The notes below the pieces were generated by a model. It saw nothing but the letters and a program-made list of their open reading frames with translations, was not told the DNA's origin and made no database searches. The position numbers were made by a program, and so were the translations under genes. A stretch of 64,000 bases of DNA, taken from Tahibacter soli. Lineage in GTDB: Bacteria > Pseudomonadota > Gammaproteobacteria > Xanthomonadales > Rhodanobacteraceae. Position 1 is the first letter of the stretch. Every line of letters starts with the position of its first letter. The stretch covers positions 806,001-870,000 of the forward strand of contig NZ_JAOVZO020000003.1 of assembly GCF_025717065.2 (NCBI RefSeq), given 5' to 3'. This document shows, piece by piece, positions 1-64,000 of the stretch.

Positions 1-1116
1 AGTCTCTACGTCGCGGGCACGGCGTCGGGCGACCGGCGCATCGTCAGCGCCTGGCTCGACGAGAGCGGCGGCCTCGATACGCGCTTCTCGGACGATGGCA
101 AGGAGTCGTTCGACCTGCCGCCCGCGGTGCGCACCGCGTACGGCGAAACGGGGCTGTGCCAGAGCGACGGCAAGGTCGTCGTCGCGATGGAATTCGCCGA
201 CGCGAACGACGTCGGCACGCTGATGCTCGTCAAGCTCGACCCGGCCACGGGCAAGCCCGACCCGGCGTTCGGCGCGGCCGGCTGGGTGTCGTTCGACGTC
301 AGCGCGCAGGTCGGCGGGCTGAACAAGATCGAAGTGCCGACGCTCGTCAGTCCCGGCCGCGACGGCGACATCCTCGTCGGGGGCTGGTACGACGACGTGC
401 GCGGCCTGCGGCACGGCTATCTCGTGCGCGTGACGCGCAACGGCGTCGTCGCGGCGTTCGCGTCGGCCGCGGCGTTCGACGTCACCGCGTCGATGTTCGG
501 CGCGGCGGTCGCGTCGCCGGACGGCGCGATCTGGGCGGCGACCGTGCATGCATCGTACCCGGGCATGCCGTCGACGCTCGTCAGGCTCGACTACGCGACG
601 TTGAAGTTTCAGGAAAAACTGCAGGCGTCGCTCGGCGCGGGTTTCGTGCCGCGCAGCGGCCGGCTCGTCGACGACGCGCTGGTGCTCGCCGGCGCGACCG
701 GTACGACGCCGGTCGTGTCGATCGTGCGCGAGCGCGGCTACACGCAGACGCCGCTGCCGGCGATTCCGGGCGCGAACGCCGTACGGTCGGCGCAGGTCGT
801 GCCGCGCGCGAACGGCAATCTCCTCGTTGCCGCGCACGTGCTCGACGCGCGCGATTTCGGCTTCGGCTACTACTTCGCCTCGCTCGTGCGCGCACCCGAC
901 GACGCGCTGGCGCCCGATCCTGCGTTCGGCGTCGGCGGCGTGTCGTTCACGACGCCGACGATCGTGACCGGCTGCACGCCGGTCGGTCCGCAGTTCGCGC
1001 GCATGACGCTGTGGAACGACCGCCCGGTATGGGTCGGTTCGGCCACCGTGTGCGATCCGGGCCGTCCGGCGCACCTCGACTATCTCGTCCTGCGCCTGAA
1101 GGCGCCGGGGGCCTGA
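1..1116 (+). CDS. Delta-60-repeat exported protein, 5' end outside window
   Basis: The reading frame is open from base 1, so the true start lies upstream and only the last 371 codons are seen. The protein has repeated blocks of the form D-x-x-F-(S/G)-x-x-G followed by a VGG or VAG strand, as in delta-60 repeat beta-propeller-like proteins. It is clearly paralogous to the next gene: both share the ordered blocks GTAS-DRR-VS-WL, SFDLP, YGETGLC-SDGKV, NPGRDGD or SPGRDGD, and FRPRSGR-like motifs. It is presumably exported like its paralogue, but the signal peptide is outside the window. It ends LRLKAPGA and lacks the LIFRDGFQ tail of the paralogue. The next gene starts 47 bases downstream in the same direction. 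Function is unknown. Confidence 0.8.
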   Translation, partial: SLYVAGTASGDRRIVSAWLDESGGLDTRFSDDGKESFDLPPAVRTAYGETGLCQSDGKVVVAMEFADANDVGTLMLVKLDPATGKPDPAFGAAGWVSFDVSAQVGGLNKIEVPTLVSPGRDGDILVGGWYDDVRGLRHGYLVRVTRNGVVAAFASAAAFDVTASMFGAAVASPDGAIWAATVHASYPGMPSTLVRLDYATLKFQEKLQASLGAGFVPRSGRLVDDALVLAGATGTTPVVSIVRERGYTQTPLPAIPGANAVRSAQVVPRANGNLLVAAHVLDARDFGFGYYFASLVRAPDDALAPDPAFGVGGVSFTTPTIVTGCTPVGPQFARMTLWNDRPVWVGSATVCDPGRPAHLDYLVLRLKAPGA

Positions 1117-1163
1117 CGCTGCGCGCCGCCGCCGTTCGCGGCGGCGGCGCCTGGGAGACGAAC

Positions 1164-2462
1164 ATGCAAAAGTTCATCGTATACCTGTGGCTTCTCGCCG
1201 CCGGCACCGCGGGCGCCGCGAGCGACCCCGACCTGTCGTTCGGCAGTTCCGGCGTGATGCGCTACGGCTTCGACGCCGTCGGCGGCGGTCGCAACGATCG
1301 CGCCGGTGTCGCGTGCCCCGGACCGCGCGGCAGCCTGTTCGCGGTCGGCACGGCGTCGAGCGACCGCCGCGTCGTCAGCGTCTGGCTCGCCGAGAACGGC
1401 GCGCTCGACCCGAGCTTCTCGGACGACGGCAAGCAGTCGTTCGACCTGCCGGCCGCCTGGCCTACTCTCTACGGCGAAACGGGCCTGTGCGGCAGCGACG
1501 GCAAGGTGACGTTCGCGTTCGAAAGCGCCGATGCGAACGACGAGGGCCGGCTGACCCTGCTGCGCATCAATCCGGCCGACGGCCTGCCCGACGCGTCGTT
1601 CGGCACCGGCGGTCGCGTCGACGTCGATCTCGACGCGTACGCGACGGGGCTCGGCGAGATCGAATCGATCGTCGCGGTGAACCCGGGCCGCGACGGCGAT
1701 CTGATCGTCACGGGCTGGTACGACCGGCCGGGTGACGCGTCGAGCGGTTTCGTCGTGCGGATCACGGCGACCGGCGGCGTCGCGGCGGTCGCGTTCGCCG
1801 AAGCGTTCGATGCGACGAGCCACCAGTTCGTCGCGGCGATGCCGTCGCCCGACGGCGCGCTGTGGGTCGCCGGCACCACCGACGGCGCGCCGCGCGGCGG
1901 GCGCGTGTACCGGCTCGACTACGCGACGCTCGCCTGGCTCGGCACGGCCGCGACGCTGCCCGCGGGTTTCGAACCGCGCAGCGGGCGCGCGCTCGACGCC
2001 GGCGCGTTCGCGCTCGCCGGCCGCATCGACGAGGCGGTGCCGGCCGTCGCGCTGTTGACCGCGTCCGGGGCGAGCGCGTTGGCGCTGCCGCCGGTGCCGA
2101 GCGCGCACCTCGTGGTCGACGCGCAGATCGTGCCGTTGTCGAACGGCACCTACGCGGTGGCGGCCGACGTCGTCAACGCCTCGAATCTGCGCTTCGGCTT
2201 CTACTTCGCCGGCGTGCGCCGCGCCGGCGGCGCGTTCGCGCTCGAGACGACGTTCGGCGAGGACGGCTCGCGGCTCGTACCCGCGGGCTTCGGCACGGGC
2301 TGCGGGTTCGCGGCGTTCGATCTCGGACGCGTGACGGTCTGGCGCGACCGGCCGGTCTGGTTCGGCACCGCGCAGGTGTGCGACACGATCTCGCAGCACA
2401 ACGACTATCTGTTCTTGCGCCTGACGCGTTCGGACCTGATTTTCCGCGACGGTTTTCAATGA
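1164..2462 (+). CDS. Delta-60-repeat exported protein with C-terminal LIFRDGFQ tail
   Basis: This is a complete 432-residue protein. The start ATG at 1164 follows GGGAGA at about 8 bases and gives a signal peptide (MQKFIVYLWLLAAGTAGAA). A longer upstream extension of the frame exists but is Arg-rich shadow sequence. Mature repeats begin with DPDLSFGSSG, a delta-60 repeat signature, and recur along the protein. The C-terminus LIFRDGFQ resembles the short xxFxDGFE-type tail found on many exported proteins of Lysobacterales; its role as a sorting or anchoring signal is inferred. It is a tandem duplicate of the preceding gene and lies 45 bases upstream of the sigma factor gene at 2508, so it may be cotranscribed with that sigma/kinase pair. 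The molecular function is not recognised. Confidence 0.85.
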   Translation: MQKFIVYLWLLAAGTAGAASDPDLSFGSSGVMRYGFDAVGGGRNDRAGVACPGPRGSLFAVGTASSDRRVVSVWLAENGALDPSFSDDGKQSFDLPAAWPTLYGETGLCGSDGKVTFAFESADANDEGRLTLLRINPADGLPDASFGTGGRVDVDLDAYATGLGEIESIVAVNPGRDGDLIVTGWYDRPGDASSGFVVRITATGGVAAVAFAEAFDATSHQFVAAMPSPDGALWVAGTTDGAPRGGRVYRLDYATLAWLGTAATLPAGFEPRSGRALDAGAFALAGRIDEAVPAVALLTASGASALALPPVPSAHLVVDAQIVPLSNGTYAVAADVVNASNLRFGFYFAGVRRAGGAFALETTFGEDGSRLVPAGFGTGCGFAAFDLGRVTVWRDRPVWFGTAQVCDTISQHNDYLFLRLTRSDLIFRDGFQ

Positions 2463-2494
2463 GCGGCGCGCGCGTCGCGCCGACGCGCGGTGTC

Positions 2495-2500
2495 GTATGC
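2495..2500 (+). promoter_or_regulatory. Candidate -10 element for the module A sigma factor
   Basis: TATGCT ends 7 bases before the ATG at 2508, so transcription from it would give an essentially leaderless mRNA. No convincing -35 hexamer is visible. GGAG at 2502-2505 could also act as a weak ribosome site very close to the start. Confidence 0.3.
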
Positions 2501-2507
2501 TGGAGCG

Positions 2508-3074
2508 ATGAACCATGACGACATCACCGGAATGCTCAAGGCGTGGTCCGCCGGCGATGCCGCCGCGCGCGACGCGGTGTTCGAACGCATGTACGCGCAG
2601 TTGAAGCGCCTCGCGGTCGGCGCGCTGCGCGCGCAGGCGGGGCAGGCGACGTTCGAGCCGACCGTGCTGCTCAACGACGCGCTGCTCAAGCTCGTCGGCA
2701 GCGAGGCGCCGCGGGCGCACGATCGCGGCCATTTCGCCGGCATCGTCGCGCGCGCGATGCGGCAGGTGCTCGTCGACCGCAGCCGCCGCCGCCTCGCCGA
2801 CAAGCGCGGCGCCGGCCAGCGCCCGCTGTCGCTCGACGAGGCGCACGACCTGCCGGCCGCGACGCCCGAGTCGGTGCTCGGCTTCGACCGCGTGCTCGAC
2901 GAATTCGCCGACCTCGATCCGCAGGCCGCCGAAGTCGTGCACCTGCGCGTGTTCGCGGGCCTGACGATCGACGAAACCGCGCAGGCGCTCGGCCTGCACC
3001 CCTCGTCGGTCAATCGCGAATGGGCGCATGCGCGCGCGTGGCTCAAGGAGCGTCTCGACCATGGCGGCGGATGA
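2508..3074 (+). CDS. ECF sigma factor, kinase-linked type (module A)
   Basis: This 188-residue sigma-70 factor belongs to the ECF type linked to Ser/Thr kinases (Sigma70_ECF/TIGR02999-like, comparable to ECF43). Region 2 runs from about residue 5 to 95 and includes FAGIVARAMRQVLVDRSRRR. Region 4 (about 130-185) has the helix-turn-helix TIDETAQALGLHPSSVNREW. At the place where ordinary ECF factors carry the acidic DAED of region 2.2, this one has EPTV (residues 50-53), with Thr52 at the third position. It overlaps the downstream kinase gene by 14 bases, implying coupled translation. No anti-sigma gene is present. The inferred role is transcription of target genes once modified by the adjacent kinase; the targets may be the delta-60 genes just upstream. 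Confidence 0.88.
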   Translation: MNHDDITGMLKAWSAGDAAARDAVFERMYAQLKRLAVGALRAQAGQATFEPTVLLNDALLKLVGSEAPRAHDRGHFAGIVARAMRQVLVDRSRRRLADKRGAGQRPLSLDEAHDLPAATPESVLGFDRVLDEFADLDPQAAEVVHLRVFAGLTIDETAQALGLHPSSVNREWAHARAWLKERLDHGGG

Positions 3075-5472
3075 CGCGGCGCGCGCCGCGTACCGCGCGC
3101 AAAAAGAGGCGCTGCAGGCACTGCTCGCGCTGACCGGCGAGGAACGCGCCGCCGCGCTCGCGGCGCTCGCGGCGCGCGACGCGGCGCTCGCGCGCATCGT
3201 CGAGGCGCGGCTCGCCGCGGCCGGCGAACCCGAGCCTGCGAACGATCGCGAACGCGAAGCGGCGCCGCCGTCGATCGCGCGCTACCGCGTGCACGGAGAG
3301 ATCGGCCGCGGCGGCATGGGCCGCGTCTGGCTCGCGCAGCGCGCCGACGACGCCGACGCGCAGAAGCTCGCGATCAAGCAGGTGCGCGCCGACCTGTCGG
3401 ATGCCGAAACGCAGCGGCGCTTCGAGGCCGAGCGGCGCATCCTGTCGCGCCTGGATCATCCGCACATCGTGCCGCTCGTCGATGCGGGCCGCGACGCCGA
3501 CGGACGGCCGTTTCTCGTCACGCCGTACGTCGAAGGCACGACGATCGACGCGTACGCCGATGCGCACGCGCTCGACGTGCGCGCACGCGTCGCGCTCGTG
3601 CGCGACGTCGTGGCGGCGCTCGCGCACGCACACGAACATCTCATCGTGCATCGCGATCTGAAACCGGCCAACGTGCTCGTCGACACGACGGGCCGCGTGC
3701 GCCTGCTCGACTTCGGCATCGCCAAGATGCTCGACGCCGCGACCGAGCCGACCGCGGCCGGGCATTCGCTGATGACGCTGCGCTACGCGGCGCCCGAGCA
3801 GATCGCGGGCGACCGGCTCGGCGTCGGCTGCGACCTGTACGCGGCCGGCGTGCTGCTGTACGAACTCCTCGCCGGCCATTCGCCTTATGCGCAGCATCGC
3901 GAGCCGGCCGCGCTGATCCACGCGATCGCGAACACGCCGGCGCCGCCGCTGCCGCGGCGCGACCGGCGCGGCGAACGCCTGCCGCGCGATCTTGCCGCGA
4001 TCGTCGAAAAACTCCTGCGCAAGCGGCCCGAGGAACGCTACCGCTCGGCCGAATCGCTCGCCGACGAACTCGATCGCTGGCTCGCGGGGCAACCGGTACA
4101 GGCGCTCGCGGGCGAGCGCGGCTACCGCGCGCAGCGCTGGCTGCGGCGGCGCTGGCCGTGGGTCGCCGCGGCGGCGATTCTGCTCGGCCTCGGCATTTTC
4201 CACACGGTGCGGCTCGACCGGCAGCTCGCCGTGACGCAGCGCGAGCGCGACAAGGCGAACGCGATCGCCGAGTTCTTCTATTCGCTGTTCAAGGATGCCG
4301 CGCCGAAGGCCGCGCGCGACGGCGAGATCACCGCGCGCGCGCTGCTCGATGTCGGCGACGCGCGTCTCGACGCATTGGAACGCGAATCGAAATCGCCGCA
4401 GGCCGTTGCCGCGCTGATGGTCGAAGTGGCGCGCGCGCGCAACCATCTCGGGCAGCCGGCGCGGACGGTCGACCTCGGCGAGCGCGCCGCGGCGATCCTG
4501 CGCCGCGAGGACGCGCCGGTCGCGCTCGCCGACGCGCTGCGCGCCGCGGCGGTGGGCCACTACAAGCTGGACCACAAGCGCGAATACCTCGAACGCTCGC
4601 GCGAGGCGCTGGCCGTGCTCGAAGGCGCCGGCGCCACCGACGACAAGTTGTACGCCGGGCTGCTCGGCAACGTCGGGCTCGCGCACTTCATGCTCGGCGA
4701 GTACGACGCCGCCTGGCGCTATGCCGACCGCACGGTCGCGCTCGCGGGCGAGAAGCTGCCGGAGGGCCGTTCGGCGTACGTCAACGCGCTGGCGAACGCC
4801 GGCGGCATGGCGATGGTGGCCGGCGATCAGGCGCGCGCGTATCGCCTGCTCGAAGTGGCCGAGCGAGAGGCGCGCCTGATCGAGCCGCGCGCGCCCGACC
4901 AGGAGCTGTTCGTCGCGCGCAATCTCGCGGCGGTCGCGCGCGAATCGGGAAAGCTCGACGAGGCGCGCGAGCGCTACGACACGCTGGTCGCCGGTTCGCG
5001 TGCGTTTCACGGCGAAGGCCACGCGGATCTCATCAGCGCGCTGATGGGCCGCGGCGAGACGGCGCTCGCGCAGGCGCGCCACGACGATGCCGCGCGCGAT
5101 CTCGACGACGCGCGCGCGCAAGGCGCGCGCGCGTACCCGGCCGGGCACGGGCAGCTGCTCGACATCGACGGGCTGCGCGCGTTCGTGCTGCTCGAACGCG
5201 GCGACCTCGCGGCGGCGCGCGCGCTGCTCGAGGCGAATGCGACGGCGCGCGCGGGCGAGGCGATCGTCGAGGCGCAGCCGCGGCTCGAAGCGGTGGCGCT
5301 GGCGCGCACGCGGTGCGCAAGTGCGTCGAACGAGGAGATGAAGGCGGCGTTCGCCGGACTGGAGGCGGCGAAGAATATTTCGGCGTGGCAGAAGGCGATG
5401 GCGCAGCGGTGGCGCGATGCCTGCGTCCCGAACCCTCTCCCCCGAGCTCGCCTTGGGGAGAGGGCAGGGTGA
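3061..5472 (+). CDS. Membrane Ser/Thr protein kinase with TPR-like C-terminal region (module A)
   Basis: This is an 803-residue Hanks-type kinase. The start ATG at 3061 follows AAGGAG by 10 bases. The kinase domain spans about residues 75-350: glycine loop GEIGRGGMG, Lys106 in AIKQV, catalytic Asp199 in HRDLKPAN, Asp217 in DFGIAK, and the APE motif in RYAAPEQ. A single hydrophobic segment at about 365-383 (WPWVAAAAILLGLGIFH) would place the remaining 420 residues, rich in TPR-like helix pairs, in the periplasm. The sequence carries no PASTA repeats. The likely partner is the overlapping ECF sigma factor. The last residues, NPLPRARLGERAG, are encoded by a REP-like palindrome (5433-5477), so the ancestral C-terminus was probably near DACVP. 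A long antisense frame is a GC-bias shadow. Confidence 0.9.
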   Translation: MAADDAARAAYRAQKEALQALLALTGEERAAALAALAARDAALARIVEARLAAAGEPEPANDREREAAPPSIARYRVHGEIGRGGMGRVWLAQRADDADAQKLAIKQVRADLSDAETQRRFEAERRILSRLDHPHIVPLVDAGRDADGRPFLVTPYVEGTTIDAYADAHALDVRARVALVRDVVAALAHAHEHLIVHRDLKPANVLVDTTGRVRLLDFGIAKMLDAATEPTAAGHSLMTLRYAAPEQIAGDRLGVGCDLYAAGVLLYELLAGHSPYAQHREPAALIHAIANTPAPPLPRRDRRGERLPRDLAAIVEKLLRKRPEERYRSAESLADELDRWLAGQPVQALAGERGYRAQRWLRRRWPWVAAAAILLGLGIFHTVRLDRQLAVTQRERDKANAIAEFFYSLFKDAAPKAARDGEITARALLDVGDARLDALERESKSPQAVAALMVEVARARNHLGQPARTVDLGERAAAILRREDAPVALADALRAAAVGHYKLDHKREYLERSREALAVLEGAGATDDKLYAGLLGNVGLAHFMLGEYDAAWRYADRTVALAGEKLPEGRSAYVNALANAGGMAMVAGDQARAYRLLEVAEREARLIEPRAPDQELFVARNLAAVARESGKLDEARERYDTLVAGSRAFHGEGHADLISALMGRGETALAQARHDDAARDLDDARAQGARAYPAGHGQLLDIDGLRAFVLLERGDLAAARALLEANATARAGEAIVEAQPRLEAVALARTRCASASNEEMKAAFAGLEAAKNISAWQKAMAQRWRDACVPNPLPRARLGERAG

Positions 5473-5477
5473 GAGGG
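5433..5477 (-). repeat. REP-like palindromic element, copy 1
   Basis: CCCTCTCCCC and GGGGAGAGGG form a 10-bp stem with a 12-base loop (5433-5464), followed by AGGGTGAGAGGG. On the minus strand this reads CCCTCTCACCC then CCCTCTCCCC, the same order as copy 2 on the plus strand. The element covers the last codons and the stop of the kinase gene. It lies between two convergent genes, so it could also act as a transcription terminator structure. Confidence 0.75.
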
Positions 5478-5557
5478 CGACGCCTCCGACCGTGATGCGT
5501 TCCGATTGTCGCGCGGGCGTCTTGCGATAAACGAATCACGCGGGAAACCGACGCGTC

Positions 5558-5603
5558 GCCCCCTCACCCCGACCCTCTCCCCCGACGGCGTCGGGGGAGA
5601 GGG
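5558..5603 (+). repeat. REP-like palindromic element, copy 2, inverted to copy 1
   Basis: The element starts GCCCCCTCACCCCGA and continues into a perfect 14-bp stem (CCCTCTCCCCCGAC, loop GGC, GTCGGGGGAGAGGG) at 5573-5603. With copy 1 it makes a head-to-head pair about 80 bases apart, the arrangement of a bacterial interspersed mosaic element. It is just downstream of the kbl stop codon. Confidence 0.75.
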
Positions 5604-5624
5604 AGTCCGTCGTCGAACGTCGCG

Positions 5625-6818
5625 TCAATCCTTCAACACGCCGAGCTTCTTCCCGACCTTCACGAACGCCTCCACCGCGCGATCGATCTGCTCGAACGTA
5701 TGCGCCGCGCTCATCTGCGTGCGGATGCGCGCCTGGCCCTGCGGCACCACCGGGTAGAAGAAGCCGATCACGTAGATGCCCTCGTCGAGCAGCTCCTTCG
5801 CGAACGCCTGCGCGAGCTTCGCGTCGTACAGCATCACCGGCACGATCGCATGCTGGCCGGGCCGCAGATCGAAGCCCGCCGCCGTCATGCGCTCGCGGAA
5901 ACGCGCGGCGTTCGCTTCGACGCGGTCGCGCAGCTCGGTCGAGCGCGTCAGCATTTCGAACACCTTGAGCGACGCGGCCACCAGCGGCGGCGGCAGCGTG
6001 TTCGAGAACAGATACGGGCGCGAGCGCTGGCGCAGCAGATCGACGATTTCGCGCCGGCCGGTCGTGAAGCCGCCCGAGCCGCCGCCGAGCGCCTTGCCGA
6101 GCGTCGAGGTGAACACGTCCACCTTGTCCATCACGCCGTGCAGCTCGGCCGAACCGCGGCCGGTCCGGCCGACGAAGCCGGTCGCGTGCGAGTCGTCGAC
6201 CATCAGCAGCGCGCCGTACTTTTCCTTGAGGCGCACGATCTCGTCGAGCTTGGCGATATAGCCGTCCATCGAGAACACGCCGTCGGTGGCGATCAGGCGC
6301 GTGCGCTTTTCTTGCGTTTCAGCGAGGTGCTTTTCGAGTTCGGCCATGTCGCCGTTCGCGTAGCGGCGGCGCTCGGCCTTGCACAGCCGGATGCCGTCGA
6401 TGATCGAGGCGTGGTTGAGCGCGTCGGAGATGACGGCGTCTTCGTCGGAGAGGATCGTCTCGAACAGCCCGCCGTTCGCGTCGAAGCAGCTCGTGTAGAG
6501 AATGGTGTCGTCGGTGCCGAAGAACTCGCTGATGCGCGCTTCGAGCGACTTGTGCAGGTCCTGCGTGCCGCAGATGAAGCGCACCGAGGCGAGGCCGAAG
6601 CCGTGCGTGTCGAGCGCTTCTTTCGCCGCGTCGATGATCTCACGGTTGTCGGCGAGACCGAGGTAATTGTTCGCGCAGAAGTTCAGCACTTCGCGGCCGT
6701 CGCCGGTCTTGATCGCGGCCGACTGCGGCGTGGTGATGATGCGTTCGGTCTTGTACAGGCCTTGATCGCGGATCGCGTCGAGTTCGGTCGCGATTCGCTC
6801 GCGGGCGGCGTAGTCCAT
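5625..6818 (-). CDS. kbl: Glycine C-acetyltransferase (2-amino-3-ketobutyrate CoA ligase)
   Basis: This 397-residue PLP enzyme cleaves 2-amino-3-ketobutyrate with CoA to glycine and acetyl-CoA, the second step of threonine degradation after threonine dehydrogenase. Visible motifs are [11 protein letters not shown] near the N-terminus, the aspartate region [11 protein letters not shown], and the PLP-lysine region [14 protein letters not shown]. The start [10 protein letters not shown] gives the family length (about 398); an upstream in-frame start would add 14 poorly conserved residues. The usual partner tdh is not adjacent but lies 9.6 kb away on the same strand. A possible -10 element (CACAAT on the minus strand at 6849-6854) lies in the short divergent gap to the next gene. 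Confidence 0.95.
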
Positions 6819-6922
6819 GGCGGTGTCTCGGCAGGCGGGAAGAACGCGATTGTGCGCCATGACGTACGCCGCGGGCCACCCGTCGGCTATGCTGCGCGCT
6901 TTGCCGGGACCGGGGACGACCC

Positions 6923-8086
6923 ATGCGCAAGTACTGCCTCGTATTGCTGATCGCCGCCTTCGGCGTCGCGCATGCCGCGCCGCGCACCGTGCCGCCCGAA
7001 GTGCTCGCGACGATCGTCGACGACGTGCCGTATCCGCTGCCGCGCGGCCTGTCGGCCGACGAGGTGCGCGGGTTCGTGCTGCCCGACGCGCTCGCGACGC
7101 CGTTCGCGCCGCCCGCGGGCGCGGTCCGCGCGCAGGCCGAGTACGAGGACAACAGCGGCATCCTCGTGCGCTGGGGCTCGTTCAACGCGCTGCTGACGCA
7201 GATGACCGTGGCGATCACGACCGGCGATCCCGACGCCCGCGTCTACGTCGTCGTCACCGGCACGACGCAGCAGGCGAGCGCGACATCGACGCTCGCCGGC
7301 GCCGGCGCCGACATGACGCGCGTCGCGTTCATCACGCAAAACTGCACCGGTTCGACGTGCAGTACGTGGATGCGCGACTACGGTCCTCGCTTCATCGACG
7401 ACGCCGGCCGCCGCGCCGCGGTCGACCACGTCTACAACCGTCCGGGGCGCACGGCCGACGATGCGTTTCCGGGCGTCTGGCGCACCTACTCGGGCGAGCC
7501 GAAGTACGACATCCCGCTCGTGCACGGCGGTGGCAATTTCCACTTGTTTCGCAATCGCGACGCGTTCATGACGCGTCTCATCGTCAACGAAAATCCGAGC
7601 CTGAGCGAGCAGCAGATCAAGGACTACTACCTCGCGTACCAGGGCCTCGACGTCACGCTCGTCGATCCGTTTCCGACGAGCTACGACTCGACCCAGCACA
7701 TCGACATGTGGATGCTGCCGCTCGCCGACGGCAAGGTGCTCGTGAGCAGGCATGCCTCGACCGACGGCGTGCCGTACACCGTTACCGAAAGCACCGCGAC
7801 GCTGCTCGCCGGCCGCGGCTACGACGTCGTACGCACGCCGGCGTGGCGCGCCGGCGGCGCGCACTACACGTACGCGAACGCGGTGCTGCTCAACAAGGTC
7901 GCGCTCGTGTGCCAGTTCAACGGATACGCGACGCAGAACGCGGAAGCGCTCGCGACGTTCACCGCCGCGCTGCCCGAGCGCAGCGTGGTCGGCGTCGACT
8001 GCTCGGACATCATCGGCCTCGCCGGCGCGATCCACTGCATCGTGATGCACGTGCCCGACCTTCTGTTCCGGTCGGGCAACGACTGA
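6923..8086 (+). CDS. Secreted agmatine/peptidylarginine deiminase family protein
   Basis: This 387-residue protein has a signal peptide ([19 protein letters not shown]) and a bacterial peptidylarginine/agmatine deiminase (PPAD-type) domain. Diagnostic motifs are WMRDYGP, HGGGNF, the catalytic-His region TQHIDMWM, and the nucleophile region GAIHCIVMH with its Cys near the C-terminus. Family members hydrolyse a guanidino group to a ureido group plus ammonia. Export suggests an extracellular or periplasmic arginine substrate rather than the cytoplasmic agmatine pathway, but the substrate cannot be read from sequence. The C-terminus DLLFRSGND resembles a degenerate FxDGFE tail. A TATGCT -10-like sequence lies at 6888-6893. 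Confidence 0.85.
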
Positions 8087-8090
8087 CGCG

Positions 8091-8816
8091 TCAGCAGCCC
8101 TGCGGCGGCTGCGAGCCGCTGCACAGCTCCACCGGCAGCACGATGTCCTCCTGCGACGTGCGGAAGATCACGTCGTCGTCGACGAACACCGGTGTTTCGA
8201 GATAGCCGACGACGGCGATCGCGGGGTTCAGGCGCCAGCGGATCTTCTGGTCGCCGTTCTGCACGACGCTCGACTTGAGCGGCACGAAGATCTCCATCCA
8301 CGAGCCTTGCCGCATCGCCCATCCGCCGCCGCCGGCACCGCCGCGCGGCGCGCGTACGGCGAGGCCTTCCAGGCCCTGGGGCAGCGTCTGCGGGCAGCCG
8401 TACGTCGCCTCGTTCGCGTAGTTGAACAGCACGTTGTTCGGCGTGATGCCGAAGCAGAACACCGGATCGGTCGTCGAGATCGCGGTCTGGATGCCGGGCG
8501 GCAGGATCAGCTCGAGGCCGACGACGCTGCCGCCGCACGGATTGCCGGGGTGGCTCACCAGCACGTGCGTGTAGAACACTTCGCCGACGCCCGGCGGATT
8601 GCTCGGCGGCAGGTACGAAAAGCCCGCGTAGCCGGACGTGCGCACCTGGAAGATCGGCGGATCGGAAATGCACGCGGTGTTGGTGCCGACGTTGACGAGG
8701 CCGCCGTTGAACCAGCGCACGACGACGTTGGGGGTCACCGCCGAATCGGCGGCGGGTATCGAGGAATCGACGCTCGCGCCGGTCGCGAGCAGGGCGGCGA
8801 ACAACAGGGTTTGCAT
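8091..8816 (-). CDS. Exported protein of unknown function, tandem paralogue 1 (module B)
   Basis: This 241-residue protein starts at ATG 8816, placed by CGGAG 8 bases upstream and by the signal peptide MQTLLFAALLATGASV. An earlier ATG at 8837 would hide the signal. It shares ordered blocks with the gene at 8986-9717: WFNG, NxGTN-ACxxDPPI, GYAGFSYLPP, GEVFYTH, SHPGNPC, LELILPPG-QTA, DPVFCF, YGCPQT, QGLEGL, FRTSxE and a terminal QGC. Conserved cysteines suggest disulphides outside the cytoplasm. No known domain was recognised. It lies downstream of the module B sigma/kinase genes and is co-directional with them. Confidence 0.8.
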   Translation of the reverse strand: MQTLLFAALLATGASVDSSIPAADSAVTPNVVVRWFNGGLVNVGTNTACISDPPIFQVRTSGYAGFSYLPPSNPPGVGEVFYTHVLVSHPGNPCGGSVVGLELILPPGIQTAISTTDPVFCFGITPNNVLFNYANEATYGCPQTLPQGLEGLAVRAPRGGAGGGGWAMRQGSWMEIFVPLKSSVVQNGDQKIRWRLNPAIAVVGYLETPVFVDDDVIFRTSQEDIVLPVELCSGSQPPQGC

Positions 8817-8902
8817 GAGGCGCTCCGCAGGTTTCATCTGCGCGCCAAGGACGTAAAGCGGCGACGCAAACCCTCGCGGGGCGGCGCGATGCGCAACGAG
8901 CG

Positions 8903-8985
8903 CTACTCGAGACCGCTGCCGAACACGTGATCCGACTCGTACGCGCCGACGTCGCAGCGGCCGTGCGTTCGACGCGACGGACGCG
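8903..8985 (-). pseudogene. Relic C-terminus of a choice-of-anchor/CSLREA-type exported protein
   Basis: Between the two paralogous exported genes, the minus strand encodes HGRCDVGAYESDHVFGSGLE followed by a stop at 8903-8905. The pattern C-D-(I/V)-G-A-Y-E followed by a F-G-x-G-(F/L)-E tail is characteristic of the last residues of choice-of-anchor Q or CSLREA-type surface proteins in Lysobacterales. No start codon, ribosome site or body of the protein accompanies it, and the frame upstream runs into the neighbouring gene. I read it as the surviving tail of a gene deleted or overwritten when the adjacent pair was duplicated. It could also be chance, but the motif match is long. Confidence 0.5.
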
Positions 8986-9717
8986 TCAACAGCCCTGCGC
9001 GATCGGCGTGACCGTGCAGATATCGAGCGTCAGCAGGTTGTTTTCGTTCGACGTGCGAAACAGCACGTCGCCGTTGACCTGCGGGCCGACCGACGCGTAC
9101 GCGACGACGCCGACGTCCGGATTGATGCGCCAGCGGATCTGGCCGGTGCCGTTCTGCGGCGAGGTCGCGCGCAGCGGTACGAGAAACTCCTGGAAGAAGC
9201 CGCGCGCCGCGCCCCAGAGGCCGGCGCCGATGCCGCCGCGCGGTGCCGCGAAGCGCAAGCCTTCGAGGCCCTGCGAGAACGTCTGCGGGCAGCCGTAGTC
9301 GATGTCGGTGCCGAGGTCGATCAGGCGCGGGCCGTTCGGCAGACGCGCGAAGCAGAACACCGGGTCGGCCGCCGACACGGCGGTCTGCACGCCCGGCGGC
9401 AGGATCAGCTCGAGGCTGATCGCGCTGCCGACGCACGGATTGCCGGGGTGGCTCATGACGAGATGCGTGTAGAACACCTCGCCGACGGCCGGCGTCAGGT
9501 TCGGCGGCAGGTACGAGAAGCCGGCGTAGCCCTGCACGCGGATCTCGACGATCGGCGGATCGGTCAGGCACGCGATGTTCGTGCCGGCGTTCGTGATCGC
9601 GCCGTTGAACCACGGCAGCACGAGGTCGGGCGAGACGGGCGAGTCTACGGTGGGGACGACCGCCGCCGAGGCGGACGTGGCGGCGAACACGGCGAGAGCG
9701 AGCATCAGGTGTTTCAT
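8986..9717 (-). CDS. Exported protein of unknown function, tandem paralogue 2 (module B)
   Basis: This 243-residue protein has the signal peptide MKHLMLALAVFAATSASAA. The ATG at 9717 is preceded by GGGGAAAA; earlier in-frame starts lie in the spacer to the kinase gene. It is paralogous to the gene at 8091-8816 over its whole length, with the same order of WFNGAI, NAGTN, GYAGFSYLPP, GEVFYTH, SHPGNPC, ELILPPGVQTA, DPVFCF, YGCPQT, QGLEGL and terminal QGC blocks. It starts 70 bases after the end of the module B kinase gene on the same strand, so cotranscription is possible. Function is unknown. Likely periplasmic or extracellular, with disulphides. Confidence 0.82.
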   Translation of the reverse strand: MKHLMLALAVFAATSASAAVVPTVDSPVSPDLVLPWFNGAITNAGTNIACLTDPPIVEIRVQGYAGFSYLPPNLTPAVGEVFYTHLVMSHPGNPCVGSAISLELILPPGVQTAVSAADPVFCFARLPNGPRLIDLGTDIDYGCPQTFSQGLEGLRFAAPRGGIGAGLWGAARGFFQEFLVPLRATSPQNGTGQIRWRINPDVGVVAYASVGPQVNGDVLFRTSNENNLLTLDICTVTPIAQGC

Positions 9718-9787
9718 GGTTTTCCCCGCGGCCTTCATGGCCTCGTGCTTCCTTACGCAGAAGCGCGGCGAAAACCCGAAGCGTCGT

Positions 9788-12139
9788 TCAATCGCAGATC
9801 GCGGCGCTCTCCTGGAACCCGCGTTTGTCGCCGGGGCCGACACGCGGGTCGGCGACGAGTTCGGACAACGCCTTGCGCATCAACGCTGCGCCCTCGTCGC
9901 GCTGCCCGTGCGCGCACAGCGCGCGCGCGAGCGCGTGACGCGCGGCGGCCTGCGCGCGCGCGGTGGGCTCCTTGTCGGCGTCGCGCAGCGCGACGGCCTC
10001 GCGCAACAGCGCGATACCGCGTTTCGCGTCGCCATGCGCGGCTTCGCGTTCACCGGCCGTCTGTACGGTCAGCGGACACGACGTGCGGTCGCCGCCGAAG
10101 CTCGCGTCGCAGCGTGCGAGCGCCGAATCGAGCAAGGGCTTGGCCTTCGCGGGTTCGCCCAGGCGCAGCCAGGCGCGCGCGAGCGACGTTTCGGTGTTCG
10201 TCAGGCGCCGGTCGTTCGCGGCGAGCAGGCCGCGCTGTCCGTCGAGCACGGCGACGTACGCGTCGCGCGCGGCGTCGGGGTGTCCGCGCATCAGTTGCAG
10301 CGACGCCGCGTACGCGCCGACCGACAGCGTCGTCGGATGCCGCTCGCCGTTGAGCGCCGCGAACGCCGCGCGCGCCTGCCCGGCCGTCTGCTGCGCCTCG
10401 TCCCAGCGGCCCTGCGCTTCGCGCACGTGCGCGAGGTTGTCGAGCGCGTAGGCGCGGTGTTCGGTTTCGCGCGCGCCGGTGCGCGGCAGCAGCGCGAGCA
10501 CGCGTTCGAGCGCGGCGGCGGCCTCGTCGGTGCGGTCGAGCCATTTGAGCGCCATCGCGCGCGTGTTTTCGAGATCGACGCGCAGGTCGGGATCGTCGTC
10601 GGCGATCGCGTCGAGTTCGGCGATGGCGCGGTCGCTCGCGGCGAGCGACGCGGTGCGGTCGCCGCGCCGCGCGCGGATGCTCGCGAGCAGCGACAGGCGT
10701 TCCGCGCGCAGCCGCACCGTCGCGCGGTCGGTGCCGGTCGTCGCGTCGAGCGAGGCCTGCATCAAGGGTTCGGCACGCTCGTACTCGGCGAGGCCGCGCA
10801 TCGCGTCGGCGAGCGTCGCGAGCATGGCGGCGCGGAGGTCGGGCTGGTCTTTCAGTTCGGTATCCACGCGTGCCGCGCCGCGTTCGAGCAGCGCGCGCGC
10901 GTCGAGCTGTTCGCCGCGGTTGACGTTCGGGTCGGCGAGCCGGAACAGCGATACGAGAAACCCGTTGATCGCGTCGGCGCGCGCGTTTTCGCGCCGCGCG
11001 TCGGCGAGCGCCTGGGCGGCTGCGGTCTCGGCCGCGAGCGCGCGCCGGCGCTCGGCGTCGAGCTGCCAGACGAACGCCGCAGCGAGCGCGAGCGCGAGCA
11101 TGGCGAGCGAGGCGGCGATGCGGTGGCGTTGTATAAATTTGCTCAAGCGATAGCGCCGCGTGTCCGCGGCCGCGCGCACCGGCCGGCCTTCGCGATAGCG
11201 CGCGAGATCGTCGGCGAACGCCTCGGCGCTCGCGTAGCGCGCGGTCGGATCGGTCGCGGTGGCCTTCGCGACGATGCCGCGCAGCTCGGCGTCGAGCGGC
11301 GGCGCGTCGCCGGCCAGCAGCACCTCGTGCAGCAGCACACCGGCGCTGTACAGGTCGCTCGCGGTCGTGATCGGACGGCCGGCCTGCTGTTCGGGGCTCG
11401 CGTAGGCCGGCGTCATCACGCGCGTCGACGTCTCGCGCGCGTCGCCGGTTTCGATCAGCTTGGCGATGCCGAAATCGAGCAGCTTCGGCGTGCAGTCGTC
11501 GCGCACGAGAATGTTCGCGGGCTTCAGATCGCGATGCACCACGAGCCGCTGGTGCGCGTGCTGGATCGCCTCGAGCAGACGTTCGGCGAACGCGAGGCGC
11601 GCCGCGCGACTCGGCGCGCGCGCCTTGATCCAGGCCGCGAGCGGCAGGCCGTCGACGTGTTCGAGCACGAGATACGGCTGGCCGTGCGTCGTCTCGCCGC
11701 CGTCGATCAGGCGCGCGATGCCGGGATGGTCGAGCGTCGCTAGAATCTGCCGCTCGCGGCGCAGGCGGCGCATACCGTCGGCGGTCGGAAAGCCGCGCAA
11801 GAGCTTGATCGCGACGTGCTGCGTATACGCGCCGTCGGCGCGCTCGGCGAGAAACACGGTGCCCATGCCGCCGCTGCCCAGTTCGCGCAGCAGGCGGTAC
11901 GGGCCGAGCGCCTCGATCTCGCGTTCGGGTTCGACGAGCCGGTGCATCGCGGCGTCGACCGCACCGGCGACGGGATCGTGGCGCGTCGCGTCGGCGTCGA
12001 CGAGCCGTTCGACGAGCACGCGAAAATCGCGGCCGGATTCGTTTTCGTAGCGGTCGAGCAGGGCGGCGCGCGCGGCGGGATCGGCGTCGGCGAGCGCCGC
12101 GAACGCGTCGGCGACGCGATCGGGGTCGTGTCGGTTCAT
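9788..12139 (-). CDS. Membrane Ser/Thr protein kinase with TPR-like C-terminal region (module B)
   Basis: This 783-residue Hanks-type kinase has glycine loop ELGSGGMG (87-94), Lys112 in HVAIKLL, catalytic Asp204 in HRDLKPAN, Asp222 in DFGIAK and the APE equivalent in YASPEQQ. A hydrophobic segment at about 341-358 separates the kinase from roughly 420 residues of TPR-like helical repeats, predicted periplasmic. The C-lobe is unusually short: only about 12 residues (LLAGDAPPLDAE) connect helix F to the LRGIVAKAT helix, where the other two kinases here have 35 or more, so the helix G substrate-docking region is reduced. The gene begins 10 bases after the sigma factor stop, which implies an operon and a shared function. 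Confidence 0.9.
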   Translation of the reverse strand: MNRHDPDRVADAFAALADADPAARAALLDRYENESGRDFRVLVERLVDADATRHDPVAGAVDAAMHRLVEPEREIEALGPYRLLRELGSGGMGTVFLAERADGAYTQHVAIKLLRGFPTADGMRRLRRERQILATLDHPGIARLIDGGETTHGQPYLVLEHVDGLPLAAWIKARAPSRAARLAFAERLLEAIQHAHQRLVVHRDLKPANILVRDDCTPKLLDFGIAKLIETGDARETSTRVMTPAYASPEQQAGRPITTASDLYSAGVLLHEVLLAGDAPPLDAELRGIVAKATATDPTARYASAEAFADDLARYREGRPVRAAADTRRYRLSKFIQRHRIAASLAMLALALAAAFVWQLDAERRRALAAETAAAQALADARRENARADAINGFLVSLFRLADPNVNRGEQLDARALLERGAARVDTELKDQPDLRAAMLATLADAMRGLAEYERAEPLMQASLDATTGTDRATVRLRAERLSLLASIRARRGDRTASLAASDRAIAELDAIADDDPDLRVDLENTRAMALKWLDRTDEAAAALERVLALLPRTGARETEHRAYALDNLAHVREAQGRWDEAQQTAGQARAAFAALNGERHPTTLSVGAYAASLQLMRGHPDAARDAYVAVLDGQRGLLAANDRRLTNTETSLARAWLRLGEPAKAKPLLDSALARCDASFGGDRTSCPLTVQTAGEREAAHGDAKRGIALLREAVALRDADKEPTARAQAAARHALARALCAHGQRDEGAALMRKALSELVADPRVGPGDKRGFQESAAICD

Positions 12140-12149
12140 GCGGTTGGCG

Positions 12150-12716
12150 TCACGCGGTCAGCGCTTGCTTGAGCCAGGCGCGCGCCAGGCGCAGGTCGCG
12201 ATCGACGGTGCCTTCGGACACCGCGAGCGCCGCGGCGATTTCCTCGCGCGAGAAGCCGCCGAAGTAGGCGAGTTCGACGGTGCGCGCGCGGCGCTCGTCG
12301 CTGCGCGCGAGTTCGGACAGCGCGGCGTCGACGCGCAAGAGGTCGGCGTCGGAATCGTTCGCGGCGACGTGCGCGGCGGCTTCGATCGCGATGTGTTCGG
12401 CCGCGCCGCCGCGCTTGTCGGCATGGCGCCGGCGCGCGGCGTCGACGAGCACCTGGCGCGTGGCCTGCGCGACGACGTGAAAGAAATGCCGGCGGTCGTG
12501 CCAGTTGCCGTCGCCGCCGATGAGGCGCAACAGGGCTTCGTGTGCGATCTCGGTGGGCGTCAATGTCGCGCCCGGCGCGTGGCGCAGCGAACTGGCCGCG
12601 ATCGCGCGCACGTTGCTGTAGACGAGCGTGAGCAGCGCTTCGCGCGCGCCGCCGTCGCCGCCGCGCCATGCGTGCAGCAGTTGCGTGATGTCGTGGTTTT
12701 CCAGCGCCGCAGCCAT
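12150..12716 (-). CDS. ECF sigma factor, kinase-linked type (module B)
   Basis: This 188-residue ECF sigma factor is of the same kinase-linked class as the one at 2508. The start ATG at 12716 is chosen because GGGGGG lies about 5 bases upstream; the open frame extends further upstream but through Arg/Pro-rich shadow sequence and a CRP-type palindrome. Region 2 contains HFFHVVAQATRQVLVDAARRR, and the region 4 helix-turn-helix is FSREEIAAALAVSEGTVDRDL. In region 2.2 the DAED tetrad is replaced by TPTE (residues 53-56), with Thr55 at the same position as Thr52 in module A. The kinase follows after 10 bases. No anti-sigma factor is visible. Confidence 0.88.
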   Translation of the reverse strand: MAAALENHDITQLLHAWRGGDGGAREALLTLVYSNVRAIAASSLRHAPGATLTPTEIAHEALLRLIGGDGNWHDRRHFFHVVAQATRQVLVDAARRRHADKRGGAAEHIAIEAAAHVAANDSDADLLRVDAALSELARSDERRARTVELAYFGGFSREEIAAALAVSEGTVDRDLRLARAWLKQALTA

Positions 12717-12741
12717 ATCGCCCCCCGATCCGCCGGGTCGC

Positions 12742-12747
12742 AGTATG
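12742..12747 (-). promoter_or_regulatory. Candidate -10 element for the module B sigma/kinase operon
   Basis: CATACT on the minus strand would start transcription near 12735-12738, about 20 bases before the ATG at 12716. The -35 region is not conserved, which fits a promoter that needs an activator such as the CRP-type protein whose site lies further upstream. Confidence 0.35.
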
Positions 12748-12791
12748 CCGCCGCGGCGGGCGACGTTGCCTCGACGGGGCGGCAGACGGGG

Positions 12792-12807
12792 TGTGACGGG
12801 CGTCACA
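12792..12807 (-). promoter_or_regulatory. CRP/Clp-type binding site upstream of the module B sigma factor
   Basis: TGTGACGGGCGTCACA is a perfect palindrome matching TGTGA-N6-TCACA, the consensus bound by CRP and by Clp of xanthomonads. Its centre is about 84 bases upstream of the ATG and about 62-65 bases upstream of the start inferred from the CATACT -10 element, the usual distance for a class I activator site. Confidence 0.65.
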
Positions 12808-12962
12808 GAGTGGGGTTTGGGCGGAGGTTTCGGGTGTGGCGGCTGGGGTCGGTCGGTGCGGCGGGGCGAAACGCGGGGGCGGCCGGCCGGAAGCGCGGGT
12901 GAAGGGCAGTCGCGTTGCAGTGACGGAGTGGAGCGTCGCGCCGGCAGGTTCCGTGCGCCGCC

Positions 12963-13125
12963 GGAAAATCTGGACACCCCGCCGGAAAATCCAAAGAAAA
13001 TCTGGACACCCAGAATTCAGCAGACCGAAAAACTGGACACCAGAAAATCTGGACACCCGGAAAACTGGACACCCCAATTTCAGTAGCAAAAGACTGCGAA
13101 AAACTGGACACCCGAATTCCAGTAG
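12963..13125 (+). repeat. Array of six CTGGACACC repeats beside a RAYT gene
   Basis: Six copies of CTGGACACC, all in one orientation, start at 12970, 13002, 13033, 13049, 13065 and 13104. Each is preceded by GAAAA or GGAAAA plus A/T, and most are followed by CC. Three copies continue into an (A/C)GAATTC- or CAATTTC-type block ending CAG(C/T)AG. Spacings are 32, 31, 16, 16 and 39 bases. The array lies 175 bases beyond the 3' end of the transposase gene and faces the opposite way to the repeats on the other side. The rest of the 583-base gap (12717-13299) holds the module B promoter region and no gene that I can see. Confidence 0.85.
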
Positions 13126-13299
13126 ACAGCCACGAGAAACGCCGAGCGTCGATCGAGTCGCGGCTCTTCCTGAAGTTTCGTTGCGGCTGCTCCGGGCTAC
13201 GCGATGATTTCGCCGGCAAGCGGAACCTGGAGCCGGCGCGGAAAGGAAGTCGTAGACACCGGGGAAGGGAAAACGCCGGCAGCATCTGTCGCTTGCGGG

Positions 13300-14256
13300 C
13301 TAGGCGACTTTCAACTGCCTCGCAAACATCACGCCTTTGAGCCACCGCTGCTGCAGCTCCTCTGCCTTGTCGACCAGCGCCTCGACCAACCCGATCGCCC
13401 GCCGGTAGCGCGATTGCGTGCCTTGCACTTGCAACAGCCACGCGTTTTCTGACAGGCCTATCCGTCGAACGATCGACGGCAACGCGCGATCGATGACGCC
13501 GGGTTTGCTGGCATGAAGCAGGCGACCCGTTTCGTCGACGAGCGTGAGATATTCGCGTTCGCTGACGCCGAGCACCGAGCCCGGTCCGGCAATCGGTGCG
13601 AGCGGCTCAACCGCTTCGCGGCGCACTCTTGCCCGATCGACTCGCCGCCGGAACGACACGTGTTCGGCCGTTTCCGGCGCGGTCACGACCTTGGCGCGCA
13701 CGGGATTGAGGTCCACGTACGTCATTGCGCTGAGCACCGCCGCGTCGTCGAGCAGTGCCTGGCAACGGAACCGTCCCTCCCAGAAGCGTCCCTTGCAGCC
13801 GTCTTCCGCATTGGCGGTGCGCGCGATCGATTCGTTGAGAAACCGCATGAACCAGCTCAGGTTGCTCAGGCGCAGGCGGTACTCGGCAACCAGCGCGGTG
13901 TTGCCGGACGAGGCAAGTACGCGCTGCTCGATCGACGCGTCGTTATCGGCCTTGCGGCGCGATACCGAGAACCAACGGCGCAGGACGTCGAGATCGCTCC
14001 AGGCTTCGGTGAGCTCCGGTGCGGTTCTAACGACCAGATGAACGTGATTGCTCATCACCGCATACGCGTAGACGCCGATCGCAAACTGGGTTGCGAGTGC
14101 AGCGATACGGTCCTCTATCCGGCGCTTGCGGTGCGAGAAGTCGCGGCCGGTGACCGGATCACGGCCGCACAGCCAAGCCTGCCGAACGCATCGCGAAACG
14201 ACATGAAAGGTGCCGCTGGCACACGGATCGACGGTATGGAAGCGGGGGATGGTCAT
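13300..14256 (-). CDS. REP-associated tyrosine transposase (IS200-like Y1 family)
   Basis: The protein has the HUH motif in VMSNHVHLVVR and the block CKGRFWEGRFRCQ followed by MTYVDLNPVRA, whose Tyr is the expected nucleophile. These are hallmarks of REP-associated Y1 transposases, which nick single-stranded DNA at REP hairpins. The start given (MTIPRFHTVD, 318 residues) matches the usual N-terminus; ATGs at 14268 and 14313 would add 4 or 19 residues and none has a good ribosome site. At 318-337 residues it is about twice the E. coli RAYT length, with an extra C-terminal region of about 120 residues. No second IS gene or target-site duplication is seen. It is flanked by oppositely oriented GGACACC repeats. 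Confidence 0.85.
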   Translation of the reverse strand: MTIPRFHTVDPCASGTFHVVSRCVRQAWLCGRDPVTGRDFSHRKRRIEDRIAALATQFAIGVYAYAVMSNHVHLVVRTAPELTEAWSDLDVLRRWFSVSRRKADNDASIEQRVLASSGNTALVAEYRLRLSNLSWFMRFLNESIARTANAEDGCKGRFWEGRFRCQALLDDAAVLSAMTYVDLNPVRAKVVTAPETAEHVSFRRRVDRARVRREAVEPLAPIAGPGSVLGVSEREYLTLVDETGRLLHASKPGVIDRALPSIVRRIGLSENAWLLQVQGTQSRYRRAIGLVEALVDKAEELQQRWLKGVMFARQLKVA

Positions 14257-14353
14257 GACGGCAAGCATCGGCCTGCGAGGCGCCGATTGCTTCAGTCGTA
14301 CGCCGGGAAACATGTCGGAATTGGCTGATCGTTTCGTTGACGCTACGAAAGTC

Positions 14354-14418
14354 GGGTGTCCGAATTTGAGAAGTTGGATGACTTAAGTTGGGTGTCCAAG
14401 TTTGAGAGGCTGGATGAC
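14354..14418 (-). repeat. Two-unit direct repeat with inverted GGACACC motif
   Basis: Two 29-base units (14354-14382 and 14390-14418), 36 bases apart, both begin GGGTGTCC and end TGGATGAC, with TTTGAGA in the middle, and differ at only four positions. GGGTGTCC is the reverse complement of GGACACCC, so these point the opposite way from the six-copy array on the other side of the transposase gene. Confidence 0.8.
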
Positions 14419-14626
14419 CCGGCGCTTCCGCAGTTCGGCCTTCGGTCCGTTCGCTGCTCGGATGTTTGCTTCGGCATCCATGCCTGCGCAGGCCGACCTC
14501 TGCCGCGATGACGTGCAAAAGAGAAAAGCAGAAAAATAAAAAAATGGATCTCAGCGTTCGCTGGGACAACGAGCTAAGACCGAGGCGAGAATAGAGCGGA
14601 GATTGGGCCAAAATTCCGGCGTCGCC
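14419..14626. other. Intergenic stretch with small REP-like hairpin
   Basis: No gene is seen here. It contains an A-rich tract (about 14518-14546, including AAAATAAAAAAATGG) and the palindrome CAGCGTTCGCTG (14552-14563) followed by GGACAACGAGC. That resembles the CAGCGttCGCTGGGA-type dispersed repeats of xanthomonad genomes. The base composition is clearly more A/T-rich than the surroundings. Confidence 0.45.
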
Positions 14627-16054
14627 TCAAAGACACCCCGAAGTCTCCGCCACATCGCCGACGCATAGTTGCACTGCCGGTTCGTCGGCCGCGCGACGCA
14701 ATCCTTGCGAGATATCTTCCGCATACGCCGGCGCGCCGTCGTACGCCGCGCGCACATCGGTCGTCCAGCCGCGCGCCGTGAGTTCGCGCAGCGCAGTCAT
14801 CGACGCGTCGCCGCCGATCAGGAGCGTCTTGTCCTTCTCGCGCCACTGCGGCAGCTCGAAGAACGCGTCGATCGCGTCGGTCCAGCTCAGCCAGTCGACC
14901 GGCAGCGGCAGGTACAGCTGTCCGTCCGGCGCGCGCCACGCGATCGCCGCGCCCGCGACGACGAGCTTGCCGCCCGGCGCGCCGGCGTGGCGGCGGATCA
15001 GTTTCAGCGCGTTGACGAGAAAGCGCGCTTCGAGTTCGGTGCGCGTGCCGGCGCCGATCTCGACGAGGTCGTTGCAGCCGGCCGCGGGTTTGAGCGCATC
15101 GAGTTCGTCGGCGAGGCTCGTGCGCAGGCTGTCGTTGAAGCCGCCGCGGCGCAGGAACTGCCGCAGCGCGAAATCGTCGCTGCACCAGTTCGCGATGCGC
15201 ACGCGGTTTTTCTCGCGCAGGTTTTCCGGATCGAGCTGCCACACCATCGCGTTGAGCTGCCCGGTGGTTTCGATCACCGTTTCGGCCGTGCCGCCGATCG
15301 CGTCGAGCGCCATGCCGGCCGAGAAGTTGCCCCACACCGCGGCCCACGCGAGCGCGTCGAGCCGCGCGTTGACGTACGGGTTGCTCGTGTACGGATCGAT
15401 GCCGAGGTGGCGCGCCATTTCGCGGCGCATCTTGTTGTAGTCGAGCTGCCGGCGCACTTCGCGGCCCACTTCCTTGCCGACGCGCTCGTACCACGCCTTG
15501 CTCTCTTTCGGCGGCACGGGTTCGCCCGGCACCGGCTCGCGCGTCGCGCCGAGCGGCGCCTGCGGCGTTTTGAACGGGTCGCCATCGGCGCCGAACGTGC
15601 GCGCGGCGCGGTCGGACGCCGACTGCGCGCGGCTGCCCCAGCTGTCGAGCTTCTTGCCGAAGTAGCGCGCGACGCCTTCGGGCAGGCCGATCAGCGTGTC
15701 GACCGGATTCGTCACCACTTGCCACACCGCGTTGCCCGTTTTCTTCGCGCGCTCCGCGAGTGCGTGCGCGAACGCCTCGGATTTCGCCGCGCGTTCGAGC
15801 GCTTCGATCGCCGGCAGTTCGGCCGCGCGCACCGCGAGCATTTCGACGCTCGGCGCCGTCAGCGCGCCGAACGGCGTGGTCACCTCGAAGCGCGCCATGA
15901 AGCCGTGCACCTGCGCCTGCGGCGCGACCGAGTAGCCCGGGCCGGACAACAGCGACGGCTGCACGATCGCGGCGGCGTCGAGCACCGGTTCGGTTTCGCC
16001 CGCGGCGGCATGGCCTGCGAGCGCGGCGAGGAGGAGGGCGTAAAGCGGACGCAA
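14627..16054 (-). CDS. Exported protein of unknown function
   Basis: This 475-residue protein has a signal peptide (MRPLYALLLAALAGHAAAG). The middle part is helical and charged (LERAAKSEAFAHALAERAKK, EVGREVRRQLDYNKMRREMARHLGIDPYTSNPYVN), followed by GNFSAGMALDAIGG and an Ala-rich C-terminal domain ending ETSGCL. The YTSNPYVNARLD block and the cysteine pairs look conserved-family in style, but I do not recognise a domain or function. The start is well placed: a Met-Arg followed by a hydrophobic core, with no plausible upstream start. It is monocistronic as far as can be seen, with the tdh gene upstream separated by 343 non-coding bases. Confidence 0.78.
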   Translation of the reverse strand: MRPLYALLLAALAGHAAAGETEPVLDAAAIVQPSLLSGPGYSVAPQAQVHGFMARFEVTTPFGALTAPSVEMLAVRAAELPAIEALERAAKSEAFAHALAERAKKTGNAVWQVVTNPVDTLIGLPEGVARYFGKKLDSWGSRAQSASDRAARTFGADGDPFKTPQAPLGATREPVPGEPVPPKESKAWYERVGKEVGREVRRQLDYNKMRREMARHLGIDPYTSNPYVNARLDALAWAAVWGNFSAGMALDAIGGTAETVIETTGQLNAMVWQLDPENLREKNRVRIANWCSDDFALRQFLRRGGFNDSLRTSLADELDALKPAAGCNDLVEIGAGTRTELEARFLVNALKLIRRHAGAPGGKLVVAGAAIAWRAPDGQLYLPLPVDWLSWTDAIDAFFELPQWREKDKTLLIGGDASMTALRELTARGWTTDVRAAYDGAPAYAEDISQGLRRAADEPAVQLCVGDVAETSGCL

Positions 16055-16397
16055 CGGCGGGACTCTTTCGGCGGTGTGCCTGGGATGCGCGAACGCGCGC
16101 GGCGGTTTGAAGACCGGCGATTATCCCCAAAAATCCCGCCGGCGCCGAATTGGCCGCTATTCGTTCAGTTCGGCGCCACGCGCGCGGTACCGATTCGCGG
16201 GCGGTCGCGTCCGGCAGCCGTTGCGAGGCCATCGGGGCGCGCGTTAGCGCAGGCTCGTCGCGTGCGGCTCTGTCGCGTGAAATTCATCAGAATTGCCATT
16301 GTGGCAATGGCTGCTTTTTTGCGTGGCGCCAGCCGCCGGGCCCGCCCGTTCGCGTCGAACCGGCGCGCGCGTCGGTCGCGCGCCGGCTTGATCGAGG
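16055..16397. other. Non-coding gap between tdh and the exported-protein gene
   Basis: This 343-base stretch shows no convincing gene. Its only clear structure is the palindrome at 16292-16308 followed by a T-tract, described separately. The part nearest 16054 should contain the promoter for the exported-protein gene, but no clear -35/-10 pair is visible. Confidence 0.5.
16292..16320 (+). terminator. Hairpin with T-tract in the gap downstream of tdh
   Basis: ATTGCCA-TTG-TGGCAAT is a perfect 7-bp stem, followed 6 bases later by TTTTTT. As a plus-strand terminator it has no plus-strand gene before it. It might be a regulatory palindrome or a remnant. Confidence 0.3.
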
Positions 16398-17432
16398 TCA
16401 GTTCCAGCTGCAGACCACCTTGCCGCAGTTGCCCTGATCCATGAGGTCGAAACCCTTCTGAAAGTCGTCGATGTGAATCTGGTGCGTGAGCACCTTGGCG
16501 AGCGGGAAGCCCGTCAGCACCATCTGCGTCATCTTGTACCAGGTCTCGTACATGCGACGGCCGTAGATGCCCTGCAGCGTGAGGCCCTTGAAGATGACCT
16601 TGTCCCAGTCGATGCCGGCGCCCTTGGGCAGGATGCCGAGCAGCGCGATCTTGCCGCCGTGGTACATGCAGTCGAGCATGTCGCTGAACGCGCGCTGGTT
16701 GCCGCTCATTTCCAGGCCCACGTCGAAGCCTTCGATGTGCAGTTCGCTGACGACTTCCTTGAGCGACTGCTTGGAGACGTTGACGACGCGCGTCGCGCCC
16801 ATTTCGGCGGCGAGCTTCAGGCGGTAGTCGTTGACGTCGGTGACGACCACGTTGCGCGCGCCGACGTGCTTGCAGATGCCGGCGGCGATGATGCCGATCG
16901 GGCCGGCGCCGGTGATCAGCACGTCTTCGCCGATCACGTCGAATTCGAGCGCGCAGTGCGCGGCGTTGCCGTACGGGTCGAAGAACGCGGCGAGTTCGGA
17001 CGGAATCTGGTCGGGAATCGGCCACAGGTTGGAGGCCGGCATCGCGATGTACTCGGCGAACGCGCCGGCGCGATTGACGCCGATGCCGACCGTGTTCGGG
17101 CACAGGTGCTGGCGGCCGGCGCGGCAGTTGCGGCAGACGCCGCAGACGATGTGGCCTTCGGCCGACACGCGCTGGCCGATCGTGTAGCCGCGCACGCCCG
17201 GGCCCATGTCGACGATGCGGCCAACGAATTCGTGGCCGATCACGAGACCGGGCTTGATCACGCGCTGCGACCACTCGTCCCACTTGTAGATGTGCAGGTC
17301 GGTGCCGCAGATCGCGGTCTTTTCGAGCTTGACCAGGACGTCGTTCGGGCCGATTTCCGGCACCGGCACTTCCTCCATCCAGATTCCCTTGGCCGCTTCG
17401 CGTTTGACCAGGGCTTTCATCGTCTTCGACAT
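16398..17432 (-). CDS. tdh: L-threonine 3-dehydrogenase
   Basis: This 344-residue zinc alcohol-dehydrogenase-type enzyme oxidises L-threonine with NAD to 2-amino-3-ketobutyrate, which Kbl then cleaves to glycine and acetyl-CoA. Catalytic zinc ligands lie in AICGTDLH and GHEFVG; the structural zinc site has four cysteines in [15 protein letters not shown]; the NAD site is [13 protein letters not shown]. The length matches E. coli Tdh (341). The start MSKTMK is chosen because GAGGTAAGCC immediately precedes its ATG. A -10 element TATAAT lies 25 bases upstream. kbl, normally in the same operon, is 9.6 kb further along the same strand, so here the two genes must be expressed separately. Confidence 0.96.
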
Positions 17433-17457
17433 GGCTTACCTCGGTGGTGAAGCCGCG

Positions 17458-17463
17458 ATTATA
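17458..17463 (-). promoter_or_regulatory. -10 element of the tdh promoter
   Basis: A perfect TATAAT on the minus strand would start transcription near 17451, giving a leader of about 18 bases that carries the GAGG ribosome site. The -35 region is weak. Confidence 0.5.
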
Positions 17464-17609
17464 AGTGCAGTCGCGTCACCGGACGGTGTCCGCAAGACAA
17501 GGCCGGTGCTGTGCCTGACGACGGATTGTGAGCCAGTTCGTGCCCGTATAGTATCGAGCGTTCTATGCGACGGGGGGCCGTTCGCAGTCATAGCAGTACG
17601 GGGGTATAA

Positions 17610-18257
17610 GTGAAAAAGTTTTTAGTATTGGCCGCGGGTATCGCGGTTGCGTTGGCGGGTACGGCGCAGGCGGCCAAGCCGTCCGGCGACGGTTTCATGT
17701 TCAAGAACGCCAGGGGCCAGCACGTGGTTTCCGCGCGCGGCAGCTTCGTTCCTTCGGGCAGCGTTCCCTGCCTGAGCGCCGCCGGCAAGACGTCGAACGG
17801 TGCGTTCGCGTCGGGTGATGCCAACAACTCGGTGGTCCAGCTGAACATCGGCGCGGGCAACTCGCTGACCGGCGTCGCCGTCGACGCGAGCGTCACCGCG
17901 AACGATCCGAGCTGGCTCGCCGAAGCGCAGATCACGTTCTCGAGCTCGGACACGAAGGATCCGAACGCGATCACCTTCACCGCGTCGCAGACCGAAGATC
18001 CGGGCACCGAGGAAGTGACGACCGACGGCGTCATCATGTTCGCCGACGTTCCGCTCGGCGACATCCCGGTCGGCGCGGACGGCATCCTGCGCATCGAATG
18101 GCACGAGGATTTCGACGACACGTCTGTCGATCCCGACGCCAACTGGGCGGCCGCGGCCGCGCCGACCGTGTGCCAGGGCCTGCGCCTGATCTGCACGAAC
18201 CAGTCCGCGTGCGACGTCACCGTGCCGGTGTCGCTGCAGCAGTTCAGCATCGACTGA
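17610..18257 (+). CDS. Exported protein of unknown function
   Basis: This 215-residue protein starts with GTG (17610), preceded at 6-7 bases by GGGGG, and has a signal peptide (MKKFLVLAAGIAVALAGTAQAA). The mature part is acidic and rich in Ser, Thr, Asp and short beta-type stretches, with cysteines near residue 54 and near the C-terminus (VCQGLRLICTNQSACDV). This suggests a small disulphide-bonded periplasmic or secreted beta-protein. No family was recognised. It is transcribed alone: an upstream TATAGT sequence near 17547 could be its -10, and a strong terminator follows 24 bases after the stop. Confidence 0.8.
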   Translation: MKKFLVLAAGIAVALAGTAQAAKPSGDGFMFKNARGQHVVSARGSFVPSGSVPCLSAAGKTSNGAFASGDANNSVVQLNIGAGNSLTGVAVDASVTANDPSWLAEAQITFSSSDTKDPNAITFTASQTEDPGTEEVTTDGVIMFADVPLGDIPVGADGILRIEWHEDFDDTSVDPDANWAAAAAPTVCQGLRLICTNQSACDVTVPVSLQQFSID

Positions 18258-18281
18258 TACCCGGTAGGGTTTCGCGTGACG

Positions 18282-18311
18282 AAGACGCCGGCATTGCCGG
18301 CGTCTTTTTTT
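18282..18311 (+). terminator. Rho-independent terminator after the exported-protein gene
   Basis: AAGACGCCGGC pairs with GCCGGCGTCTT over 11 bp around an ATT loop, followed by a run of T. It ends the plus-strand transcript from 17610. The convergent sirtuin gene ends 13 bases beyond. Confidence 0.85.
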
Positions 18312-18323
18312 ATGCACTAGTTT

Positions 18324-19070
18324 TTATGCACCAGACAGCGCCGCGACGATCGCCGGCAGTACGCGTGCCGCCGTGTCGGCGACGACGAGGTCGGCGCCGT
18401 CCGACAATGCCGTGCGCTGAGGATTGATCTCGGCGAACCACGCGCCGTTGCGCTGCGCCTCGCCGGGCAGTCCGGCGGCCGGATGCACCATGCCCGACGT
18501 GCCGATCGACAGCACCACGTCGCAGCGCCGCGCCGCGGCGAGCGCGGCATCGAGCGCATCCTGCGGCAGGTTTTCGCCGAACCAAACGACGCCGGGCCGC
18601 GCGTAGCCGTCCGGATGATGCGGCGACGGCGGCGGTTCCTCGTCGCCGTGCGCGGCGATCCATTCCGGCTCGATCGCAAGCCGCGTGATCGAACAGATGT
18701 TGCGGAACAGATCGCCGTGCAGGCAGATCGTGCCGGGCGAGCCCGCGCGTTGGTGCATGCCGTCGACGTTCTGCGTCACGAGCGTCAGCGACACCCGCCG
18801 CGCCAGATCCGCCAACGCGCGATGGCCGGCGTTCGGCGCGGCCGCGGCGACGAGACCGCGCCGCCATTCGTACCAGCGCCAGATCAGCGCCGGATCGCGG
18901 CGAAACGCTTCGGGCGTGGCGAGGTCTTCGGGGCGGTAGCGCGACCACAGGCCGGTCTGGGCATCGCGGAACGTCGGTACGCCCGATTCGGCCGAGATGC
19001 CGGCGCCGGTCAGAACGAGGGTGTGGCGCGCGCGTGCGATGCGCGCGGCGACAATGGCGGCGGATTGCAT
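18324..19070 (-). CDS. Sir2-family NAD-dependent protein deacylase, zinc-cysteine-poor
   Basis: This 248-residue sirtuin has the NAD motif TGAGISAESGVPTFR (21-35), TQNVDGMHQRAG, catalytic His118 in HGDLF, and RPGVVWFGE. Tyr67-x-x-Arg70 in WYEWRR matches the class III (SIRT5/CobB) pair that binds negatively charged acyl groups, so desuccinylase or demalonylase activity is plausible. The zinc ribbon is degenerate: where relatives have two Cys-x-x-Cys pairs, only Cys126 is present and the second pair (before RPGVVWFGE) is replaced by SPHHPDGYA. The start at 19070 matches family length; earlier ATGs would add 17 or more residues. It is monocistronic and divergent from the S46 peptidase gene. Confidence 0.9.
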   Translation of the reverse strand: MQSAAIVAARIARARHTLVLTGAGISAESGVPTFRDAQTGLWSRYRPEDLATPEAFRRDPALIWRWYEWRRGLVAAAAPNAGHRALADLARRVSLTLVTQNVDGMHQRAGSPGTICLHGDLFRNICSITRLAIEPEWIAAHGDEEPPPSPHHPDGYARPGVVWFGENLPQDALDAALAAARRCDVVLSIGTSGMVHPAAGLPGEAQRNGAWFAEINPQRTALSDGADLVVADTAARVLPAIVAALSGA

Positions 19071-19198
19071 GCGCGCAGTGTCGCACAGGCGTTCCGTAAG
19101 CCGGCGGCCGGGATGCGCCATGACTTTCGGGGCTGGCCCCGGCGTGCACCGCTCAGGCATAAGCGCCGTTTCTTCTGTCTCATGGGGAGACATCGATC

Positions 19199-21352
<2,154 letters not shown>

Positions 21353-21359
21353 GCGCCGG

Positions 21360-21389
21360 CCGGCCCGGCGCGCCTGCGCGCCGGGCCGG
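21360..21389 (+). terminator. GC-rich hairpin after the S46 peptidase
   Basis: CCGGCCCGGCGCG and its complement form a stem of about 13 bp starting 8 bases after the stop codon. There is no T-tract, so it may only stabilise the 3' end or act as a weak terminator. Confidence 0.4.
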
Positions 21390-21417
21390 ATCTGGTCGAT
21401 CCGAGGTGTCACGATCG

Positions 21418-22338
21418 GTGCTCGACATGTTGCGATTGGGTTTGCTGCTCGCGTTGCTGTGGTGCGCGATACCGGCCGAGGCCGGCGAACTGCGGGGATT
21501 CCTGCAGTCGCCGGGCAGCCGTGCGTGGGGCGACCTGCGCCGCACGACCGACGTGCAGGCGCAGCCGTGCGACTGCCGGTGCGCGCTGTTCAAGTTCGGC
21601 CCGGCGTGGACGGTGTACCGCCGACCGAAGCTCGACGATCTGCGTCCCGAGGTCGACGCCGACACGTACCTGCGCAACCTCGCGCGCAATCTCGAACTGC
21701 GCCAGGCCGAACTGTCGAGCTGCGACCTCGCCGAGCTGCGCGCGGTGCACGACGTGCTCGAAGCGAACGCGATCGATCCGGAGATGACCGAGGCGATCGG
21801 CGCCTATCTCGACGGGCGCACGCCGACCGACCTTGCGACCGCCGACGGCGTGGTGCGCGGTTTCTACGCGTTCGTGCTGACGCAGAAGCCGAGCGGCCTT
21901 CTCAATCCCGCCGAGCAGGAAATCGTCAAGAAATACCTGTCGCCGACGCTCGCGGACCTGCTCGCGCGCGCCTGGACCATCGAAACGGCCTGTGCGGCAA
22001 AGACGCCGCGCGATCTGAAGCCGCCATTGTTCGAAGGCAGCCAGCTCGTCGGCAACTACGAAGGCGCGACGGAGGTGGTCGTCGGCCCGATCAAGACGCG
22101 TTCGGGCCGGGCGACGGTCGAATCGCGCCTGTTCGACATCAATCCGGACTATCCGAAAGGCCACGAATACCGCGCGTACACCTGGACCGACGAACTCAAG
22201 CTCAGCATGGAAAGCGGACACTGGGCGATCGACGACGTGCTGCGCGGTTCGGTGCACGACGACGGCAGCACTTCGCTCGCGCGCGGCCTGCGCAAGTTCA
22301 TTCGCGAGACGACGGCATGCGCGGAAGGACGCCAATAG
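21418..22338 (+). CDS. Exported protein with DUF3828-like region
   Basis: This is a protein of about 306 residues. GTG at 21418 is preferred because GAGGTG lies 9 bases before it; GTG at 21406 overlaps that ribosome site and ATG at 21427 is also possible. The signal peptide is MLDMLRLGLLLALLWCAIPAEA. An N-terminal part with CDCRCALFKFGPAW is followed by a C-terminal part (about 135-295) with VVRGFYAFVL, YLSPTLADLLARA, VVVGPIKTRSGRATVE and SGHWAIDDVLRG. That spacing resembles DUF3828 proteins, small exported domains of unknown function. The family match is by eye only. It follows the peptidase by 65 bases across a GC-rich hairpin. Confidence 0.72.
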   Translation: MLDMLRLGLLLALLWCAIPAEAGELRGFLQSPGSRAWGDLRRTTDVQAQPCDCRCALFKFGPAWTVYRRPKLDDLRPEVDADTYLRNLARNLELRQAELSSCDLAELRAVHDVLEANAIDPEMTEAIGAYLDGRTPTDLATADGVVRGFYAFVLTQKPSGLLNPAEQEIVKKYLSPTLADLLARAWTIETACAAKTPRDLKPPLFEGSQLVGNYEGATEVVVGPIKTRSGRATVESRLFDINPDYPKGHEYRAYTWTDELKLSMESGHWAIDDVLRGSVHDDGSTSLARGLRKFIRETTACAEGRQ

Positions 22339-22370
22339 CTCGCCGGCCTTAACGACATCGCGCGGCCCGC

Positions 22371-22376
22371 TACAAT
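22371..22376 (+). promoter_or_regulatory. -10 element of a probably leaderless miaA promoter
   Basis: TACAAT is followed by only six bases before the miaA ATG, so the normal start point coincides with the A of the start codon. A loose -35 (CTTAAC) lies 17 bases upstream. Confidence 0.5.
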
Positions 22377-22382
22377 CGCGCG

Positions 22383-23324
22383 ATGCCTGCCGACCGCCGA
22401 CCGCTCGCGATTCTCCTGATGGGCCCGACCGCGTCGGGCAAGACCGCGCTCGCGTGCGCGCTGGCCGACAGGTTCGCGGTCGATCTCGTCAGCGTCGATT
22501 CGGCGCTCGTCTATCGCGGACTCGACATCGGCAGCGCGAAACCCGACGCGGCGACGCTCGCGCGCTGGCCGCACCGCCTGATCGACATCCGCGAACCGGA
22601 CGCGCCTTATTCGGCCGGCGATTTTCGCGAAGACGCGCTGCGCGAAATGGCGGACATCGTCGCCGCGGGCCGCACGCCGCTGCTCGTCGGCGGCACGGGT
22701 CTGTATTTCCGCGCGCTGACGACGGGATTTTCCGACCTGCCGCCGGCCGACCCCGACGTGCGTGCGCGCCTGGCTGGCGAGCTCGACCGCGACGGCCTCG
22801 CGGCGCTGCACGCGCGGCTAGCGGCGCGCGATCCGGCCGCCGCCTTGCGCATCCGGGCCAGCGACACGCAGCGCGTGCTGCGCGCGCTCGAAGTGATCGC
22901 CGTGTCGGGCCGGCCGCTGTCGGAACTGCACGGTACGCGCGGCGAGCGGCCGCCGTACCGGTTTCTCAAGCTCGCGCTGATGCCGCGCGACCGGGCGCCG
23001 CTGCATGCGCGCATTGCGCAGCGCTTCGAGGCGATGCTGGCAATGGGATTTCTGGACGAAGTAAAAAAGCTGCGTTCCCGCGGCGACCTGCACGCCGACC
23101 TGCCGGCGATGCGCGCCGTGGGCTACCGGCAGGCGTGGCAGCATCTGGACGGCGAGCTCGACGCGCGCGAATTCGCCGAGCGCGGGGTTTTCGCGACGCG
23201 CCAGCTCGCCAAGCGGCAGATCACCATGCTGCGCGCCGAGATCGACGCGCTGGCGCTTGATCCGGAACGAACCGACCTCATTGATCAGGCCGTGCGAGCC
23301 GTTGCGGCGTTTCTTCCCGAGTGA
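22383..23324 (+). CDS. miaA: tRNA dimethylallyltransferase
   Basis: This 313-residue enzyme transfers the dimethylallyl group from DMAPP to N6 of A37 in tRNAs reading UNN codons. Seen are the P-loop MGPTASGKTALA, the substrate block SVDSALVYRGLDIGSAKP, GGTGLYFRAL and, towards the end, GYRQAWQHLDG. The length matches the family (about 316). It is the first gene of the conserved miaA-hfq-hflX-hflK-hflC-purA order. A -10 element sits immediately upstream and no ribosome-binding site is present, consistent with leaderless expression. Hfq follows after 234 bases, so it probably also has its own promoter in that gap. Confidence 0.96.
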   Translation: MPADRRPLAILLMGPTASGKTALACALADRFAVDLVSVDSALVYRGLDIGSAKPDAATLARWPHRLIDIREPDAPYSAGDFREDALREMADIVAAGRTPLLVGGTGLYFRALTTGFSDLPPADPDVRARLAGELDRDGLAALHARLAARDPAAALRIRASDTQRVLRALEVIAVSGRPLSELHGTRGERPPYRFLKLALMPRDRAPLHARIAQRFEAMLAMGFLDEVKKLRSRGDLHADLPAMRAVGYRQAWQHLDGELDAREFAERGVFATRQLAKRQITMLRAEIDALALDPERTDLIDQAVRAVAAFLPE

Positions 23325-23558
23325 ATCGAGTCGGGAAACGCGATGGTTGCGACGCGTCGCCGGCCACCCTTCGGCGGCGATGCGCGCGTCTACGTCGGTT
23401 TCATGACGCAACCGACATTCTCGCAACGTTCAAGACCGGTTAATATTGATTTCGTTTGGACCGGGGCGCCGGGTTGGCGATTCGTCGCAAAGGATGCGAC
23501 GGCTTTCACCGACGGTTCCCAGCGGCTTTTTTTCCGGTTCGCTTTCAGGAGAACACCA

Positions 23559-23852
23559 ATGTCAAAAGGGCAGTCCTTGCAAGACCCGTTTCTGAACGCG
23601 CTGCGCCGCGAACGCGTGCCGGTGTCGATCTATCTCGTCAACGGCATCAAGCTGCAGGGCACGATCGAATCGTTCGACCAGTTCGTCGTGCTGTTGCGCA
23701 ACACCGTCAGTCAGATGGTCTACAAGCACGCGATCTCGACCGTCGTGCCGAGCCGCAACGTGCGCATCACCGACAACGGCCATCACGGCCACGGCCACGC
23801 GACGCCGGCTGACAGCACCGAAGCCGAGCACGCGGACCATACGGAAGGCTAA
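23559..23852 (+). CDS. hfq: RNA chaperone Hfq with His-rich tail
   Basis: This 97-residue Sm-like protein forms hexameric rings that pair small RNAs with mRNAs. The start ATG at 23559 follows AGGAGA by 7 bases; a longer in-frame extension upstream has no family match. The Sm1 region includes [22 protein letters not shown] and the Sm2 signature is [14 protein letters not shown]. The C-terminal tail (about residues 70-97) is unusual: [23 protein letters not shown], with seven histidines and several acidic residues, in place of the polar tail of E. coli Hfq. The hflX frame opens 5 bases after the stop, so the two are likely translationally linked. Confidence 0.96.
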
Positions 23853-23857
23853 ATCTC

Positions 23858-25162
23858 CTGTTCGAACGATCTAAGAAAGGCGAGCGCGCGGTCATCGTCC
23901 AGCCGGCGTGGGTCGGCGAGGGCGATGCCGCCGCGGCGCTCGATGAATTCGCCGAGCTTGCGCGTTCGGCCGGCGCCACCGTCGTCGGCACGCTCAACGC
24001 GCGCATCGAAAAACCCAACCCGCGTTTCTTCATCGGCACCGGCAAGGCCGAGGAGCTCAAAACGCTCAAGACGGTGAACGAGGCCGACCTCATTCTCGTC
24101 AATCACGCGCTGAGTCCTGTACAAGAGCGCAATCTGGAAAAATTCTGCGAATGTCGCGTGGTCGGCCGCACCGGCCTGATCCTCGACATCTTCGCGCAGC
24201 GCGCGCGCTCGCACGAAGGCAAACTGCAGGTCGAGCTCGCGCAGTTGAAGCACATGTCCACGCGCCTCGTGCGCGGCTGGACGCATCTCGAGCGGCAGCG
24301 CGGCGGCGCGATCGGCCTGCGCGGTCCCGGCGAAACGCAGCTCGAAATCGACCGTCGCCTGCTCGCCGACAAGGTGAAGGTGCTCGAGCAGCGCCTGGAA
24401 AAGGTCAACGTGCAGCGCGAGCAGGCGCGCCGCGGCCGGCTGCGCAACGCGGTGCCGCTCGTGTCGCTCGTGGGCTATACCAACGCGGGCAAGTCGACTT
24501 TGTTCAATCGCATCACCGGCGCGGGCGTCTACGCGGCCGACCAGCTGTTCGCGACGCTCGACCCGACGCTGCGCCGCATCGAAGGGCTGCCTTGCGGCCC
24601 GTTCGTGCTGGCCGACACGGTCGGCTTCATCCGCGATCTGCCGCACGACCTGATCGCCGCGTTCAAGTCGACGCTCGCCGAGACGCGCGACGCCGACCTG
24701 CTGCTGCACGTCATCGACGTATCCGATCCCGAGCGCGACCAGCGCGTCGCCGACGTCGAAGCGGTGCTGGCGGAGATCGGCGCGCAGGACGTGCCGCAGG
24801 TCGTCGTGTTCAACAAGCTCGATCGCGTCGAAGGTGCGGCGCCGCGGCTCGAATGGATCGACGGCGGGCGCGTGGCGCGCGTGTGGGTGTCGGCGGCCGA
24901 AGGCATCGGCATCGACCTGCTCGGCCAGGCGATCGCCGACTCGCTCGGCCGCGAACGCGTGCAGACGCGGCTCGACCTGTCGACGGCGCAGGGACGGCTG
25001 CGTTCGCGGCTGTTCGCCGCGGGCGTCGTGTCCGGCGAAACGAGCGACGAGGACGGCTGGCACCTCGACATCGACGCGCCGATGTCCCGGTTGCAGCCGT
25101 TGTTCGGTCTGCCGGACGGGGACGGCTCGTTCTTGAAGTCCGCCCTCGGCGACGCCAGCTAA
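23858..25162 (+). CDS. hflX: Ribosome-splitting GTPase HflX, apparent CTG start
   Basis: This is a protein of about 434 residues. HflX splits stalled or stressed 70S ribosomes. The N-terminal domain begins FERSKKGERAVIVQP and continues GTGKAEELK; the glycine-rich segment is GLRGPGETQLEIDRR; the GTPase has G1 GYTNAGKST, G3 DTVGFI and G4 NKLD. Between the in-frame stop at 23810 and GTG at 24074 there is no ATG, GTG or TTG, but starting at 24074 would remove the conserved first 72 residues. CTG at 23858 gives the exact family N-terminus (M-F-E-R), with GGAAGG 9 bases upstream inside the end of hfq. I therefore infer a CTG start codon 5 bases after the hfq stop. Confidence 0.9.
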   Translation: MFERSKKGERAVIVQPAWVGEGDAAAALDEFAELARSAGATVVGTLNARIEKPNPRFFIGTGKAEELKTLKTVNEADLILVNHALSPVQERNLEKFCECRVVGRTGLILDIFAQRARSHEGKLQVELAQLKHMSTRLVRGWTHLERQRGGAIGLRGPGETQLEIDRRLLADKVKVLEQRLEKVNVQREQARRGRLRNAVPLVSLVGYTNAGKSTLFNRITGAGVYAADQLFATLDPTLRRIEGLPCGPFVLADTVGFIRDLPHDLIAAFKSTLAETRDADLLLHVIDVSDPERDQRVADVEAVLAEIGAQDVPQVVVFNKLDRVEGAAPRLEWIDGGRVARVWVSAAEGIGIDLLGQAIADSLGRERVQTRLDLSTAQGRLRSRLFAAGVVSGETSDEDGWHLDIDAPMSRLQPLFGLPDGDGSFLKSALGDAS

Positions 25163-25208
25163 GGCTGACTGCCGTGGCGGCGGAGAGAAAAAACGCGAAT
25201 GGCCCCTG

Positions 25209-25214
25209 TACAAT
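25209..25214 (+). promoter_or_regulatory. Candidate -10 element upstream of hflK
   Basis: TACAAT would start transcription near 25221, leaving a leader of about 135 bases before the hflK ATG. The -35 is not clear. hflKC may therefore be transcribed partly apart from hflX. Confidence 0.4.
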
Positions 25215-25355
25215 CCGGTCGCAACCCGCCTTCGACGACGCAACGCGTCCGTCCTTCGCGGTTGCCGGAAACGACAACCGCGCAATATTTGCTTCAGTGC
25301 TCTCCATGTACGTACGGCGCACGCGGCAAGCGCGATAACAACGAGGTTAAAACCC

Positions 25356-26440
25356 ATGGCGTGGAATGAGCCGGGCAAGCGTGACCCCTGGCGCGGCAAC
25401 CAGAAAGGCCCCGATCTCGACGAGACGTTGCGCCGGCTGAAAGAACGCTTCGGCGGCCTGTTCGGCGGCGGCGGATCCGACAGCGGCAGCAGCAGTGGCG
25501 GCAGCGGCGGTTTTGCGATCGTCGTCATCGCGCTCGTGCTCGCGTGGGTCGCGCTCGACAGCTGGAGCGTCATCAACGCGCGCGAGGTCGGCGTCGTGCA
25601 GCGCTTCGGCCAGAAGACGCGCGTGCTGCCGCCGGGCTTCAACCTGAAGTGGCCGCGCCCGATCGAGACCGTCACCAAGGTCGAGATCACCAAGATCCGC
25701 GCGCTCGAAGACAAGGTGCGCATGCTGACGATGGACGAGAACATCGTCGAGATCAGCTTCAACGTGCAGTACCAGGTCGGCGACGCCGAGAAGTATTTGT
25801 TCCGCGTCAAGGAGCCGGAGGCCACGCTCAAGCAGGCGGCCGAAAGCGCCGTGCGTCAGGTGATCGGCGGCAGCGAGATGGACACGATCCTCTCGGGCCA
25901 GGGCTCCGAACTCGTCAGCGAGACGAAGAAGGTGCTGCAGGAAACGCTCGAATCGTACGAGACGGGCCTGCTCGTCACCGAAGTGAATTTCCAGGTCGTC
26001 GCGCCGCCGCACGAAGTGAAAGAGGCGTTCGACGACGTGACCAACGCGCGCGAGAACAAGCAGCAGATCGAGAACGAGGCGCAGGCCTACGCGAACCAGG
26101 TGATTCCTGAAGCGCGCGGCCAGGCCGCGCGCATCAAGGCGCAGGCCGAAGGCTTTCGCGCCGAGCGCATCGCGATCGCGCAGGGCGAGGCCGAGCGCTT
26201 CAACCTGCTGGTGGCGCAGTACAAGGCGTCGCCCGAACTGATGCGCCGCCGCCTGTACCTCGAAACGATGCAGCAGGTGCTCGCCGACAGCGTGAAAGTG
26301 CTCGACGGCAGCAACGGCCGCAACATCCTCAACCTGCCGCTCGACCGCTTCAATACGCCGACCGGCACGCTGCAGCCGGGTACCGGCGTGCTGCTGCAGG
26401 CGCTGCCGGACGACGCGCGCGCCAAACGGGAGATCGCTCG

Positions 26441-26444
<4 letters not shown>
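25356..26444 (+). CDS. hflK: FtsH protease modulator HflK
   Basis: This 362-residue SPFH (stomatin/prohibitin) protein forms, with HflC, the membrane cage that regulates the FtsH protease. The N-terminus is cytosolic (MAWNEPGKRDPW) with a Gly/Ser-rich linker (GGGGSDSGSSSGGSGG), then one transmembrane segment (FAIVVIALVLAWVALDSW, about 50-67). The SPFH domain begins REVGVVQRFGQ, and a coiled coil lies at about 225-290 (AYANQVIPEARGQAARIKAQ). The ATG follows GAGG by 10 bases. The last four bases overlap the hflC start, so the two subunits are translationally coupled, as expected for a stoichiometric complex. Confidence 0.96.
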
Positions 26445-29253
<2,809 letters not shown>

Positions 29254-29257
<4 letters not shown>

Positions 29258-29952
29258 CGCACGAGGCGACCGGCGCCGCGAAAGAGACGACGCTGCCGCG
29301 CACGCTCGCCGCGCGCGCGTGGCGTCAGCCGGCGCTGCTCTTGAGCTTCGCGTACTTCGCGACGTCGGCGATCGGGCTGTGGTCGAGCTACTGGTACTAC
29401 CGCGCGTTCGGCGTGCCGGTGCTCGAGTTCATGGCGGTCACCGACTTTCTCGCGGCGGGCCTGCGAGATCCGGCGTTTCTCTTCATCATCGTCTTCGCCG
29501 TCGCGCTGAGCTGGGTGCTCGGCATGCCCGAGCGGTGGGCGGCGCGCAATCCCGAACGCGTCGATGCGCTGATGCAGCGCTGGTGGTGGCGATGGATCGT
29601 CGCGCCGCATTGGCAGGCGAGGGTGCGCGACCGCATCGGGTTCGTCACGGGCGAAGGATGGCTCGCCGTCGGTATCGTCTGGATGAGCCTGTGGATACTC
29701 TTCGCCTACGTCACCGGCCAGGCGAAGGACATCATCAAGCGCGACGGCGGGCGCGTCGTGGCGTTCAGCGCCGACGCCGAGGTGCGTGCGGGGCTCTGCG
29801 CCAAGCCGCGCCTGATCGGAACGACGAGTCTTTATGTATTTCTGTACTGCGGCGAGTCGCGCACGGTCGAAGTCGTGCCGGTCGAAAGCGTCGGCCGGCT
29901 GACGTTCGCGCTCGCGGCGCCGGACAAGGCGACTTCGGAGGCCGTGCCGTGA
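29254..29952 (+). CDS. Inner-membrane protein of unknown function
   Basis: This 232-residue protein has three predicted membrane segments: about 24-45 (ALLLSFAYFATSAIGLWSSYW), 71-90 (AFLFIIVFAVALSWVLGM) and 132-151 (LAVGIVWMSLWILFAYVTG), followed by a soluble C-terminal domain with two cysteines (RAGLCAKPR, FLYCGESR). No family was recognised. The start ATG overlaps the stop of the VOC gene and its TGA overlaps the GTG of the LysE-type exporter gene. Coupled translation with a putative exporter hints at a role in membrane transport, but that is only context. Confidence 0.78.
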
Positions 29953-30575
29953 ATTCGTATCTCGCGTTCTGCGCCGCGGCGCTCGCCGTTACGCTGGCGC
30001 CGGGGCCCGACACGTTTCTCGTGATCGGCAACGCGGTCAAGAACGGCGCGCGCGGCGGTCTGGCGACCGTTGCCGGCATCACGAGCGGCGGCGTCGTGCC
30101 GATGGCGCTGTTCGCCGGCGGGCTCGCGCAACTGCTCGTGTATTCGGCCGCGGCGTTTCTCGTCGTGAAGACGCTCGGCGCGCTGTATCTTCTGTGGATC
30201 GGCGCGAACGCGCTGCGCGGCGCGTTCGCGCCGGCGCGCGACATCGACGCCGCGGCGGCCGGCAGCGTGCAGCCGTCGCTGCGTCGCGCGTACTGGCAGG
30301 GTGTGCTGACGAACGCGCTGAACCCGAAGATCGCGCTGTTCTACCTTGCTTTCCTGCCGCAGTTCATGGACCCGGCGCAGCCGGTCGCGCTGCAGTCGGT
30401 GCTCCTGATCGGCACGCACTATGCGATGGGGCTGGCGTGGCTTTCGCTCGTCGCGCTCGCGGCGGCGCGCCTGGGCGGCTGGCTCTCGCGCGGTCGCGTG
30501 CGGCGCTGGCTCGACGGCGTCGTCGGCGCGGTGATGCTCGGTTTCGGTATACGGCTTGCTTTTGCGACGAAATAG
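29949..30575 (+). CDS. LysE/RhtB-family amino-acid or metabolite exporter
   Basis: This 208-residue membrane protein starts with GTG overlapping the previous stop (GTGA). It has the LysE-family N-terminal signature LAPGPDTFLVIGNAVKNGARGGL, seen in two parts around the PGPD turn, then about six hydrophobic segments including ALYLLWIGANALRG, LTNALNPKIALFYLAFLPQF and VVGAVMLGFGIRLAFA. The NALNPKIALFYLAF block is typical of RhtB-type homoserine/threonine exporters. The substrate cannot be assigned. It is last in the purA chain and ends 10 bases from the convergent zinc-ribbon gene. Confidence 0.9.
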   Translation: MNSYLAFCAAALAVTLAPGPDTFLVIGNAVKNGARGGLATVAGITSGGVVPMALFAGGLAQLLVYSAAAFLVVKTLGALYLLWIGANALRGAFAPARDIDAAAAGSVQPSLRRAYWQGVLTNALNPKIALFYLAFLPQFMDPAQPVALQSVLLIGTHYAMGLAWLSLVALAAARLGGWLSRGRVRRWLDGVVGAVMLGFGIRLAFATK

Positions 30576-30585
30576 CGCGGCAGCC

Positions 30586-31137
30586 TCAGCGCGGCAGGTC
30601 GTCGAGCACCTGCTGCAGGTACGTCAGCACGTCGCGCGCATTCGGGTTGTCGCGCAGCCACGTCTGCAGTTCGCGCGCGCGGTCGTAGTCGTCGCCGAGG
30701 CGGTCGGCCCAGCGTTCTTCGGCGCGGCGTTCGGCCTCGACGTGGCGTACGTGCAGCTGCCACGGCTGCGTGAACACGCGCGTGAGCGATCCGGCGAGCG
30801 CAAGGCGGTCGATCAGGTGCCACTCGCCGTTGTCGAGCCACACCTCGTCGCAGTGCACGCACAGGTCGACGTGGTTGCGCGTGTCGGCGGTCAGGCGGAA
30901 CTTCGACATGAAGCGGTCGCACTTGGGACACTGCAGCGCGAGCGGCGTGTCCTTCACTTCGATCGGCGCGTCGGCGGTCGCGTCATCCTGCGCGGGCTGG
31001 CGCTCGCGCCAGTGGCGATAGCTCACCAGCGACAGCAGCGTGCCGCCGCAGTGCTCGCAGCCGAGCGCGGGCAGGCTCTGTTCGATGCGGGTCGGGTTGA
31101 GTTCGCGATCCTTGCAGTACGGACACAGACTGGCCAT
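30586..31137 (-). CDS. TFIIB-type zinc-ribbon protein
   Basis: This 183-residue protein has two zinc ribbons. The first has CPYC (residues 5-8) and CEHC (27-30), the second CPKC and CVHC with the following VWLDNGEWHLI block that is typical of zf-TFIIB proteins. A charged helical C-terminal half (EAERRAEERWADRLGDDYDRAR) follows. The role of this family is unknown. The ATG follows CGGAG at 7 bases. The gene lies just after the terminator of the tRNA-Leu gene on the same strand, so it is either read by leakage through that terminator or has an unseen promoter. Confidence 0.85.
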   Translation of the reverse strand: MASLCPYCKDRELNPTRIEQSLPALGCEHCGGTLLSLVSYRHWRERQPAQDDATADAPIEVKDTPLALQCPKCDRFMSKFRLTADTRNHVDLCVHCDEVWLDNGEWHLIDRLALAGSLTRVFTQPWQLHVRHVEAERRAEERWADRLGDDYDRARELQTWLRDNPNARDVLTYLQQVLDDLPR

Positions 31138-31155
31138 GACGACTCCGCAACGCGT

Positions 31156-31187
31156 AAAAAACGAAGGCCCGCACTAGGCGGGCCTTC
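31156..31187 (-). terminator. Rho-independent terminator of tRNA-Leu
   Basis: GAAGGCCCGC pairs with GCGGGCCTTC (10 bp) around a five-base loop. On the minus strand it is followed within two bases by TTTTTT. It sits 9 bases after the tRNA 3' end. Confidence 0.9.
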
Positions 31188-31195
31188 ATCGAATT

Positions 31196-31280
<85 letters not shown>

Positions 31281-31316
31281 AGGTGCTTCACGATGGTGTC
31301 ACCGCGAAGGGCGCGA

Positions 31317-31345
31317 ACTGTACTGATCGGGCACAACCTTGTCAA
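31317..31345 (-). promoter_or_regulatory. Sigma-70 promoter of tRNA-Leu
   Basis: On the minus strand a perfect -35 TTGACA is followed by a 17-base spacer and a -10 TACAGT. The start would be near 31310, 30 bases before the mature tRNA. This is the best-matching housekeeping promoter in the window. Confidence 0.85.
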
Positions 31346-31405
31346 CGCTTGGCTTGCAATCTCTACCGCCGTGTACGAGTCTGCGCCCACTCAACGAGAG
31401 AACAC

Positions 31406-33733
31406 ATGAAGAAAACCAGGAACACATCTACGCGTCGCGGCACCAACAAGCCGCAACGTCCGGCCTGGATGCCGGAAATCCCCGAGTCTCCGCGCGGCCG
31501 TTCCGCGGCGGCGAAACCTGCTGCGAAAAAGACGCCGGCGCAGTCCGGCTCGGTCGCCGATCCCTACGCCGATCGCGAAAAGCAGCGCTACGAACACCCG
31601 ATTCCGAGCCGCGAGGCGATCCTCGCGTTTCTCGACGAACGCGGCCAGCTGATGAATGCCGAAGCGATCGCGCGCGAACTCGATCTTGCGCACGAACGCG
31701 ATTTCGAAGCGCTGACCAAGCGCCTCGCCGCGATGCTGCGCGACGGCCAGCTGATCCAGAACCGCCGCGGCGGCTACGGCGTCGCGCAGAAGCTCGACCT
31801 CGTGCCGGGCGTGGTCATCGCCAATCCCGACGGCTACGGCTTTCTCAAGCCCGACGTCGGCGGTGAAGATTTGTACTTGTCGCCTTTCGAAATGCGCAAG
31901 GTGCTGCACGGCGACCGCGTGCTCGGCAGCATCGTCGGCGTCGACCGCCGCGGCCGCCGCCAGGGCGCGATCGTCGAAGTGCTCGAACGGCGCTCGTCGC
32001 GGCTCGTCGGCCGCGTCGTCGAGAAGGACGGCCTCGTGCTCGTCGCGCCGGACGACCGCCGTCTGCATCAGGACATCCTGATCCCGCCCGGCAAGGACCA
32101 GGGCGCGCGTTCGGGCCAGATCGTCGTCGCCGAGATCACCGATCCGCCGGAGCTGCATCGCGGGCCGGTCGGCAAGATCGTCGCCGTGCTCGGCGAACGC
32201 CTGTCGCCGTCGCTCGTCGTCGAAATGGCGATCGCCAGTCACGGCATCCCGCACGAATGGCCCGACAAGGCGCTGCGCGAAGCGGCGGACGTCGAACCGG
32301 AAGTCACGCGCGAGGAGATCGACGGCCGCAAGGACCTGCGCGGCCTGCCGCTCGTGACGATCGACGGCGAGGATGCGCGCGACTTCGACGATGCCGTGTA
32401 CGCCGAACCGACCGAGACCGGTTTCCGCCTCGTCGTCGCGATCGCCGACGTGTCGCACTACGTGCGGCCGGAAACGGCGCTCGACGAGGAAGCGTACAAG
32501 CGCGCCACGTCGGTGTATTTCCCCGGCTTCGTCGTGCCGATGCTGCCCGAGACGCTGTCCAACGGCATCTGCTCGCTCAACCCGAAGGTCGAGCGGCTGT
32601 GCATGGTGTGCGACATGCGCATCGACCGCGAAGGCGAGGTCGTGAAGTCGACCTTCTATCCAGCCGTGATGCGCTCGCATGCGCGCCTGACCTACAACCG
32701 CGTGTGGCAGGCGATCGGCGAGAAGAACGCCGACGCGCGCGCCGAGATCGGCAGCCTGATGCCGCACGTCGAGCATCTGCACCAGCTGTACAAGGTGCTG
32801 GCGAAGGCGCGCAAGAAGCGCGGCGCGATCGACTTCGAAAGCGCCGAGGTGAAGTTCCGCCTCGCGCCGTCGGGCGAGGTGGTGCAGCTCGGCACCGAGC
32901 CGCGCAACGACGCGCACAAGCTGATCGAAGAGTGCATGATCGCCGCGAACGTCGAAGCCGCGAAGTTCCTGCACAAGCGCCGCATTCCGGCGCTGTACCG
33001 CGTGCACGAGTCGCCGCCCGAGGGCAAGTACCAGGATCTGCTGGAGTTTCTCAAGGACTTCAGCCTGAAGATGCCGCCGGCGGCCGAAGTGGTGCCGGGC
33101 GACTATGCCGCATTGATCAAAAAGGTACAAAAGCGCCCGGACGCGAGCCTGATCGAATCGGTGCTGCTGCGCTCGCAGGCGCTCGCGGTGTATCAGCCGG
33201 AATGCCACGGCCATTTCGGCCTCGCGCTCGACGCGTACGCGCATTTCACGTCGCCGATCCGGCGCTATCCGGACCTGCTCGTGCATCGCGCGATCCGCCA
33301 CGCGATCGCCAAGGGCAAGCCCGCGGATTACCTGTACACGCCCAACGCGATGGGCGCGATGGCGGTGCACTGCTCCAACTGCGGCCGGCGCGCCGAGGAA
33401 GCCGAGCGCGACGTCGACGAGCGCTACAAGTGCGCGTGGATGGAGAAGCACGTCGGCAGCGAATTCGACGGTATCGTCTCGGGCGTCACGTCGTTCGGCC
33501 TGTTCGTCGAACTCGTCGATTCGAAGGTGACCGGCCTCGTGCACATCACGCAGCTGCCGAACGACTATTATCATTTCGATCCGATCCGCCATCTGCTGTC
33601 CGGCGAGCGCCGCGGTCTGAAGTTCCGTCTCGGCGACGCCGTGCGCGTGCAGGTGCTGCGCGCGAGCCTGGAAGACCGCAAGATCGATTTCCGCCTGGTT
33701 GCCGAAGAACCCGCAGGGAGCAAGCGTCGATGA
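31406..33733 (+). CDS. rnr: Ribonuclease R
   Basis: This 775-residue processive 3'-5' exoribonuclease degrades structured RNA. A basic, disordered N-terminus (MKKTRNTSTRRGTNKPQRP) is followed by a winged-helix RNase R domain (SREAILAFLDERGQ to RRGGYG, about 65-120), cold-shock OB domains, the RNB catalytic domain with VTIDGEDARDFDDAVYAE (acidic metal ligands), and a C-terminal S1 domain (FDGIVSGVTSFGLFVEL). The start ATG at 31406 follows GAGAG; the frame upstream crosses the tRNA region and is not coding. The stop overlaps the rlmB start (ATGA). The gene is divergent from tRNA-Leu. Confidence 0.97.
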   Translation: MKKTRNTSTRRGTNKPQRPAWMPEIPESPRGRSAAAKPAAKKTPAQSGSVADPYADREKQRYEHPIPSREAILAFLDERGQLMNAEAIARELDLAHERDFEALTKRLAAMLRDGQLIQNRRGGYGVAQKLDLVPGVVIANPDGYGFLKPDVGGEDLYLSPFEMRKVLHGDRVLGSIVGVDRRGRRQGAIVEVLERRSSRLVGRVVEKDGLVLVAPDDRRLHQDILIPPGKDQGARSGQIVVAEITDPPELHRGPVGKIVAVLGERLSPSLVVEMAIASHGIPHEWPDKALREAADVEPEVTREEIDGRKDLRGLPLVTIDGEDARDFDDAVYAEPTETGFRLVVAIADVSHYVRPETALDEEAYKRATSVYFPGFVVPMLPETLSNGICSLNPKVERLCMVCDMRIDREGEVVKSTFYPAVMRSHARLTYNRVWQAIGEKNADARAEIGSLMPHVEHLHQLYKVLAKARKKRGAIDFESAEVKFRLAPSGEVVQLGTEPRNDAHKLIEECMIAANVEAAKFLHKRRIPALYRVHESPPEGKYQDLLEFLKDFSLKMPPAAEVVPGDYAALIKKVQKRPDASLIESVLLRSQALAVYQPECHGHFGLALDAYAHFTSPIRRYPDLLVHRAIRHAIAKGKPADYLYTPNAMGAMAVHCSNCGRRAEEAERDVDERYKCAWMEKHVGSEFDGIVSGVTSFGLFVELVDSKVTGLVHITQLPNDYYHFDPIRHLLSGERRGLKFRLGDAVRVQVLRASLEDRKIDFRLVAEEPAGSKRR

Positions 33734-34479
33734 GTCACGAGTTGTTGTTCGGCATCAATTCCGTCGATGCCGCACTGAGCCACGATCCCGGCAATATCGT
33801 CGAACTCTTCATCGAAACCGGCACGACGAACGCGCGACTGAAGGAGCTTTCCGAACGCGCGCGCGATCTCGGCGTGAAGCCGCACGGCCGTACGCGCGAA
33901 CTGCTCGATCGCATGACCGGCGGCGCGCGGCACCAGGGCGTGGTCGCGCAATACCGCGCGGCGCCGCCGCGCACCGAGGCCGACCTCAAGGCGCTGGTCG
34001 AAGCGGCGGGGCAGGGCGCGCTCGTGGTCGTCCTCGACGGCGTGACCGATCCGCACAACCTCGGCGCGTGCCTGCGCAGCGCCGAAGCCGCAGGCGCGAC
34101 CGCGGTCGTCGTGACGAAGGACAAGGCGGTCGGCATCACGCCGATCGTGCGCCGCGCGTCGGCCGGCGCGGCCGACCGCGTGCCGTTCATCGCGGCGACG
34201 AATCTCGCGCGCACGCTGCGTTCGTTGAAAGACATGGGCGTTTGGCTCGTCGGCCTCGCCGGCGACGTCGACGCCGATTTCTACGGCGTCGATCTGGCCG
34301 GTCCGATCGCGCTCGTGATCGGCAGCGAAGGCGAGGGCCTGCGCCGCCTGACGCGCGAGCAGTGCGACTTTCTCGTGCGCATTCCGATGCGCGGCAGCGT
34401 CGAGAGCCTGAACGTGTCGGTAGCCACCGGCGTCACACTGTTCGAAGCGCTGCGGCAGCGCGCCGCGCGCAAGCCTTAA
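33730..34479 (+). CDS. rlmB: 23S rRNA (guanosine-2251-2'-O)-methyltransferase
   Basis: This 249-residue SpoU/TrmD-fold (SPOUT) methyltransferase modifies G2251 in the P loop of 23S rRNA. The N-terminal RNA-binding part (HELLFGINSVDAAL) leads to the catalytic domain with motif 1 DGVTDPHNLGACLRSAEAAG, motif 2 ALVIGSEGEGLRRLT and motif 3 IPMRGSVESLNVSVATGVTLFEA. The length is typical. It overlaps rnr by four bases, the usual rnr-rlmB pair, and ends this operon. The 281 bases downstream, up to the next gene, show no gene. Confidence 0.97.
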   Translation: MSHELLFGINSVDAALSHDPGNIVELFIETGTTNARLKELSERARDLGVKPHGRTRELLDRMTGGARHQGVVAQYRAAPPRTEADLKALVEAAGQGALVVVLDGVTDPHNLGACLRSAEAAGATAVVVTKDKAVGITPIVRRASAGAADRVPFIAATNLARTLRSLKDMGVWLVGLAGDVDADFYGVDLAGPIALVIGSEGEGLRRLTREQCDFLVRIPMRGSVESLNVSVATGVTLFEALRQRAARKP

Positions 34480-34760
34480 GCCGGTTCGCGATGGCCTGGC
34501 ACGGCGTGCCGGGCCTCGTCGGCATCGCGGTAGCGATTCGCGCCTGCGCCTGCCGCGATCGGGCCGCCTCTGCGGATATGCGCTCGCGTGCCTGCGGATG
34601 AACGCAGCAGTGCGATCGCGGCGACGATCTCGCAGTACTCGCGCTTTCCGCGTTCGTCACGCAGGCGATGCGGCTGGCAGTCAGTGCATGGGGAATGGAG
34701 CGAGGACGGCGCGCGCAGCGCTGCGCGGCTCGTTTTCGGGCGGGAACAGCGAGTGGAGCG

Positions 34761-35135
34761 TCAGATGCCGTCGCGGGCGAGCAAGGTCGTACCGGGGCCG
34801 GCGACCGCGTGTGCGGTGGCCTGCGCAGCGGCCGGGCAGCCGCGCAGCGTCTGCGTCGCGGTTTCGACGTAGCCGGCGGGCGCGACGACGGTAACGGCGA
34901 CGGCGCCGTAGCGGCCCGCCACGCAATCGATGCGACGGCTCGGATCGGCCGACGCGCCGCTCTCGGACACGCGCATATTGCCGACGGTGTTCCAGTAGTA
35001 GGTGTAGCGCTCGCCGCGCGGCCAGGCTTCGCAACGGTAGCCGTCGGCGGTTGCCGCGCAGTCGACGCCGGCAGCCGACGCGACGTTGGCGGCGGCGAAC
35101 AGGGCGACTATCGAAATCAGACGCGGGGAACGCAT
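34761..35135 (-). CDS. Small exported protein, tandem paralogue 2 (module C)
   Basis: This 124-residue protein has a signal peptide (MRSPRLISIVALFAAANVASAAG). The start at 35135 is preferred for the signal peptide; ATG at 35150 would add five residues and neither has a good ribosome site. The mature part is a single Ig/PKD-like beta domain: D-C-A-x-x-x-D-G-Y-x-C-E-A-W-P-x-G, YYWNTVG, SADPSRRIDCVAG, AVTVVAPAGY, TLRGCP. The gene at 35308-35814 carries the same series as its C-terminal domain, so the two are tandem paralogues. Function is unknown. Both lie downstream of the module C kinase on the same strand. Confidence 0.72.
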   Translation of the reverse strand: MRSPRLISIVALFAAANVASAAGVDCAATADGYRCEAWPRGERYTYYWNTVGNMRVSESGASADPSRRIDCVAGRYGAVAVTVVAPAGYVETATQTLRGCPAAAQATAHAVAGPGTTLLARDGI

Positions 35136-35189
35136 AGAAGAGACCGTCATCCGCCGAGGGCGCAGGCGGGGCCTGCGATCAAGGCCGGC

Positions 35190-35228
35190 AACGCAGCCGC
35201 CGTGTTCAGGGGGCGCGGCGGCTGCGTT
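35190..35228 (-). terminator. Hairpin between the module C exported-protein genes
   Basis: AACGCAGCCGCC pairs with GGCGGCTGCGTT (12 bp, 15-base loop). No T-tract follows on the minus strand, so it is a weak terminator or an RNA-stability element between the two paralogous genes. A second hairpin (GGGGACCG/CGGTCCCC) lies at 35275-35295. Confidence 0.35.
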
Positions 35229-35307
35229 ACGGCAGGGCGGTTGCCGCCCCATATTTACTACTCGCGGATCGAGGGGGGACCGGCTCACGGTCCCCTAAAA
35301 AAGTCGC

Positions 35308-35814
35308 TTATGGCGTGGTGGGACAGGTCACGCTCTCGGTCTGGCTCTTCGAGGCGCCGCTCGGACTGTAAGCGATGACAGTGATCGTGCCCTGCGTGCC
35401 CGGCGTGCAGCTGAAGCCGCGGACCGGGTTGGCGGAGCCGGAACCGCTGTCCGGCACAAAGCTGCCGCCGGAGGACCACGAGTACGTGATGCTGTCGCCT
35501 TGCGGCCAGGCTTCGCAATAGTGATGACCGTCTACGTTCGCGCAGTCCAGCGAAACGGGCCCTGGCGCGGAGGCGAGAGGTATCTTGAAGCCGATGTAGT
35601 CATTGGTGGTGTCTTCGCTGATCGGACAGCCTTCCGTGACTAGCACTTGTCCGCTGCCTGAGGCAGGTAAATCAGCGGCTTTCAGCCTTGACGTGTAGCA
35701 ACCGTTCGCGCATTTCACGAGTTCGCACAGTTCGGCGGCGACGGCGGAATTGCCTGCGGTCCAGCCGACGGCAGCTAACGCGAATGCTATGGATAGCGGA
35801 TGAAGCGTTCTCAT
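35308..35814 (-). CDS. Exported protein with Ig/PKD-like domain, tandem paralogue 1 (module C)
   Basis: This 168-residue protein starts at ATG 35814, with GAGGAA 6 bases upstream. The signal peptide is MRTLHPLSIAFALAAVGWTAGNSAVAA. An N-terminal cysteine-bearing part (CELVKCANGCYTS, TEGCPISEDTTNDY) precedes a C-terminal beta domain, LDCANVDGHHYCEAWPQGD, YSWSSGGSF, SCTPGTQGTITVIAYSPSG, VTCP, which is paralogous to the gene at 34761-35135. The base composition is lower in G+C than the average gene here (sampled 60-base lines give about 55-65%). It starts 137 bases after the module C kinase gene. Function is unknown. Confidence 0.78.
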   Translation of the reverse strand: MRTLHPLSIAFALAAVGWTAGNSAVAAELCELVKCANGCYTSRLKAADLPASGSGQVLVTEGCPISEDTTNDYIGFKIPLASAPGPVSLDCANVDGHHYCEAWPQGDSITYSWSSGGSFVPDSGSGSANPVRGFSCTPGTQGTITVIAYSPSGASKSQTESVTCPTTP

Positions 35815-35951
35815 GGTCAATTCCTCATGGTATTCGCGGTGATGACGGTTTCACCGGAGAGATCGGGGCCGGCCTCAATTCTTGGCTGCCAAATGAGGAC
35901 GTATTTCGGGATCATAAGACAGACGGATTTGCGAGGCTGAAAGGCTCAAGG

Positions 35952-38519
35952 CTATTGTAAATTCCCAGGCGAATGTGCAGCGGTCTGCGTTTGCTTCGTC
36001 AGCTCGAGAACGGCGGCGCAATCGGTTGGCGGGTCAACCGCGAGCTTGTCGTCGCAGCCACAGGCGTTCGCTGCTTCCTGCAATATTTTGGTGAAATCGT
36101 CGACGGTTCGCCCGCTCGCGAGCTTCAATTGCTCCGTACTCTCAGGACTGACGAGTTGCGCAAGCGCGGCTGGTGCCCGCCCGCGATCCAACAGGAACCG
36201 CGCAAAGCTGATGCGCCAGAACACGAGCGTCGAACGCAAAGTCTCGGCCTGCTTGCCGCCCCGAACGAGCACATCCCGGTACAGCCCTTCAATTTCTTCA
36301 TCGTGGCTGCCGAGTTCGACGAGCAGCTGTGCAAGATTGAACGCCAGGCGCAACGTATTCTGATGGTCGTCGCCCACGGACGCGCGCGATGCTTCAAGAG
36401 CGTGTCGAAATGATTCCGCCGCATCCTCTGCCTGCTTGTTTTCGTTTTGCGCATTCCCAAGTGCGGCGTATGCAATCGCCGTTACCGAATTGCGCGATCC
36501 AAATACGCGGAGCACTTGTTGCAACACCGCGGGCGCTTCCGCCAGCGCTTCGTTGTTGCGATCCGCACGCCGCAGTGCATCGATCCGGTAGATACGGGTC
36601 AGAGTCAAGCGAGGGTGGTCGGGTTTGAGCTGCTGTCGTTGCCAACGTAGTGTTTCGTCCAGCAAGGTAACCGCTTCGTTCTGGCGATTGACCCGGCCCA
36701 GGGCCTGGGCGAGCTGCAGGCGAGCGAGATTGGCCGTCTCATCGGTAGCAGGGCGCCCGTTTGTCTCATCCACGGCCTGTTGTAAGGGTGACACCGATTC
36801 GCGCGCCTGACTGGTGTGTTGCAACAGGTTTCCTTGCACAAGTTTCCACTCCGGGGTGGTCGCAAACCCGGCGTCCGCAGCTTGATGCAGTCTGGCTTTC
36901 GCGTTGTCGTAGTCGCCGGCGGCGATGAGTGCGCGCGCTTCGGTTATCAGGAGCGAGCCGATTTGCTTGTCGTCGAATCCTGCCGCGCGTGCCGCTAACG
37001 TCGCTCGTCGCGCAAGTTCGCTGGCTTGTTGACCGAGACCGACCGAAAGTTCGACTTCAGCCAACGTTTCGCCGAGTTCGGCGTAGACGTCGGGCTGAGT
37101 CTCGAAGGTAGCTTCAAGACTCGGCCGTGCGGCGTCCAGAACTTGTCTGGCGGTTACGTTGGCACCGTTGATCTGCATCGGATTGGCCGCCGCGAATGCG
37201 CTCTTAAGCAGCCCTACCGCACGCTGCGCCCGATCGCGCTCATGCGCGATGGCAATCGTCTGCCGCGCGATCGCCGTGATCGCCAGCAGGATCGTCACGA
37301 ACAGCGCCGCGACCAGCCCCGACGCCACCTTGTGCCGCGCCACGAACTTGCGCCACCGGTACCATCGGTCGCTCTGCCGTTCGCGGATCGGCCGGCCTTC
37401 GAGCACGTGCTCGACATCGCTGTCGAGCTGATCGATCGTGCCGTAGCGTTCGTCCGGCCGCTTGCGCAGGCAGCGCTGCACGATGTGTTCGAGGTCGCCG
37501 CGCAGCTCGGCGCGCAGGTCGCGTACGCTCGTCAGGCCGCGCTGTTTCGCCGCTTCGAGATCGGCGTCGGCGACGCGGCTCGCCATCGGCGGCGGCGCGA
37601 CGTGGCGGATCGCGTTTTCGATTTCGCCCGGCGTCATCGTGTCGAACGCGAACGGCTGGCGGCCGCAGAGCAGTTCGTACAGCAGCATGCCGATCGCGTG
37701 GATGTCGCAGGCGATCGTGATCGCGCCCGCTTCGAGCTGTTCCGGCGCCGCGCTGCGCGGCGTCAGAAACCGTTCGGCGGTCACGGTCGCATCGGTATTG
37801 CCGATGCGGCCCAGCGGCTTGGCGATGCCGAAGTCGAGCAGCCGCGTCTCGCCCTCGTCGGTGACGAGCACGTTCGATGATTTGATGTCGCGATGCACGA
37901 CGAGATTGCGGTGCGCGTGCGCGACCGCGGCGAGCACCTTGCGCACCAGTTTCAGGCGCGCCTCGATCGTCAGCTGGTGCGCGTTGCACCATTCGACGAT
38001 CGGCCGGCCGCGCACGAATTCCATGACGACGAACGGCGTGCCGTCGGTCGTCGTCGCGGCGTCGATCAGGCGCGAGATGCCGGGATGGTCGAGCGCGGCG
38101 AGAATCGCGCGCTCGGTCGAAAAGCGCTTGAGCAGCGCCGGGTGCACGAGGTCGCGGCGGACGAATTTGATCGCGACTTCCTGCGAGAAATCCGGGCCGA
38201 TGCGCGTCGCGCGGAACACGCGGCCCATGCCGCCTTCGCCGACTTCTTCCTCGAGCCGGTAGCTGCCGACGACGACGCCCGGCTTGAGCGCGTCCGGTTC
38301 GGTCGCGTCGAGGCTCACCTCGACGATGCCGACGGCCGACTGCGTCTTCGAACCGATCAGGCGCTGGTCGCGCAGGACCAGGCGCTCGAGTTCGGCGCCG
38401 ATCTCGGTGTCCTCGTCCATGCAGCGCTTGACGAATGCCTCGCGCGCGAGCGGATCGAGGTCGAGCGCCTCGTCGAACAAGGCGCCGAGCCGGCGGATGC
38501 GGTCAGGGTTCGTCTTCAT
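35952..38519 (-). CDS. Membrane Ser/Thr protein kinase with TPR-like C-terminal region (module C)
   Basis: This is an 855-residue Hanks-type kinase. The glycine loop is EVGEGGMG (92-99), Lys118 is in EVAIKFV, catalytic Asp211 in HRDIKSSN, Asp229 in DFGIAK, and the APE motif in RSAAPEQ. A membrane segment at about 398-417 is followed by about 435 residues of TPR-like repeats, predicted periplasmic, including several Ala-rich helix pairs and a late cysteine pair (ACGCDD). The DNA changes character at the membrane segment: lines in the kinase part are about 70% G+C, lines in the TPR part (35.95-37.2 kb) about 55-62%, so the sensor half may have been replaced by recombination. The start overlaps the sigma factor gene by 17 bases. 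Confidence 0.9.
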   Translation of the reverse strand: MKTNPDRIRRLGALFDEALDLDPLAREAFVKRCMDEDTEIGAELERLVLRDQRLIGSKTQSAVGIVEVSLDATEPDALKPGVVVGSYRLEEEVGEGGMGRVFRATRIGPDFSQEVAIKFVRRDLVHPALLKRFSTERAILAALDHPGISRLIDAATTTDGTPFVVMEFVRGRPIVEWCNAHQLTIEARLKLVRKVLAAVAHAHRNLVVHRDIKSSNVLVTDEGETRLLDFGIAKPLGRIGNTDATVTAERFLTPRSAAPEQLEAGAITIACDIHAIGMLLYELLCGRQPFAFDTMTPGEIENAIRHVAPPPMASRVADADLEAAKQRGLTSVRDLRAELRGDLEHIVQRCLRKRPDERYGTIDQLDSDVEHVLEGRPIRERQSDRWYRWRKFVARHKVASGLVAALFVTILLAITAIARQTIAIAHERDRAQRAVGLLKSAFAAANPMQINGANVTARQVLDAARPSLEATFETQPDVYAELGETLAEVELSVGLGQQASELARRATLAARAAGFDDKQIGSLLITEARALIAAGDYDNAKARLHQAADAGFATTPEWKLVQGNLLQHTSQARESVSPLQQAVDETNGRPATDETANLARLQLAQALGRVNRQNEAVTLLDETLRWQRQQLKPDHPRLTLTRIYRIDALRRADRNNEALAEAPAVLQQVLRVFGSRNSVTAIAYAALGNAQNENKQAEDAAESFRHALEASRASVGDDHQNTLRLAFNLAQLLVELGSHDEEIEGLYRDVLVRGGKQAETLRSTLVFWRISFARFLLDRGRAPAALAQLVSPESTEQLKLASGRTVDDFTKILQEAANACGCDDKLAVDPPTDCAAVLELTKQTQTAAHSPGNLQ

Positions 38520-39087
38520 CGCCGGGCACGATATCCAGTCGCTCGGCGAGCCATGCGCGCGCGAAACGCCACTGGCGTCCGACGGTCGCGCGCGACGAGC
38601 CGCAGACTTCGGCGATTTCTTCTTTCGTGAGGCCCGAGAACAGGCGCAGCTCGACCACGCGCGCGGCGTCGGGCTGCGCTTCGGCGAATTCGGTCAGCGC
38701 CTGATCGACGGCGAGCCAGTCGACCTGGTCGCCCTGGAACGGCGCGTCGCGCTGCTGCACTTCGTCGAGCGCGACGAACAACTGGCCGCCGCCGCGCTTT
38801 TCTGCCGTACGGTTGCGCAGGTAGTCGACGACGACGCGGCGCATCAGCGTGGCCGCGATCGCATGGAAGTGGCTGCGGTTCTGCCAGTCGACGCCCTGCT
38901 GCAGATGCAGGCGCTCGTACGCCTCGTTCGCAAGCTCCGTCGCGCGCAGCGTGAGCACGCCGCCGTGACGCCGGATCTGCGTACGCGCAAGTTCGCGCAA
39001 CACCGGATAGATGTCGGTCGCTAGCGCATCTTCGACACTGCGGTCGCCGCGCTTCCAGCGATCCAGCAGCTCGGTGATCGTGGACAT
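38503..39087 (-). CDS. ECF sigma factor, kinase-linked type (module C)
   Basis: This 194-residue ECF sigma factor is of the same class as those at 2508 and 12150. The start ATG at 39087 follows AGGGGAT by about 9 bases. Region 2 contains HFHAIAATLMRRVVVDYLRNRT; region 4 has TKEEIAEVCGSSRATVGRQW. The region 2.2 tetrad is RATE (residues 48-51), with Thr50 at the position shared by all three kinase-linked factors. It overlaps the kinase gene by 17 bases, indicating coupled expression. No anti-sigma gene is near. Upstream, about 145 bases separate it from the end of the beta-oxidation gene on the same strand. Confidence 0.88.
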   Translation of the reverse strand: MSTITELLDRWKRGDRSVEDALATDIYPVLRELARTQIRRHGGVLTLRATELANEAYERLHLQQGVDWQNRSHFHAIAATLMRRVVVDYLRNRTAEKRGGGQLFVALDEVQQRDAPFQGDQVDWLAVDQALTEFAEAQPDAARVVELRLFSGLTKEEIAEVCGSSRATVGRQWRFARAWLAERLDIVPGDEDEP

Positions 39088-39231
39088 CGAGGATCCCCTG
39101 AATTGCGAGGTGGAGTGTAGCCTCATGCCGGACCTTCGGGGATAGGTTTCGGGCGCTTTCGGTGCGCGTGAAGCGGTAACAATCGTTTCGCGGCGGCGCC
39201 GTGCGAGCGGCGCCGGCCGCGACGAAAACGT

Positions 39232-41280
39232 TTACGCCACTACCAGGTCGGCACGATCCCAACCCGCCTTCGGGGCGAAGCGCGCACCGTAGCGCGCCGC
39301 GAGCGCTTCGAGCTGCGCGCGCACCTTGTCGGCGCCCTCGCTGCGGATGTGCTGGATCGGGCCGCCGCGGAACGGCGCGAAGCCGGTGCCGAAGATCACG
39401 CCGGCGTCGAGCAGCTCGGCGTTTTCCACGACGCCTTCGGCGAGGCACGCGACCGATTCGTTGAGCATCGGCAGGATCATGCGATCGGTGATGTCGTCGG
39501 GCGCCTTGTAGTTCGGATCGACCTCGGGCTTTACCGGTTTGCCGTCCTGCCAGACGTAGAAACCCTGGCCGTCCTTCTTGCCGCGCTTGCCCGATTCGAG
39601 CAGCGGCGCGAGCCCCGGCGGCACGTCCAGGCCGAGGAATTCGGCCAGGATCTTGCCGACCGACGCGGCCACGTCGAGCCCGACGGTGTCGGCCAGTTCG
39701 ATCGGCCCCATCGGCATGCCGAACTTCTTCGCCGCCTTGTCGAGCACCGGACCCGGCACGCCCTCGCTGTACAGCGTGATCGCTTCGAGCAGGTACGGCA
39801 TCAGGATGCGATTGACGAGGAAGCCCGGCGAACTCTTCACCGGCACCGGCAGCTTGTCGATCGCCTTGCAGAACGCGAGCGCGCGCTTCACCGCGTCGGG
39901 GTCGACCGCCTCGTGCGTCACGACTTCGACCAGCGGCATCATCGCGACCGGATTGAAGAAGTGCAGGCCGAGAAACTGTCCCGGCCGCGCGACCGCCGTG
40001 CGCAGCGCGTCGAGCGGGATGCTCGAGGTGTTCGTCGCGAGCAGTTCGCCTTCGTGCAACTGCGCTTCGACCTTGCGATACAGCTCGTGCTTGGCCTCGA
40101 GATTCTCGTAGATCGCCTCGATCACGAGATCGGCCTTGGCCACGCCCGTGCCTTCGACATCGGCGCGCAGGCGATCGAGCGCCGGGTTGATGCGTTCGGG
40201 CGTTTTCAGACGTTTGGCGTACAGCTCGCGCGCGCGGTCGAGCGCGGGCTGCACGTACTTCATTTCGCGGTCCTGCAGCGTCACGTCGAAGCCGCGCAGC
40301 GCGCACCACGCGGCGATGTCGCCGCCCATGACGCCGGCGCCGACGACGTGCACGTGCTCGATGCCGTGCTCGACGCCGCCGCCGAGACCCTTCAGCTGTT
40401 CCTGCAGGAAGAACACGCGAATGAGGTTGCGTGCGGTCGGCCCCTGCGCGAGCTTGGCGACCGCGCGCGCTTCGTTCTTCAGGCGCGTGCCGATCGGTCC
40501 GCCGCGGCGCCAGGTTTCGATCAGCGCGAACGGGGCCGGGTAGTGCGACGGGCTGGCCTTCGCCGCGGTCTGCTTGCTGACGATCGGCGCCAGAATCTGA
40601 CGCACCGGCCAGATATTCGTCGCCCAGGCCGTCGCGCGCTGCAGCAGGGGGCGCTGCGGCGGGTGCAGGATCAGTTCCTTGGCCTTCTCGACGAGGAGTT
40701 CGGGCGACGCCAGCGCGTCGACGAGCCCGATCGCCCGCGCGTTTTCGGCCGAGGCCGTGCGGCCCGACAGCATGAATTCGAGCGCCTTGGGCGCGCCGAT
40801 GAGATACGGCAGGCGGGCGCTGCCGCCCCAGCCCGGGAAAATGCCGAGTTTCACCTCGGGCAGGCCGATGCGCGTCGACGGATCGCGGCTCGCGACGCGG
40901 TAGCGGCAGGCGAGCGACAGCTCGGTGCCGCCGCCCATGCAGTGGCCGTGGATGGCGGCGACGGTGCGGCAGGGCAGCCGCGCCAGGCGCTCGAACACGC
41001 GCTGGCCGTTCTCGATCGCATCGAGCACGCTGCCGGACTTCTCGTACTGCTCGAATTCGCGGATGTCGGCCCCGGCGATGAATCCGGCGGCCTTGGCCGA
41101 GCGGATCACCACGCCCTTCGGCGGTTCGATGGCCAGGCGCTCGATGATTTCGGCGAGCTCGTCGAGGACGGCGCGCGCCAGCGTATTGACCGACGAGCCG
41201 GCGCGGTCGAAGCTCAGGACGACGATGCCGTCAGTGCCGCGTTCGGTCTTCCAATGGGAAAAACGGAGTCCTTCGAACAT
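39232..41280 (-). CDS. FadB/FadJ-type enoyl-CoA hydratase / 3-hydroxyacyl-CoA dehydrogenase
   Basis: This is a 682-residue bifunctional beta-oxidation enzyme. The N-terminal crotonase domain (about 1-200) has FIAGADIREF and the oxyanion-hole block IHGHCMGGGTELSLACRYR, then LPEVKLGIFPGWGG. The dehydrogenase part has the NAD motif VVGAGVMGGDIAAW, NTSSIPLDAL, the catalytic-His region LHFFNPVAMMPLVEVV and SPGFLVNRI. It hydrates 2-enoyl-CoA and oxidises the 3-hydroxyacyl-CoA product. The length and order fit the FadJ/FadB alpha subunit, but no thiolase beta-subunit gene is adjacent. It is divergent from the gene at 41398. Confidence 0.93.
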   Translation of the reverse strand: MFEGLRFSHWKTERGTDGIVVLSFDRAGSSVNTLARAVLDELAEIIERLAIEPPKGVVIRSAKAAGFIAGADIREFEQYEKSGSVLDAIENGQRVFERLARLPCRTVAAIHGHCMGGGTELSLACRYRVASRDPSTRIGLPEVKLGIFPGWGGSARLPYLIGAPKALEFMLSGRTASAENARAIGLVDALASPELLVEKAKELILHPPQRPLLQRATAWATNIWPVRQILAPIVSKQTAAKASPSHYPAPFALIETWRRGGPIGTRLKNEARAVAKLAQGPTARNLIRVFFLQEQLKGLGGGVEHGIEHVHVVGAGVMGGDIAAWCALRGFDVTLQDREMKYVQPALDRARELYAKRLKTPERINPALDRLRADVEGTGVAKADLVIEAIYENLEAKHELYRKVEAQLHEGELLATNTSSIPLDALRTAVARPGQFLGLHFFNPVAMMPLVEVVTHEAVDPDAVKRALAFCKAIDKLPVPVKSSPGFLVNRILMPYLLEAITLYSEGVPGPVLDKAAKKFGMPMGPIELADTVGLDVAASVGKILAEFLGLDVPPGLAPLLESGKRGKKDGQGFYVWQDGKPVKPEVDPNYKAPDDITDRMILPMLNESVACLAEGVVENAELLDAGVIFGTGFAPFRGGPIQHIRSEGADKVRAQLEALAARYGARFAPKAGWDRADLVVA

Positions 41281-41311
41281 GGCGCGAAGATTGCCTGCAA
41301 GGTGGGCGGGC

Positions 41312-41317
41312 TATAAT
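41312..41317 (+). promoter_or_regulatory. -10 element upstream of the 41398 gene
   Basis: A perfect TATAAT gives a start near 41324. This rules against a GTG start at 41320 for the following frame and supports the later GTG at 41398. Confidence 0.5.
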
Positions 41318-41397
41318 CCGTGCTGGTCGCGCCTCTGGTCAATCCATCAGCGTGCGGCTATGTTCGTCGCTTCAGACCGAGGTTCAAAAAATCGCTC

Positions 41398-41886
41398 GTG
41401 GCCGTTGAATCCAGCGACATTTCTGTCAGCAATCGACTCTTCGACCGCGTTCTGGCGTCGAAACAGAACCTCGTCGTCGTCGAAACGTCCGACGTCGGCG
41501 ACGTCGTCACGCAGTTTCGTCAGTTCGCGCTGCGCAGCGGCCAGTCGATCTACCAGTGGCAGGACGACGTCGGCATCAGCTCGCTGCGCGAGTCGGAGGT
41601 CCGCGTGCCGGGCTCCAAGCGCATGGCCGATGCGCTGCGCTACATCCTGCAAAGCATGCATTTCGGCATTTATCTGTTCACCGACTACGTCGGCCATCTG
41701 CGCCCGCCGAACACCGGCCTGCTGCGCCAGATCGGCCGTTCGCGCGGCGGCAACGAGCGCAAGGTCGTGTTCATCGGCGGCGCGATCGTGCTGCCCGAGA
41801 GCCTCGACGAAGTGTCCGAGCACCTGACCCACGAGCGCGTCGCGCCGACCCGGCTGCGTCTGCGCGACGGGCGTTGGGTGACGTGA
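41398..41886 (+). CDS. Conserved protein of unknown function preceding a GGDEF/EAL gene
   Basis: This protein has about 162 residues. The frame is open from GTG 41320, but the TATAAT at 41312 places transcription after that codon. GTG at 41398 (M-A-V-E-S-S-D-I-S-V-S-N-R-L) is therefore preferred, though only a distant GAGG precedes it. The protein looks soluble and alpha/beta: NLVVVETSDVGDVVTQFRQF, SIYQWQDDVGI, RMADALRYILQSMHFGIYLF, RKVVFIGGAIVLPESLDE. The last part suggests a P-loop-lacking AAA-like or RecA-like fragment, but I do not recognise the family. Its stop overlaps the start of the cyclic-di-GMP gene (TGATG), so the two probably act together. Confidence 0.72.
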   Translation: MAVESSDISVSNRLFDRVLASKQNLVVVETSDVGDVVTQFRQFALRSGQSIYQWQDDVGISSLRESEVRVPGSKRMADALRYILQSMHFGIYLFTDYVGHLRPPNTGLLRQIGRSRGGNERKVVFIGGAIVLPESLDEVSEHLTHERVAPTRLRLRDGRWVT

Positions 41887-44486
41887 TGGCGCGCGACGAC
41901 AAGGGGCACGGCTCGGTCCTCATCGTTGCGACGAATCGCGACGACCGGCGCGTGCTGTTCGATACGCTCGACGGCCAGAACTTCGACGCGATCTACACCG
42001 CGAAGGATCTGCAGCAGGCGCTCGCGTTCCTGAACCAGGATCCGGACATCGACGTCGTGCTGATCGAGTTTCTCGGCGCGGCGAAGGAAGCGGTCGCGTT
42101 CTGCATGCAATTGAAGGGCGATGCGCGGCTGGCGCGCGTGCCGGTCATCGGCCTCCTGCCGGCGCTGCCCGCGGAACGGCAATGGGACTGGGCGCGCACG
42201 CCGCCGGGCGTCGTCGACTGGCTGCGTTCGCCGGTCGACGGCGGCGAGGCGCTCGCGCGTATTCGCCAGGTGCTCGGCGGGCAGCGCGCCGGCGGCGACG
42301 CGGCGCCGCGCGCGGCGGGCGGCGACCGCTACCAGTTCGTGTTCGAAGGCAGCCTCGACGAACTGGTGATTTCCGATCCGAAGACCGGCCGCATCCTCGA
42401 AGTCAATCCGGTGTTCGAGCAGCGCTCGGGCATCCAGGCCGCGCAGGCGGTGGGTCAGCCGCTCGACGGGATCAGCCGCAGCCACACGCGCGAGCAGCGC
42501 GCCGAGATCATGGCGCGGCTGATGCGCGAGGGCAGCGTGCGCTACCGCTGCCAGAAGCCGCGCGCCGACGGCGGCAGCTATCCGGTCGAAGTGTTCTCGC
42601 GGCTCGCGGTACGCGCCGGCAAGCTGGTGCACTTCACGATCGTGCGCGAACAGGGCGAACTCGGGCGCCTGCAGCAGTCGCTGGGCCTGCTCGCCGAAGC
42701 GATCGAAGTCGGCGCCGGCGACGAGGGCGTCAAGCAGATCGTGCGCCTGCTCGTCGACTGGCTCGAGCTCGACTACGTCATGCTCGTCTCGGTGCGGCCG
42801 GACCAGCCCGTCGAAGTCCAGCCGATCACGCAGTACCAGCGCGTGGGCCTGCCGGCCGACGCGCCCGACCTGCTCAAGCAGCCGACCCTGCGCCAGGTGC
42901 TCGACGGCGTCGGCGTGATCCATCTTTCCGACGCGTGGAAGCGCATCGAAAAAGACACCTTCCTCAACTTCACCCGGTTCGAGGCGTTCGTGGCGCTGCC
43001 GCTGCGCGACGAGCGCCGGACCGTGCTCGGCGCGCTGCTGCTCGGCCGGCGCACGGCGCTGCCGGAGTCGTCGACGATCGTCGACACGCTGCGCGTCGCC
43101 GCGGGGCGGCTCGCGCTCGAACTCGAACTGCGCCGGTCGCGCGAGCAGGGCAAGGCCAAGGCGCTGCAGGACGCGCTCACCGGCCTGCCGAACCGCCTGC
43201 TGTTCAACGACCGCCTCGAAACGACGATCAGCGAAGCGCATCGCACCGGCGAAATGTTCGCCGTGCTGTTCGTCGACCTCGACCGCTTCAAGACGATCAA
43301 CGATTCGCTCGGCCACAGCGTCGGCGACCAGGTGCTCGACGCGGTTTCCAAGCGCCTGCGCGCGTCGGTGCGCGCGTCGGACACGGTCGCGCGCTACGCC
43401 GGCGACGAGTTCACGCTGATCCTGCGCCACATCGTGCAGCGCGACGACGTGATGCGCGTGGCCGAAAAGATCGTGCGCGTGATGGAAGTGCCGCTGACGC
43501 TCGAGGACGGCTCCGAACTGCACATCACCGCATCGCTCGGCATCAGCTTCTACCCCGACGACGCGACGACCGCCGAACGCCTGCTCAAGCACGCGGACGT
43601 GGCGATGTACAGCGCCAAGGGCATGGGCCGCAACAACTTCCAGACCTACGTCGCGGTGCCGGAAGAATCGCACCAGCAGCGCATCGCGCTGGAAACCAAG
43701 CTGCGCGTGGCCGAACGCAACAACGAACTGCGCGTGTACTACCAGCCGCAGGTCGATTCTCGCAGCGAGGACATCGTCGGGATGGAGGCGCTGATCCGCT
43801 GGGAGCACCCCGAACTCGGCATGATCAGCCCCGGCTTCTTCATTCCGATCGCCGAGGAAACCGGCCTCATCGTGTCGATCGGCGAGTGGGTGCTACGCAC
43901 CGCGTGCATCGAAACCAAGCGCTGGCAGACGCGCTTCGGTCTGCCGCTGCGCATCAGCGTCAACCTGTCGGCGCTGCAGCTGCGCCAGCCCAATCTCGTG
44001 GACATCGTGCGCAACGTGCTGACCGAGACGAATCTGGAGCCGAGCCTGCTCGACCTTGAAGTCACCGAAAGCATCAGCGTCAAGTCGATTCCGAACCTGC
44101 TCGAAACCCTGCAGTCGATCCGCGACCTCGGCTGCCGCATTTCGATCGACGATTTCGGCACCGGGCAGTCGTCGCTCGACTACATCCGGCGCTTTCCGGC
44201 CGACAAGATCAAGATCGACCAGGTGTTCGTGCGCAACATCGGCGTGGACCCCGACGACGAGGCGATCGTGCGCGCGACGATCAACATGGCGCACAGCCTG
44301 AAGCTCGGCGTCGTCGCCGAAGGCGTCGAGATCGAACAGCACTACACGTTCCTGCGCGACCACGGCTGCGAGGAACTGCAGGGCTATCTGTTCTGCCGGC
44401 CGCTTGCGCCGGTCAGTTTCGAAAACATGCTGGCGGAGCGCGAACGCCTGTTCCGCGGCATGACGATGGAAACCGCCGCCGGCTGA
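41886..44486 (+). CDS. REC-like/PAS/GAF/GGDEF/EAL cyclic-di-GMP signalling protein
   Basis: This is an 866-residue protein. Order: receiver-like domain (about 8-130) with Glu61 in DVVLIEFLG where the phospho-acceptor Asp should be; PAS (about 145-260, ISDPKTGRILEVNPVF); GAF (about 275-410); GGDEF with RYAGDEFTLIL, an AGDEF variant usually compatible with activity, preceded by the inhibitory RxxD site (RASD, five residues before); EAL with GMEALIRWEHP, LDLEVTES, DDFGTGQSSLDYI and DKIKIDQVFV, all catalytic positions apparently present. It may make, degrade or sense cyclic-di-GMP. Translation is coupled to the preceding gene. Alternative starts inside the preceding frame are not used. Confidence 0.92.
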   Translation: MARDDKGHGSVLIVATNRDDRRVLFDTLDGQNFDAIYTAKDLQQALAFLNQDPDIDVVLIEFLGAAKEAVAFCMQLKGDARLARVPVIGLLPALPAERQWDWARTPPGVVDWLRSPVDGGEALARIRQVLGGQRAGGDAAPRAAGGDRYQFVFEGSLDELVISDPKTGRILEVNPVFEQRSGIQAAQAVGQPLDGISRSHTREQRAEIMARLMREGSVRYRCQKPRADGGSYPVEVFSRLAVRAGKLVHFTIVREQGELGRLQQSLGLLAEAIEVGAGDEGVKQIVRLLVDWLELDYVMLVSVRPDQPVEVQPITQYQRVGLPADAPDLLKQPTLRQVLDGVGVIHLSDAWKRIEKDTFLNFTRFEAFVALPLRDERRTVLGALLLGRRTALPESSTIVDTLRVAAGRLALELELRRSREQGKAKALQDALTGLPNRLLFNDRLETTISEAHRTGEMFAVLFVDLDRFKTINDSLGHSVGDQVLDAVSKRLRASVRASDTVARYAGDEFTLILRHIVQRDDVMRVAEKIVRVMEVPLTLEDGSELHITASLGISFYPDDATTAERLLKHADVAMYSAKGMGRNNFQTYVAVPEESHQQRIALETKLRVAERNNELRVYYQPQVDSRSEDIVGMEALIRWEHPELGMISPGFFIPIAEETGLIVSIGEWVLRTACIETKRWQTRFGLPLRISVNLSALQLRQPNLVDIVRNVLTETNLEPSLLDLEVTESISVKSIPNLLETLQSIRDLGCRISIDDFGTGQSSLDYIRRFPADKIKIDQVFVRNIGVDPDDEAIVRATINMAHSLKLGVVAEGVEIEQHYTFLRDHGCEELQGYLFCRPLAPVSFENMLAERERLFRGMTMETAAG

Positions 44487-44507
44487 GTCCGGCACGGTAC
44501 GCCCGAC

Positions 44508-44536
44508 GGAACTTCTCGGCGGGCGCCGGGTCTTGA
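44508..44536 (+). promoter_or_regulatory. RpoE-type promoter upstream of rpoE
   Basis: GGAACTT, a 16-base spacer and TCTTGA match the sigma-E pattern (GGAACTT-N16-TCnnA). It would start transcription near 44541, about 160 bases before rpoE, and implies positive autoregulation. Confidence 0.6.
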
Positions 44537-44703
44537 TGCGGACGCAGCCGCAACAGCAGCCGAGGCGGGGTAGCATGCAAGCGATAATCGAATTGGGAAC
44601 CGGCCTCGCGGCCTGGACAAGAGAGGCAGCGCCGGAGCGACGCACCGGGCAGGCCGCGGCTCCGAAGGAAGTGCCGCGGGCCACAGCAGGGAGTACTGCC
44701 CGG

Positions 44704-45300
44704 ATGGGCGAACCAGAAACCGACCACATGCTGGTCGAGCGCGTGCAGAAGGGCGACAAGCGCGCCTTCGACCTGCTCGTGCGCCGCTACCAGCACAAGG
44801 TCGTCAGCGTCATCTCGCGCTACATCTCCGACTGGTCCGAATGCCAGGACGTCGCACAGGAAGCGTTCATCCGCGCGTACCGCGCGATCGGCGCGTTCCG
44901 CGGCGACAGTGCGTTCTATACGTGGGTCTACCGCATCGCGATCAATACCGCGAAGAACCATCTCGTTTCCCAGGGCCGCCGCCCGCCGACCGACGACGTC
45001 TCCATCGATGACGCGGTGCAGCTCGACGCCGGCATCCGCCTGAAAGACAGTGCGACGCCGGAACGCGAACTGCTGCGCGAAGAAATTGAACGAACCGTAT
45101 TCGCCACGGTCGAACAGCTGCCGGAAGAACTCCGTAAGGCAATCACCCTGCGCGAAGTCGACGGGTTGTCGTACGAGGAAATCGCCGAACAGATGCAATG
45201 CCCGATCGGAACGGTGCGTTCGCGCATCTTCCGGGCGCGCGAAGCGATCGATACCCAACTGCGTCCGTTGTTGACGGAGAACGAGGTTTCCAGGTCATGA
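44704..45300 (+). CDS. rpoE: RNA polymerase sigma-E factor
   Basis: This 198-residue canonical ECF sigma factor governs the envelope-stress response. Region 2.2 keeps the acidic character (SECQDVAQEAFIRAYRAI), in contrast to the three kinase-linked factors here. Region 4 has the helix-turn-helix SYEEIAEQMQCPIGTVRSRIFRAREA. The ATG at 44704 is the family start; GGGAG lies about 11 bases upstream. The stop overlaps the rseA start (ATGA), so sigma and anti-sigma are produced together. The order rpoE-rseA-degP matches xanthomonads; no rseB is present. Confidence 0.95.
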   Translation: MGEPETDHMLVERVQKGDKRAFDLLVRRYQHKVVSVISRYISDWSECQDVAQEAFIRAYRAIGAFRGDSAFYTWVYRIAINTAKNHLVSQGRRPPTDDVSIDDAVQLDAGIRLKDSATPERELLREEIERTVFATVEQLPEELRKAITLREVDGLSYEEIAEQMQCPIGTVRSRIFRAREAIDTQLRPLLTENEVSRS

Positions 45301-45929
45301 ACACCGAGATGAAAGAACAGCTTTCCGCGCTGATGGACGGGCAGGCCGATCGCGACGCGATGCGTTTCGTCCTGCGCGCGACCGACGCCGACCCGGCCTT
45401 GCGCGACGCGTGGTCGCGCTATCACGTCGCCCGCGACGTGCTGCGCCGCCAGCCGGTCATGCTCGCCGGCGAAGGCTTCGGCGCCGCGCTGATGGCGCGC
45501 CTGGACGCCGAAGACGCCGCGGTCGCCGAACGCCGAGGCGGTTCGATCGGACGCTGGGTGCGCTATGCCTCCGGCGGCGCGGTCGCCGCGGCGGTCGCCG
45601 TCGTCGCGCTGCTCGCGTCGGCGCCGAATACGCGCCAGCAGCCGCAGTCCGAAGCGCTCGTCGCGCGCACCGCGCCGACCGCGAGCGAACCGGCGCGGGC
45701 GAGCGACATGGCGCGTGCGGTGAACTTCACGAACGATCCGATCCTGGTGCAGTCGCCGCTCGTGCGGCCGGTTTCGGCGACGCTCTCGCCGTCCGGCTAC
45801 GGCTACGATCCGCGCTTGCCGCAGTCGCCGTGGCGTCACGAAGGCTTCGGCGCGCAGCGGCAGGGTCCCGCACCGTACGTGCTGATGATCGTCCCGCCCG
45901 GCGCCGCCGAAGCGCAGCGTCCGCACTGA
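45297..45929 (+). CDS. rseA: Anti-sigma-E factor RseA
   Basis: This is a 210-residue inner-membrane anti-sigma factor. The N-terminal cytoplasmic domain (MKEQLSALMDGQADRDAMRFVLR, WSRYHVARDVLRRQ) binds RpoE. One membrane segment lies at about 90-109 (YASGGAVAAAVAVVALLASA), followed by a periplasmic domain with Pro-rich end PYVLMIVPPGAAEAQRPH. In the known pathway, proteolysis of RseA by DegS- and RseP-type proteases releases the sigma factor. Start and coupling to rpoE are fixed by the ATGA overlap. A strong terminator follows 15 bases after the stop. Confidence 0.9.
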   Translation: MNTEMKEQLSALMDGQADRDAMRFVLRATDADPALRDAWSRYHVARDVLRRQPVMLAGEGFGAALMARLDAEDAAVAERRGGSIGRWVRYASGGAVAAAVAVVALLASAPNTRQQPQSEALVARTAPTASEPARASDMARAVNFTNDPILVQSPLVRPVSATLSPSGYGYDPRLPQSPWRHEGFGAQRQGPAPYVLMIVPPGAAEAQRPH

Positions 45930-45944
45930 ACGAAAAGTTTCCGC

Positions 45945-45975
45945 AAAAGCGCGCCGCCTCCGCGGCGCGCTTTTT
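45945..45975 (+). terminator. Rho-independent terminator after rpoE-rseA
   Basis: AAAAGCGCGCCGC pairs with GCGGCGCGCTTTT around a CTCC loop and runs into TTTTT. It separates rpoE-rseA from degP, which has its own promoter. Confidence 0.9.
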
Positions 45976-46035
45976 CGTTGCAGAATACGTTTCTATACAA
46001 CGCTTGCCCGAAGCTGAACAACCTGAACGAGCGCC

Positions 46036-46064
46036 GGAACTTCGGTCCGGCGGCAGTCTCCAAG
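46036..46064 (+). promoter_or_regulatory. RpoE-type promoter upstream of degP
   Basis: GGAACTT, a 16-base spacer and TCCAAG repeat the geometry of the element upstream of rpoE. The start would be near 46069, about 58 bases before the degP ATG. Confidence 0.55.
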
Positions 46065-46126
46065 CCGCATCCGCCCGCGCGGAGAACAGCTTGGCGCGCT
46101 GCGCCCAACCCAACAAAGGTAGACCC

Positions 46127-47578
46127 ATGAGCAAGATCAAGGCATTCGCGATCTCGGCCGCCTTGGCCGTCGTATGCGTGGTGCAGGCGGTGCCTGCGGC
46201 TGAGTTGCCCGACTTCACTGCCCTGGTGGAAAAGAACGGGCCGGCCGTCGTCAACGTGCAGGCCAGCGTCAACGCGAAGGGCGACGAAGCCGCCGACCAG
46301 ACCGGCGGTGAAGGCCCCTCCGACGAGGAAATGCCGGAAATCTTCCGCCGCTTCTTCGGCGTTCCGGGCATGCCCGGCGGCCCTGGTGGCCCCGGCCCGC
46401 GCGGCCCCCGCGGCGGCGGCACCTCGCTCGGCTCGGGCTTCATCATTTCGGCCGACGGCTACATCCTGACGAACAATCACGTCGTCGACGGCGCCGATAC
46501 CGTGACCGTGCGCCTGTCCGACCGCCGCGAGCTCGACGCGAAAGTCGTCGGCTCCGACGCGCAGTACGACATCGCGCTGCTCAAGGTCACCGCTGACAGC
46601 CTCCCGGTCGTCACGATCGGCGACTCCAAGAAGCTCAAGGCCGGCCAGTGGGTGCTCGCGATCGGCTCGCCGTTCGGCTTCGACCACTCGGTGACCTCGG
46701 GCATCGTCAGCGCCGTCAGCCGCGCCTTCGGCGGTCGCGACCAGCAGTACGTGCCGTTCATCCAGACCGACGTCGCGATCAACCGCGGCAATTCGGGCGG
46801 CCCGCTGTTCAACCTCGACGGCGAAGTCGTCGGCATCAACTCGCAGATCTTCTCCAATACCGGCGGGTTCATGGGCGTGTCGTTCGCGATTCCGATCGAT
46901 ACCGCGATGAGCGCCGTCAAGCAGATCAAGGACAAGGGCTTCGTCTCGCGCGGCATGATCGGCGTGCAGATCCAGGACGTGAACCGCGACCTCGCGCAGA
47001 GCCTGGGCCTCGCGCGCACCGGCGGCGCGCTCGTCAATTCGATGACCGAAGGCAGCGCGGCCGAGAAGGCCGGCATCAAGGTCGGCGATGTGATCACCGC
47101 GTTCGCGGGCATGGACATCGTGCGCTCGTCCGACCTGCCGCCGATGGTCGGCGCCACGGCGCCGGGCACCAAGGCCGACGTCAGCGTGTTCCGCGACGGC
47201 AAGACGATCACGATTCCGGTGACGGTCGGCGAACTGCCGCGCGACGCGACCGCGTCGGCGAATCCGGCCGCGCCGGCCGCCGCGGCGGCCAATCCGCTCG
47301 GCATCGTCGTCGAGGAACCGACCGCCGAGCAGCGCAAGCAGCTCGAAATCAAGGACGAGGGCGTCATCATCAAGCGCATCACCGGCGTGCCGGCGCGCCG
47401 CGCCGGCCTGCAGCCGGACGACGTCGTGCTGATGGTCGGCCGCACCAAGGTCAAGACGCCGGCCGAGTTCAATACGGCGGTCAAGGGCGTGCAGCCGGGC
47501 GACTCGGTCATGCTGCTCGTGCGCCGCGCCGGCACCAGCCTGTTCCTCGCGGTCAACGTGCCGAAGAAAACGGGCTGA
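46127..47578 (+). CDS. degP: Periplasmic Do/DegP (MucD)-type serine protease
   Basis: This is a 483-residue exported HtrA protease. The signal peptide is MSKIKAFAISAALAVVCVVQAVPAA. The catalytic triad is His118 in TNNHVVDGA, Asp148 in QYDIALLKV and Ser223 in NRGNSGGP. Two PDZ domains follow (about 275-370 and 385-480). A Gly/Pro-rich linker (GMPGGPGGPGPRGPRGGG) lies before the protease domain. It degrades or refolds misfolded envelope proteins and is a classic sigma-E target, fitting the RpoE-type promoter and the terminator that isolates it from rseA. The ATG follows AAAGGT by 8 bases. It could equally be named mucD. Confidence 0.94.
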   Translation: MSKIKAFAISAALAVVCVVQAVPAAELPDFTALVEKNGPAVVNVQASVNAKGDEAADQTGGEGPSDEEMPEIFRRFFGVPGMPGGPGGPGPRGPRGGGTSLGSGFIISADGYILTNNHVVDGADTVTVRLSDRRELDAKVVGSDAQYDIALLKVTADSLPVVTIGDSKKLKAGQWVLAIGSPFGFDHSVTSGIVSAVSRAFGGRDQQYVPFIQTDVAINRGNSGGPLFNLDGEVVGINSQIFSNTGGFMGVSFAIPIDTAMSAVKQIKDKGFVSRGMIGVQIQDVNRDLAQSLGLARTGGALVNSMTEGSAAEKAGIKVGDVITAFAGMDIVRSSDLPPMVGATAPGTKADVSVFRDGKTITIPVTVGELPRDATASANPAAPAAAAANPLGIVVEEPTAEQRKQLEIKDEGVIIKRITGVPARRAGLQPDDVVLMVGRTKVKTPAEFNTAVKGVQPGDSVMLLVRRAGTSLFLAVNVPKKTG

Positions 47579-47601
47579 TCGGCCCCGAAAACGCCAAACG
47601 G

Positions 47602-47632
47602 GCCGCGGAACCGGGGGTTCCGCGGCTTTTTT
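47602..47632 (+). terminator. Rho-independent terminator after degP
   Basis: GCCGCGGAACC pairs with GGTTCCGCGGC (11 bp) around GGG, followed by TTTTTT. Confidence 0.9.
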
Positions 47633-47665
47633 GTTTGCAGCCAATGATCTACGGCCAAGCTGTGC

Positions 47666-47671
47666 GATAAT
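47666..47671 (+). promoter_or_regulatory. Candidate -10 element upstream of lepA
   Basis: GATAAT lies 57 bases before the lepA ATG. The -35 is poor (TTGCAG lies too far upstream). Confidence 0.35.
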
Positions 47672-47728
47672 GCCGCCCTTTGCCAGGACCTCGCCGGGGA
47701 GCGAGTCCGGCCCCTGCTTTGGCGCACG

Positions 47729-49519
47729 ATGGAACTCATCCGAAATTTCTCGATCATCGCCCACGTCGATCACGGCAAGTCGACGCTGGCCGATCGCATC
47801 ATTCAGCTTTGCGGCGGCCTTGAAGCGCGCGAAATGGAAGCGCAGGTGCTCGATTCGAATCCGATCGAGCGCGAGCGCGGCATCACGATCAAGGCGCAGA
47901 GCGTGTCCTTGCCGTACAAGGCCAAGGATGGAAAGGTATACCAGTTGAACTTCATCGACACGCCGGGTCACGTCGACTTCAGCTACGAGGTGAGCCGATC
48001 GCTCGCCGCGTGCGAAGGCGCGCTGCTCGTCGTCGACGCCGCGCAAGGCGTCGAGGCGCAGTCGGTCGCCAACTGCTACACCGCGGTCGAGCAGGGCCTG
48101 GAAGTCATTCCGGTGCTCAACAAGATCGACCTGCCGACCGCCGACATCGAACGCGCCAAGTCGGAGATCGAAGCCGTCATCGGCATCGACGCGACCGACG
48201 CGATTCCGATCAGCGCCAAGACGGGCCAGAACATCGTCGACGTGCTCGAGGCGATCGTCGCGCGCATCCCGCCGCCGAAGCCGCGCGACACCGACAAGCT
48301 GCAGGCGCTGATCATCGACTCGTGGTTCGACAACTACCTGGGCGTCGTGTCGCTCGTGCGCGTGATGCAGGGCGAGATCAAGCCGAAGGACAAGATCCTC
48401 GTCATGTCGACCGGCCGCTGGCACGAAGTCGACCAGGTCGGCGTGTTCACGCCCAAGCGCAAGGTCATGCCCAAGCTCGGCGCCGGCGACGTGGGCTGGA
48501 TCTGCGCGTCGATCAAGGACGTCCACGGCGCGCCGGTCGGCGATACGCTGACCTTGAACGCCGATCCCGCGCCGGGTCCGCTGCCGGGCTTCCAGAAGAT
48601 GCAGTCGCGCGTGTTCGCGGGCCTGTTTCCGACCGTCGCCGACGACTACGGTTCGCTGCGCGAGGCGCTCGACAAGCTCAAGCTCAACGACGCCGCGCTG
48701 AACTTCGAACCGGAAAGCTCCGAAGCGATGGGCTTCGGCTTCCGCTGCGGCTTCCTCGGCCTCCTGCACATGGACATCATCCAGGAGCGGCTCGAGCGCG
48801 AATACGATCTCGACCTCATCACCACGGCGCCGACCGTCGTCTACGAGGTGCTGCAGACCGACGGCAGCGTGCTCTCGCTCGACAATCCGGCGAAGCTGCC
48901 GGCGACGCAGTACGTCGAAGAGGTGCGCGAGCCGATCATCGTCGCCGACATCCTCACGCCGCCGGAATACGTCGGCAACGTGATCAGCCTGTGCGAAGAA
49001 AAGCGCGGCGTGCAGCGCTCGATCAACTACGTCTCGACGCAGGTCAAGATCAGCTACGAGCTGCCGCTGGCCGAAGTCGTGCTCGACTTCTTCGACAAGT
49101 TGAAGTCGGTGTCGCGCGGCTACGCGTCGATGGACTACCACTTCCTGGAGTTCCGCGCCGGCCCGTTCGTGCGCCTGGACGTGCTGATCAACGGCGACCG
49201 CGTCGACGCGTTGAGCCTGATCGTGCACCGCAATCTCGCCGACCGCCGCGGCCGCGACCTCGTCGAGAAGATGAAGGAGCTGATTCCGCGCCAGCAGTTC
49301 GACGTCGCCGTGCAGGCCGCGATCGGTTCGCAGGTCATCGCGCGTTCGACCGTCAAGGCGCTGCGCAAGAACGTACTCGCCAAGTGCTACGGCGGCGACG
49401 TGTCGCGCAAGCGCAAGCTGCTGGAGAAGCAGAAGGAAGGCAAGAAGCGCATGAAGCAGGTCGGCAGCGTCGACATTCCGCAGGAGGCGTTCCTCGCCGT
49501 CCTGCAGATGGACAAGTAG
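47729..49519 (+). CDS. lepA: Elongation factor 4 (LepA)
   Basis: This is a 596-residue translational GTPase that acts on the ribosome during initiation/elongation under stress. G1 is [13 protein letters not shown], switch II is [13 protein letters not shown]4 is NKIDLP. The later EF-G-like domains and the LepA-specific C-terminal domain ([23 protein letters not shown]) are complete, with the conserved end [20 protein letters not shown]. It starts [15 protein letters not shown], the family start. It opens the conserved lepA-lepB-DUF4845-rnc-era-recO cluster. Confidence 0.98.
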
Positions 49520-49583
49520 CGCAAGCCGCGTCGTCGGCAACACCCGAGAAGATGCGCAGGCTCCGCTTGCGCCGTTCGATTGA

Positions 49584-49606
49584 GAAACAGGCACGAAGCC
49601 TGTTTC
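49584..49606 (+). terminator. Hairpin between lepA and lepB
   Basis: GAAACAGGC pairs with GCCTGTTTC (9 bp, loop ACGAA), 25 bases before the lepB start. There is no T-tract, so it may modulate lepB translation or mark the end of a lepA transcript. Confidence 0.4.
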
Positions 49607-49630
49607 CCGACATACTGTGAGGAGCAGGGG

Positions 49631-50509
49631 ATGCATCTAGATTTCGCCGCGGTCCTGGTCGCGCTGACGTTTCTGACCGGCGTGATTTGGGGGTTGGACA
49701 CGCTGCTGTTCGCCAAGGACCGCGCGGCGCGCACGCCGGCGGGCGAACTGCCGCGCGAGCCGCTCCTCGTCGAGTACTCGCGCTCGTTCTTTCCGGTCAT
49801 CCTGATCGTGCTGCTGTTTCGCTCGTTTCTCGCCGAACCGTTCCGTATCCCGTCCGGATCGATGATGCCGACGCTGCTCGTCGGCGATTTCATCCTTGTT
49901 AACAAATTTTCCTACGGCATCCGGTTGCCGGTGATCGACAAGAAGATCATCCCGATCGGAGAGCCCCAGCGCGGCGACGTCGTCGTGTTCCGCTACCCCG
50001 GCGATCCGAAGCTCGGCGCGAGCGATCCGAACCTCGGCAACGACTACATCAAGCGCATCGTCGGCCTGCCGGGCGACGAGATCGCATATCGCGACAACAC
50101 GTTGTTCGTCAACGGCGAACAGGTCGCGACGACCTATCTGCAGCCGTATGTCGAATCCAAGGAAATGCGCTGGGACGGCAAGCTGCGCTCGAGCCTGAGC
50201 GCCTCGGACACCGAAGACCGCAAGCTCGCGAGCGGCCAGGCGGTCGTGTCGCTCGAGCATCTGCCGGGCGCCGAGCATCGCGTCATCGACATTCCGAACG
50301 TGACCTCGACGACCGACAACGTGTGGCGCGTGCCGCCGGGCCACTATTTCGCGATGGGCGATAATCGCGATAATAGCGCCGACAGCCGCGTGTGGGGGTT
50401 CGTTCCCGAGGAAAACCTCGTGGGCAAGGCGTTTGTCATCTGGATGAGCTGGCGGGGGCTGGACAACGGCGTGATCGACTTCAGTCGACTCGGCACCTTG
50501 ATCAAGTAA
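49631..50509 (+). CDS. lepB: Signal peptidase I
   Basis: This 292-residue membrane peptidase removes signal peptides from exported proteins. The ATG at 49631 follows AGGAG at 7 bases. Two N-terminal membrane segments (DFAAVLVALTFLTGVIWGL and FFPVILIVLLFRSFLA) are followed by the catalytic Ser77 in IPSGSMMPTL and Lys141 in DYIKRIVGLPGD. The C-terminal signature GDNRDNSADSRVWGFV is complete. The many exported proteins in this window are its likely substrates. The DUF4845 gene follows after 15 bases. Confidence 0.97.
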   Translation: MHLDFAAVLVALTFLTGVIWGLDTLLFAKDRAARTPAGELPREPLLVEYSRSFFPVILIVLLFRSFLAEPFRIPSGSMMPTLLVGDFILVNKFSYGIRLPVIDKKIIPIGEPQRGDVVVFRYPGDPKLGASDPNLGNDYIKRIVGLPGDEIAYRDNTLFVNGEQVATTYLQPYVESKEMRWDGKLRSSLSASDTEDRKLASGQAVVSLEHLPGAEHRVIDIPNVTSTTDNVWRVPPGHYFAMGDNRDNSADSRVWGFVPEENLVGKAFVIWMSWRGLDNGVIDFSRLGTLIK

Positions 50510-50524
50510 GAGGAGAGTTTCGCC

Positions 50525-50905
50525 ATGGTAAAGCAGCGCGGCATCACCCTCATCGGTTTTGCCATCCTCCTGGTCGTCCTCGGCTTCTTCGCCTACGCGG
50601 GAATGAAGCTCGTACCGGTCTATTCCGAGTACATGGGCGTCGTCAAATCGATGAACCTCCTCAAGGCGGAGCAGGGCATCGGCGAGAAGTCGGTCGAAGA
50701 AATCCGCCACATGCTCAACGTCAAGTTCGACACGCAATACGTCGACGACGCGGCGATTCCGCCGCAGAACATCCAGCTGCGCAAACAGGGCGGCGCGACG
50801 AGTCTGCGGATCTTCTACGACCGTCGCATCGACTTCATCTACAACGTCGATCTTCTCGTCAGCTTCGACAAGACCGTCGATCTGACCGGCCAGTCGTCCT
50901 ATTGA
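50525..50905 (+). CDS. DUF4845 membrane-anchored protein
   Basis: This 126-residue protein has one N-terminal membrane segment (GITLIGFAILLVVLGFFAYAGMKLVPVY) and a small extracytoplasmic domain. Position between lepB and rnc, length and the VPVYSEYMGV block match DUF4845, a family of unknown function restricted to this gene order in proteobacteria. The start has AGGAGAG 8 bases upstream. Its TGA stop overlaps the TTG start of rnc. Confidence 0.9.
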   Translation: MVKQRGITLIGFAILLVVLGFFAYAGMKLVPVYSEYMGVVKSMNLLKAEQGIGEKSVEEIRHMLNVKFDTQYVDDAAIPPQNIQLRKQGGATSLRIFYDRRIDFIYNVDLLVSFDKTVDLTGQSSY

Positions 50906-51561
50906 AGCCAAACTTTCCCCACCGCTTCCGCAACGAGGGTCTGTACGAACAGGCCCTCACGCATCGCAGCGCGGCGCGGCTCAACAACGAACGACTCGAA
51001 TTTCTCGGCGACTCGCTGGTCAACATGCTCGTCGCCGAAATGCTGTACGAGACGCATCCGCGCGCCGACGAAGGCGTGCTGACGCGGCTGCGCGCGCAGC
51101 TCGTGCGCGGCTCGACGCTCGCGGAAATCGCGCGCGAACTCGACCTCGGCGACGCGCTCGTCCTCGGTAGCGGCGAGTTGAAGAGCGGCGGCTTCCGCCG
51201 CGATTCGATACTCGCCGACGCGCTCGAAGCGCTGATCGCCGCGACCTATCTCGACGCCGGCTGGCAGGCGTGCCGCGACGTCGTGCGTACGCTCTACGCC
51301 TCGCGAATCGCGACGCTGGGCGTCTCCGAGAAAGATCCGAAAACGCGCCTGCAGGAATTTCTGCAGGCCAACGGCCTGCCGTTGCCGCAGTACGAGCTCG
51401 TCGCCAGCACCGGCGAAGACCACGCCAAGCTGTTCGACGTCGAATGCGTCGTGGCCGATCCGGCGCTGCGCCTGCCGGGGCACGGCACGAGCCGTCGCGC
51501 GGCGGAACAGATGGCGGCCGAAGCCGCATTGAACGAAATCAAAGGAATTCTTCGCGCATGA
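50902..51561 (+). CDS. rnc: Ribonuclease III, TTG start
   Basis: This 219-residue dsRNA endonuclease matures rRNA and cuts regulatory RNAs. The nuclease signature [18 protein letters not shown] and the second acidic cluster [15 protein letters not shown] are present, and a dsRNA-binding domain occupies about 148-219 ([22 protein letters not shown]). The start is TTG at 50902 (M-K-P-N-F-P-H-R-F), overlapping the previous stop as TTGA; no ATG precedes the catalytic region. There is no clear ribosome site, so translation depends on coupling. Its own stop overlaps the era ATG. Confidence 0.95.
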
Positions 51562-52490
51562 GCGACGACACCGCGCTCGACCCGGGCAAGCCCACGGACC
51601 CGCAGCATCGTTGCGGCCTGGTCGCGCTGCTCGGCCGGCCCAACGTCGGCAAATCGACGCTGCTCAACGCGCTGATCGGTTTTCGCGTCAGCATCGTGAG
51701 TCCCAAACCGCAGACGACGCGCCATCGCATTCTCGGCATCGCGACGCGACCCGGCGCGCAGCTCCTGTTCGTCGATACGCCCGGCATGCACTCGGGCGCC
51801 AAGCGCGCGATTAACCGCCAGCTCAACCGCGCGGCGCGCCACGCGATCGAAGAGGTCGACGTGCTCGTGCACGTGATCGAAGCGGGCCGCTACGCCGACG
51901 AAGACGAGCAGGTGTGGAAGGCCATGCGCGCGAGCGGCAAGCCGTGCGTGCTCGCGATCAACAAGGTCGACGCGCTCAAGAACCGCGAAACGCTGCTGCC
52001 GTTCATCGCGCAGCTGACGCGCGAGCACGACTACGCCGCGGTCGTCATCGTCTCGGCGCGCAAGCGCGACGGTCTCGATGCGCTCGAACGCGAGATCGTC
52101 GCGCGCCTGCCGCTGGCCCCGCCGACGTACGGCGAAGACGAAATCACCGACCGCAGCGAGCGCTTCCTCGCGGCCGAACTCGTGCGCGAGCAGCTGATGC
52201 GCCAGCTCGGCCAGGAGCTGCCGTATTCCTGCACCGTCGAGATCGAACAGTTCGCCGAACGCGAGGACGGCGTCGCCGAAGTCGGCGCGGTGATCTGGGT
52301 CGAACGCCAGGGCCAGAAAGCGATCGTGATCGGCGCGGCCGGACAACGGCTCAAGGACGTCGGCACCGCCGCGCGCCTCGCGATGGAGCGCCTGTTCGAA
52401 CGCAAGGTGTTCCTGAAACTCTGGGTGCGCGTGCGCGAAAACTGGTCGGACGACGAAGCGGCGCTCAAGCGCTTCGGCTACGAGGGCTGA
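51558..52490 (+). CDS. era: GTPase Era
   Basis: This 310-residue GTPase binds 16S rRNA and assists 30S assembly. G1 is [15 protein letters not shown]2 region [13 protein letters not shown]3 DTPGMH, G4 NKVD. The C-terminal KH domain includes [36 protein letters not shown] (read as consecutive blocks) and the family ending. The start overlaps the rnc stop (ATGA) and the stop overlaps the recO start (TGATG), so rnc, era and recO are translationally linked. Confidence 0.97.
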
Positions 52491-53209
52491 TGCGCGTCGA
52501 CGGCGCGCCGGGCTGGGTCCTGCACGCGCGGCCGTACCGCGAGACGAGTCTTCTCGTCGAATGCTTCACGCGCGACCACGGCCGGCTCGGTCTCGTCGCG
52601 CGCGGCGTGCGGCGCGAACGTCCGCGTTTCGCGCGCGCCTTGCTGCAGCCGCTGACGCCGCTCGAACTCGGCTGGGTCGGGCAGGGCGAGCTGGCGACGC
52701 TCGCGGCGATCGAGGCCGCCGGCCAGCCGCTCGCGCCCGGCGGCGAAGCGCGCCTGTGCGCGCTGTACGTCAACGAACTCGTACTGCGTCTGACGCCGCG
52801 GCTCGACGCGCAGCCCGACCTGTACGCGGCCTATGTCGATACGCTCGAACGCCTCGCGTCGAACCGTTCGCACGCGTGGACCTTGCGGCGTTTCGAGCGC
52901 GACCTGCTCGGCCAGACCGGCTACGGCCTCGTTCTCGACGTCGACGCCGACAGCGGCGAGCCGCTGGTGGCCGACGGCGAATACAGCTACGTGCCCGAAC
53001 ACGGCGTGATCGCCTGGAACGGCAAGGCCGGCACGCTATGCCTGAGCGGCAGCACACTGATCGCGCTCGCCGACGACGTCGAACCGGCCGCGCGCGACCT
53101 CGTCGCGCTCAAGCGTCTGATGCGCGCGCTGATCAGCCACCAGCTCGGCGGCGCGTCGCTGCGTTCGTGGGGGCTCGTCGGCACGCGCGCGAACGAACCT
53201 CAAAGCTGA
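52490..53209 (+). CDS. recO: DNA repair protein RecO
   Basis: This 239-residue protein loads RecA with RecF/RecR during recombinational repair. The N-terminal OB fold (WVLHARPYRETSLLVECFTRDHGRLGLVARGVRR in successive strands) is followed by the helical C-terminal domain (ALYVNELVLRLTPRLD, FERDLLGQTGYGL). The expected C-terminal zinc cysteines of some RecO proteins are absent, as in many gammaproteobacteria. The last 10 bases overlap the 3' end of the convergent response-regulator gene. pdxJ, often next in this cluster, is missing. Confidence 0.93.
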   Translation: MRVDGAPGWVLHARPYRETSLLVECFTRDHGRLGLVARGVRRERPRFARALLQPLTPLELGWVGQGELATLAAIEAAGQPLAPGGEARLCALYVNELVLRLTPRLDAQPDLYAAYVDTLERLASNRSHAWTLRRFERDLLGQTGYGLVLDVDADSGEPLVADGEYSYVPEHGVIAWNGKAGTLCLSGSTLIALADDVEPAARDLVALKRLMRALISHQLGGASLRSWGLVGTRANEPQS

Positions 53210-53931
53210 CCGCGCAGCGCCGCGAGCGTCGCCGCCGCGGTCGAGCGCAGTTCCTGCATCGCCGCGCCCTGTACCGACGTGCCGAGCACGCGCCGCAGGC
53301 TGCGCGCCGCTTCGTCGAGCCTGCCCGCGCCGCAGAAGCCGCACGACGCGCGCAGGCGATGCAGGCGGTCGGCGAGGCCGGCGTCGTCGTCGCGCGCGAG
53401 AAAGCCGTCGAGTTCGTCCGACAGCGTGTCGAGTTCGTCGACGAACATCGCGCGCAGCGAAGCGACGACGGCGATGTCGCCGCACGCCGTGATCGCCGCC
53501 GCATCGTCGAGCAGACCGCTGCCGGTCGCATAGACCGCACGCGTTTCGGCGACGCGCGAGCGCGGCGCGAGCAGCGCGCGCAGCAGATCGTCGAGTTCGG
53601 CCAGCGTCGCCGGCTTGCCGAGCACCGCGTCGAAACCTTGCGCGACGAGCGCCGTGCGGCGCACCGCGTCGAGTTCGGCGCTCGTCGCGACGAGCCGTGC
53701 GCCGGCGGACGCCGCCGTCGTGCTCGCGCGCAGCCGCGCGTACACCTGCGTACCCGAAAGATGCGGCATGTCGAGGTCGAGCAGCAGCGCGTCGTAGCGG
53801 CGTTCGTTCGCGAGCGCGAGCGCCTGGGCGCCGTCTTCGGCGCAGTCGCATTGATGGCCCAGGCCGCGCAGCGCTTCGGCGAAAAAACGCAGCGAAAGCG
53901 GGTTGTCGTCGGCGACGAGGATGCGAGGCAT
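53200..53931 (-). CDS. Response-regulator receiver fused to an Hpt domain
   Basis: This 243-residue protein has a receiver domain (about 1-120) with Asp8/Asp9, phospho-acceptor Asp52 in LLLDLDMPHLSG and the lysine in VLGKPATLAEL. A C-terminal histidine-phosphotransfer domain carries LHRLRASCGFCGAGRLDEA, matching the HxLKGSxxxxGA pattern with Arg for Lys. Such orphan REC-Hpt proteins pass phosphate between a sensor kinase and a regulator. No sensor kinase is adjacent. It starts at 53931, back to back with and overlapping possible starts of the divergent ydbH-like gene, and converges with recO. Confidence 0.88.
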   Translation of the reverse strand: MPRILVADDNPLSLRFFAEALRGLGHQCDCAEDGAQALALANERRYDALLLDLDMPHLSGTQVYARLRASTTAASAGARLVATSAELDAVRRTALVAQGFDAVLGKPATLAELDDLLRALLAPRSRVAETRAVYATGSGLLDDAAAITACGDIAVVASLRAMFVDELDTLSDELDGFLARDDDAGLADRLHRLRASCGFCGAGRLDEAARSLRRVLGTSVQGAAMQELRSTAAATLAALRGQL

Positions 53932-53983
53932 GACGATTCAGGCGCGAATCGGCAGAATGGCGCGAGTTTCCGCGGAGCCGCCC

Positions 53984-55966
53984 GTGTTGCGAACTGCGCT
54001 TGCCGCCATGCTCGCCCTCTCGTTCGCCCCGGTCGCCGATGCGCGCGTCGCGCGCGTCAGGCTCGATCGCCTGGAAACCGCATCGATTATTGCACAAGGC
54101 ATCGAAGTGAAACTCGCCGGCGACGCGCCGCGACTGACGCTCGACGTCGCGCGTCTCTCGGCGCCGACGTTGTCCGGCGCGGAGGTTGCGCTGCATGCCG
54201 AATGCGCGTTGGCGAAGACCGACGTGGGCTGGCGCTGCGCCGGCGACGCGTCGTCGCAAGCGGGCAAGGCGTCCGCCAAGGCCGGCTTCGACGCGACGAT
54301 AGCGAACGGCCGGCTCGCGCTCGCCGTCGAACGCAAACCGGCGAAGCTGCGCGTCGCGCAGGGCGACGCCGGCGCGTGGCGATTCACGCTCGACGGCCTG
54401 CCGCTCGCGTGGTTCGAGGCGCAGCTCGCGGCGCAATGGCCCGATGCGAAACCGCCTGCCGGCACGCTCGGCGCCGATCTCGCGTGGCGCGCCGACGAAC
54501 CGGCGCGCGTCCGCGGCAGCTATCGCATCGCCGGTTTCGGCTTCGACGCGAACGGCGGGCGCATCGCCGCGGCGAACCTCGCGTTCGGAGGCAAGCTCGA
54601 CGTCGACGCGCGTGCCGCGCCGCCGGTCGTGTCGCATGCCGGCGCGATCGACGGCGGCGAAATCCTCGTCGGCGACTTCTACGCGAAGTTCGCCGACGCG
54701 CGCACCGCGCTCGACTTCACGCTGACCGGCGGCGGCGGGCGCTGGACGCTCAAGTCGATGCGCTTCGACGACCCCGGCGTGCTGCGCGTGGCGGGTTCCG
54801 CGCAGATCGACCTTGCCGCGTCGCCGCCGCTCGCCGCGCTCGCGCTCGATACGGTCGAGGCGACCTTGCCGGCCGCGTTCGAGCGTTACGCCAAGAGCGC
54901 GCTCGCGCCGCGCTCGTTCGGCGAGCTGGCGACCGGCGGTTCGCTGCGCGGCTCGCTGCGCGTCGATGCCGCGGGCCTCGCCGCTTTCTCGATCGCCGCG
55001 CGGCAGGTCGACGCGGTCGACGCGCAGCAGCGGTTCGCGCTGCGCGGCGTCGACGGCGCGGTGGCGTGGTCGCGCGACGGTGCAACGGAACCGTCGCCGC
55101 TCGCGTGGCGGTCGATCGAGCTGTACAAGTTGACTTTTGATGAAACGCGCACGGTCTGGCGCAGCCGCGACGGCGTGCTCGGCCTCGCCGAACCCGCGCG
55201 CCTGCCGCTGTTCGGCGGCGCGATCGAGGTGTCGCGCCTGGACGTGCGTCCCGATGCCGCGCGCAACGAACGTCTCGCCGCCGGCTTCGCGGTGCACGAC
55301 GTCGACATGGCGCGCCTGTCGGCCGCGTTCGGCTGGCCGAGCTTCGGCGGCAAGCTCGGCGGCGCGGTGCCGCAGATCCGCTACGCCGGCGAGCGTGCCG
55401 AACTCGACGGCGGCCTGATGCTCAACGTGTTCGACGGCACGATCAACGTCACCGGACTCGCGCTCGAACGTCCGTTCGGCGTCGCGCCGACGCTGGCGGC
55501 CGACATCGCGTTCTCGGGGCTCGACCTGTCGCTCCTGACCGGCACGTTCGACTTCGGCGAAATCTCCGGGCGGCTGTCCGGTTCGATCGCCGCATTGCGG
55601 CTCGTCGACTGGTCGCCGGTGTCGTTCGACGCGCAGATGCATGCGCTGGACGGCGGCAAGATCAGCCAGCGCGCGGTCAACTCGCTGTCGTCGGTCGGCG
55701 GCGGCGGATTCGTGGCCGGCCTGCAGGCGAGCGTGCTGCGCATCTTCGACACGTTCGGCTACGCGCGGCTCGGCCTCGGCTGCCGGCTCGAAAACAACGT
55801 CTGCCGCATGCGCGGACTCGATTCATCGCCGCAAGGCTACACTCTCGTCGACGGTCGCGGCCTGCCGCGCATCCGCATCGTCGGGCATCAGGCGCAGGTC
55901 GACTGGCCGGTGCTCGTCGAGCGGCTCAAGGCGGCGACGTCGGGAACAAAACCAGTAATAAACTAA
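53984..55966 (+). CDS. AsmA-like/YdbH-type envelope protein
   Basis: This protein has about 660 residues. The start is ambiguous: GTG 53984 is preferred because GGAG lies 6 bases upstream and a signal peptide follows (LRTALAAMLALSFAPVADA); ATGs at 53921, 53930 and 53957 are in frame but lie in or against the divergent gene. The body is long stretches of beta strands with TLSGAEV, LRGSLRVDAAG, FGGKLGGAVPQIRY and a conserved C-terminal part (ISQRAVNSLSSVGGGG, GLGCRLENNVCRM), typical of YdbH. E. coli YdbH, with TamB and YhdP, helps move phospholipids to the outer membrane. The next gene is YdbL-like, as in E. coli, which supports the call. Confidence 0.8.
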   Translation: MLRTALAAMLALSFAPVADARVARVRLDRLETASIIAQGIEVKLAGDAPRLTLDVARLSAPTLSGAEVALHAECALAKTDVGWRCAGDASSQAGKASAKAGFDATIANGRLALAVERKPAKLRVAQGDAGAWRFTLDGLPLAWFEAQLAAQWPDAKPPAGTLGADLAWRADEPARVRGSYRIAGFGFDANGGRIAAANLAFGGKLDVDARAAPPVVSHAGAIDGGEILVGDFYAKFADARTALDFTLTGGGGRWTLKSMRFDDPGVLRVAGSAQIDLAASPPLAALALDTVEATLPAAFERYAKSALAPRSFGELATGGSLRGSLRVDAAGLAAFSIAARQVDAVDAQQRFALRGVDGAVAWSRDGATEPSPLAWRSIELYKLTFDETRTVWRSRDGVLGLAEPARLPLFGGAIEVSRLDVRPDAARNERLAAGFAVHDVDMARLSAAFGWPSFGGKLGGAVPQIRYAGERAELDGGLMLNVFDGTINVTGLALERPFGVAPTLAADIAFSGLDLSLLTGTFDFGEISGRLSGSIAALRLVDWSPVSFDAQMHALDGGKISQRAVNSLSSVGGGGFVAGLQASVLRIFDTFGYARLGLGCRLENNVCRMRGLDSSPQGYTLVDGRGLPRIRIVGHQAQVDWPVLVERLKAATSGTKPVIN

Positions 55967-55977
55967 TGGAGCGTCGC

Positions 55978-56571
55978 ATGCGCAAATTCGCCTGGTTCCT
56001 CGCCGCGCTGTCGCTGAGCCTCATGTCGGCCTGCGTCACGATCAACGTGTATTTTCCGGCCGCCGCGGCCGAGAAGGCCGCCGAGCAGTTCATCGGCAAG
56101 GTCATCGGCGACGAGGCCGCCAAGTCCGGCGACGTCAAGCCCGAGCCGCCGGCGCCGCCGCAGCGCCCGCAGGCGAGCGTGCTCGATTTCTTCATCGGCG
56201 CGGCGCACGCGGCCGAGCCCGACCTCAACATCCAGACGCCGGCCGTGCGCGAAATCCAGGCGCGCATGAAGCAGCGCTTCGACGCGACGCTCGTGCGCGC
56301 GTTCGGCGCGGGCACGATCGGCCTGACGCGCGACGGCCTCGTCGCCGTGCGCGACGCCTCGGCCGTGCCGCTCGCCGAGCGCGCGGGGCTGAACCAGGCC
56401 GTCGCCGACGAAAACCGCGACCGCAAGGCCGTCTACCGCGAAATCGCGGTCGGCAACGGCCATCCGGAGTGGGAAGGGCAGATCCAGGGCACGTTCGCCA
56501 AACAGTGGATCGAGCAGGCGCGCGCCGGCTGGTATCATCAGGATCCGTCCGGCGCCTGGAAGCAGAAGTAG
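55978..56571 (+). CDS. YdbL-like lipoprotein (DUF1318)
   Basis: This 197-residue protein starts at ATG 55978, 6 bases after GGAG; ATG 55966 overlaps the previous stop and would add four residues. The lipoprotein signal ends LMSAC (MRKFAWFLAALSLSLMSAC). The C-terminal part (about 100-197) matches DUF1318/YdbL: QAVADENRDRKAVYREIA, IQGTFAKQWIEQARAGWYHQ, GAWKQK. E. coli has a separate small lipoprotein (YnbE) and a soluble YdbL after YdbH; here one protein has both the lipid anchor (CVTINVYFPAAAAEKAA) and the DUF1318 domain, suggesting a fusion. Confidence 0.85.
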   Translation: MRKFAWFLAALSLSLMSACVTINVYFPAAAAEKAAEQFIGKVIGDEAAKSGDVKPEPPAPPQRPQASVLDFFIGAAHAAEPDLNIQTPAVREIQARMKQRFDATLVRAFGAGTIGLTRDGLVAVRDASAVPLAERAGLNQAVADENRDRKAVYREIAVGNGHPEWEGQIQGTFAKQWIEQARAGWYHQDPSGAWKQK

Positions 56572-56607
56572 GCGCGGGCGTTTCCCCCAGCCGACGCAAG
56601 GTTTTCG

Positions 56608-56637
56608 CGCCCGGGTCGCCGCAAGCCGTCCCGGGCG
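56608..56637 (+). other. Hairpin upstream of rlmD
   Basis: CGCCCGGG pairs with CCCGGGCG (8 bp, 14-base loop) in the 76-base gap between the ydbL-like gene and rlmD, 10 bases before the rlmD start. It may act as a weak terminator or hinder translation. Confidence 0.3.
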
Positions 56638-56647
56638 TCGTTCATTG

Positions 56648-57952
56648 ATGAAAAAAGACATCACGTTCGACATCACGATCGCCGACCTGTCGCATGACGG
56701 CCGCGGCGTCGCCCACCGCGACGGCAAGGCCGTCTTCGTCGCCGGCGGTCTGCCCGGCGAGGCGGTCACCGCGCGCCTGACGCAGCGCAGCCGGCACTAC
56801 GACGAGGCCGTCGTCGAAACGCTGCACAGCCGTTCGCCCGACCGCGTCGATCCGCGCTGCGCGCATTTCGGCACGTGCGGCGGCTGCGCGCTGCAGCACC
56901 TGTCGCCGCCGGCGCAGATCGCCGCCAAGCAGCACGTGCTCGCCGAAAACTTCGAGCGCATCGGCAAGGTCACCCCGAAACGCTGGCTCGAACCCCTCTC
57001 GGGCGAGCCGTGGGGCTATCGGCGCAAGGGCCGGCTGTCGGTCAAATACGTCGACAAGAAGGGTCGCGCGCTCGTCGGTTTTCGCGAAGCGAACGGCCGC
57101 TACGTCGCCGACATCGCGCGCTGCGAGGTGCTCGTGCCCGCCGTCGGCGAGCGTGTCGCCGCGATCGGCGAACTCGTCGGCCGGCTCGATGCCGTGCGCG
57201 AAATTCCGCAGATCGAAATCGCCGCCGGCGACGACACGGTCGCGCTGATCTTCCGCCATCTGTCGCCGCTGTCCGAGCACGATCGCGCGGCGCTCGTCGC
57301 GTTCGCGCAGGCGCACGGCTTTGCCGTGTACCTGCAGCCCGGCGGCAACGACAGCGTGCATCCGCTGTGGCCCGAATCGCCGCGGCTCGCGTTCGCGATT
57401 CCGTCCGCGAACGTCGAACTCGAATTCCGGCCGCTCGATTTCATCCAGGTCAACGCGCGCATGAACGAGCGCATGATCGCGCACGCGCTCGCGCTGCTCG
57501 ACCCGCAGCCGGCCGAGAGCGTGCTCGACCTGTTCTGCGGCCTCGGCAACTTCACGTTTCCGCTCGCGCGGCAATGCGCGCACGTCGTCGGCGTCGAAGG
57601 CGAGCACGGCCTCGTCGAACGCGCCAAGGCCGGCGCCGTCGCCAACGGCATCGCGAACGTCGAATACCACGTGGCGAACCTGCTCGACGACCAGCGCGAC
57701 ACGCCGTGGGCGCGCGCGTCGTTCGACAAGATCCTGCTCGATCCGCCGCGCTCGGGCGCCGCGGCCGTGTTCGACTACCTGCCGCGCAAGGGCACGAACC
57801 GCATCGTGTACGTGTCGTGCCATCCCGGCTCGCTCGCGCGCGACGCGGGCATCCTGGTCGAAAAGCACGGCTTCAAGCTCAAGGCCGCCGGCGTGATGGA
57901 CATGTTTCCGCATACCGCGCATGTCGAATCGATCGCCTTGTTCGAACGCTGA
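56648..57952 (+). CDS. rlmD: 23S rRNA (uracil-1939-C5)-methyltransferase
   Basis: This 434-residue SAM-dependent methyltransferase has an N-terminal TRAM domain (DITFDITIADLSHDGRGVAH), an iron-sulphur cluster site Cys-x5-Cys-x2-Cys (CAHFGTCGGC) with a later Cys in ARCEVL, the SAM motif VLDLFCGLGNFTFPLA, and the catalytic region DKILLDPPRSGA followed by IVYVSCHPGSLARD, whose Cys is the nucleophile. The start is ATG 56648. It is followed after 13 bases by the CYTH gene. Confidence 0.96.
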   Translation: MKKDITFDITIADLSHDGRGVAHRDGKAVFVAGGLPGEAVTARLTQRSRHYDEAVVETLHSRSPDRVDPRCAHFGTCGGCALQHLSPPAQIAAKQHVLAENFERIGKVTPKRWLEPLSGEPWGYRRKGRLSVKYVDKKGRALVGFREANGRYVADIARCEVLVPAVGERVAAIGELVGRLDAVREIPQIEIAAGDDTVALIFRHLSPLSEHDRAALVAFAQAHGFAVYLQPGGNDSVHPLWPESPRLAFAIPSANVELEFRPLDFIQVNARMNERMIAHALALLDPQPAESVLDLFCGLGNFTFPLARQCAHVVGVEGEHGLVERAKAGAVANGIANVEYHVANLLDDQRDTPWARASFDKILLDPPRSGAAAVFDYLPRKGTNRIVYVSCHPGSLARDAGILVEKHGFKLKAAGVMDMFPHTAHVESIALFER

Positions 57953-57965
57953 TACGGGAGCGCGC

Positions 57966-58478
57966 ATGGGCACCGAAATCGAACGCAAGTTCCTGCTCAC
58001 GTCCGACGCCTGGCGCGCCGAGGTGTCGCGCTCGCGACGCATGGTGCAGGGTTATCTGATCGCGGCTTCCGCAGTCACGAGCGGCACGTCGAAAAGCTCG
58101 GTGCGCGTGCGCGTTTCGGGCGACGAGGCGTGGCTCAACATCAAGTCGTCGACGCTCGGCGTCGAGCGGCAGGAATACGAATATGCCGTTCCGCTCGCCG
58201 ACGGCGAGGCGATGCTCGCGCAGCTGTGCGACGGCGTCGTCGAGAAGATCCGCCACTACGTCGCGCGCGGCGATCACGAATTCGAGATCGACGAATTCTT
58301 CGGCGCGAACGACGGCCTCGTCGTCGCCGAAGTCGAGCTCGACGCCGCCGACGAGGCATTCGAACGCCCGGCGTGGCTTGGCCGCGACGTCAGCCATCTG
58401 CCGCGCTACTACAATCTGAACCTGATCGGACGTCCGTTTTCCGCGTGGACGGCCGCCGAGCGCGAAGGAAGCGACTGA
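57966..58478 (+). CDS. CYTH-domain protein (triphosphate tunnel metalloenzyme fold)
   Basis: This 170-residue protein has the CYTH ExExK motif (Glu4, Glu6, Lys8 in TEIERKF) and further charged strands: SVRVRVSGDEAWLNIKS, RQEYEYAVP, RHYVARGDHEFEIDEFFG, AEVELDAADE. Bacterial members hydrolyse inorganic triphosphate or have unknown organic substrates. The start has GGAG 6-7 bases upstream. It is joined to nagZ by a TGATG overlap, forming rlmD-CYTH-nagZ-hpt-MTIP. Confidence 0.92.
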   Translation: MGTEIERKFLLTSDAWRAEVSRSRRMVQGYLIAASAVTSGTSKSSVRVRVSGDEAWLNIKSSTLGVERQEYEYAVPLADGEAMLAQLCDGVVEKIRHYVARGDHEFEIDEFFGANDGLVVAEVELDAADEAFERPAWLGRDVSHLPRYYNLNLIGRPFSAWTAAEREGSD

Positions 58479-59479
58479 TGCTCATCATCGGAATTTCGGG
58501 CAAGGAACTGACGGACGCCGAGCGCGAGCACATCGCGGCGCCGGAAGTCAGCGGCGTGATCCTGTTCTCGCGCAACTACGCATCGCGCGAACAGGTGACC
58601 GCGCTCGTCGACGACATCCGCACGCTGCGGCCCGATCCGTTTCTGCTGTGCGTCGACCAGGAAGGCGGCCCGGTGCAGCGGTTTCGCGAAGGCGTGACGC
58701 GTCTGCCGGCGCTCTCCAAGCTCGGCGCGGTCTACGATGAAGATCCGCAGCGCGCGATCGCGCTGGCCGAGGAGCACGCGTGGGTCATGGCGAGCGAAAT
58801 GCGCGCGCTCGACGTCGACATCAGCTTCGCGCCGGTCGTCGATCTCGCGCGCGGCAACCGCGCGATCGGCGTGCGCGCGCTGCATGCCGATCCGGCCGTC
58901 GTCTCGGCGCTCGGCCTCGCCTACCTGCGCGGCATGCGGCTCGGCGGCATGGCGGCGACGATCAAGCACTTCCCGGGCCACGGTTCGGTGCTCGAAGACA
59001 CGCACTTCGACAACGCCGCCGATCCGCGCACGCTCGACGAACTGCGCGAAACCGATCTGGTGCCGTTCGCCGACGCGATCGCCGCGGGCGCCGAAGCGGT
59101 GATGCTCGCCCACGTCGCGTATCCCGCCGTCGACGCCGCGCCCGCCGGCTATTCGCGCGTGTGGATCGAAGACGTCCTGCGCGGAGAGCTGGGTTTTCGC
59201 GGCGTCGTGTTCAGCGACGACATCGGCATGGCCGCGGCCGAGTCGGCCGGCGGCGTCGCGGCGCGCATCGACGCGCATCTCGCCGCGGGCTGCGATCTCG
59301 TACTCGCGTGCAGTCCCGCGCTGGCGGCCGATTCGATCGCCGCGGTGCGCGGACGCCCGTCATGTTCCGCCGACAAACTCGTCGCGCTGCGCGGCATGGT
59401 CGCCTCGACGTGGGAATCGCTCGTCGACAATCCGCAGCGTTCCCGTTTTCTCGCGCGGCTCGCCGCGCTCGACAGCTGA
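58478..59479 (+). CDS. nagZ: Beta-N-acetylhexosaminidase NagZ
   Basis: This 333-residue cytoplasmic glycoside hydrolase family 3 enzyme removes GlcNAc from anhydro-MurNAc muropeptides in peptidoglycan recycling. Motifs are CVDQEGGPVQRF, the KHFPGHGSVLEDTH block that carries the His general acid, and VVFSDDIGMAAA, whose second Asp is the nucleophile. The length matches the family (about 340). The start overlaps the CYTH stop. The pairing of nagZ with an MTIP-type phosphorylase is also known in Pseudomonas aeruginosa. Confidence 0.97.
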   Translation: MLIIGISGKELTDAEREHIAAPEVSGVILFSRNYASREQVTALVDDIRTLRPDPFLLCVDQEGGPVQRFREGVTRLPALSKLGAVYDEDPQRAIALAEEHAWVMASEMRALDVDISFAPVVDLARGNRAIGVRALHADPAVVSALGLAYLRGMRLGGMAATIKHFPGHGSVLEDTHFDNAADPRTLDELRETDLVPFADAIAAGAEAVMLAHVAYPAVDAAPAGYSRVWIEDVLRGELGFRGVVFSDDIGMAAAESAGGVAARIDAHLAAGCDLVLACSPALAADSIAAVRGRPSCSADKLVALRGMVASTWESLVDNPQRSRFLARLAALDS

Positions 59480-59486
59480 TACCGAC

Positions 59487-60026
59487 ATGACCCAAGAAAC
59501 GCTCGCCGACGCGCTCGCTCGTGCCGACCTGATTCACGACACGCCGGCGCTCGACGCCGCCATCGCGCGCGTCGCCGCCGAACTCGACGCGGCGCTGGCC
59601 GGCGAGCGCGCCGTGTTCCTCACGGTGATGCACGGCGGCATGCTGTTCGCGGCAAAGCTCGCGCTGGCGATGAAGACCGACATGGAATTCGACTACGTGC
59701 ACGCGACGCGCTATCGCGGCGCGACGTCCGGCGCCGACCTGCACTGGATGCGTCAGCCCGCCGCGACGCTCGCCGGGCGCACGGTGGTGCTCGCCGACGA
59801 CATCCTCGACGAAGGCCGCACGCTGAAAGCGATCCGCGACTTCTGCCGCGACCGCGGCGCGCGGCGCGTGATCGTCGCCGTGCTGTGCGAGAAGCGCCAC
59901 GGCCGCTGCGTCGACGGCATCGTCGCCGACGCCTGCGGCGTCGAAGTGCCCGACCGCTACGTGTTCGGCTACGGCATGGACTTCCACGAGCAGGGCCGCA
60001 ACCTGCCGGCGATCTGGGCGATTTGA
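59487..60026 (+). CDS. hpt: Hypoxanthine-guanine phosphoribosyltransferase
   Basis: This 179-residue type I phosphoribosyltransferase has the PRPP motif VVLADDILDEGRTLKAI, the early MHGGMLFAAKL loop and the base-binding end DRYVFGYGMDFHEQGRNLPAIWA. It converts hypoxanthine or guanine with PRPP to IMP or GMP. It lies 7 bases after nagZ and 23 before the MTIP-type gene. That enzyme releases hypoxanthine, so the two would form a direct salvage route. Confidence 0.93.
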   Translation: MTQETLADALARADLIHDTPALDAAIARVAAELDAALAGERAVFLTVMHGGMLFAAKLALAMKTDMEFDYVHATRYRGATSGADLHWMRQPAATLAGRTVVLADDILDEGRTLKAIRDFCRDRGARRVIVAVLCEKRHGRCVDGIVADACGVEVPDRYVFGYGMDFHEQGRNLPAIWAI

Positions 60027-60049
60027 ATCACTGCACGGATATACAACGC

Positions 60050-60790
60050 ATGAGTTATGACCTCGCGATCATCGGCGGCACCGGCCTGTACCAGTTTCCG
60101 GGCCTGGAAAACATCGAGCGTACGGCCGTCGACACGCCGTTCGGGCCGACGTCGGCGCCGGTCGTCTCCGGCACGTTCGCGGGCCGCCGCATCGCGTTTC
60201 TCGCGCGTCACGGCGAAGGTCACAGCGTGCCGCCGCACCGCGTGAACTACCGCGCCAACGTGTGGGCGCTGCATCATGTCGGCGCGCGCCGCGTGATCGG
60301 CGTCAACGCCGTCGGCGGCATTCGCGACGACATGGGGCCGCGCGTGGTCGCCGTGCCCGACCAGGTGATCGACTACACGCACGGCCGCTACACGAGCTTT
60401 TGCGACGTCGACGGCGCCGAGGTCAAGCACATCGACTTCTCCGAGCCGTACACGGCGAGCCTGCGCGCGGACGTCCTCGCCGCGACCGCGCGCGCCGGCG
60501 TGCCCGTCGTTGACGGCGGCTGCTACGGCGCGACGCAGGGGCCGCGCCTGGAAACGCGTGCCGAGATCGCGCGCATGCGCCGCGACGGCTGCGATCTCGT
60601 CGGCATGACCGGCATGCCCGAAGCCGCGCTCGCGCGCGAACTCGAACTCGACTACGCGTGCATCGCGCTGATCGCGAACTGGGCCGCCGGCTGCGGCGAC
60701 GAAGCCGAGATCAGCCTGCCGGAAATCTTCGAGAACCTGCGCGTCGCAACGGCGCAGGTGCCGAAGATCGTCGCGGCGATGCTTGGCTGA
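60050..60790 (+). CDS. S-methyl-5'-thioinosine phosphorylase (MTIP)
   Basis: This 246-residue purine nucleoside phosphorylase-family protein starts IIGGTGLYQFPGLEN. It has RHGEGHSVPPHRVNYRAN, NAVGGI, YGATQGPRLETRAEI and LVGMTGMPEAALARELEL. In the base site the sequence is LIANWAAG, with Asn where methylthioadenosine phosphorylases have Asp, and NAVGGI instead of a TACGSL-type block; these favour a 6-oxopurine base, i.e. methylthioinosine, as in P. aeruginosa PA3004. The product hypoxanthine can be used by the preceding gene. It converges with pcp (3-base gap). Confidence 0.9.
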   Translation: MSYDLAIIGGTGLYQFPGLENIERTAVDTPFGPTSAPVVSGTFAGRRIAFLARHGEGHSVPPHRVNYRANVWALHHVGARRVIGVNAVGGIRDDMGPRVVAVPDQVIDYTHGRYTSFCDVDGAEVKHIDFSEPYTASLRADVLAATARAGVPVVDGGCYGATQGPRLETRAEIARMRRDGCDLVGMTGMPEAALARELELDYACIALIANWAAGCGDEAEISLPEIFENLRVATAQVPKIVAAMLG

Positions 60791-60793
60791 GAT

Positions 60794-61447
60794 TCAGTGC
60801 GTCGCGCCGCCGCCGATCCGGCGGTCGGCGCGCGTCGCGAGCGCCGTCGCCAGCATCACGCGCAGCGCGCGCGTCACGTCTTCCTGCGCCAGACTCGGCG
60901 CGCCCGCGTGCCGCGCAGCCTGCGCCGGCAGAAACGGGATGTGCACGAAGCCGCCGCGCACGTTCGGGGTCGCCGCGAGCGCATGCATCAGGCCGTAGAA
61001 CACGTGATTGCAGACGAACGTGCCGGCCGTCTGCGAAATCTCGGCCGGCACGCCCGCGTCGGCGAGCGCCGCGCGCATCGCCTTGATCGGCAATGTGGAA
61101 AAATACGCTGCCGGCCCGTCGCGCGCGATCGCGCGGTCGACCGGCTGTTTGCCGGCATTGTCGGGAATCCGCGCGTCGTCGACGTTGATCGCGACGCGTT
61201 CGAGCGACAGCTGCGGTCGCCCGCCGGCCTGGCCGACGCAGATCACGACATCGGGCCGGAAGCGTTTGAGCGCCGCGCGCAGCACCGTCAGCGAGCGGCC
61301 GAATACGGTCGGCAGCTGCACCGCGCGAATCGTGCGGCCGGCGACGATCTCGCCGTCGAGCGCGCGCACGGCTTCCCACGACGGATTGATCGTCTCGCCG
61401 CCGAACGGATCGAAGCCGGTCAACAGCACGTTGGCGGTCGGTTTCAT
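60794..61447 (-). CDS. pcp: Pyroglutamyl-peptidase I (pyrrolidone-carboxylate peptidase)
   Basis: This 217-residue C15 cysteine peptidase cleaves N-terminal pyroglutamate from peptides. The start [18 protein letters not shown] is the family N-terminus. The triad lies in LSLERVAIN (Glu), [12 protein letters not shown] (Cys) and GFVHIPFLP (His). The start overlaps the end of the DUF979 gene by four bases. It is last in the operon pxpC-like, pxpA, DUF969, DUF979, pcp. Together these genes would release, move and open 5-oxoproline. Confidence 0.95.
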
Positions 61448-62409
61448 CGGAAGGCCAGAAAATACATCAGCACGGTGTTGACGAACGCGAGCACGATCGC
61501 CGTCGGCCACTGCTCGCGGATCACGCCGTACTGGCTCTTGAGTTCGAGCAGCACGGCCGGAACGATGTTGAAGTTCGCCGCCATCGGCGTCAGCAGCGTG
61601 CCGCAGTAGCCCGTCAGCATGCCGAGCGAGCCGATGACGGCCGGATCGGCGCCGTGCTGCTTGACGAGGAGCGGCAGGCCGATGCCGCCGGCCATGACCG
61701 GGAACGCCGCGAACGCGTTGCCCATGATCACGGTGAAGACGATCATGCCGAGCGCGTAGGCGACGAGACACGCGACGCGGCTGTCGGTGGGAATGATCAT
61801 GCCGACGAGGCTCGCGACCGCGTCGCCCACGCCGGTCGCCGCGAACACCGCGCCGAGCGCGGCGAGCAGCATCGGCAGCACGACGGCCCAGCTCAGCGCG
61901 TCGAGCAGCCGGCTCGATTCGCGCAGCGCCTGGGTCGGCGCCGAGCGCGTGATCATGGTCGCCGCGACGAGCGCGACCGAGCAGCCGACGGCGAGCGCGA
62001 CGAGCGACGCCTGCTTCGTCTCGACGAGCAGGGGCCCGAGCGGCGGAACGTACTTTGCGACGATGTACACAAGCGCCGTCACCGCCGGAATCAGCAGCGC
62101 CGGCCCGAACAATCGATGCCCGAGCCGCGCGGCCTGCGACGTCGCCGCGTCGACGTTCGCCGTCGACGCGCGCGGCATGATGCCGGTGCCGGCGATCAGC
62201 GCGAGCACGACCACGGCCGCGCCGACGATCTGCGTCGGCAACCGGTTGCCGGCCTGGTGCGCCGCGAGGATCGCGTCGCCGCCGGCGAACACGACGGTCA
62301 TGATCGCCCAGAACGTCGCATTGGCCCAGCGTCGGTGGCGCGCATCGAAGAACGCCGCCGCGCCGAGAATAATCGCCGCGAGCCACCAGACGTGCGCGAG
62401 CTTAAGCAT
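61444..62409 (-). CDS. DUF979 membrane protein, putative 5-oxoproline transporter subunit
   Basis: This 321-residue protein has eight or more hydrophobic segments ([78 protein letters not shown], ending [18 protein letters not shown]). DUF979 is always found with DUF969 and often with pcp or pxp genes; a two-part permease for pyroglutamate or small peptides is inferred from context. It overlaps DUF969 upstream and pcp downstream, so all are coupled. Confidence 0.88.
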
Positions 62410-63085
62410 CGTTCGTCTCGCGCGCCGCCGCGAGCCGCCCCTGGAAGCGCGCGAGCCGCACCGCGTGGATCGCGAACGCCGCGATCGCGGTCGGCAGCGC
62501 CCACAGCGCGATGTGCAGCGGCTCGAGCACGATGCCGCTCTTGGCGAGAAAGCCCTGGATCAGGAGCACCGCGCCGAACGCGAGGAATACGTCTTCGCCG
62601 AAGAACAGGCCGACGTTGTCGGTGGCCGCGGCCATGGCGCGCGTGCGCTCGCGCGTCGGCGCGTCGAGCGCGGCCCGCGTTTTTTCGGCCGCGGCCTCGG
62701 CCATCGGCGCGATCAGCGGCCGGACCGTCTGCGCATGGCCGCACACCGTCGTCAGGCCGAACATCGCCAGCAGCTGGCGCAGTCCGAGATAGGTCGTCAG
62801 CAGGCGAAAGACGTTCATGCCGCGCAGTCCCAGGATCCACCGGTGCGCGTGTTCGCGCAGGCCCGCGCGTTCGAGCAGGCCGATCACCGGCAGCGTCAGG
62901 ATCACGAGCATCGGCATGCGGTTGGACACGAACGATTCGCCGACGAGCGCGAGCAGGTCCGGTATCGACAGGCCGGCCGCGACGCCGCTCGCGAAACCGG
63001 CCGCGACGACGACGAGCATCGGATTCAGGCGGGCGAGAAACCCGGCGACGACGACCGCGACGCCGATCAGCGGCCAGTAGTTCAT
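62402..63085 (-). CDS. DUF969 membrane protein, putative 5-oxoproline transporter subunit
   Basis: This 227-residue protein starts MNYWPLIGVAVVVAGFLARLNP; an upstream extension is Arg-rich shadow sequence. It has about six membrane segments and the conserved block RLLTTYLGLRQLLAMFGL, followed by GHAQTVRPLIAPMAEAAAE and DNVGLFFGEDVFLAFGAVLL. It matches DUF969, the obligate neighbour of DUF979, and overlaps it by 8 bases. The start overlaps the end of pxpA. Function is inferred only from the pxpA/pcp context. Confidence 0.88.
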   Translation of the reverse strand: MNYWPLIGVAVVVAGFLARLNPMLVVVAAGFASGVAAGLSIPDLLALVGESFVSNRMPMLVILTLPVIGLLERAGLREHAHRWILGLRGMNVFRLLTTYLGLRQLLAMFGLTTVCGHAQTVRPLIAPMAEAAAEKTRAALDAPTRERTRAMAAATDNVGLFFGEDVFLAFGAVLLIQGFLAKSGIVLEPLHIALWALPTAIAAFAIHAVRLARFQGRLAAARETNDA

Positions 63086-63855
63086 CGGTAGATCTCCCGG
63101 TGCGGCGCGGCGACGACGATGCCGGCCGCGACGAGCGCGGCGCGCAGCCGCTGCGCGAACTCGGCCGCGTTCGGCTTGTCGCCGTGCACGCACAGCGTGT
63201 TCGCGGCGATGTGCAGCGCGCTGCCGTCGCGCGCGGCGATGTCGCCGCTCGTCGCGAGCGCGACGGCCTGCGCGACCGCCAGCGCCGGATCGCCGATCAC
63301 GGCGCCGGGTTCGCGCCGCGGCGACAGCGTGCCGTCGGCCTCGTACGCGCGGTCGCAGAACGCTTCGTGCAGCACGGCGAGACCCATTCGCTCGCCGGCG
63401 CGCGTCAGTTCGCTGTCGGCGAGGCCGACGAGAAACAGGTTGGCGTCGACGTCGCGTACCGCTTGCGCGATCGCGTCGGCGAGCGCGGCGTCGCGCGCGG
63501 CCATGTTGTACAGCGCGCCGTGCGGCTTGACGTGCGCGACGCGCGTGCGCTCGGCGGTCGCGAACGCCTGCAGCGCACCGGTCTGGTACACGACGAGCGC
63601 ATACGCCTCGTTCGGCGCGATCGCCATTTCTCGGCGGCCGAAGCCGGCGAGGTCGGGAAGCGACGGATGCGCGCCGATCGCGACGCCGCGGTCGCGCGCG
63701 AGGCGCACGGTGCGGCGCATCGTGTCGGGATCGCCGGCGTGAAAGCCGCAGGCGACGTTCGCGGAACTGACGTGGGCGAGTACCTGCGCGTCCTGGCCCA
63801 TGGTCCAGGCGCCGTACGATTCGCCCATGTCGCAGTTGAGGTCGATGGTCGGCAT
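63082..63855 (-). CDS. pxpA: 5-oxoprolinase subunit A (LamB/YcsF family)
   Basis: This 257-residue subunit belongs to the ATP-dependent 5-oxoprolinase PxpABC, which opens 5-oxoproline to glutamate. Motifs are DLNCDMGESYGAWTMG at the start, SANVACGFHAGDP, GAHPSLPDLAGFGRR, HVKPHGALYN, EAFCDRAYEADGTL and CVHGDKPNA. The start ATG at 63855 matches the family. The C-terminal part of a likely PxpC lies 16 bases upstream on the same strand, supporting a pxp operon. Confidence 0.95.
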   Translation of the reverse strand: MPTIDLNCDMGESYGAWTMGQDAQVLAHVSSANVACGFHAGDPDTMRRTVRLARDRGVAIGAHPSLPDLAGFGRREMAIAPNEAYALVVYQTGALQAFATAERTRVAHVKPHGALYNMAARDAALADAIAQAVRDVDANLFLVGLADSELTRAGERMGLAVLHEAFCDRAYEADGTLSPRREPGAVIGDPALAVAQAVALATSGDIAARDGSALHIAANTLCVHGDKPNAAEFAQRLRAALVAAGIVVAAPHREIYR

Positions 63856-63871
63856 GGTCGCCGATGGTCGC

Positions 63872-64000
63872 CTAAAGCGCGCGCAGGCGATAGTCGCACT
63901 CGTACTCGATGCATTGCAGCATCGATTCGCGCGCGCGTCGCGCGGCGTCGGCCTCGCGCGGGTCGCACCACGCGAAGCGCACCGCATCGCCGGGCCGGCG
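63872..64000 (-). CDS. C-terminus of a biotin-dependent carboxyltransferase-like protein (likely PxpC), 5' end outside window
   Basis: Only the last 42 codons are visible. They read RRPGDAVRFAWCDPREADAA then about 20 more residues ending DYRLRAL and a TAG at 63872-63874. PGDxVRF followed by an EA-rich helix is how PxpC/KipA-type (AHS2-domain) proteins end, and the gene lies directly upstream of pxpA. The call rests on this short tail and the context; the rest of the gene is outside the window. Confidence 0.6.
   Translation of the reverse strand, partial: RRPGDAVRFAWCDPREADAARRARESMLQCIEYECDYRLRAL

Follow-up and report, generated by a model that had tools for sequence, protein, structure and literature searches.

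The closest described counterparts of the locus analysed here are two pairs of an ECF43 sigma factor and a Hanks-type kinase, EcfK/PknS of Xanthomonas citri and EcfP/PknT of Vibrio parahaemolyticus, and the respective reports name a T6SS and polymyxin resistance as outputs of such pairs (PMC13147305, PMC8999054). A 64-kb stretch of Tahibacter soli DNA (the window) possesses three modules, A, B and C, that share with both pairs, as described there, the sigma family, an adjoining transmembrane kinase and a threonine replacing an acidic contact of region sigma2.2. As in the description of PknS, the Tahibacter kinases have an N-terminal kinase domain, one membrane segment and TPRs beyond the membrane. 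Unlike EcfK/PknS and EcfP/PknT in these accounts, the switch occurs in 27 copies in one Tahibacter genome, its neighbours are exported repeat proteins, and module C contains an embedded RNA. We consider it rather likely that A, B and C represent three of 27 ECF43-type switches, each tied to its own exported proteins, with an additional translation-regulating RNA in module C. The kinase/sigma switch as such is already known, whereas the RNA is uncatalogued, having no match in Rfam.

The initial annotation had described three modules composed of a sigma factor, a kinase whose single membrane segment is followed by TPRs, and two tandem exported paralogues, and all of these parts are present. In module A, located on the plus strand, the exported pair (1..1116, a protein of 430 aa starting 177 bases ahead of the window, L017:7125-8417; and 1164..2462) is found upstream of the sigma (2508..3074) and kinase (3061..5472) genes. 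In modules B and C, both on the minus strand, the pair is found downstream, after the kinase. Module B comprises the sigma gene (12150..12716), the kinase gene (9788..12139) and the genes of exported proteins 1 (8986..9738) and 2 (8091..8816), whereas module C comprises the sigma gene (38503..39087), the kinase gene (35952..38519) and the exported genes C2 (35308..35820, ATG at 35814) and C1 (34761..35135). The sigma and kinase genes overlap in A and C and are separated by 10 bases in B. Genes and signal peptides were called with simple custom predictors, and the small exported genes of loci L157 and L113 were recovered from reading frames.

All three sigma factors exceed the TIGR02999 cut-off of 126.15 bits (171.9, 183.4 and 177.2 bits for A, B and C, respectively) and coincide with PF07638 matches. 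Each kinase consists of a Pkinase domain followed by a membrane segment (residues 365-383 in A, 341-359 in B and 399-417 in C) and TPR_12 repeats; within its kinase domain, kinase C contains a further, weaker hydrophobic stretch (residues 262-280). The acidic DAED motif of sigma2.2 is replaced by EPTV in A, TPTE in B and RATE in C. The T. soli genome has 27 sigma genes of this type. The gathered loci cover its 33 PF07638 matches except six with E > 1e-20, all but one of 22 such matches in genome G002 and all but seven of 28 in G004. Among the 111 called sigma genes (109 distinct, since loci L010 and L017 overlap and some genes are doubled), 95 have a kinase within three genes, in 82 cases downstream on the same strand. 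A threonine at the position of EcfK T51 was found in 88 of these 95. The possibility that sigma factors without an adjacent kinase are phosphomimetic was rejected, as 13 of the 16 retain the threonine. Judged by sequence, the core has the marks of ECF43, namely the sigma family, the adjoining kinase and the sigma2.2 threonine. The membrane kinase/TPR core of the transmembrane signalling family postulated in the initial annotation is real, but it is not new, bearing these ECF43 marks.

By analogy with EcfK/PknS and EcfP/PknT, the membrane kinase would phosphorylate the region 2.2 threonine, which occupies the place of an acidic RNA-polymerase contact in other ECF sigma factors, and would thereby turn the sigma factor on. 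The TPR part, if the topology is that of the known pairs, may receive a cue from the envelope or the outside. The fast-evolving exported proteins are most likely outputs or partners of their own switch, a proposal for which the linkage is observed and the direction of control is inferred.

Module C is the best conserved of the three, and its sigma, kinase and exported pair occupy the same site in all six genomes compared (T. soli, G002, G004, G005, G007 and T. caeni). Between T. soli and four relatives, amino acid identity is 88–89% for the sigma factor, 70–75% for the kinase part, 48–53% for the TPR part, 38–43% for C1 and 32–38% for C2. The two exported proteins share a CEAWPxG signature and are 34.7% identical over 72 aa. 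Their assignment to an Ig/PKD-like family is suggested by fold, the best Foldseek match of the C2 model (pLDDT 73.9) being PKD1 (6aem_A, E 2.1e-3, TM by target 0.72), but has no counterpart at the sequence level, where no match was found in Pfam or PDB.

The exported proteins of module A are 49.8% identical over 406 aa. The delta-60 repeats ascribed to them are retained here as delta-60-like only, since the second protein scores below the curated cut-offs of TIGR02608 (47.2 of 76.5 bits) and PF17164 (21.3 of 27 bits); its homologue in G007 passes PF17164 (39.9) and fails TIGR02608 (33.2). A delta-60-like protein accompanies the sigma A ortholog in four out of five genomes and is lacking beside module A of G005. 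The module B pair (54% identity over 222 aa) indeed has six conserved or nearly conserved cysteines, but the Cys-rich family suggested for it corresponds to no Pfam or NCBIfam model. The predicted fold of a module B protein matched adhesin/pilin-like beta-sandwiches with E values down to 9e-5, but confidence in the model was low. The module B protein was found near the sigma factor in three out of four genomes. Sigma B of G007 retains the exported neighbour without an adjacent kinase, and in G004 the sigma/kinase pair and the exported protein are on separate contigs. Orthologs of modules A and B often have a single exported gene instead of a pair. The view of a signalling core reused with differing exported neighbours is borne out, as the exported families follow their sigma/kinase orthologs (C in 6/6, A in 4/5 and B in 3/4 genomes), partly with shuffled gene order. 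A 475-aa exported protein gene (14627..16054, minus strand) is separated from sigma B by a Y1_Tnp-like gene in T. soli, and its homologue adjoins sigma B directly in G007 and G004.

A structured, covarying RNA element is located between the C1 and C2 genes (35187..35298, minus strand). Tahibacter aquaticus DSM 21667 possesses both module C and this RNA. In its alignment, 93% of cells are paired versus 74% in shuffles, and the covariation score is 0.565 versus 0.211, with none of 500 shuffles as high in either case. The element has one invariant C-rich loop of 8 bases, CCCCCUGA (CCCCCTGA at 35206-35213), and further invariant segments, GTGAGCC and CGAGTA. The Xanthomonas sRNA sX13, which has three C-rich loops, is encoded downstream of polA (PMC3771888). 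The two RNAs as described are alike in their length of about 115 nt, their stem-loops and a C-rich loop facing G-rich sites near translation starts. Unlike sX13 in that account, the module C RNA has a single conserved C-rich loop and other invariant segments, and its copies are found either within a sigma/kinase module or following a methyltransferase gene. No known Rfam family matched the element, and no match named sX13 was found in this region at E up to 5. The alpha-r7 sRNAs also have C-rich loops and three stems (PMC3771888), and their model overlaps the element weakly; the assignment to alpha-r7 (RF02342) was rejected at 17 bits and E 1.1, against a gathering score of 60 bits.

In each of the six genomes, the CCCCCUGA loop is complementary to the sigma C Shine-Dalgarno region (UCAGGGG at 39095..39101, minus strand, in T. 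soli), a match that ranks within the best 0.2–0.9% of 2162 upstream regions. Matches to the C2 start are within the best 1.5% of upstream regions in five genomes and those to the C1 start within the best 3.4% in four, there being no loop match at the T. soli C1 and C2 starts or at the C1 start of G005. Sigma B was rejected as a further target, since its T. soli site is G-rich but unconserved in three orthologs. The loop would pair with the ribosome-binding site of sigma C and, in most relatives, with those of both exported genes; given this complementarity, the RNA most likely represses or balances translation of sigma C and the exported proteins, by analogy with sX13 as reported in Xanthomonas. 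We thus propose a candidate RNA feedback inside one sigma/kinase module. A scan of an initial set of loci for the loop hairpin recovered module C alone, and RNA models gave hits above noise only for module C, both in 20 chosen sources and in the window plus 40 control loci.

The alternative that this RNA is a mere transcription terminator or attenuation hairpin, with a loop devoid of regulatory function, appears doubtful, although it draws on three copies outside module C, which follow a PUA/SAM-methyltransferase gene and in which the hairpin is succeeded by GTTTTG, an arrangement expected of a terminator. No U-run follows the module C copies, neither the 8-base loop nor the GTGAGCC and CGAGTA segments would have to be invariant in a terminator, and none of 60 shuffled loops paired with the module C starts as well as the native one. 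At the level of the modules, the initial annotation favoured a closed sensing loop per module, with the sigma factor controlling expression of the exported pair and the TPR part recognising either that pair or its ligands. The conserved linkage of module C is in line with such a loop, as is the faster evolution of its TPR part and exported proteins relative to sigma and kinase. However, no promoter motif was found: 6- to 8-mer and bipartite counts over the 46 upstream regions of genes with the C-terminal motif described below revealed no convincing shared ECF promoter, and sigma70-like boxes were among the top words in 107 sigma upstream regions. In five genomes, the region between the divergent sigma and delta-60 genes shows conservation only at a CTGTCA and in a block where the delta-60 gene starts. 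With no motif common to the tagged neighbours, and sigma70-like boxes at the sigma genes themselves, the claim that the sigma factor drives its exported pair is unsupported by sequence. In addition, some A and B orthologs have the exported partner absent or elsewhere while the TPR kinase stays, and we regard the closed loop as unlikely.

A coincidence of neighbourhoods, whereby sigma/kinase and exported repeat genes gather in variable regions and the pairs are ordinary local duplications, is similarly improbable. It accords with the pair statistics: tandem exported pairs near sigma genes (18 per 708 genes) are enriched against control loci (3 per 613; p=0.003), as the initial annotation would have it, but are not significantly more frequent than elsewhere in these loci (13 per 731; p=0.37), and pairing was dropped as a defining feature. 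The p-values are optimistic, since orthologs count as separate cases. A search radius of four genes finds tandem exported pairs at six T. soli sigma genes (A, B, C, L020, L025 and, weakly, L005), three of them in this window. An earlier count under a more stringent export rule and a three-gene limit, later replaced by these four-gene counts, gave pairs at two of 27 own sigma genes, four of 82 in relatives, none of 378 control anchors and ten of 84 distant anchors. Exported genes in general are modestly more common near sigma genes (271/713) than in control loci (179/613) or the rest of the loci (226/731). A better mark of sigma neighbourhoods than tandem pairing is a C-terminal motif of exported repeat proteins, IFx(D/N)GF(E/Q), found in 21 of 128 genes next to a sigma gene versus 13 of 613 control genes. 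Its frequency declines over five genomes with distance from the sigma gene (21/128, 16/199, 14/193, 8/188, then 24/731), which argues against coincidence. The excess of near over far tagging is significant in G002, G004 and G005 and not in T. soli (11/179 vs 7/174) or G007 (12/125 vs 10/152), as coincidence would allow, while all five genomes exceed the T. soli control loci. Likewise, sites of the strict motif, taken genome-wide, show little concentration around sigma genes (p < 0.05 in one of nine tests, from three genomes with long contigs at three distances, two lengths being approximated by hand). Against coincidence also stand the constant site of module C in six genomes and the delta-60-like family that follows sigma A through rearrangements. 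The reading of A, B and C as ECF43-type switches tied to their own exported proteins offers candidate outputs for phosphorylation-controlled sigma factors, a group that is greatly expanded and has been little studied.

The motif count tracks the sigma count over 44 genera (rho 0.80), a co-occurrence of these sigma factors with a C-terminus shared by many exported proteins. Known C-terminal sorting tags include PEP-CTERM and GlyGly-CTERM. The present motif resembles them in being short, conserved, C-terminal and shared by unrelated exported proteins, and differs in its tails, the listed ones containing neither a membrane segment nor a basic tail. 'Choice-of-anchor' is the NCBI name for domains that occur with various anchoring signals; such domains, Q or D, score above the NCBIfam cut-off in four of eight tagged proteins, a hint of a sorting tag, and none of nine tagged proteins scanned had its tail covered by an NCBIfam model. 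Tentatively, the expanded ECF43 switches of Lysobacterales may control a regulated surface display of their own exported repeat proteins, many with IFx[DN]GF[EQ] as a previously undescribed sorting or anchoring tag in place of the known anchors behind 'choice-of-anchor' domains. The tag machinery could be gained and lost with the switches, and the module C RNA could provide feedback by coupling the translation of sigma factor and exported products. In the window, the motif ends the second exported protein of module A (LIFRDGFQ). A weak form, LLFRSGND, is present in an exported peptidyl-arginine-deiminase-like protein beside module B (6923..8086, plus strand), the G007 homologue of which has LVFRDGMD.

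The three modules (A, B and C) proposed in the initial annotation, each combining a sigma factor and a kinase with a pair of exported proteins, are all present in the window, with some details of their description corrected. Their sigma factors score 172–183 bits against TIGR02999 (cut-off 126) and carry EPTV, TPTE and RATE in sigma2.2 in place of the acidic motif of ordinary ECF sigma factors. All three kinases consist of a kinase domain followed by one membrane segment and a TPR-rich part. The EcfK/PknS system has the same arrangement: EcfK is reported to be phosphorylated by PknS, whose periplasmic part has three TPRs (PMC13147305), and another report describes V. parahaemolyticus EcfP as activated by PknT (PMC8999054). 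The 'ECF43' label for the module sigma factors rests on the TIGR02999 score, the Thr motif and the kinase/TPR layout. The 6.65-Mb Tahibacter soli genome contains 27 PF07638 sigma genes at E up to 1e-15, with 33 matches at E up to 1e-3. Thr occupies the EcfK T51 position in 88 of the 95 sigma genes that have a kinase gene at most three genes away, and in 13 of the 16 that have none so close. Three kinase genes lie near one sigma gene at locus L012 and two at L022, and a sigma gene of the congener G005 (L123, G005:C1:4706865-4707400), matching PF07638 in two frames, is probably broken.

The association of such sigma genes with tandem exported paralogues, also expected from the initial annotation, held against one background and failed against another. 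We fetched 27 sigma loci of T. soli, 79 from four congeners plus one congener locus of the module B protein, and 40 control loci at even spacing along the T. soli genome. Genes were called and export was predicted by simple in-house rules, and we counted tandem exported pairs on one strand, with a BLASTP E below 1e-3, that lay no more than four genes from a sigma gene. There were 18 pairs per 708 genes (19 listed, one being a double of module B) versus 3 per 613 genes in the control loci (p=0.003), whereas no enrichment was found relative to the rest of the fetched loci, a background that takes in the locus without a sigma gene (13 per 731 genes, p=0.37). In T. soli, pairs accompany the sigma genes of modules A, B and C, L025 (829 and 828 aa), L020 (2382 and 518 aa, 69% over 386 aa) and, weakly, L005.

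Linkage is most stable in module C, which is found at the same site, behind an RlmB-like gene, in T. soli, the congeners G002, G004, G005 and G007, and T. caeni (L165). The sigma factor, the kinase and both small exported proteins, C1 and C2, are present in all six genomes read (G001 and G003 being outside the count). Identity to the T. soli module is 88–89% for the sigma factor, 70–75% for the kinase part, 48–53% for the TPR part, 38–43% for C1 and 32–38% for C2; both C1 and C2 carry a CEAWP(Q/R)G signature, which has some variants. Past C1 on the minus strand of the G004 locus L157 there is a long simple repeat, read as Cys or Val-Ala runs in its frames. The delta-60-like neighbours of sigma/kinase A form an upstream pair in T. 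soli and a downstream pair in G007, are represented by one downstream gene in G004 and one between sigma and kinase in G002, and are absent beside the G005 orthologue. Module B has an exported pair in T. soli, and in G002 comprises the sigma factor, the kinase, the B protein and other exported genes. It is split in G004, with the B protein and a deiminase-like gene on L144 (G004:C4) and sigma/kinase on L154 (G004:C7). The G007 sigma B orthologue (L130:9695-10261) adjoins the B protein and has no kinase gene up to three genes away; since its Thr is kept, another kinase may serve it. Members of the B protein family also occur in G036, a genome of another genus, near a kinase gene; several congeners have the family at a second site as well, and the roughly 3.7 kb read there showed no sigma gene. 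A Y1_Tnp-like gene (window 13300-14313; 21.9 bits, cut-off 23) separates sigma B from an exported protein in T. soli, and this exported protein is the direct neighbour of sigma B in G007 and G004.

The gap between the C1 and C2 genes is more conserved than C1 and C2 themselves and contains a structured RNA element, of which we collected ten copies, six from module C and four from other loci. In all ten, GTGAGCC is followed after 17 columns by CGAGTA; a short hairpin comes next and then a long one, whose loop, CCCCCTGA, is invariant. With 23 pairs considered, paired cells make up 93% versus 74% in shuffles, 16 pairs are changed on both sides versus 9.6, and the covariation score is 0.565 versus 0.211, each value being reached by none of 500 shuffles; the number of further pair types was reached by 4 of 500. 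Slid structures are 32–49% paired. Rfam at gathering scores recognized only a tRNA in the whole window; around the element there are four sub-threshold matches at E up to 5, including alpha-r7 at 17 of 60 bits, and five loci with RNA copies gave no match at E up to 1. We consider the element a new RNA. Among 197 genomes of the family, the ten-copy model has 16 matches of at least 42 bits, all in the eight Tahibacter genomes and one of them in T. soli, and three matches of 23–27 bits outside Tahibacter, the noise of the model reaching about 22 bits. The exact pattern has ten matches in 84,980 species genomes, eight of them in Tahibacter or Lysobacterales MAGs; the other two (a Phycisphaerales MAG and a Nodosilinea) are presumed to be chance matches. 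Copies outside module C lie at L166, L167, L169 and L171. Three (T. caeni, SCN 69-320 and MAG-228) follow a PUA/SAM-methyltransferase gene and carry a terminator-like tail, GTTTTG, past the hairpin, as would be expected of a free-standing RNA or of a 3' end. The fourth, L171, lies elsewhere.

The loop is complementary to the Shine-Dalgarno region of sigma C (UCAGGGG or GCAGGGGG) in 6/6 genomes, to that of C2 in 5/6 and to that of C1 in 4/6, these genomes being related and the cases not independent. The pairing ranks among the best 0.2–0.9% of 2162 upstream regions for sigma C, 1.5% for C2 and 3.4% for C1, and in T. soli sigma C is the only one of the three whose site fits the loop. None of 60 shuffled loops paired as well, and among 105 other sigma entries the T. 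soli value was reached by three and that of the relatives by none. The adjoining module C genes are thus the likely targets, as judged from complementarity. In the Xanthomonas sX13 study, C-rich loops act on G-rich sites near starts (PMC3771888). Reading the module C RNA as sX13-like in its mode of action is fair by analogy, whereas counting it as a member of sX13 is not.

A stronger signal than tandem pairing is the C-terminal motif IFx(D/N)GF(E/Q), or variants, at the end of many exported neighbours, many of them repeat proteins (e.g., window 1164-2462, L006:4720-6768 and L025:7178-9664). A position matrix tagged 97 of 2275 proteins, versus 1.6 expected from shuffled tails. The tagged share is 21/128 in the gene next to sigma, then 16/199, 14/193 and 8/188, versus 24/731 farther than four genes away and 13/613 in control loci; a tagged gene lies within two genes of 33 of 109 sigma genes. 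Across 61 relatives from 44 genera, strict motif sites, counted as raw DNA sites whatever their position relative to gene ends, correlate with PF07638 gene number (Spearman 0.81 for genomes, 0.80 for genus means and 0.79 with genome size removed; 0.56 in 26 genera of the same family and 0.73 in 18 others). In the 147 fetched loci, 17 of 20 strict sites lie within 35 codons of an in-frame stop. At a threshold of at least five, 15 genera have both motif and sigma genes, three sigma only, two the motif only and 24 neither. A tight link is a different matter: 2/38 sites in G005 (0.94 expected) and 2/64 in the relative G011 (2.4 expected) lie no more than 4 kb from a sigma gene, and the near–far difference in tagging is not significant in T. 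soli or G007, all of which counts against it. Only one of nine clustering tests in three genomes fell below 0.05 (the relative G039, 10 kb, 8/25, 2.6 expected, p=0.012).

The gene arrangement, the Thr, the linkage, the RNA structure and the complementarity are what the data show; each causal step of the most likely mechanism, as follows, is inferred. A cue reaching the TPR part would switch on the kinase, which would phosphorylate the sigma factor, and the phosphorylated form would direct transcription of the module genes; in module C, the RNA would limit or balance translation of the sigma factor and the exported proteins. No shared promoter was found for the tagged neighbours, and the sigma genes have sigma70-like boxes. 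The exported proteins could be ligands of the system, its outputs or both; we lean to outputs, because the G007 B protein stays beside sigma B with no kinase adjacent.

The bodies of eight tagged proteins differ: two are DUF5122 propellers, two are beta-helices, one each has FG-GAP and DUF7452, one is an extracellular endonuclease of the ExeM/NucH type that also has Calx-beta, and the last lacks a Pfam match above the cut-off. In four of these proteins a 'choice-of-anchor' Q or D model of NCBIfam scores above its cut-off, and a fifth has a sub-cut-off match to 'choice-of-anchor' Q directly before the tag. Elsewhere, 'choice-of-anchor' proteins have an anchoring signal at the C-terminus, and thus the motif may be such a signal. 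Judging by title or abstract, no paper among those listed in literature searches on the motif letters and on C-terminal sorting in these bacteria deals with it; it may already be in print elsewhere. The endonuclease (L087:6539-9526) adjoins a sigma gene and ends in DLIFRDGFQ. A related NCBIfam model has GG in its name, which we take as possibly denoting a GlyGly-type tail, so the tail of the L087 protein may have been exchanged.
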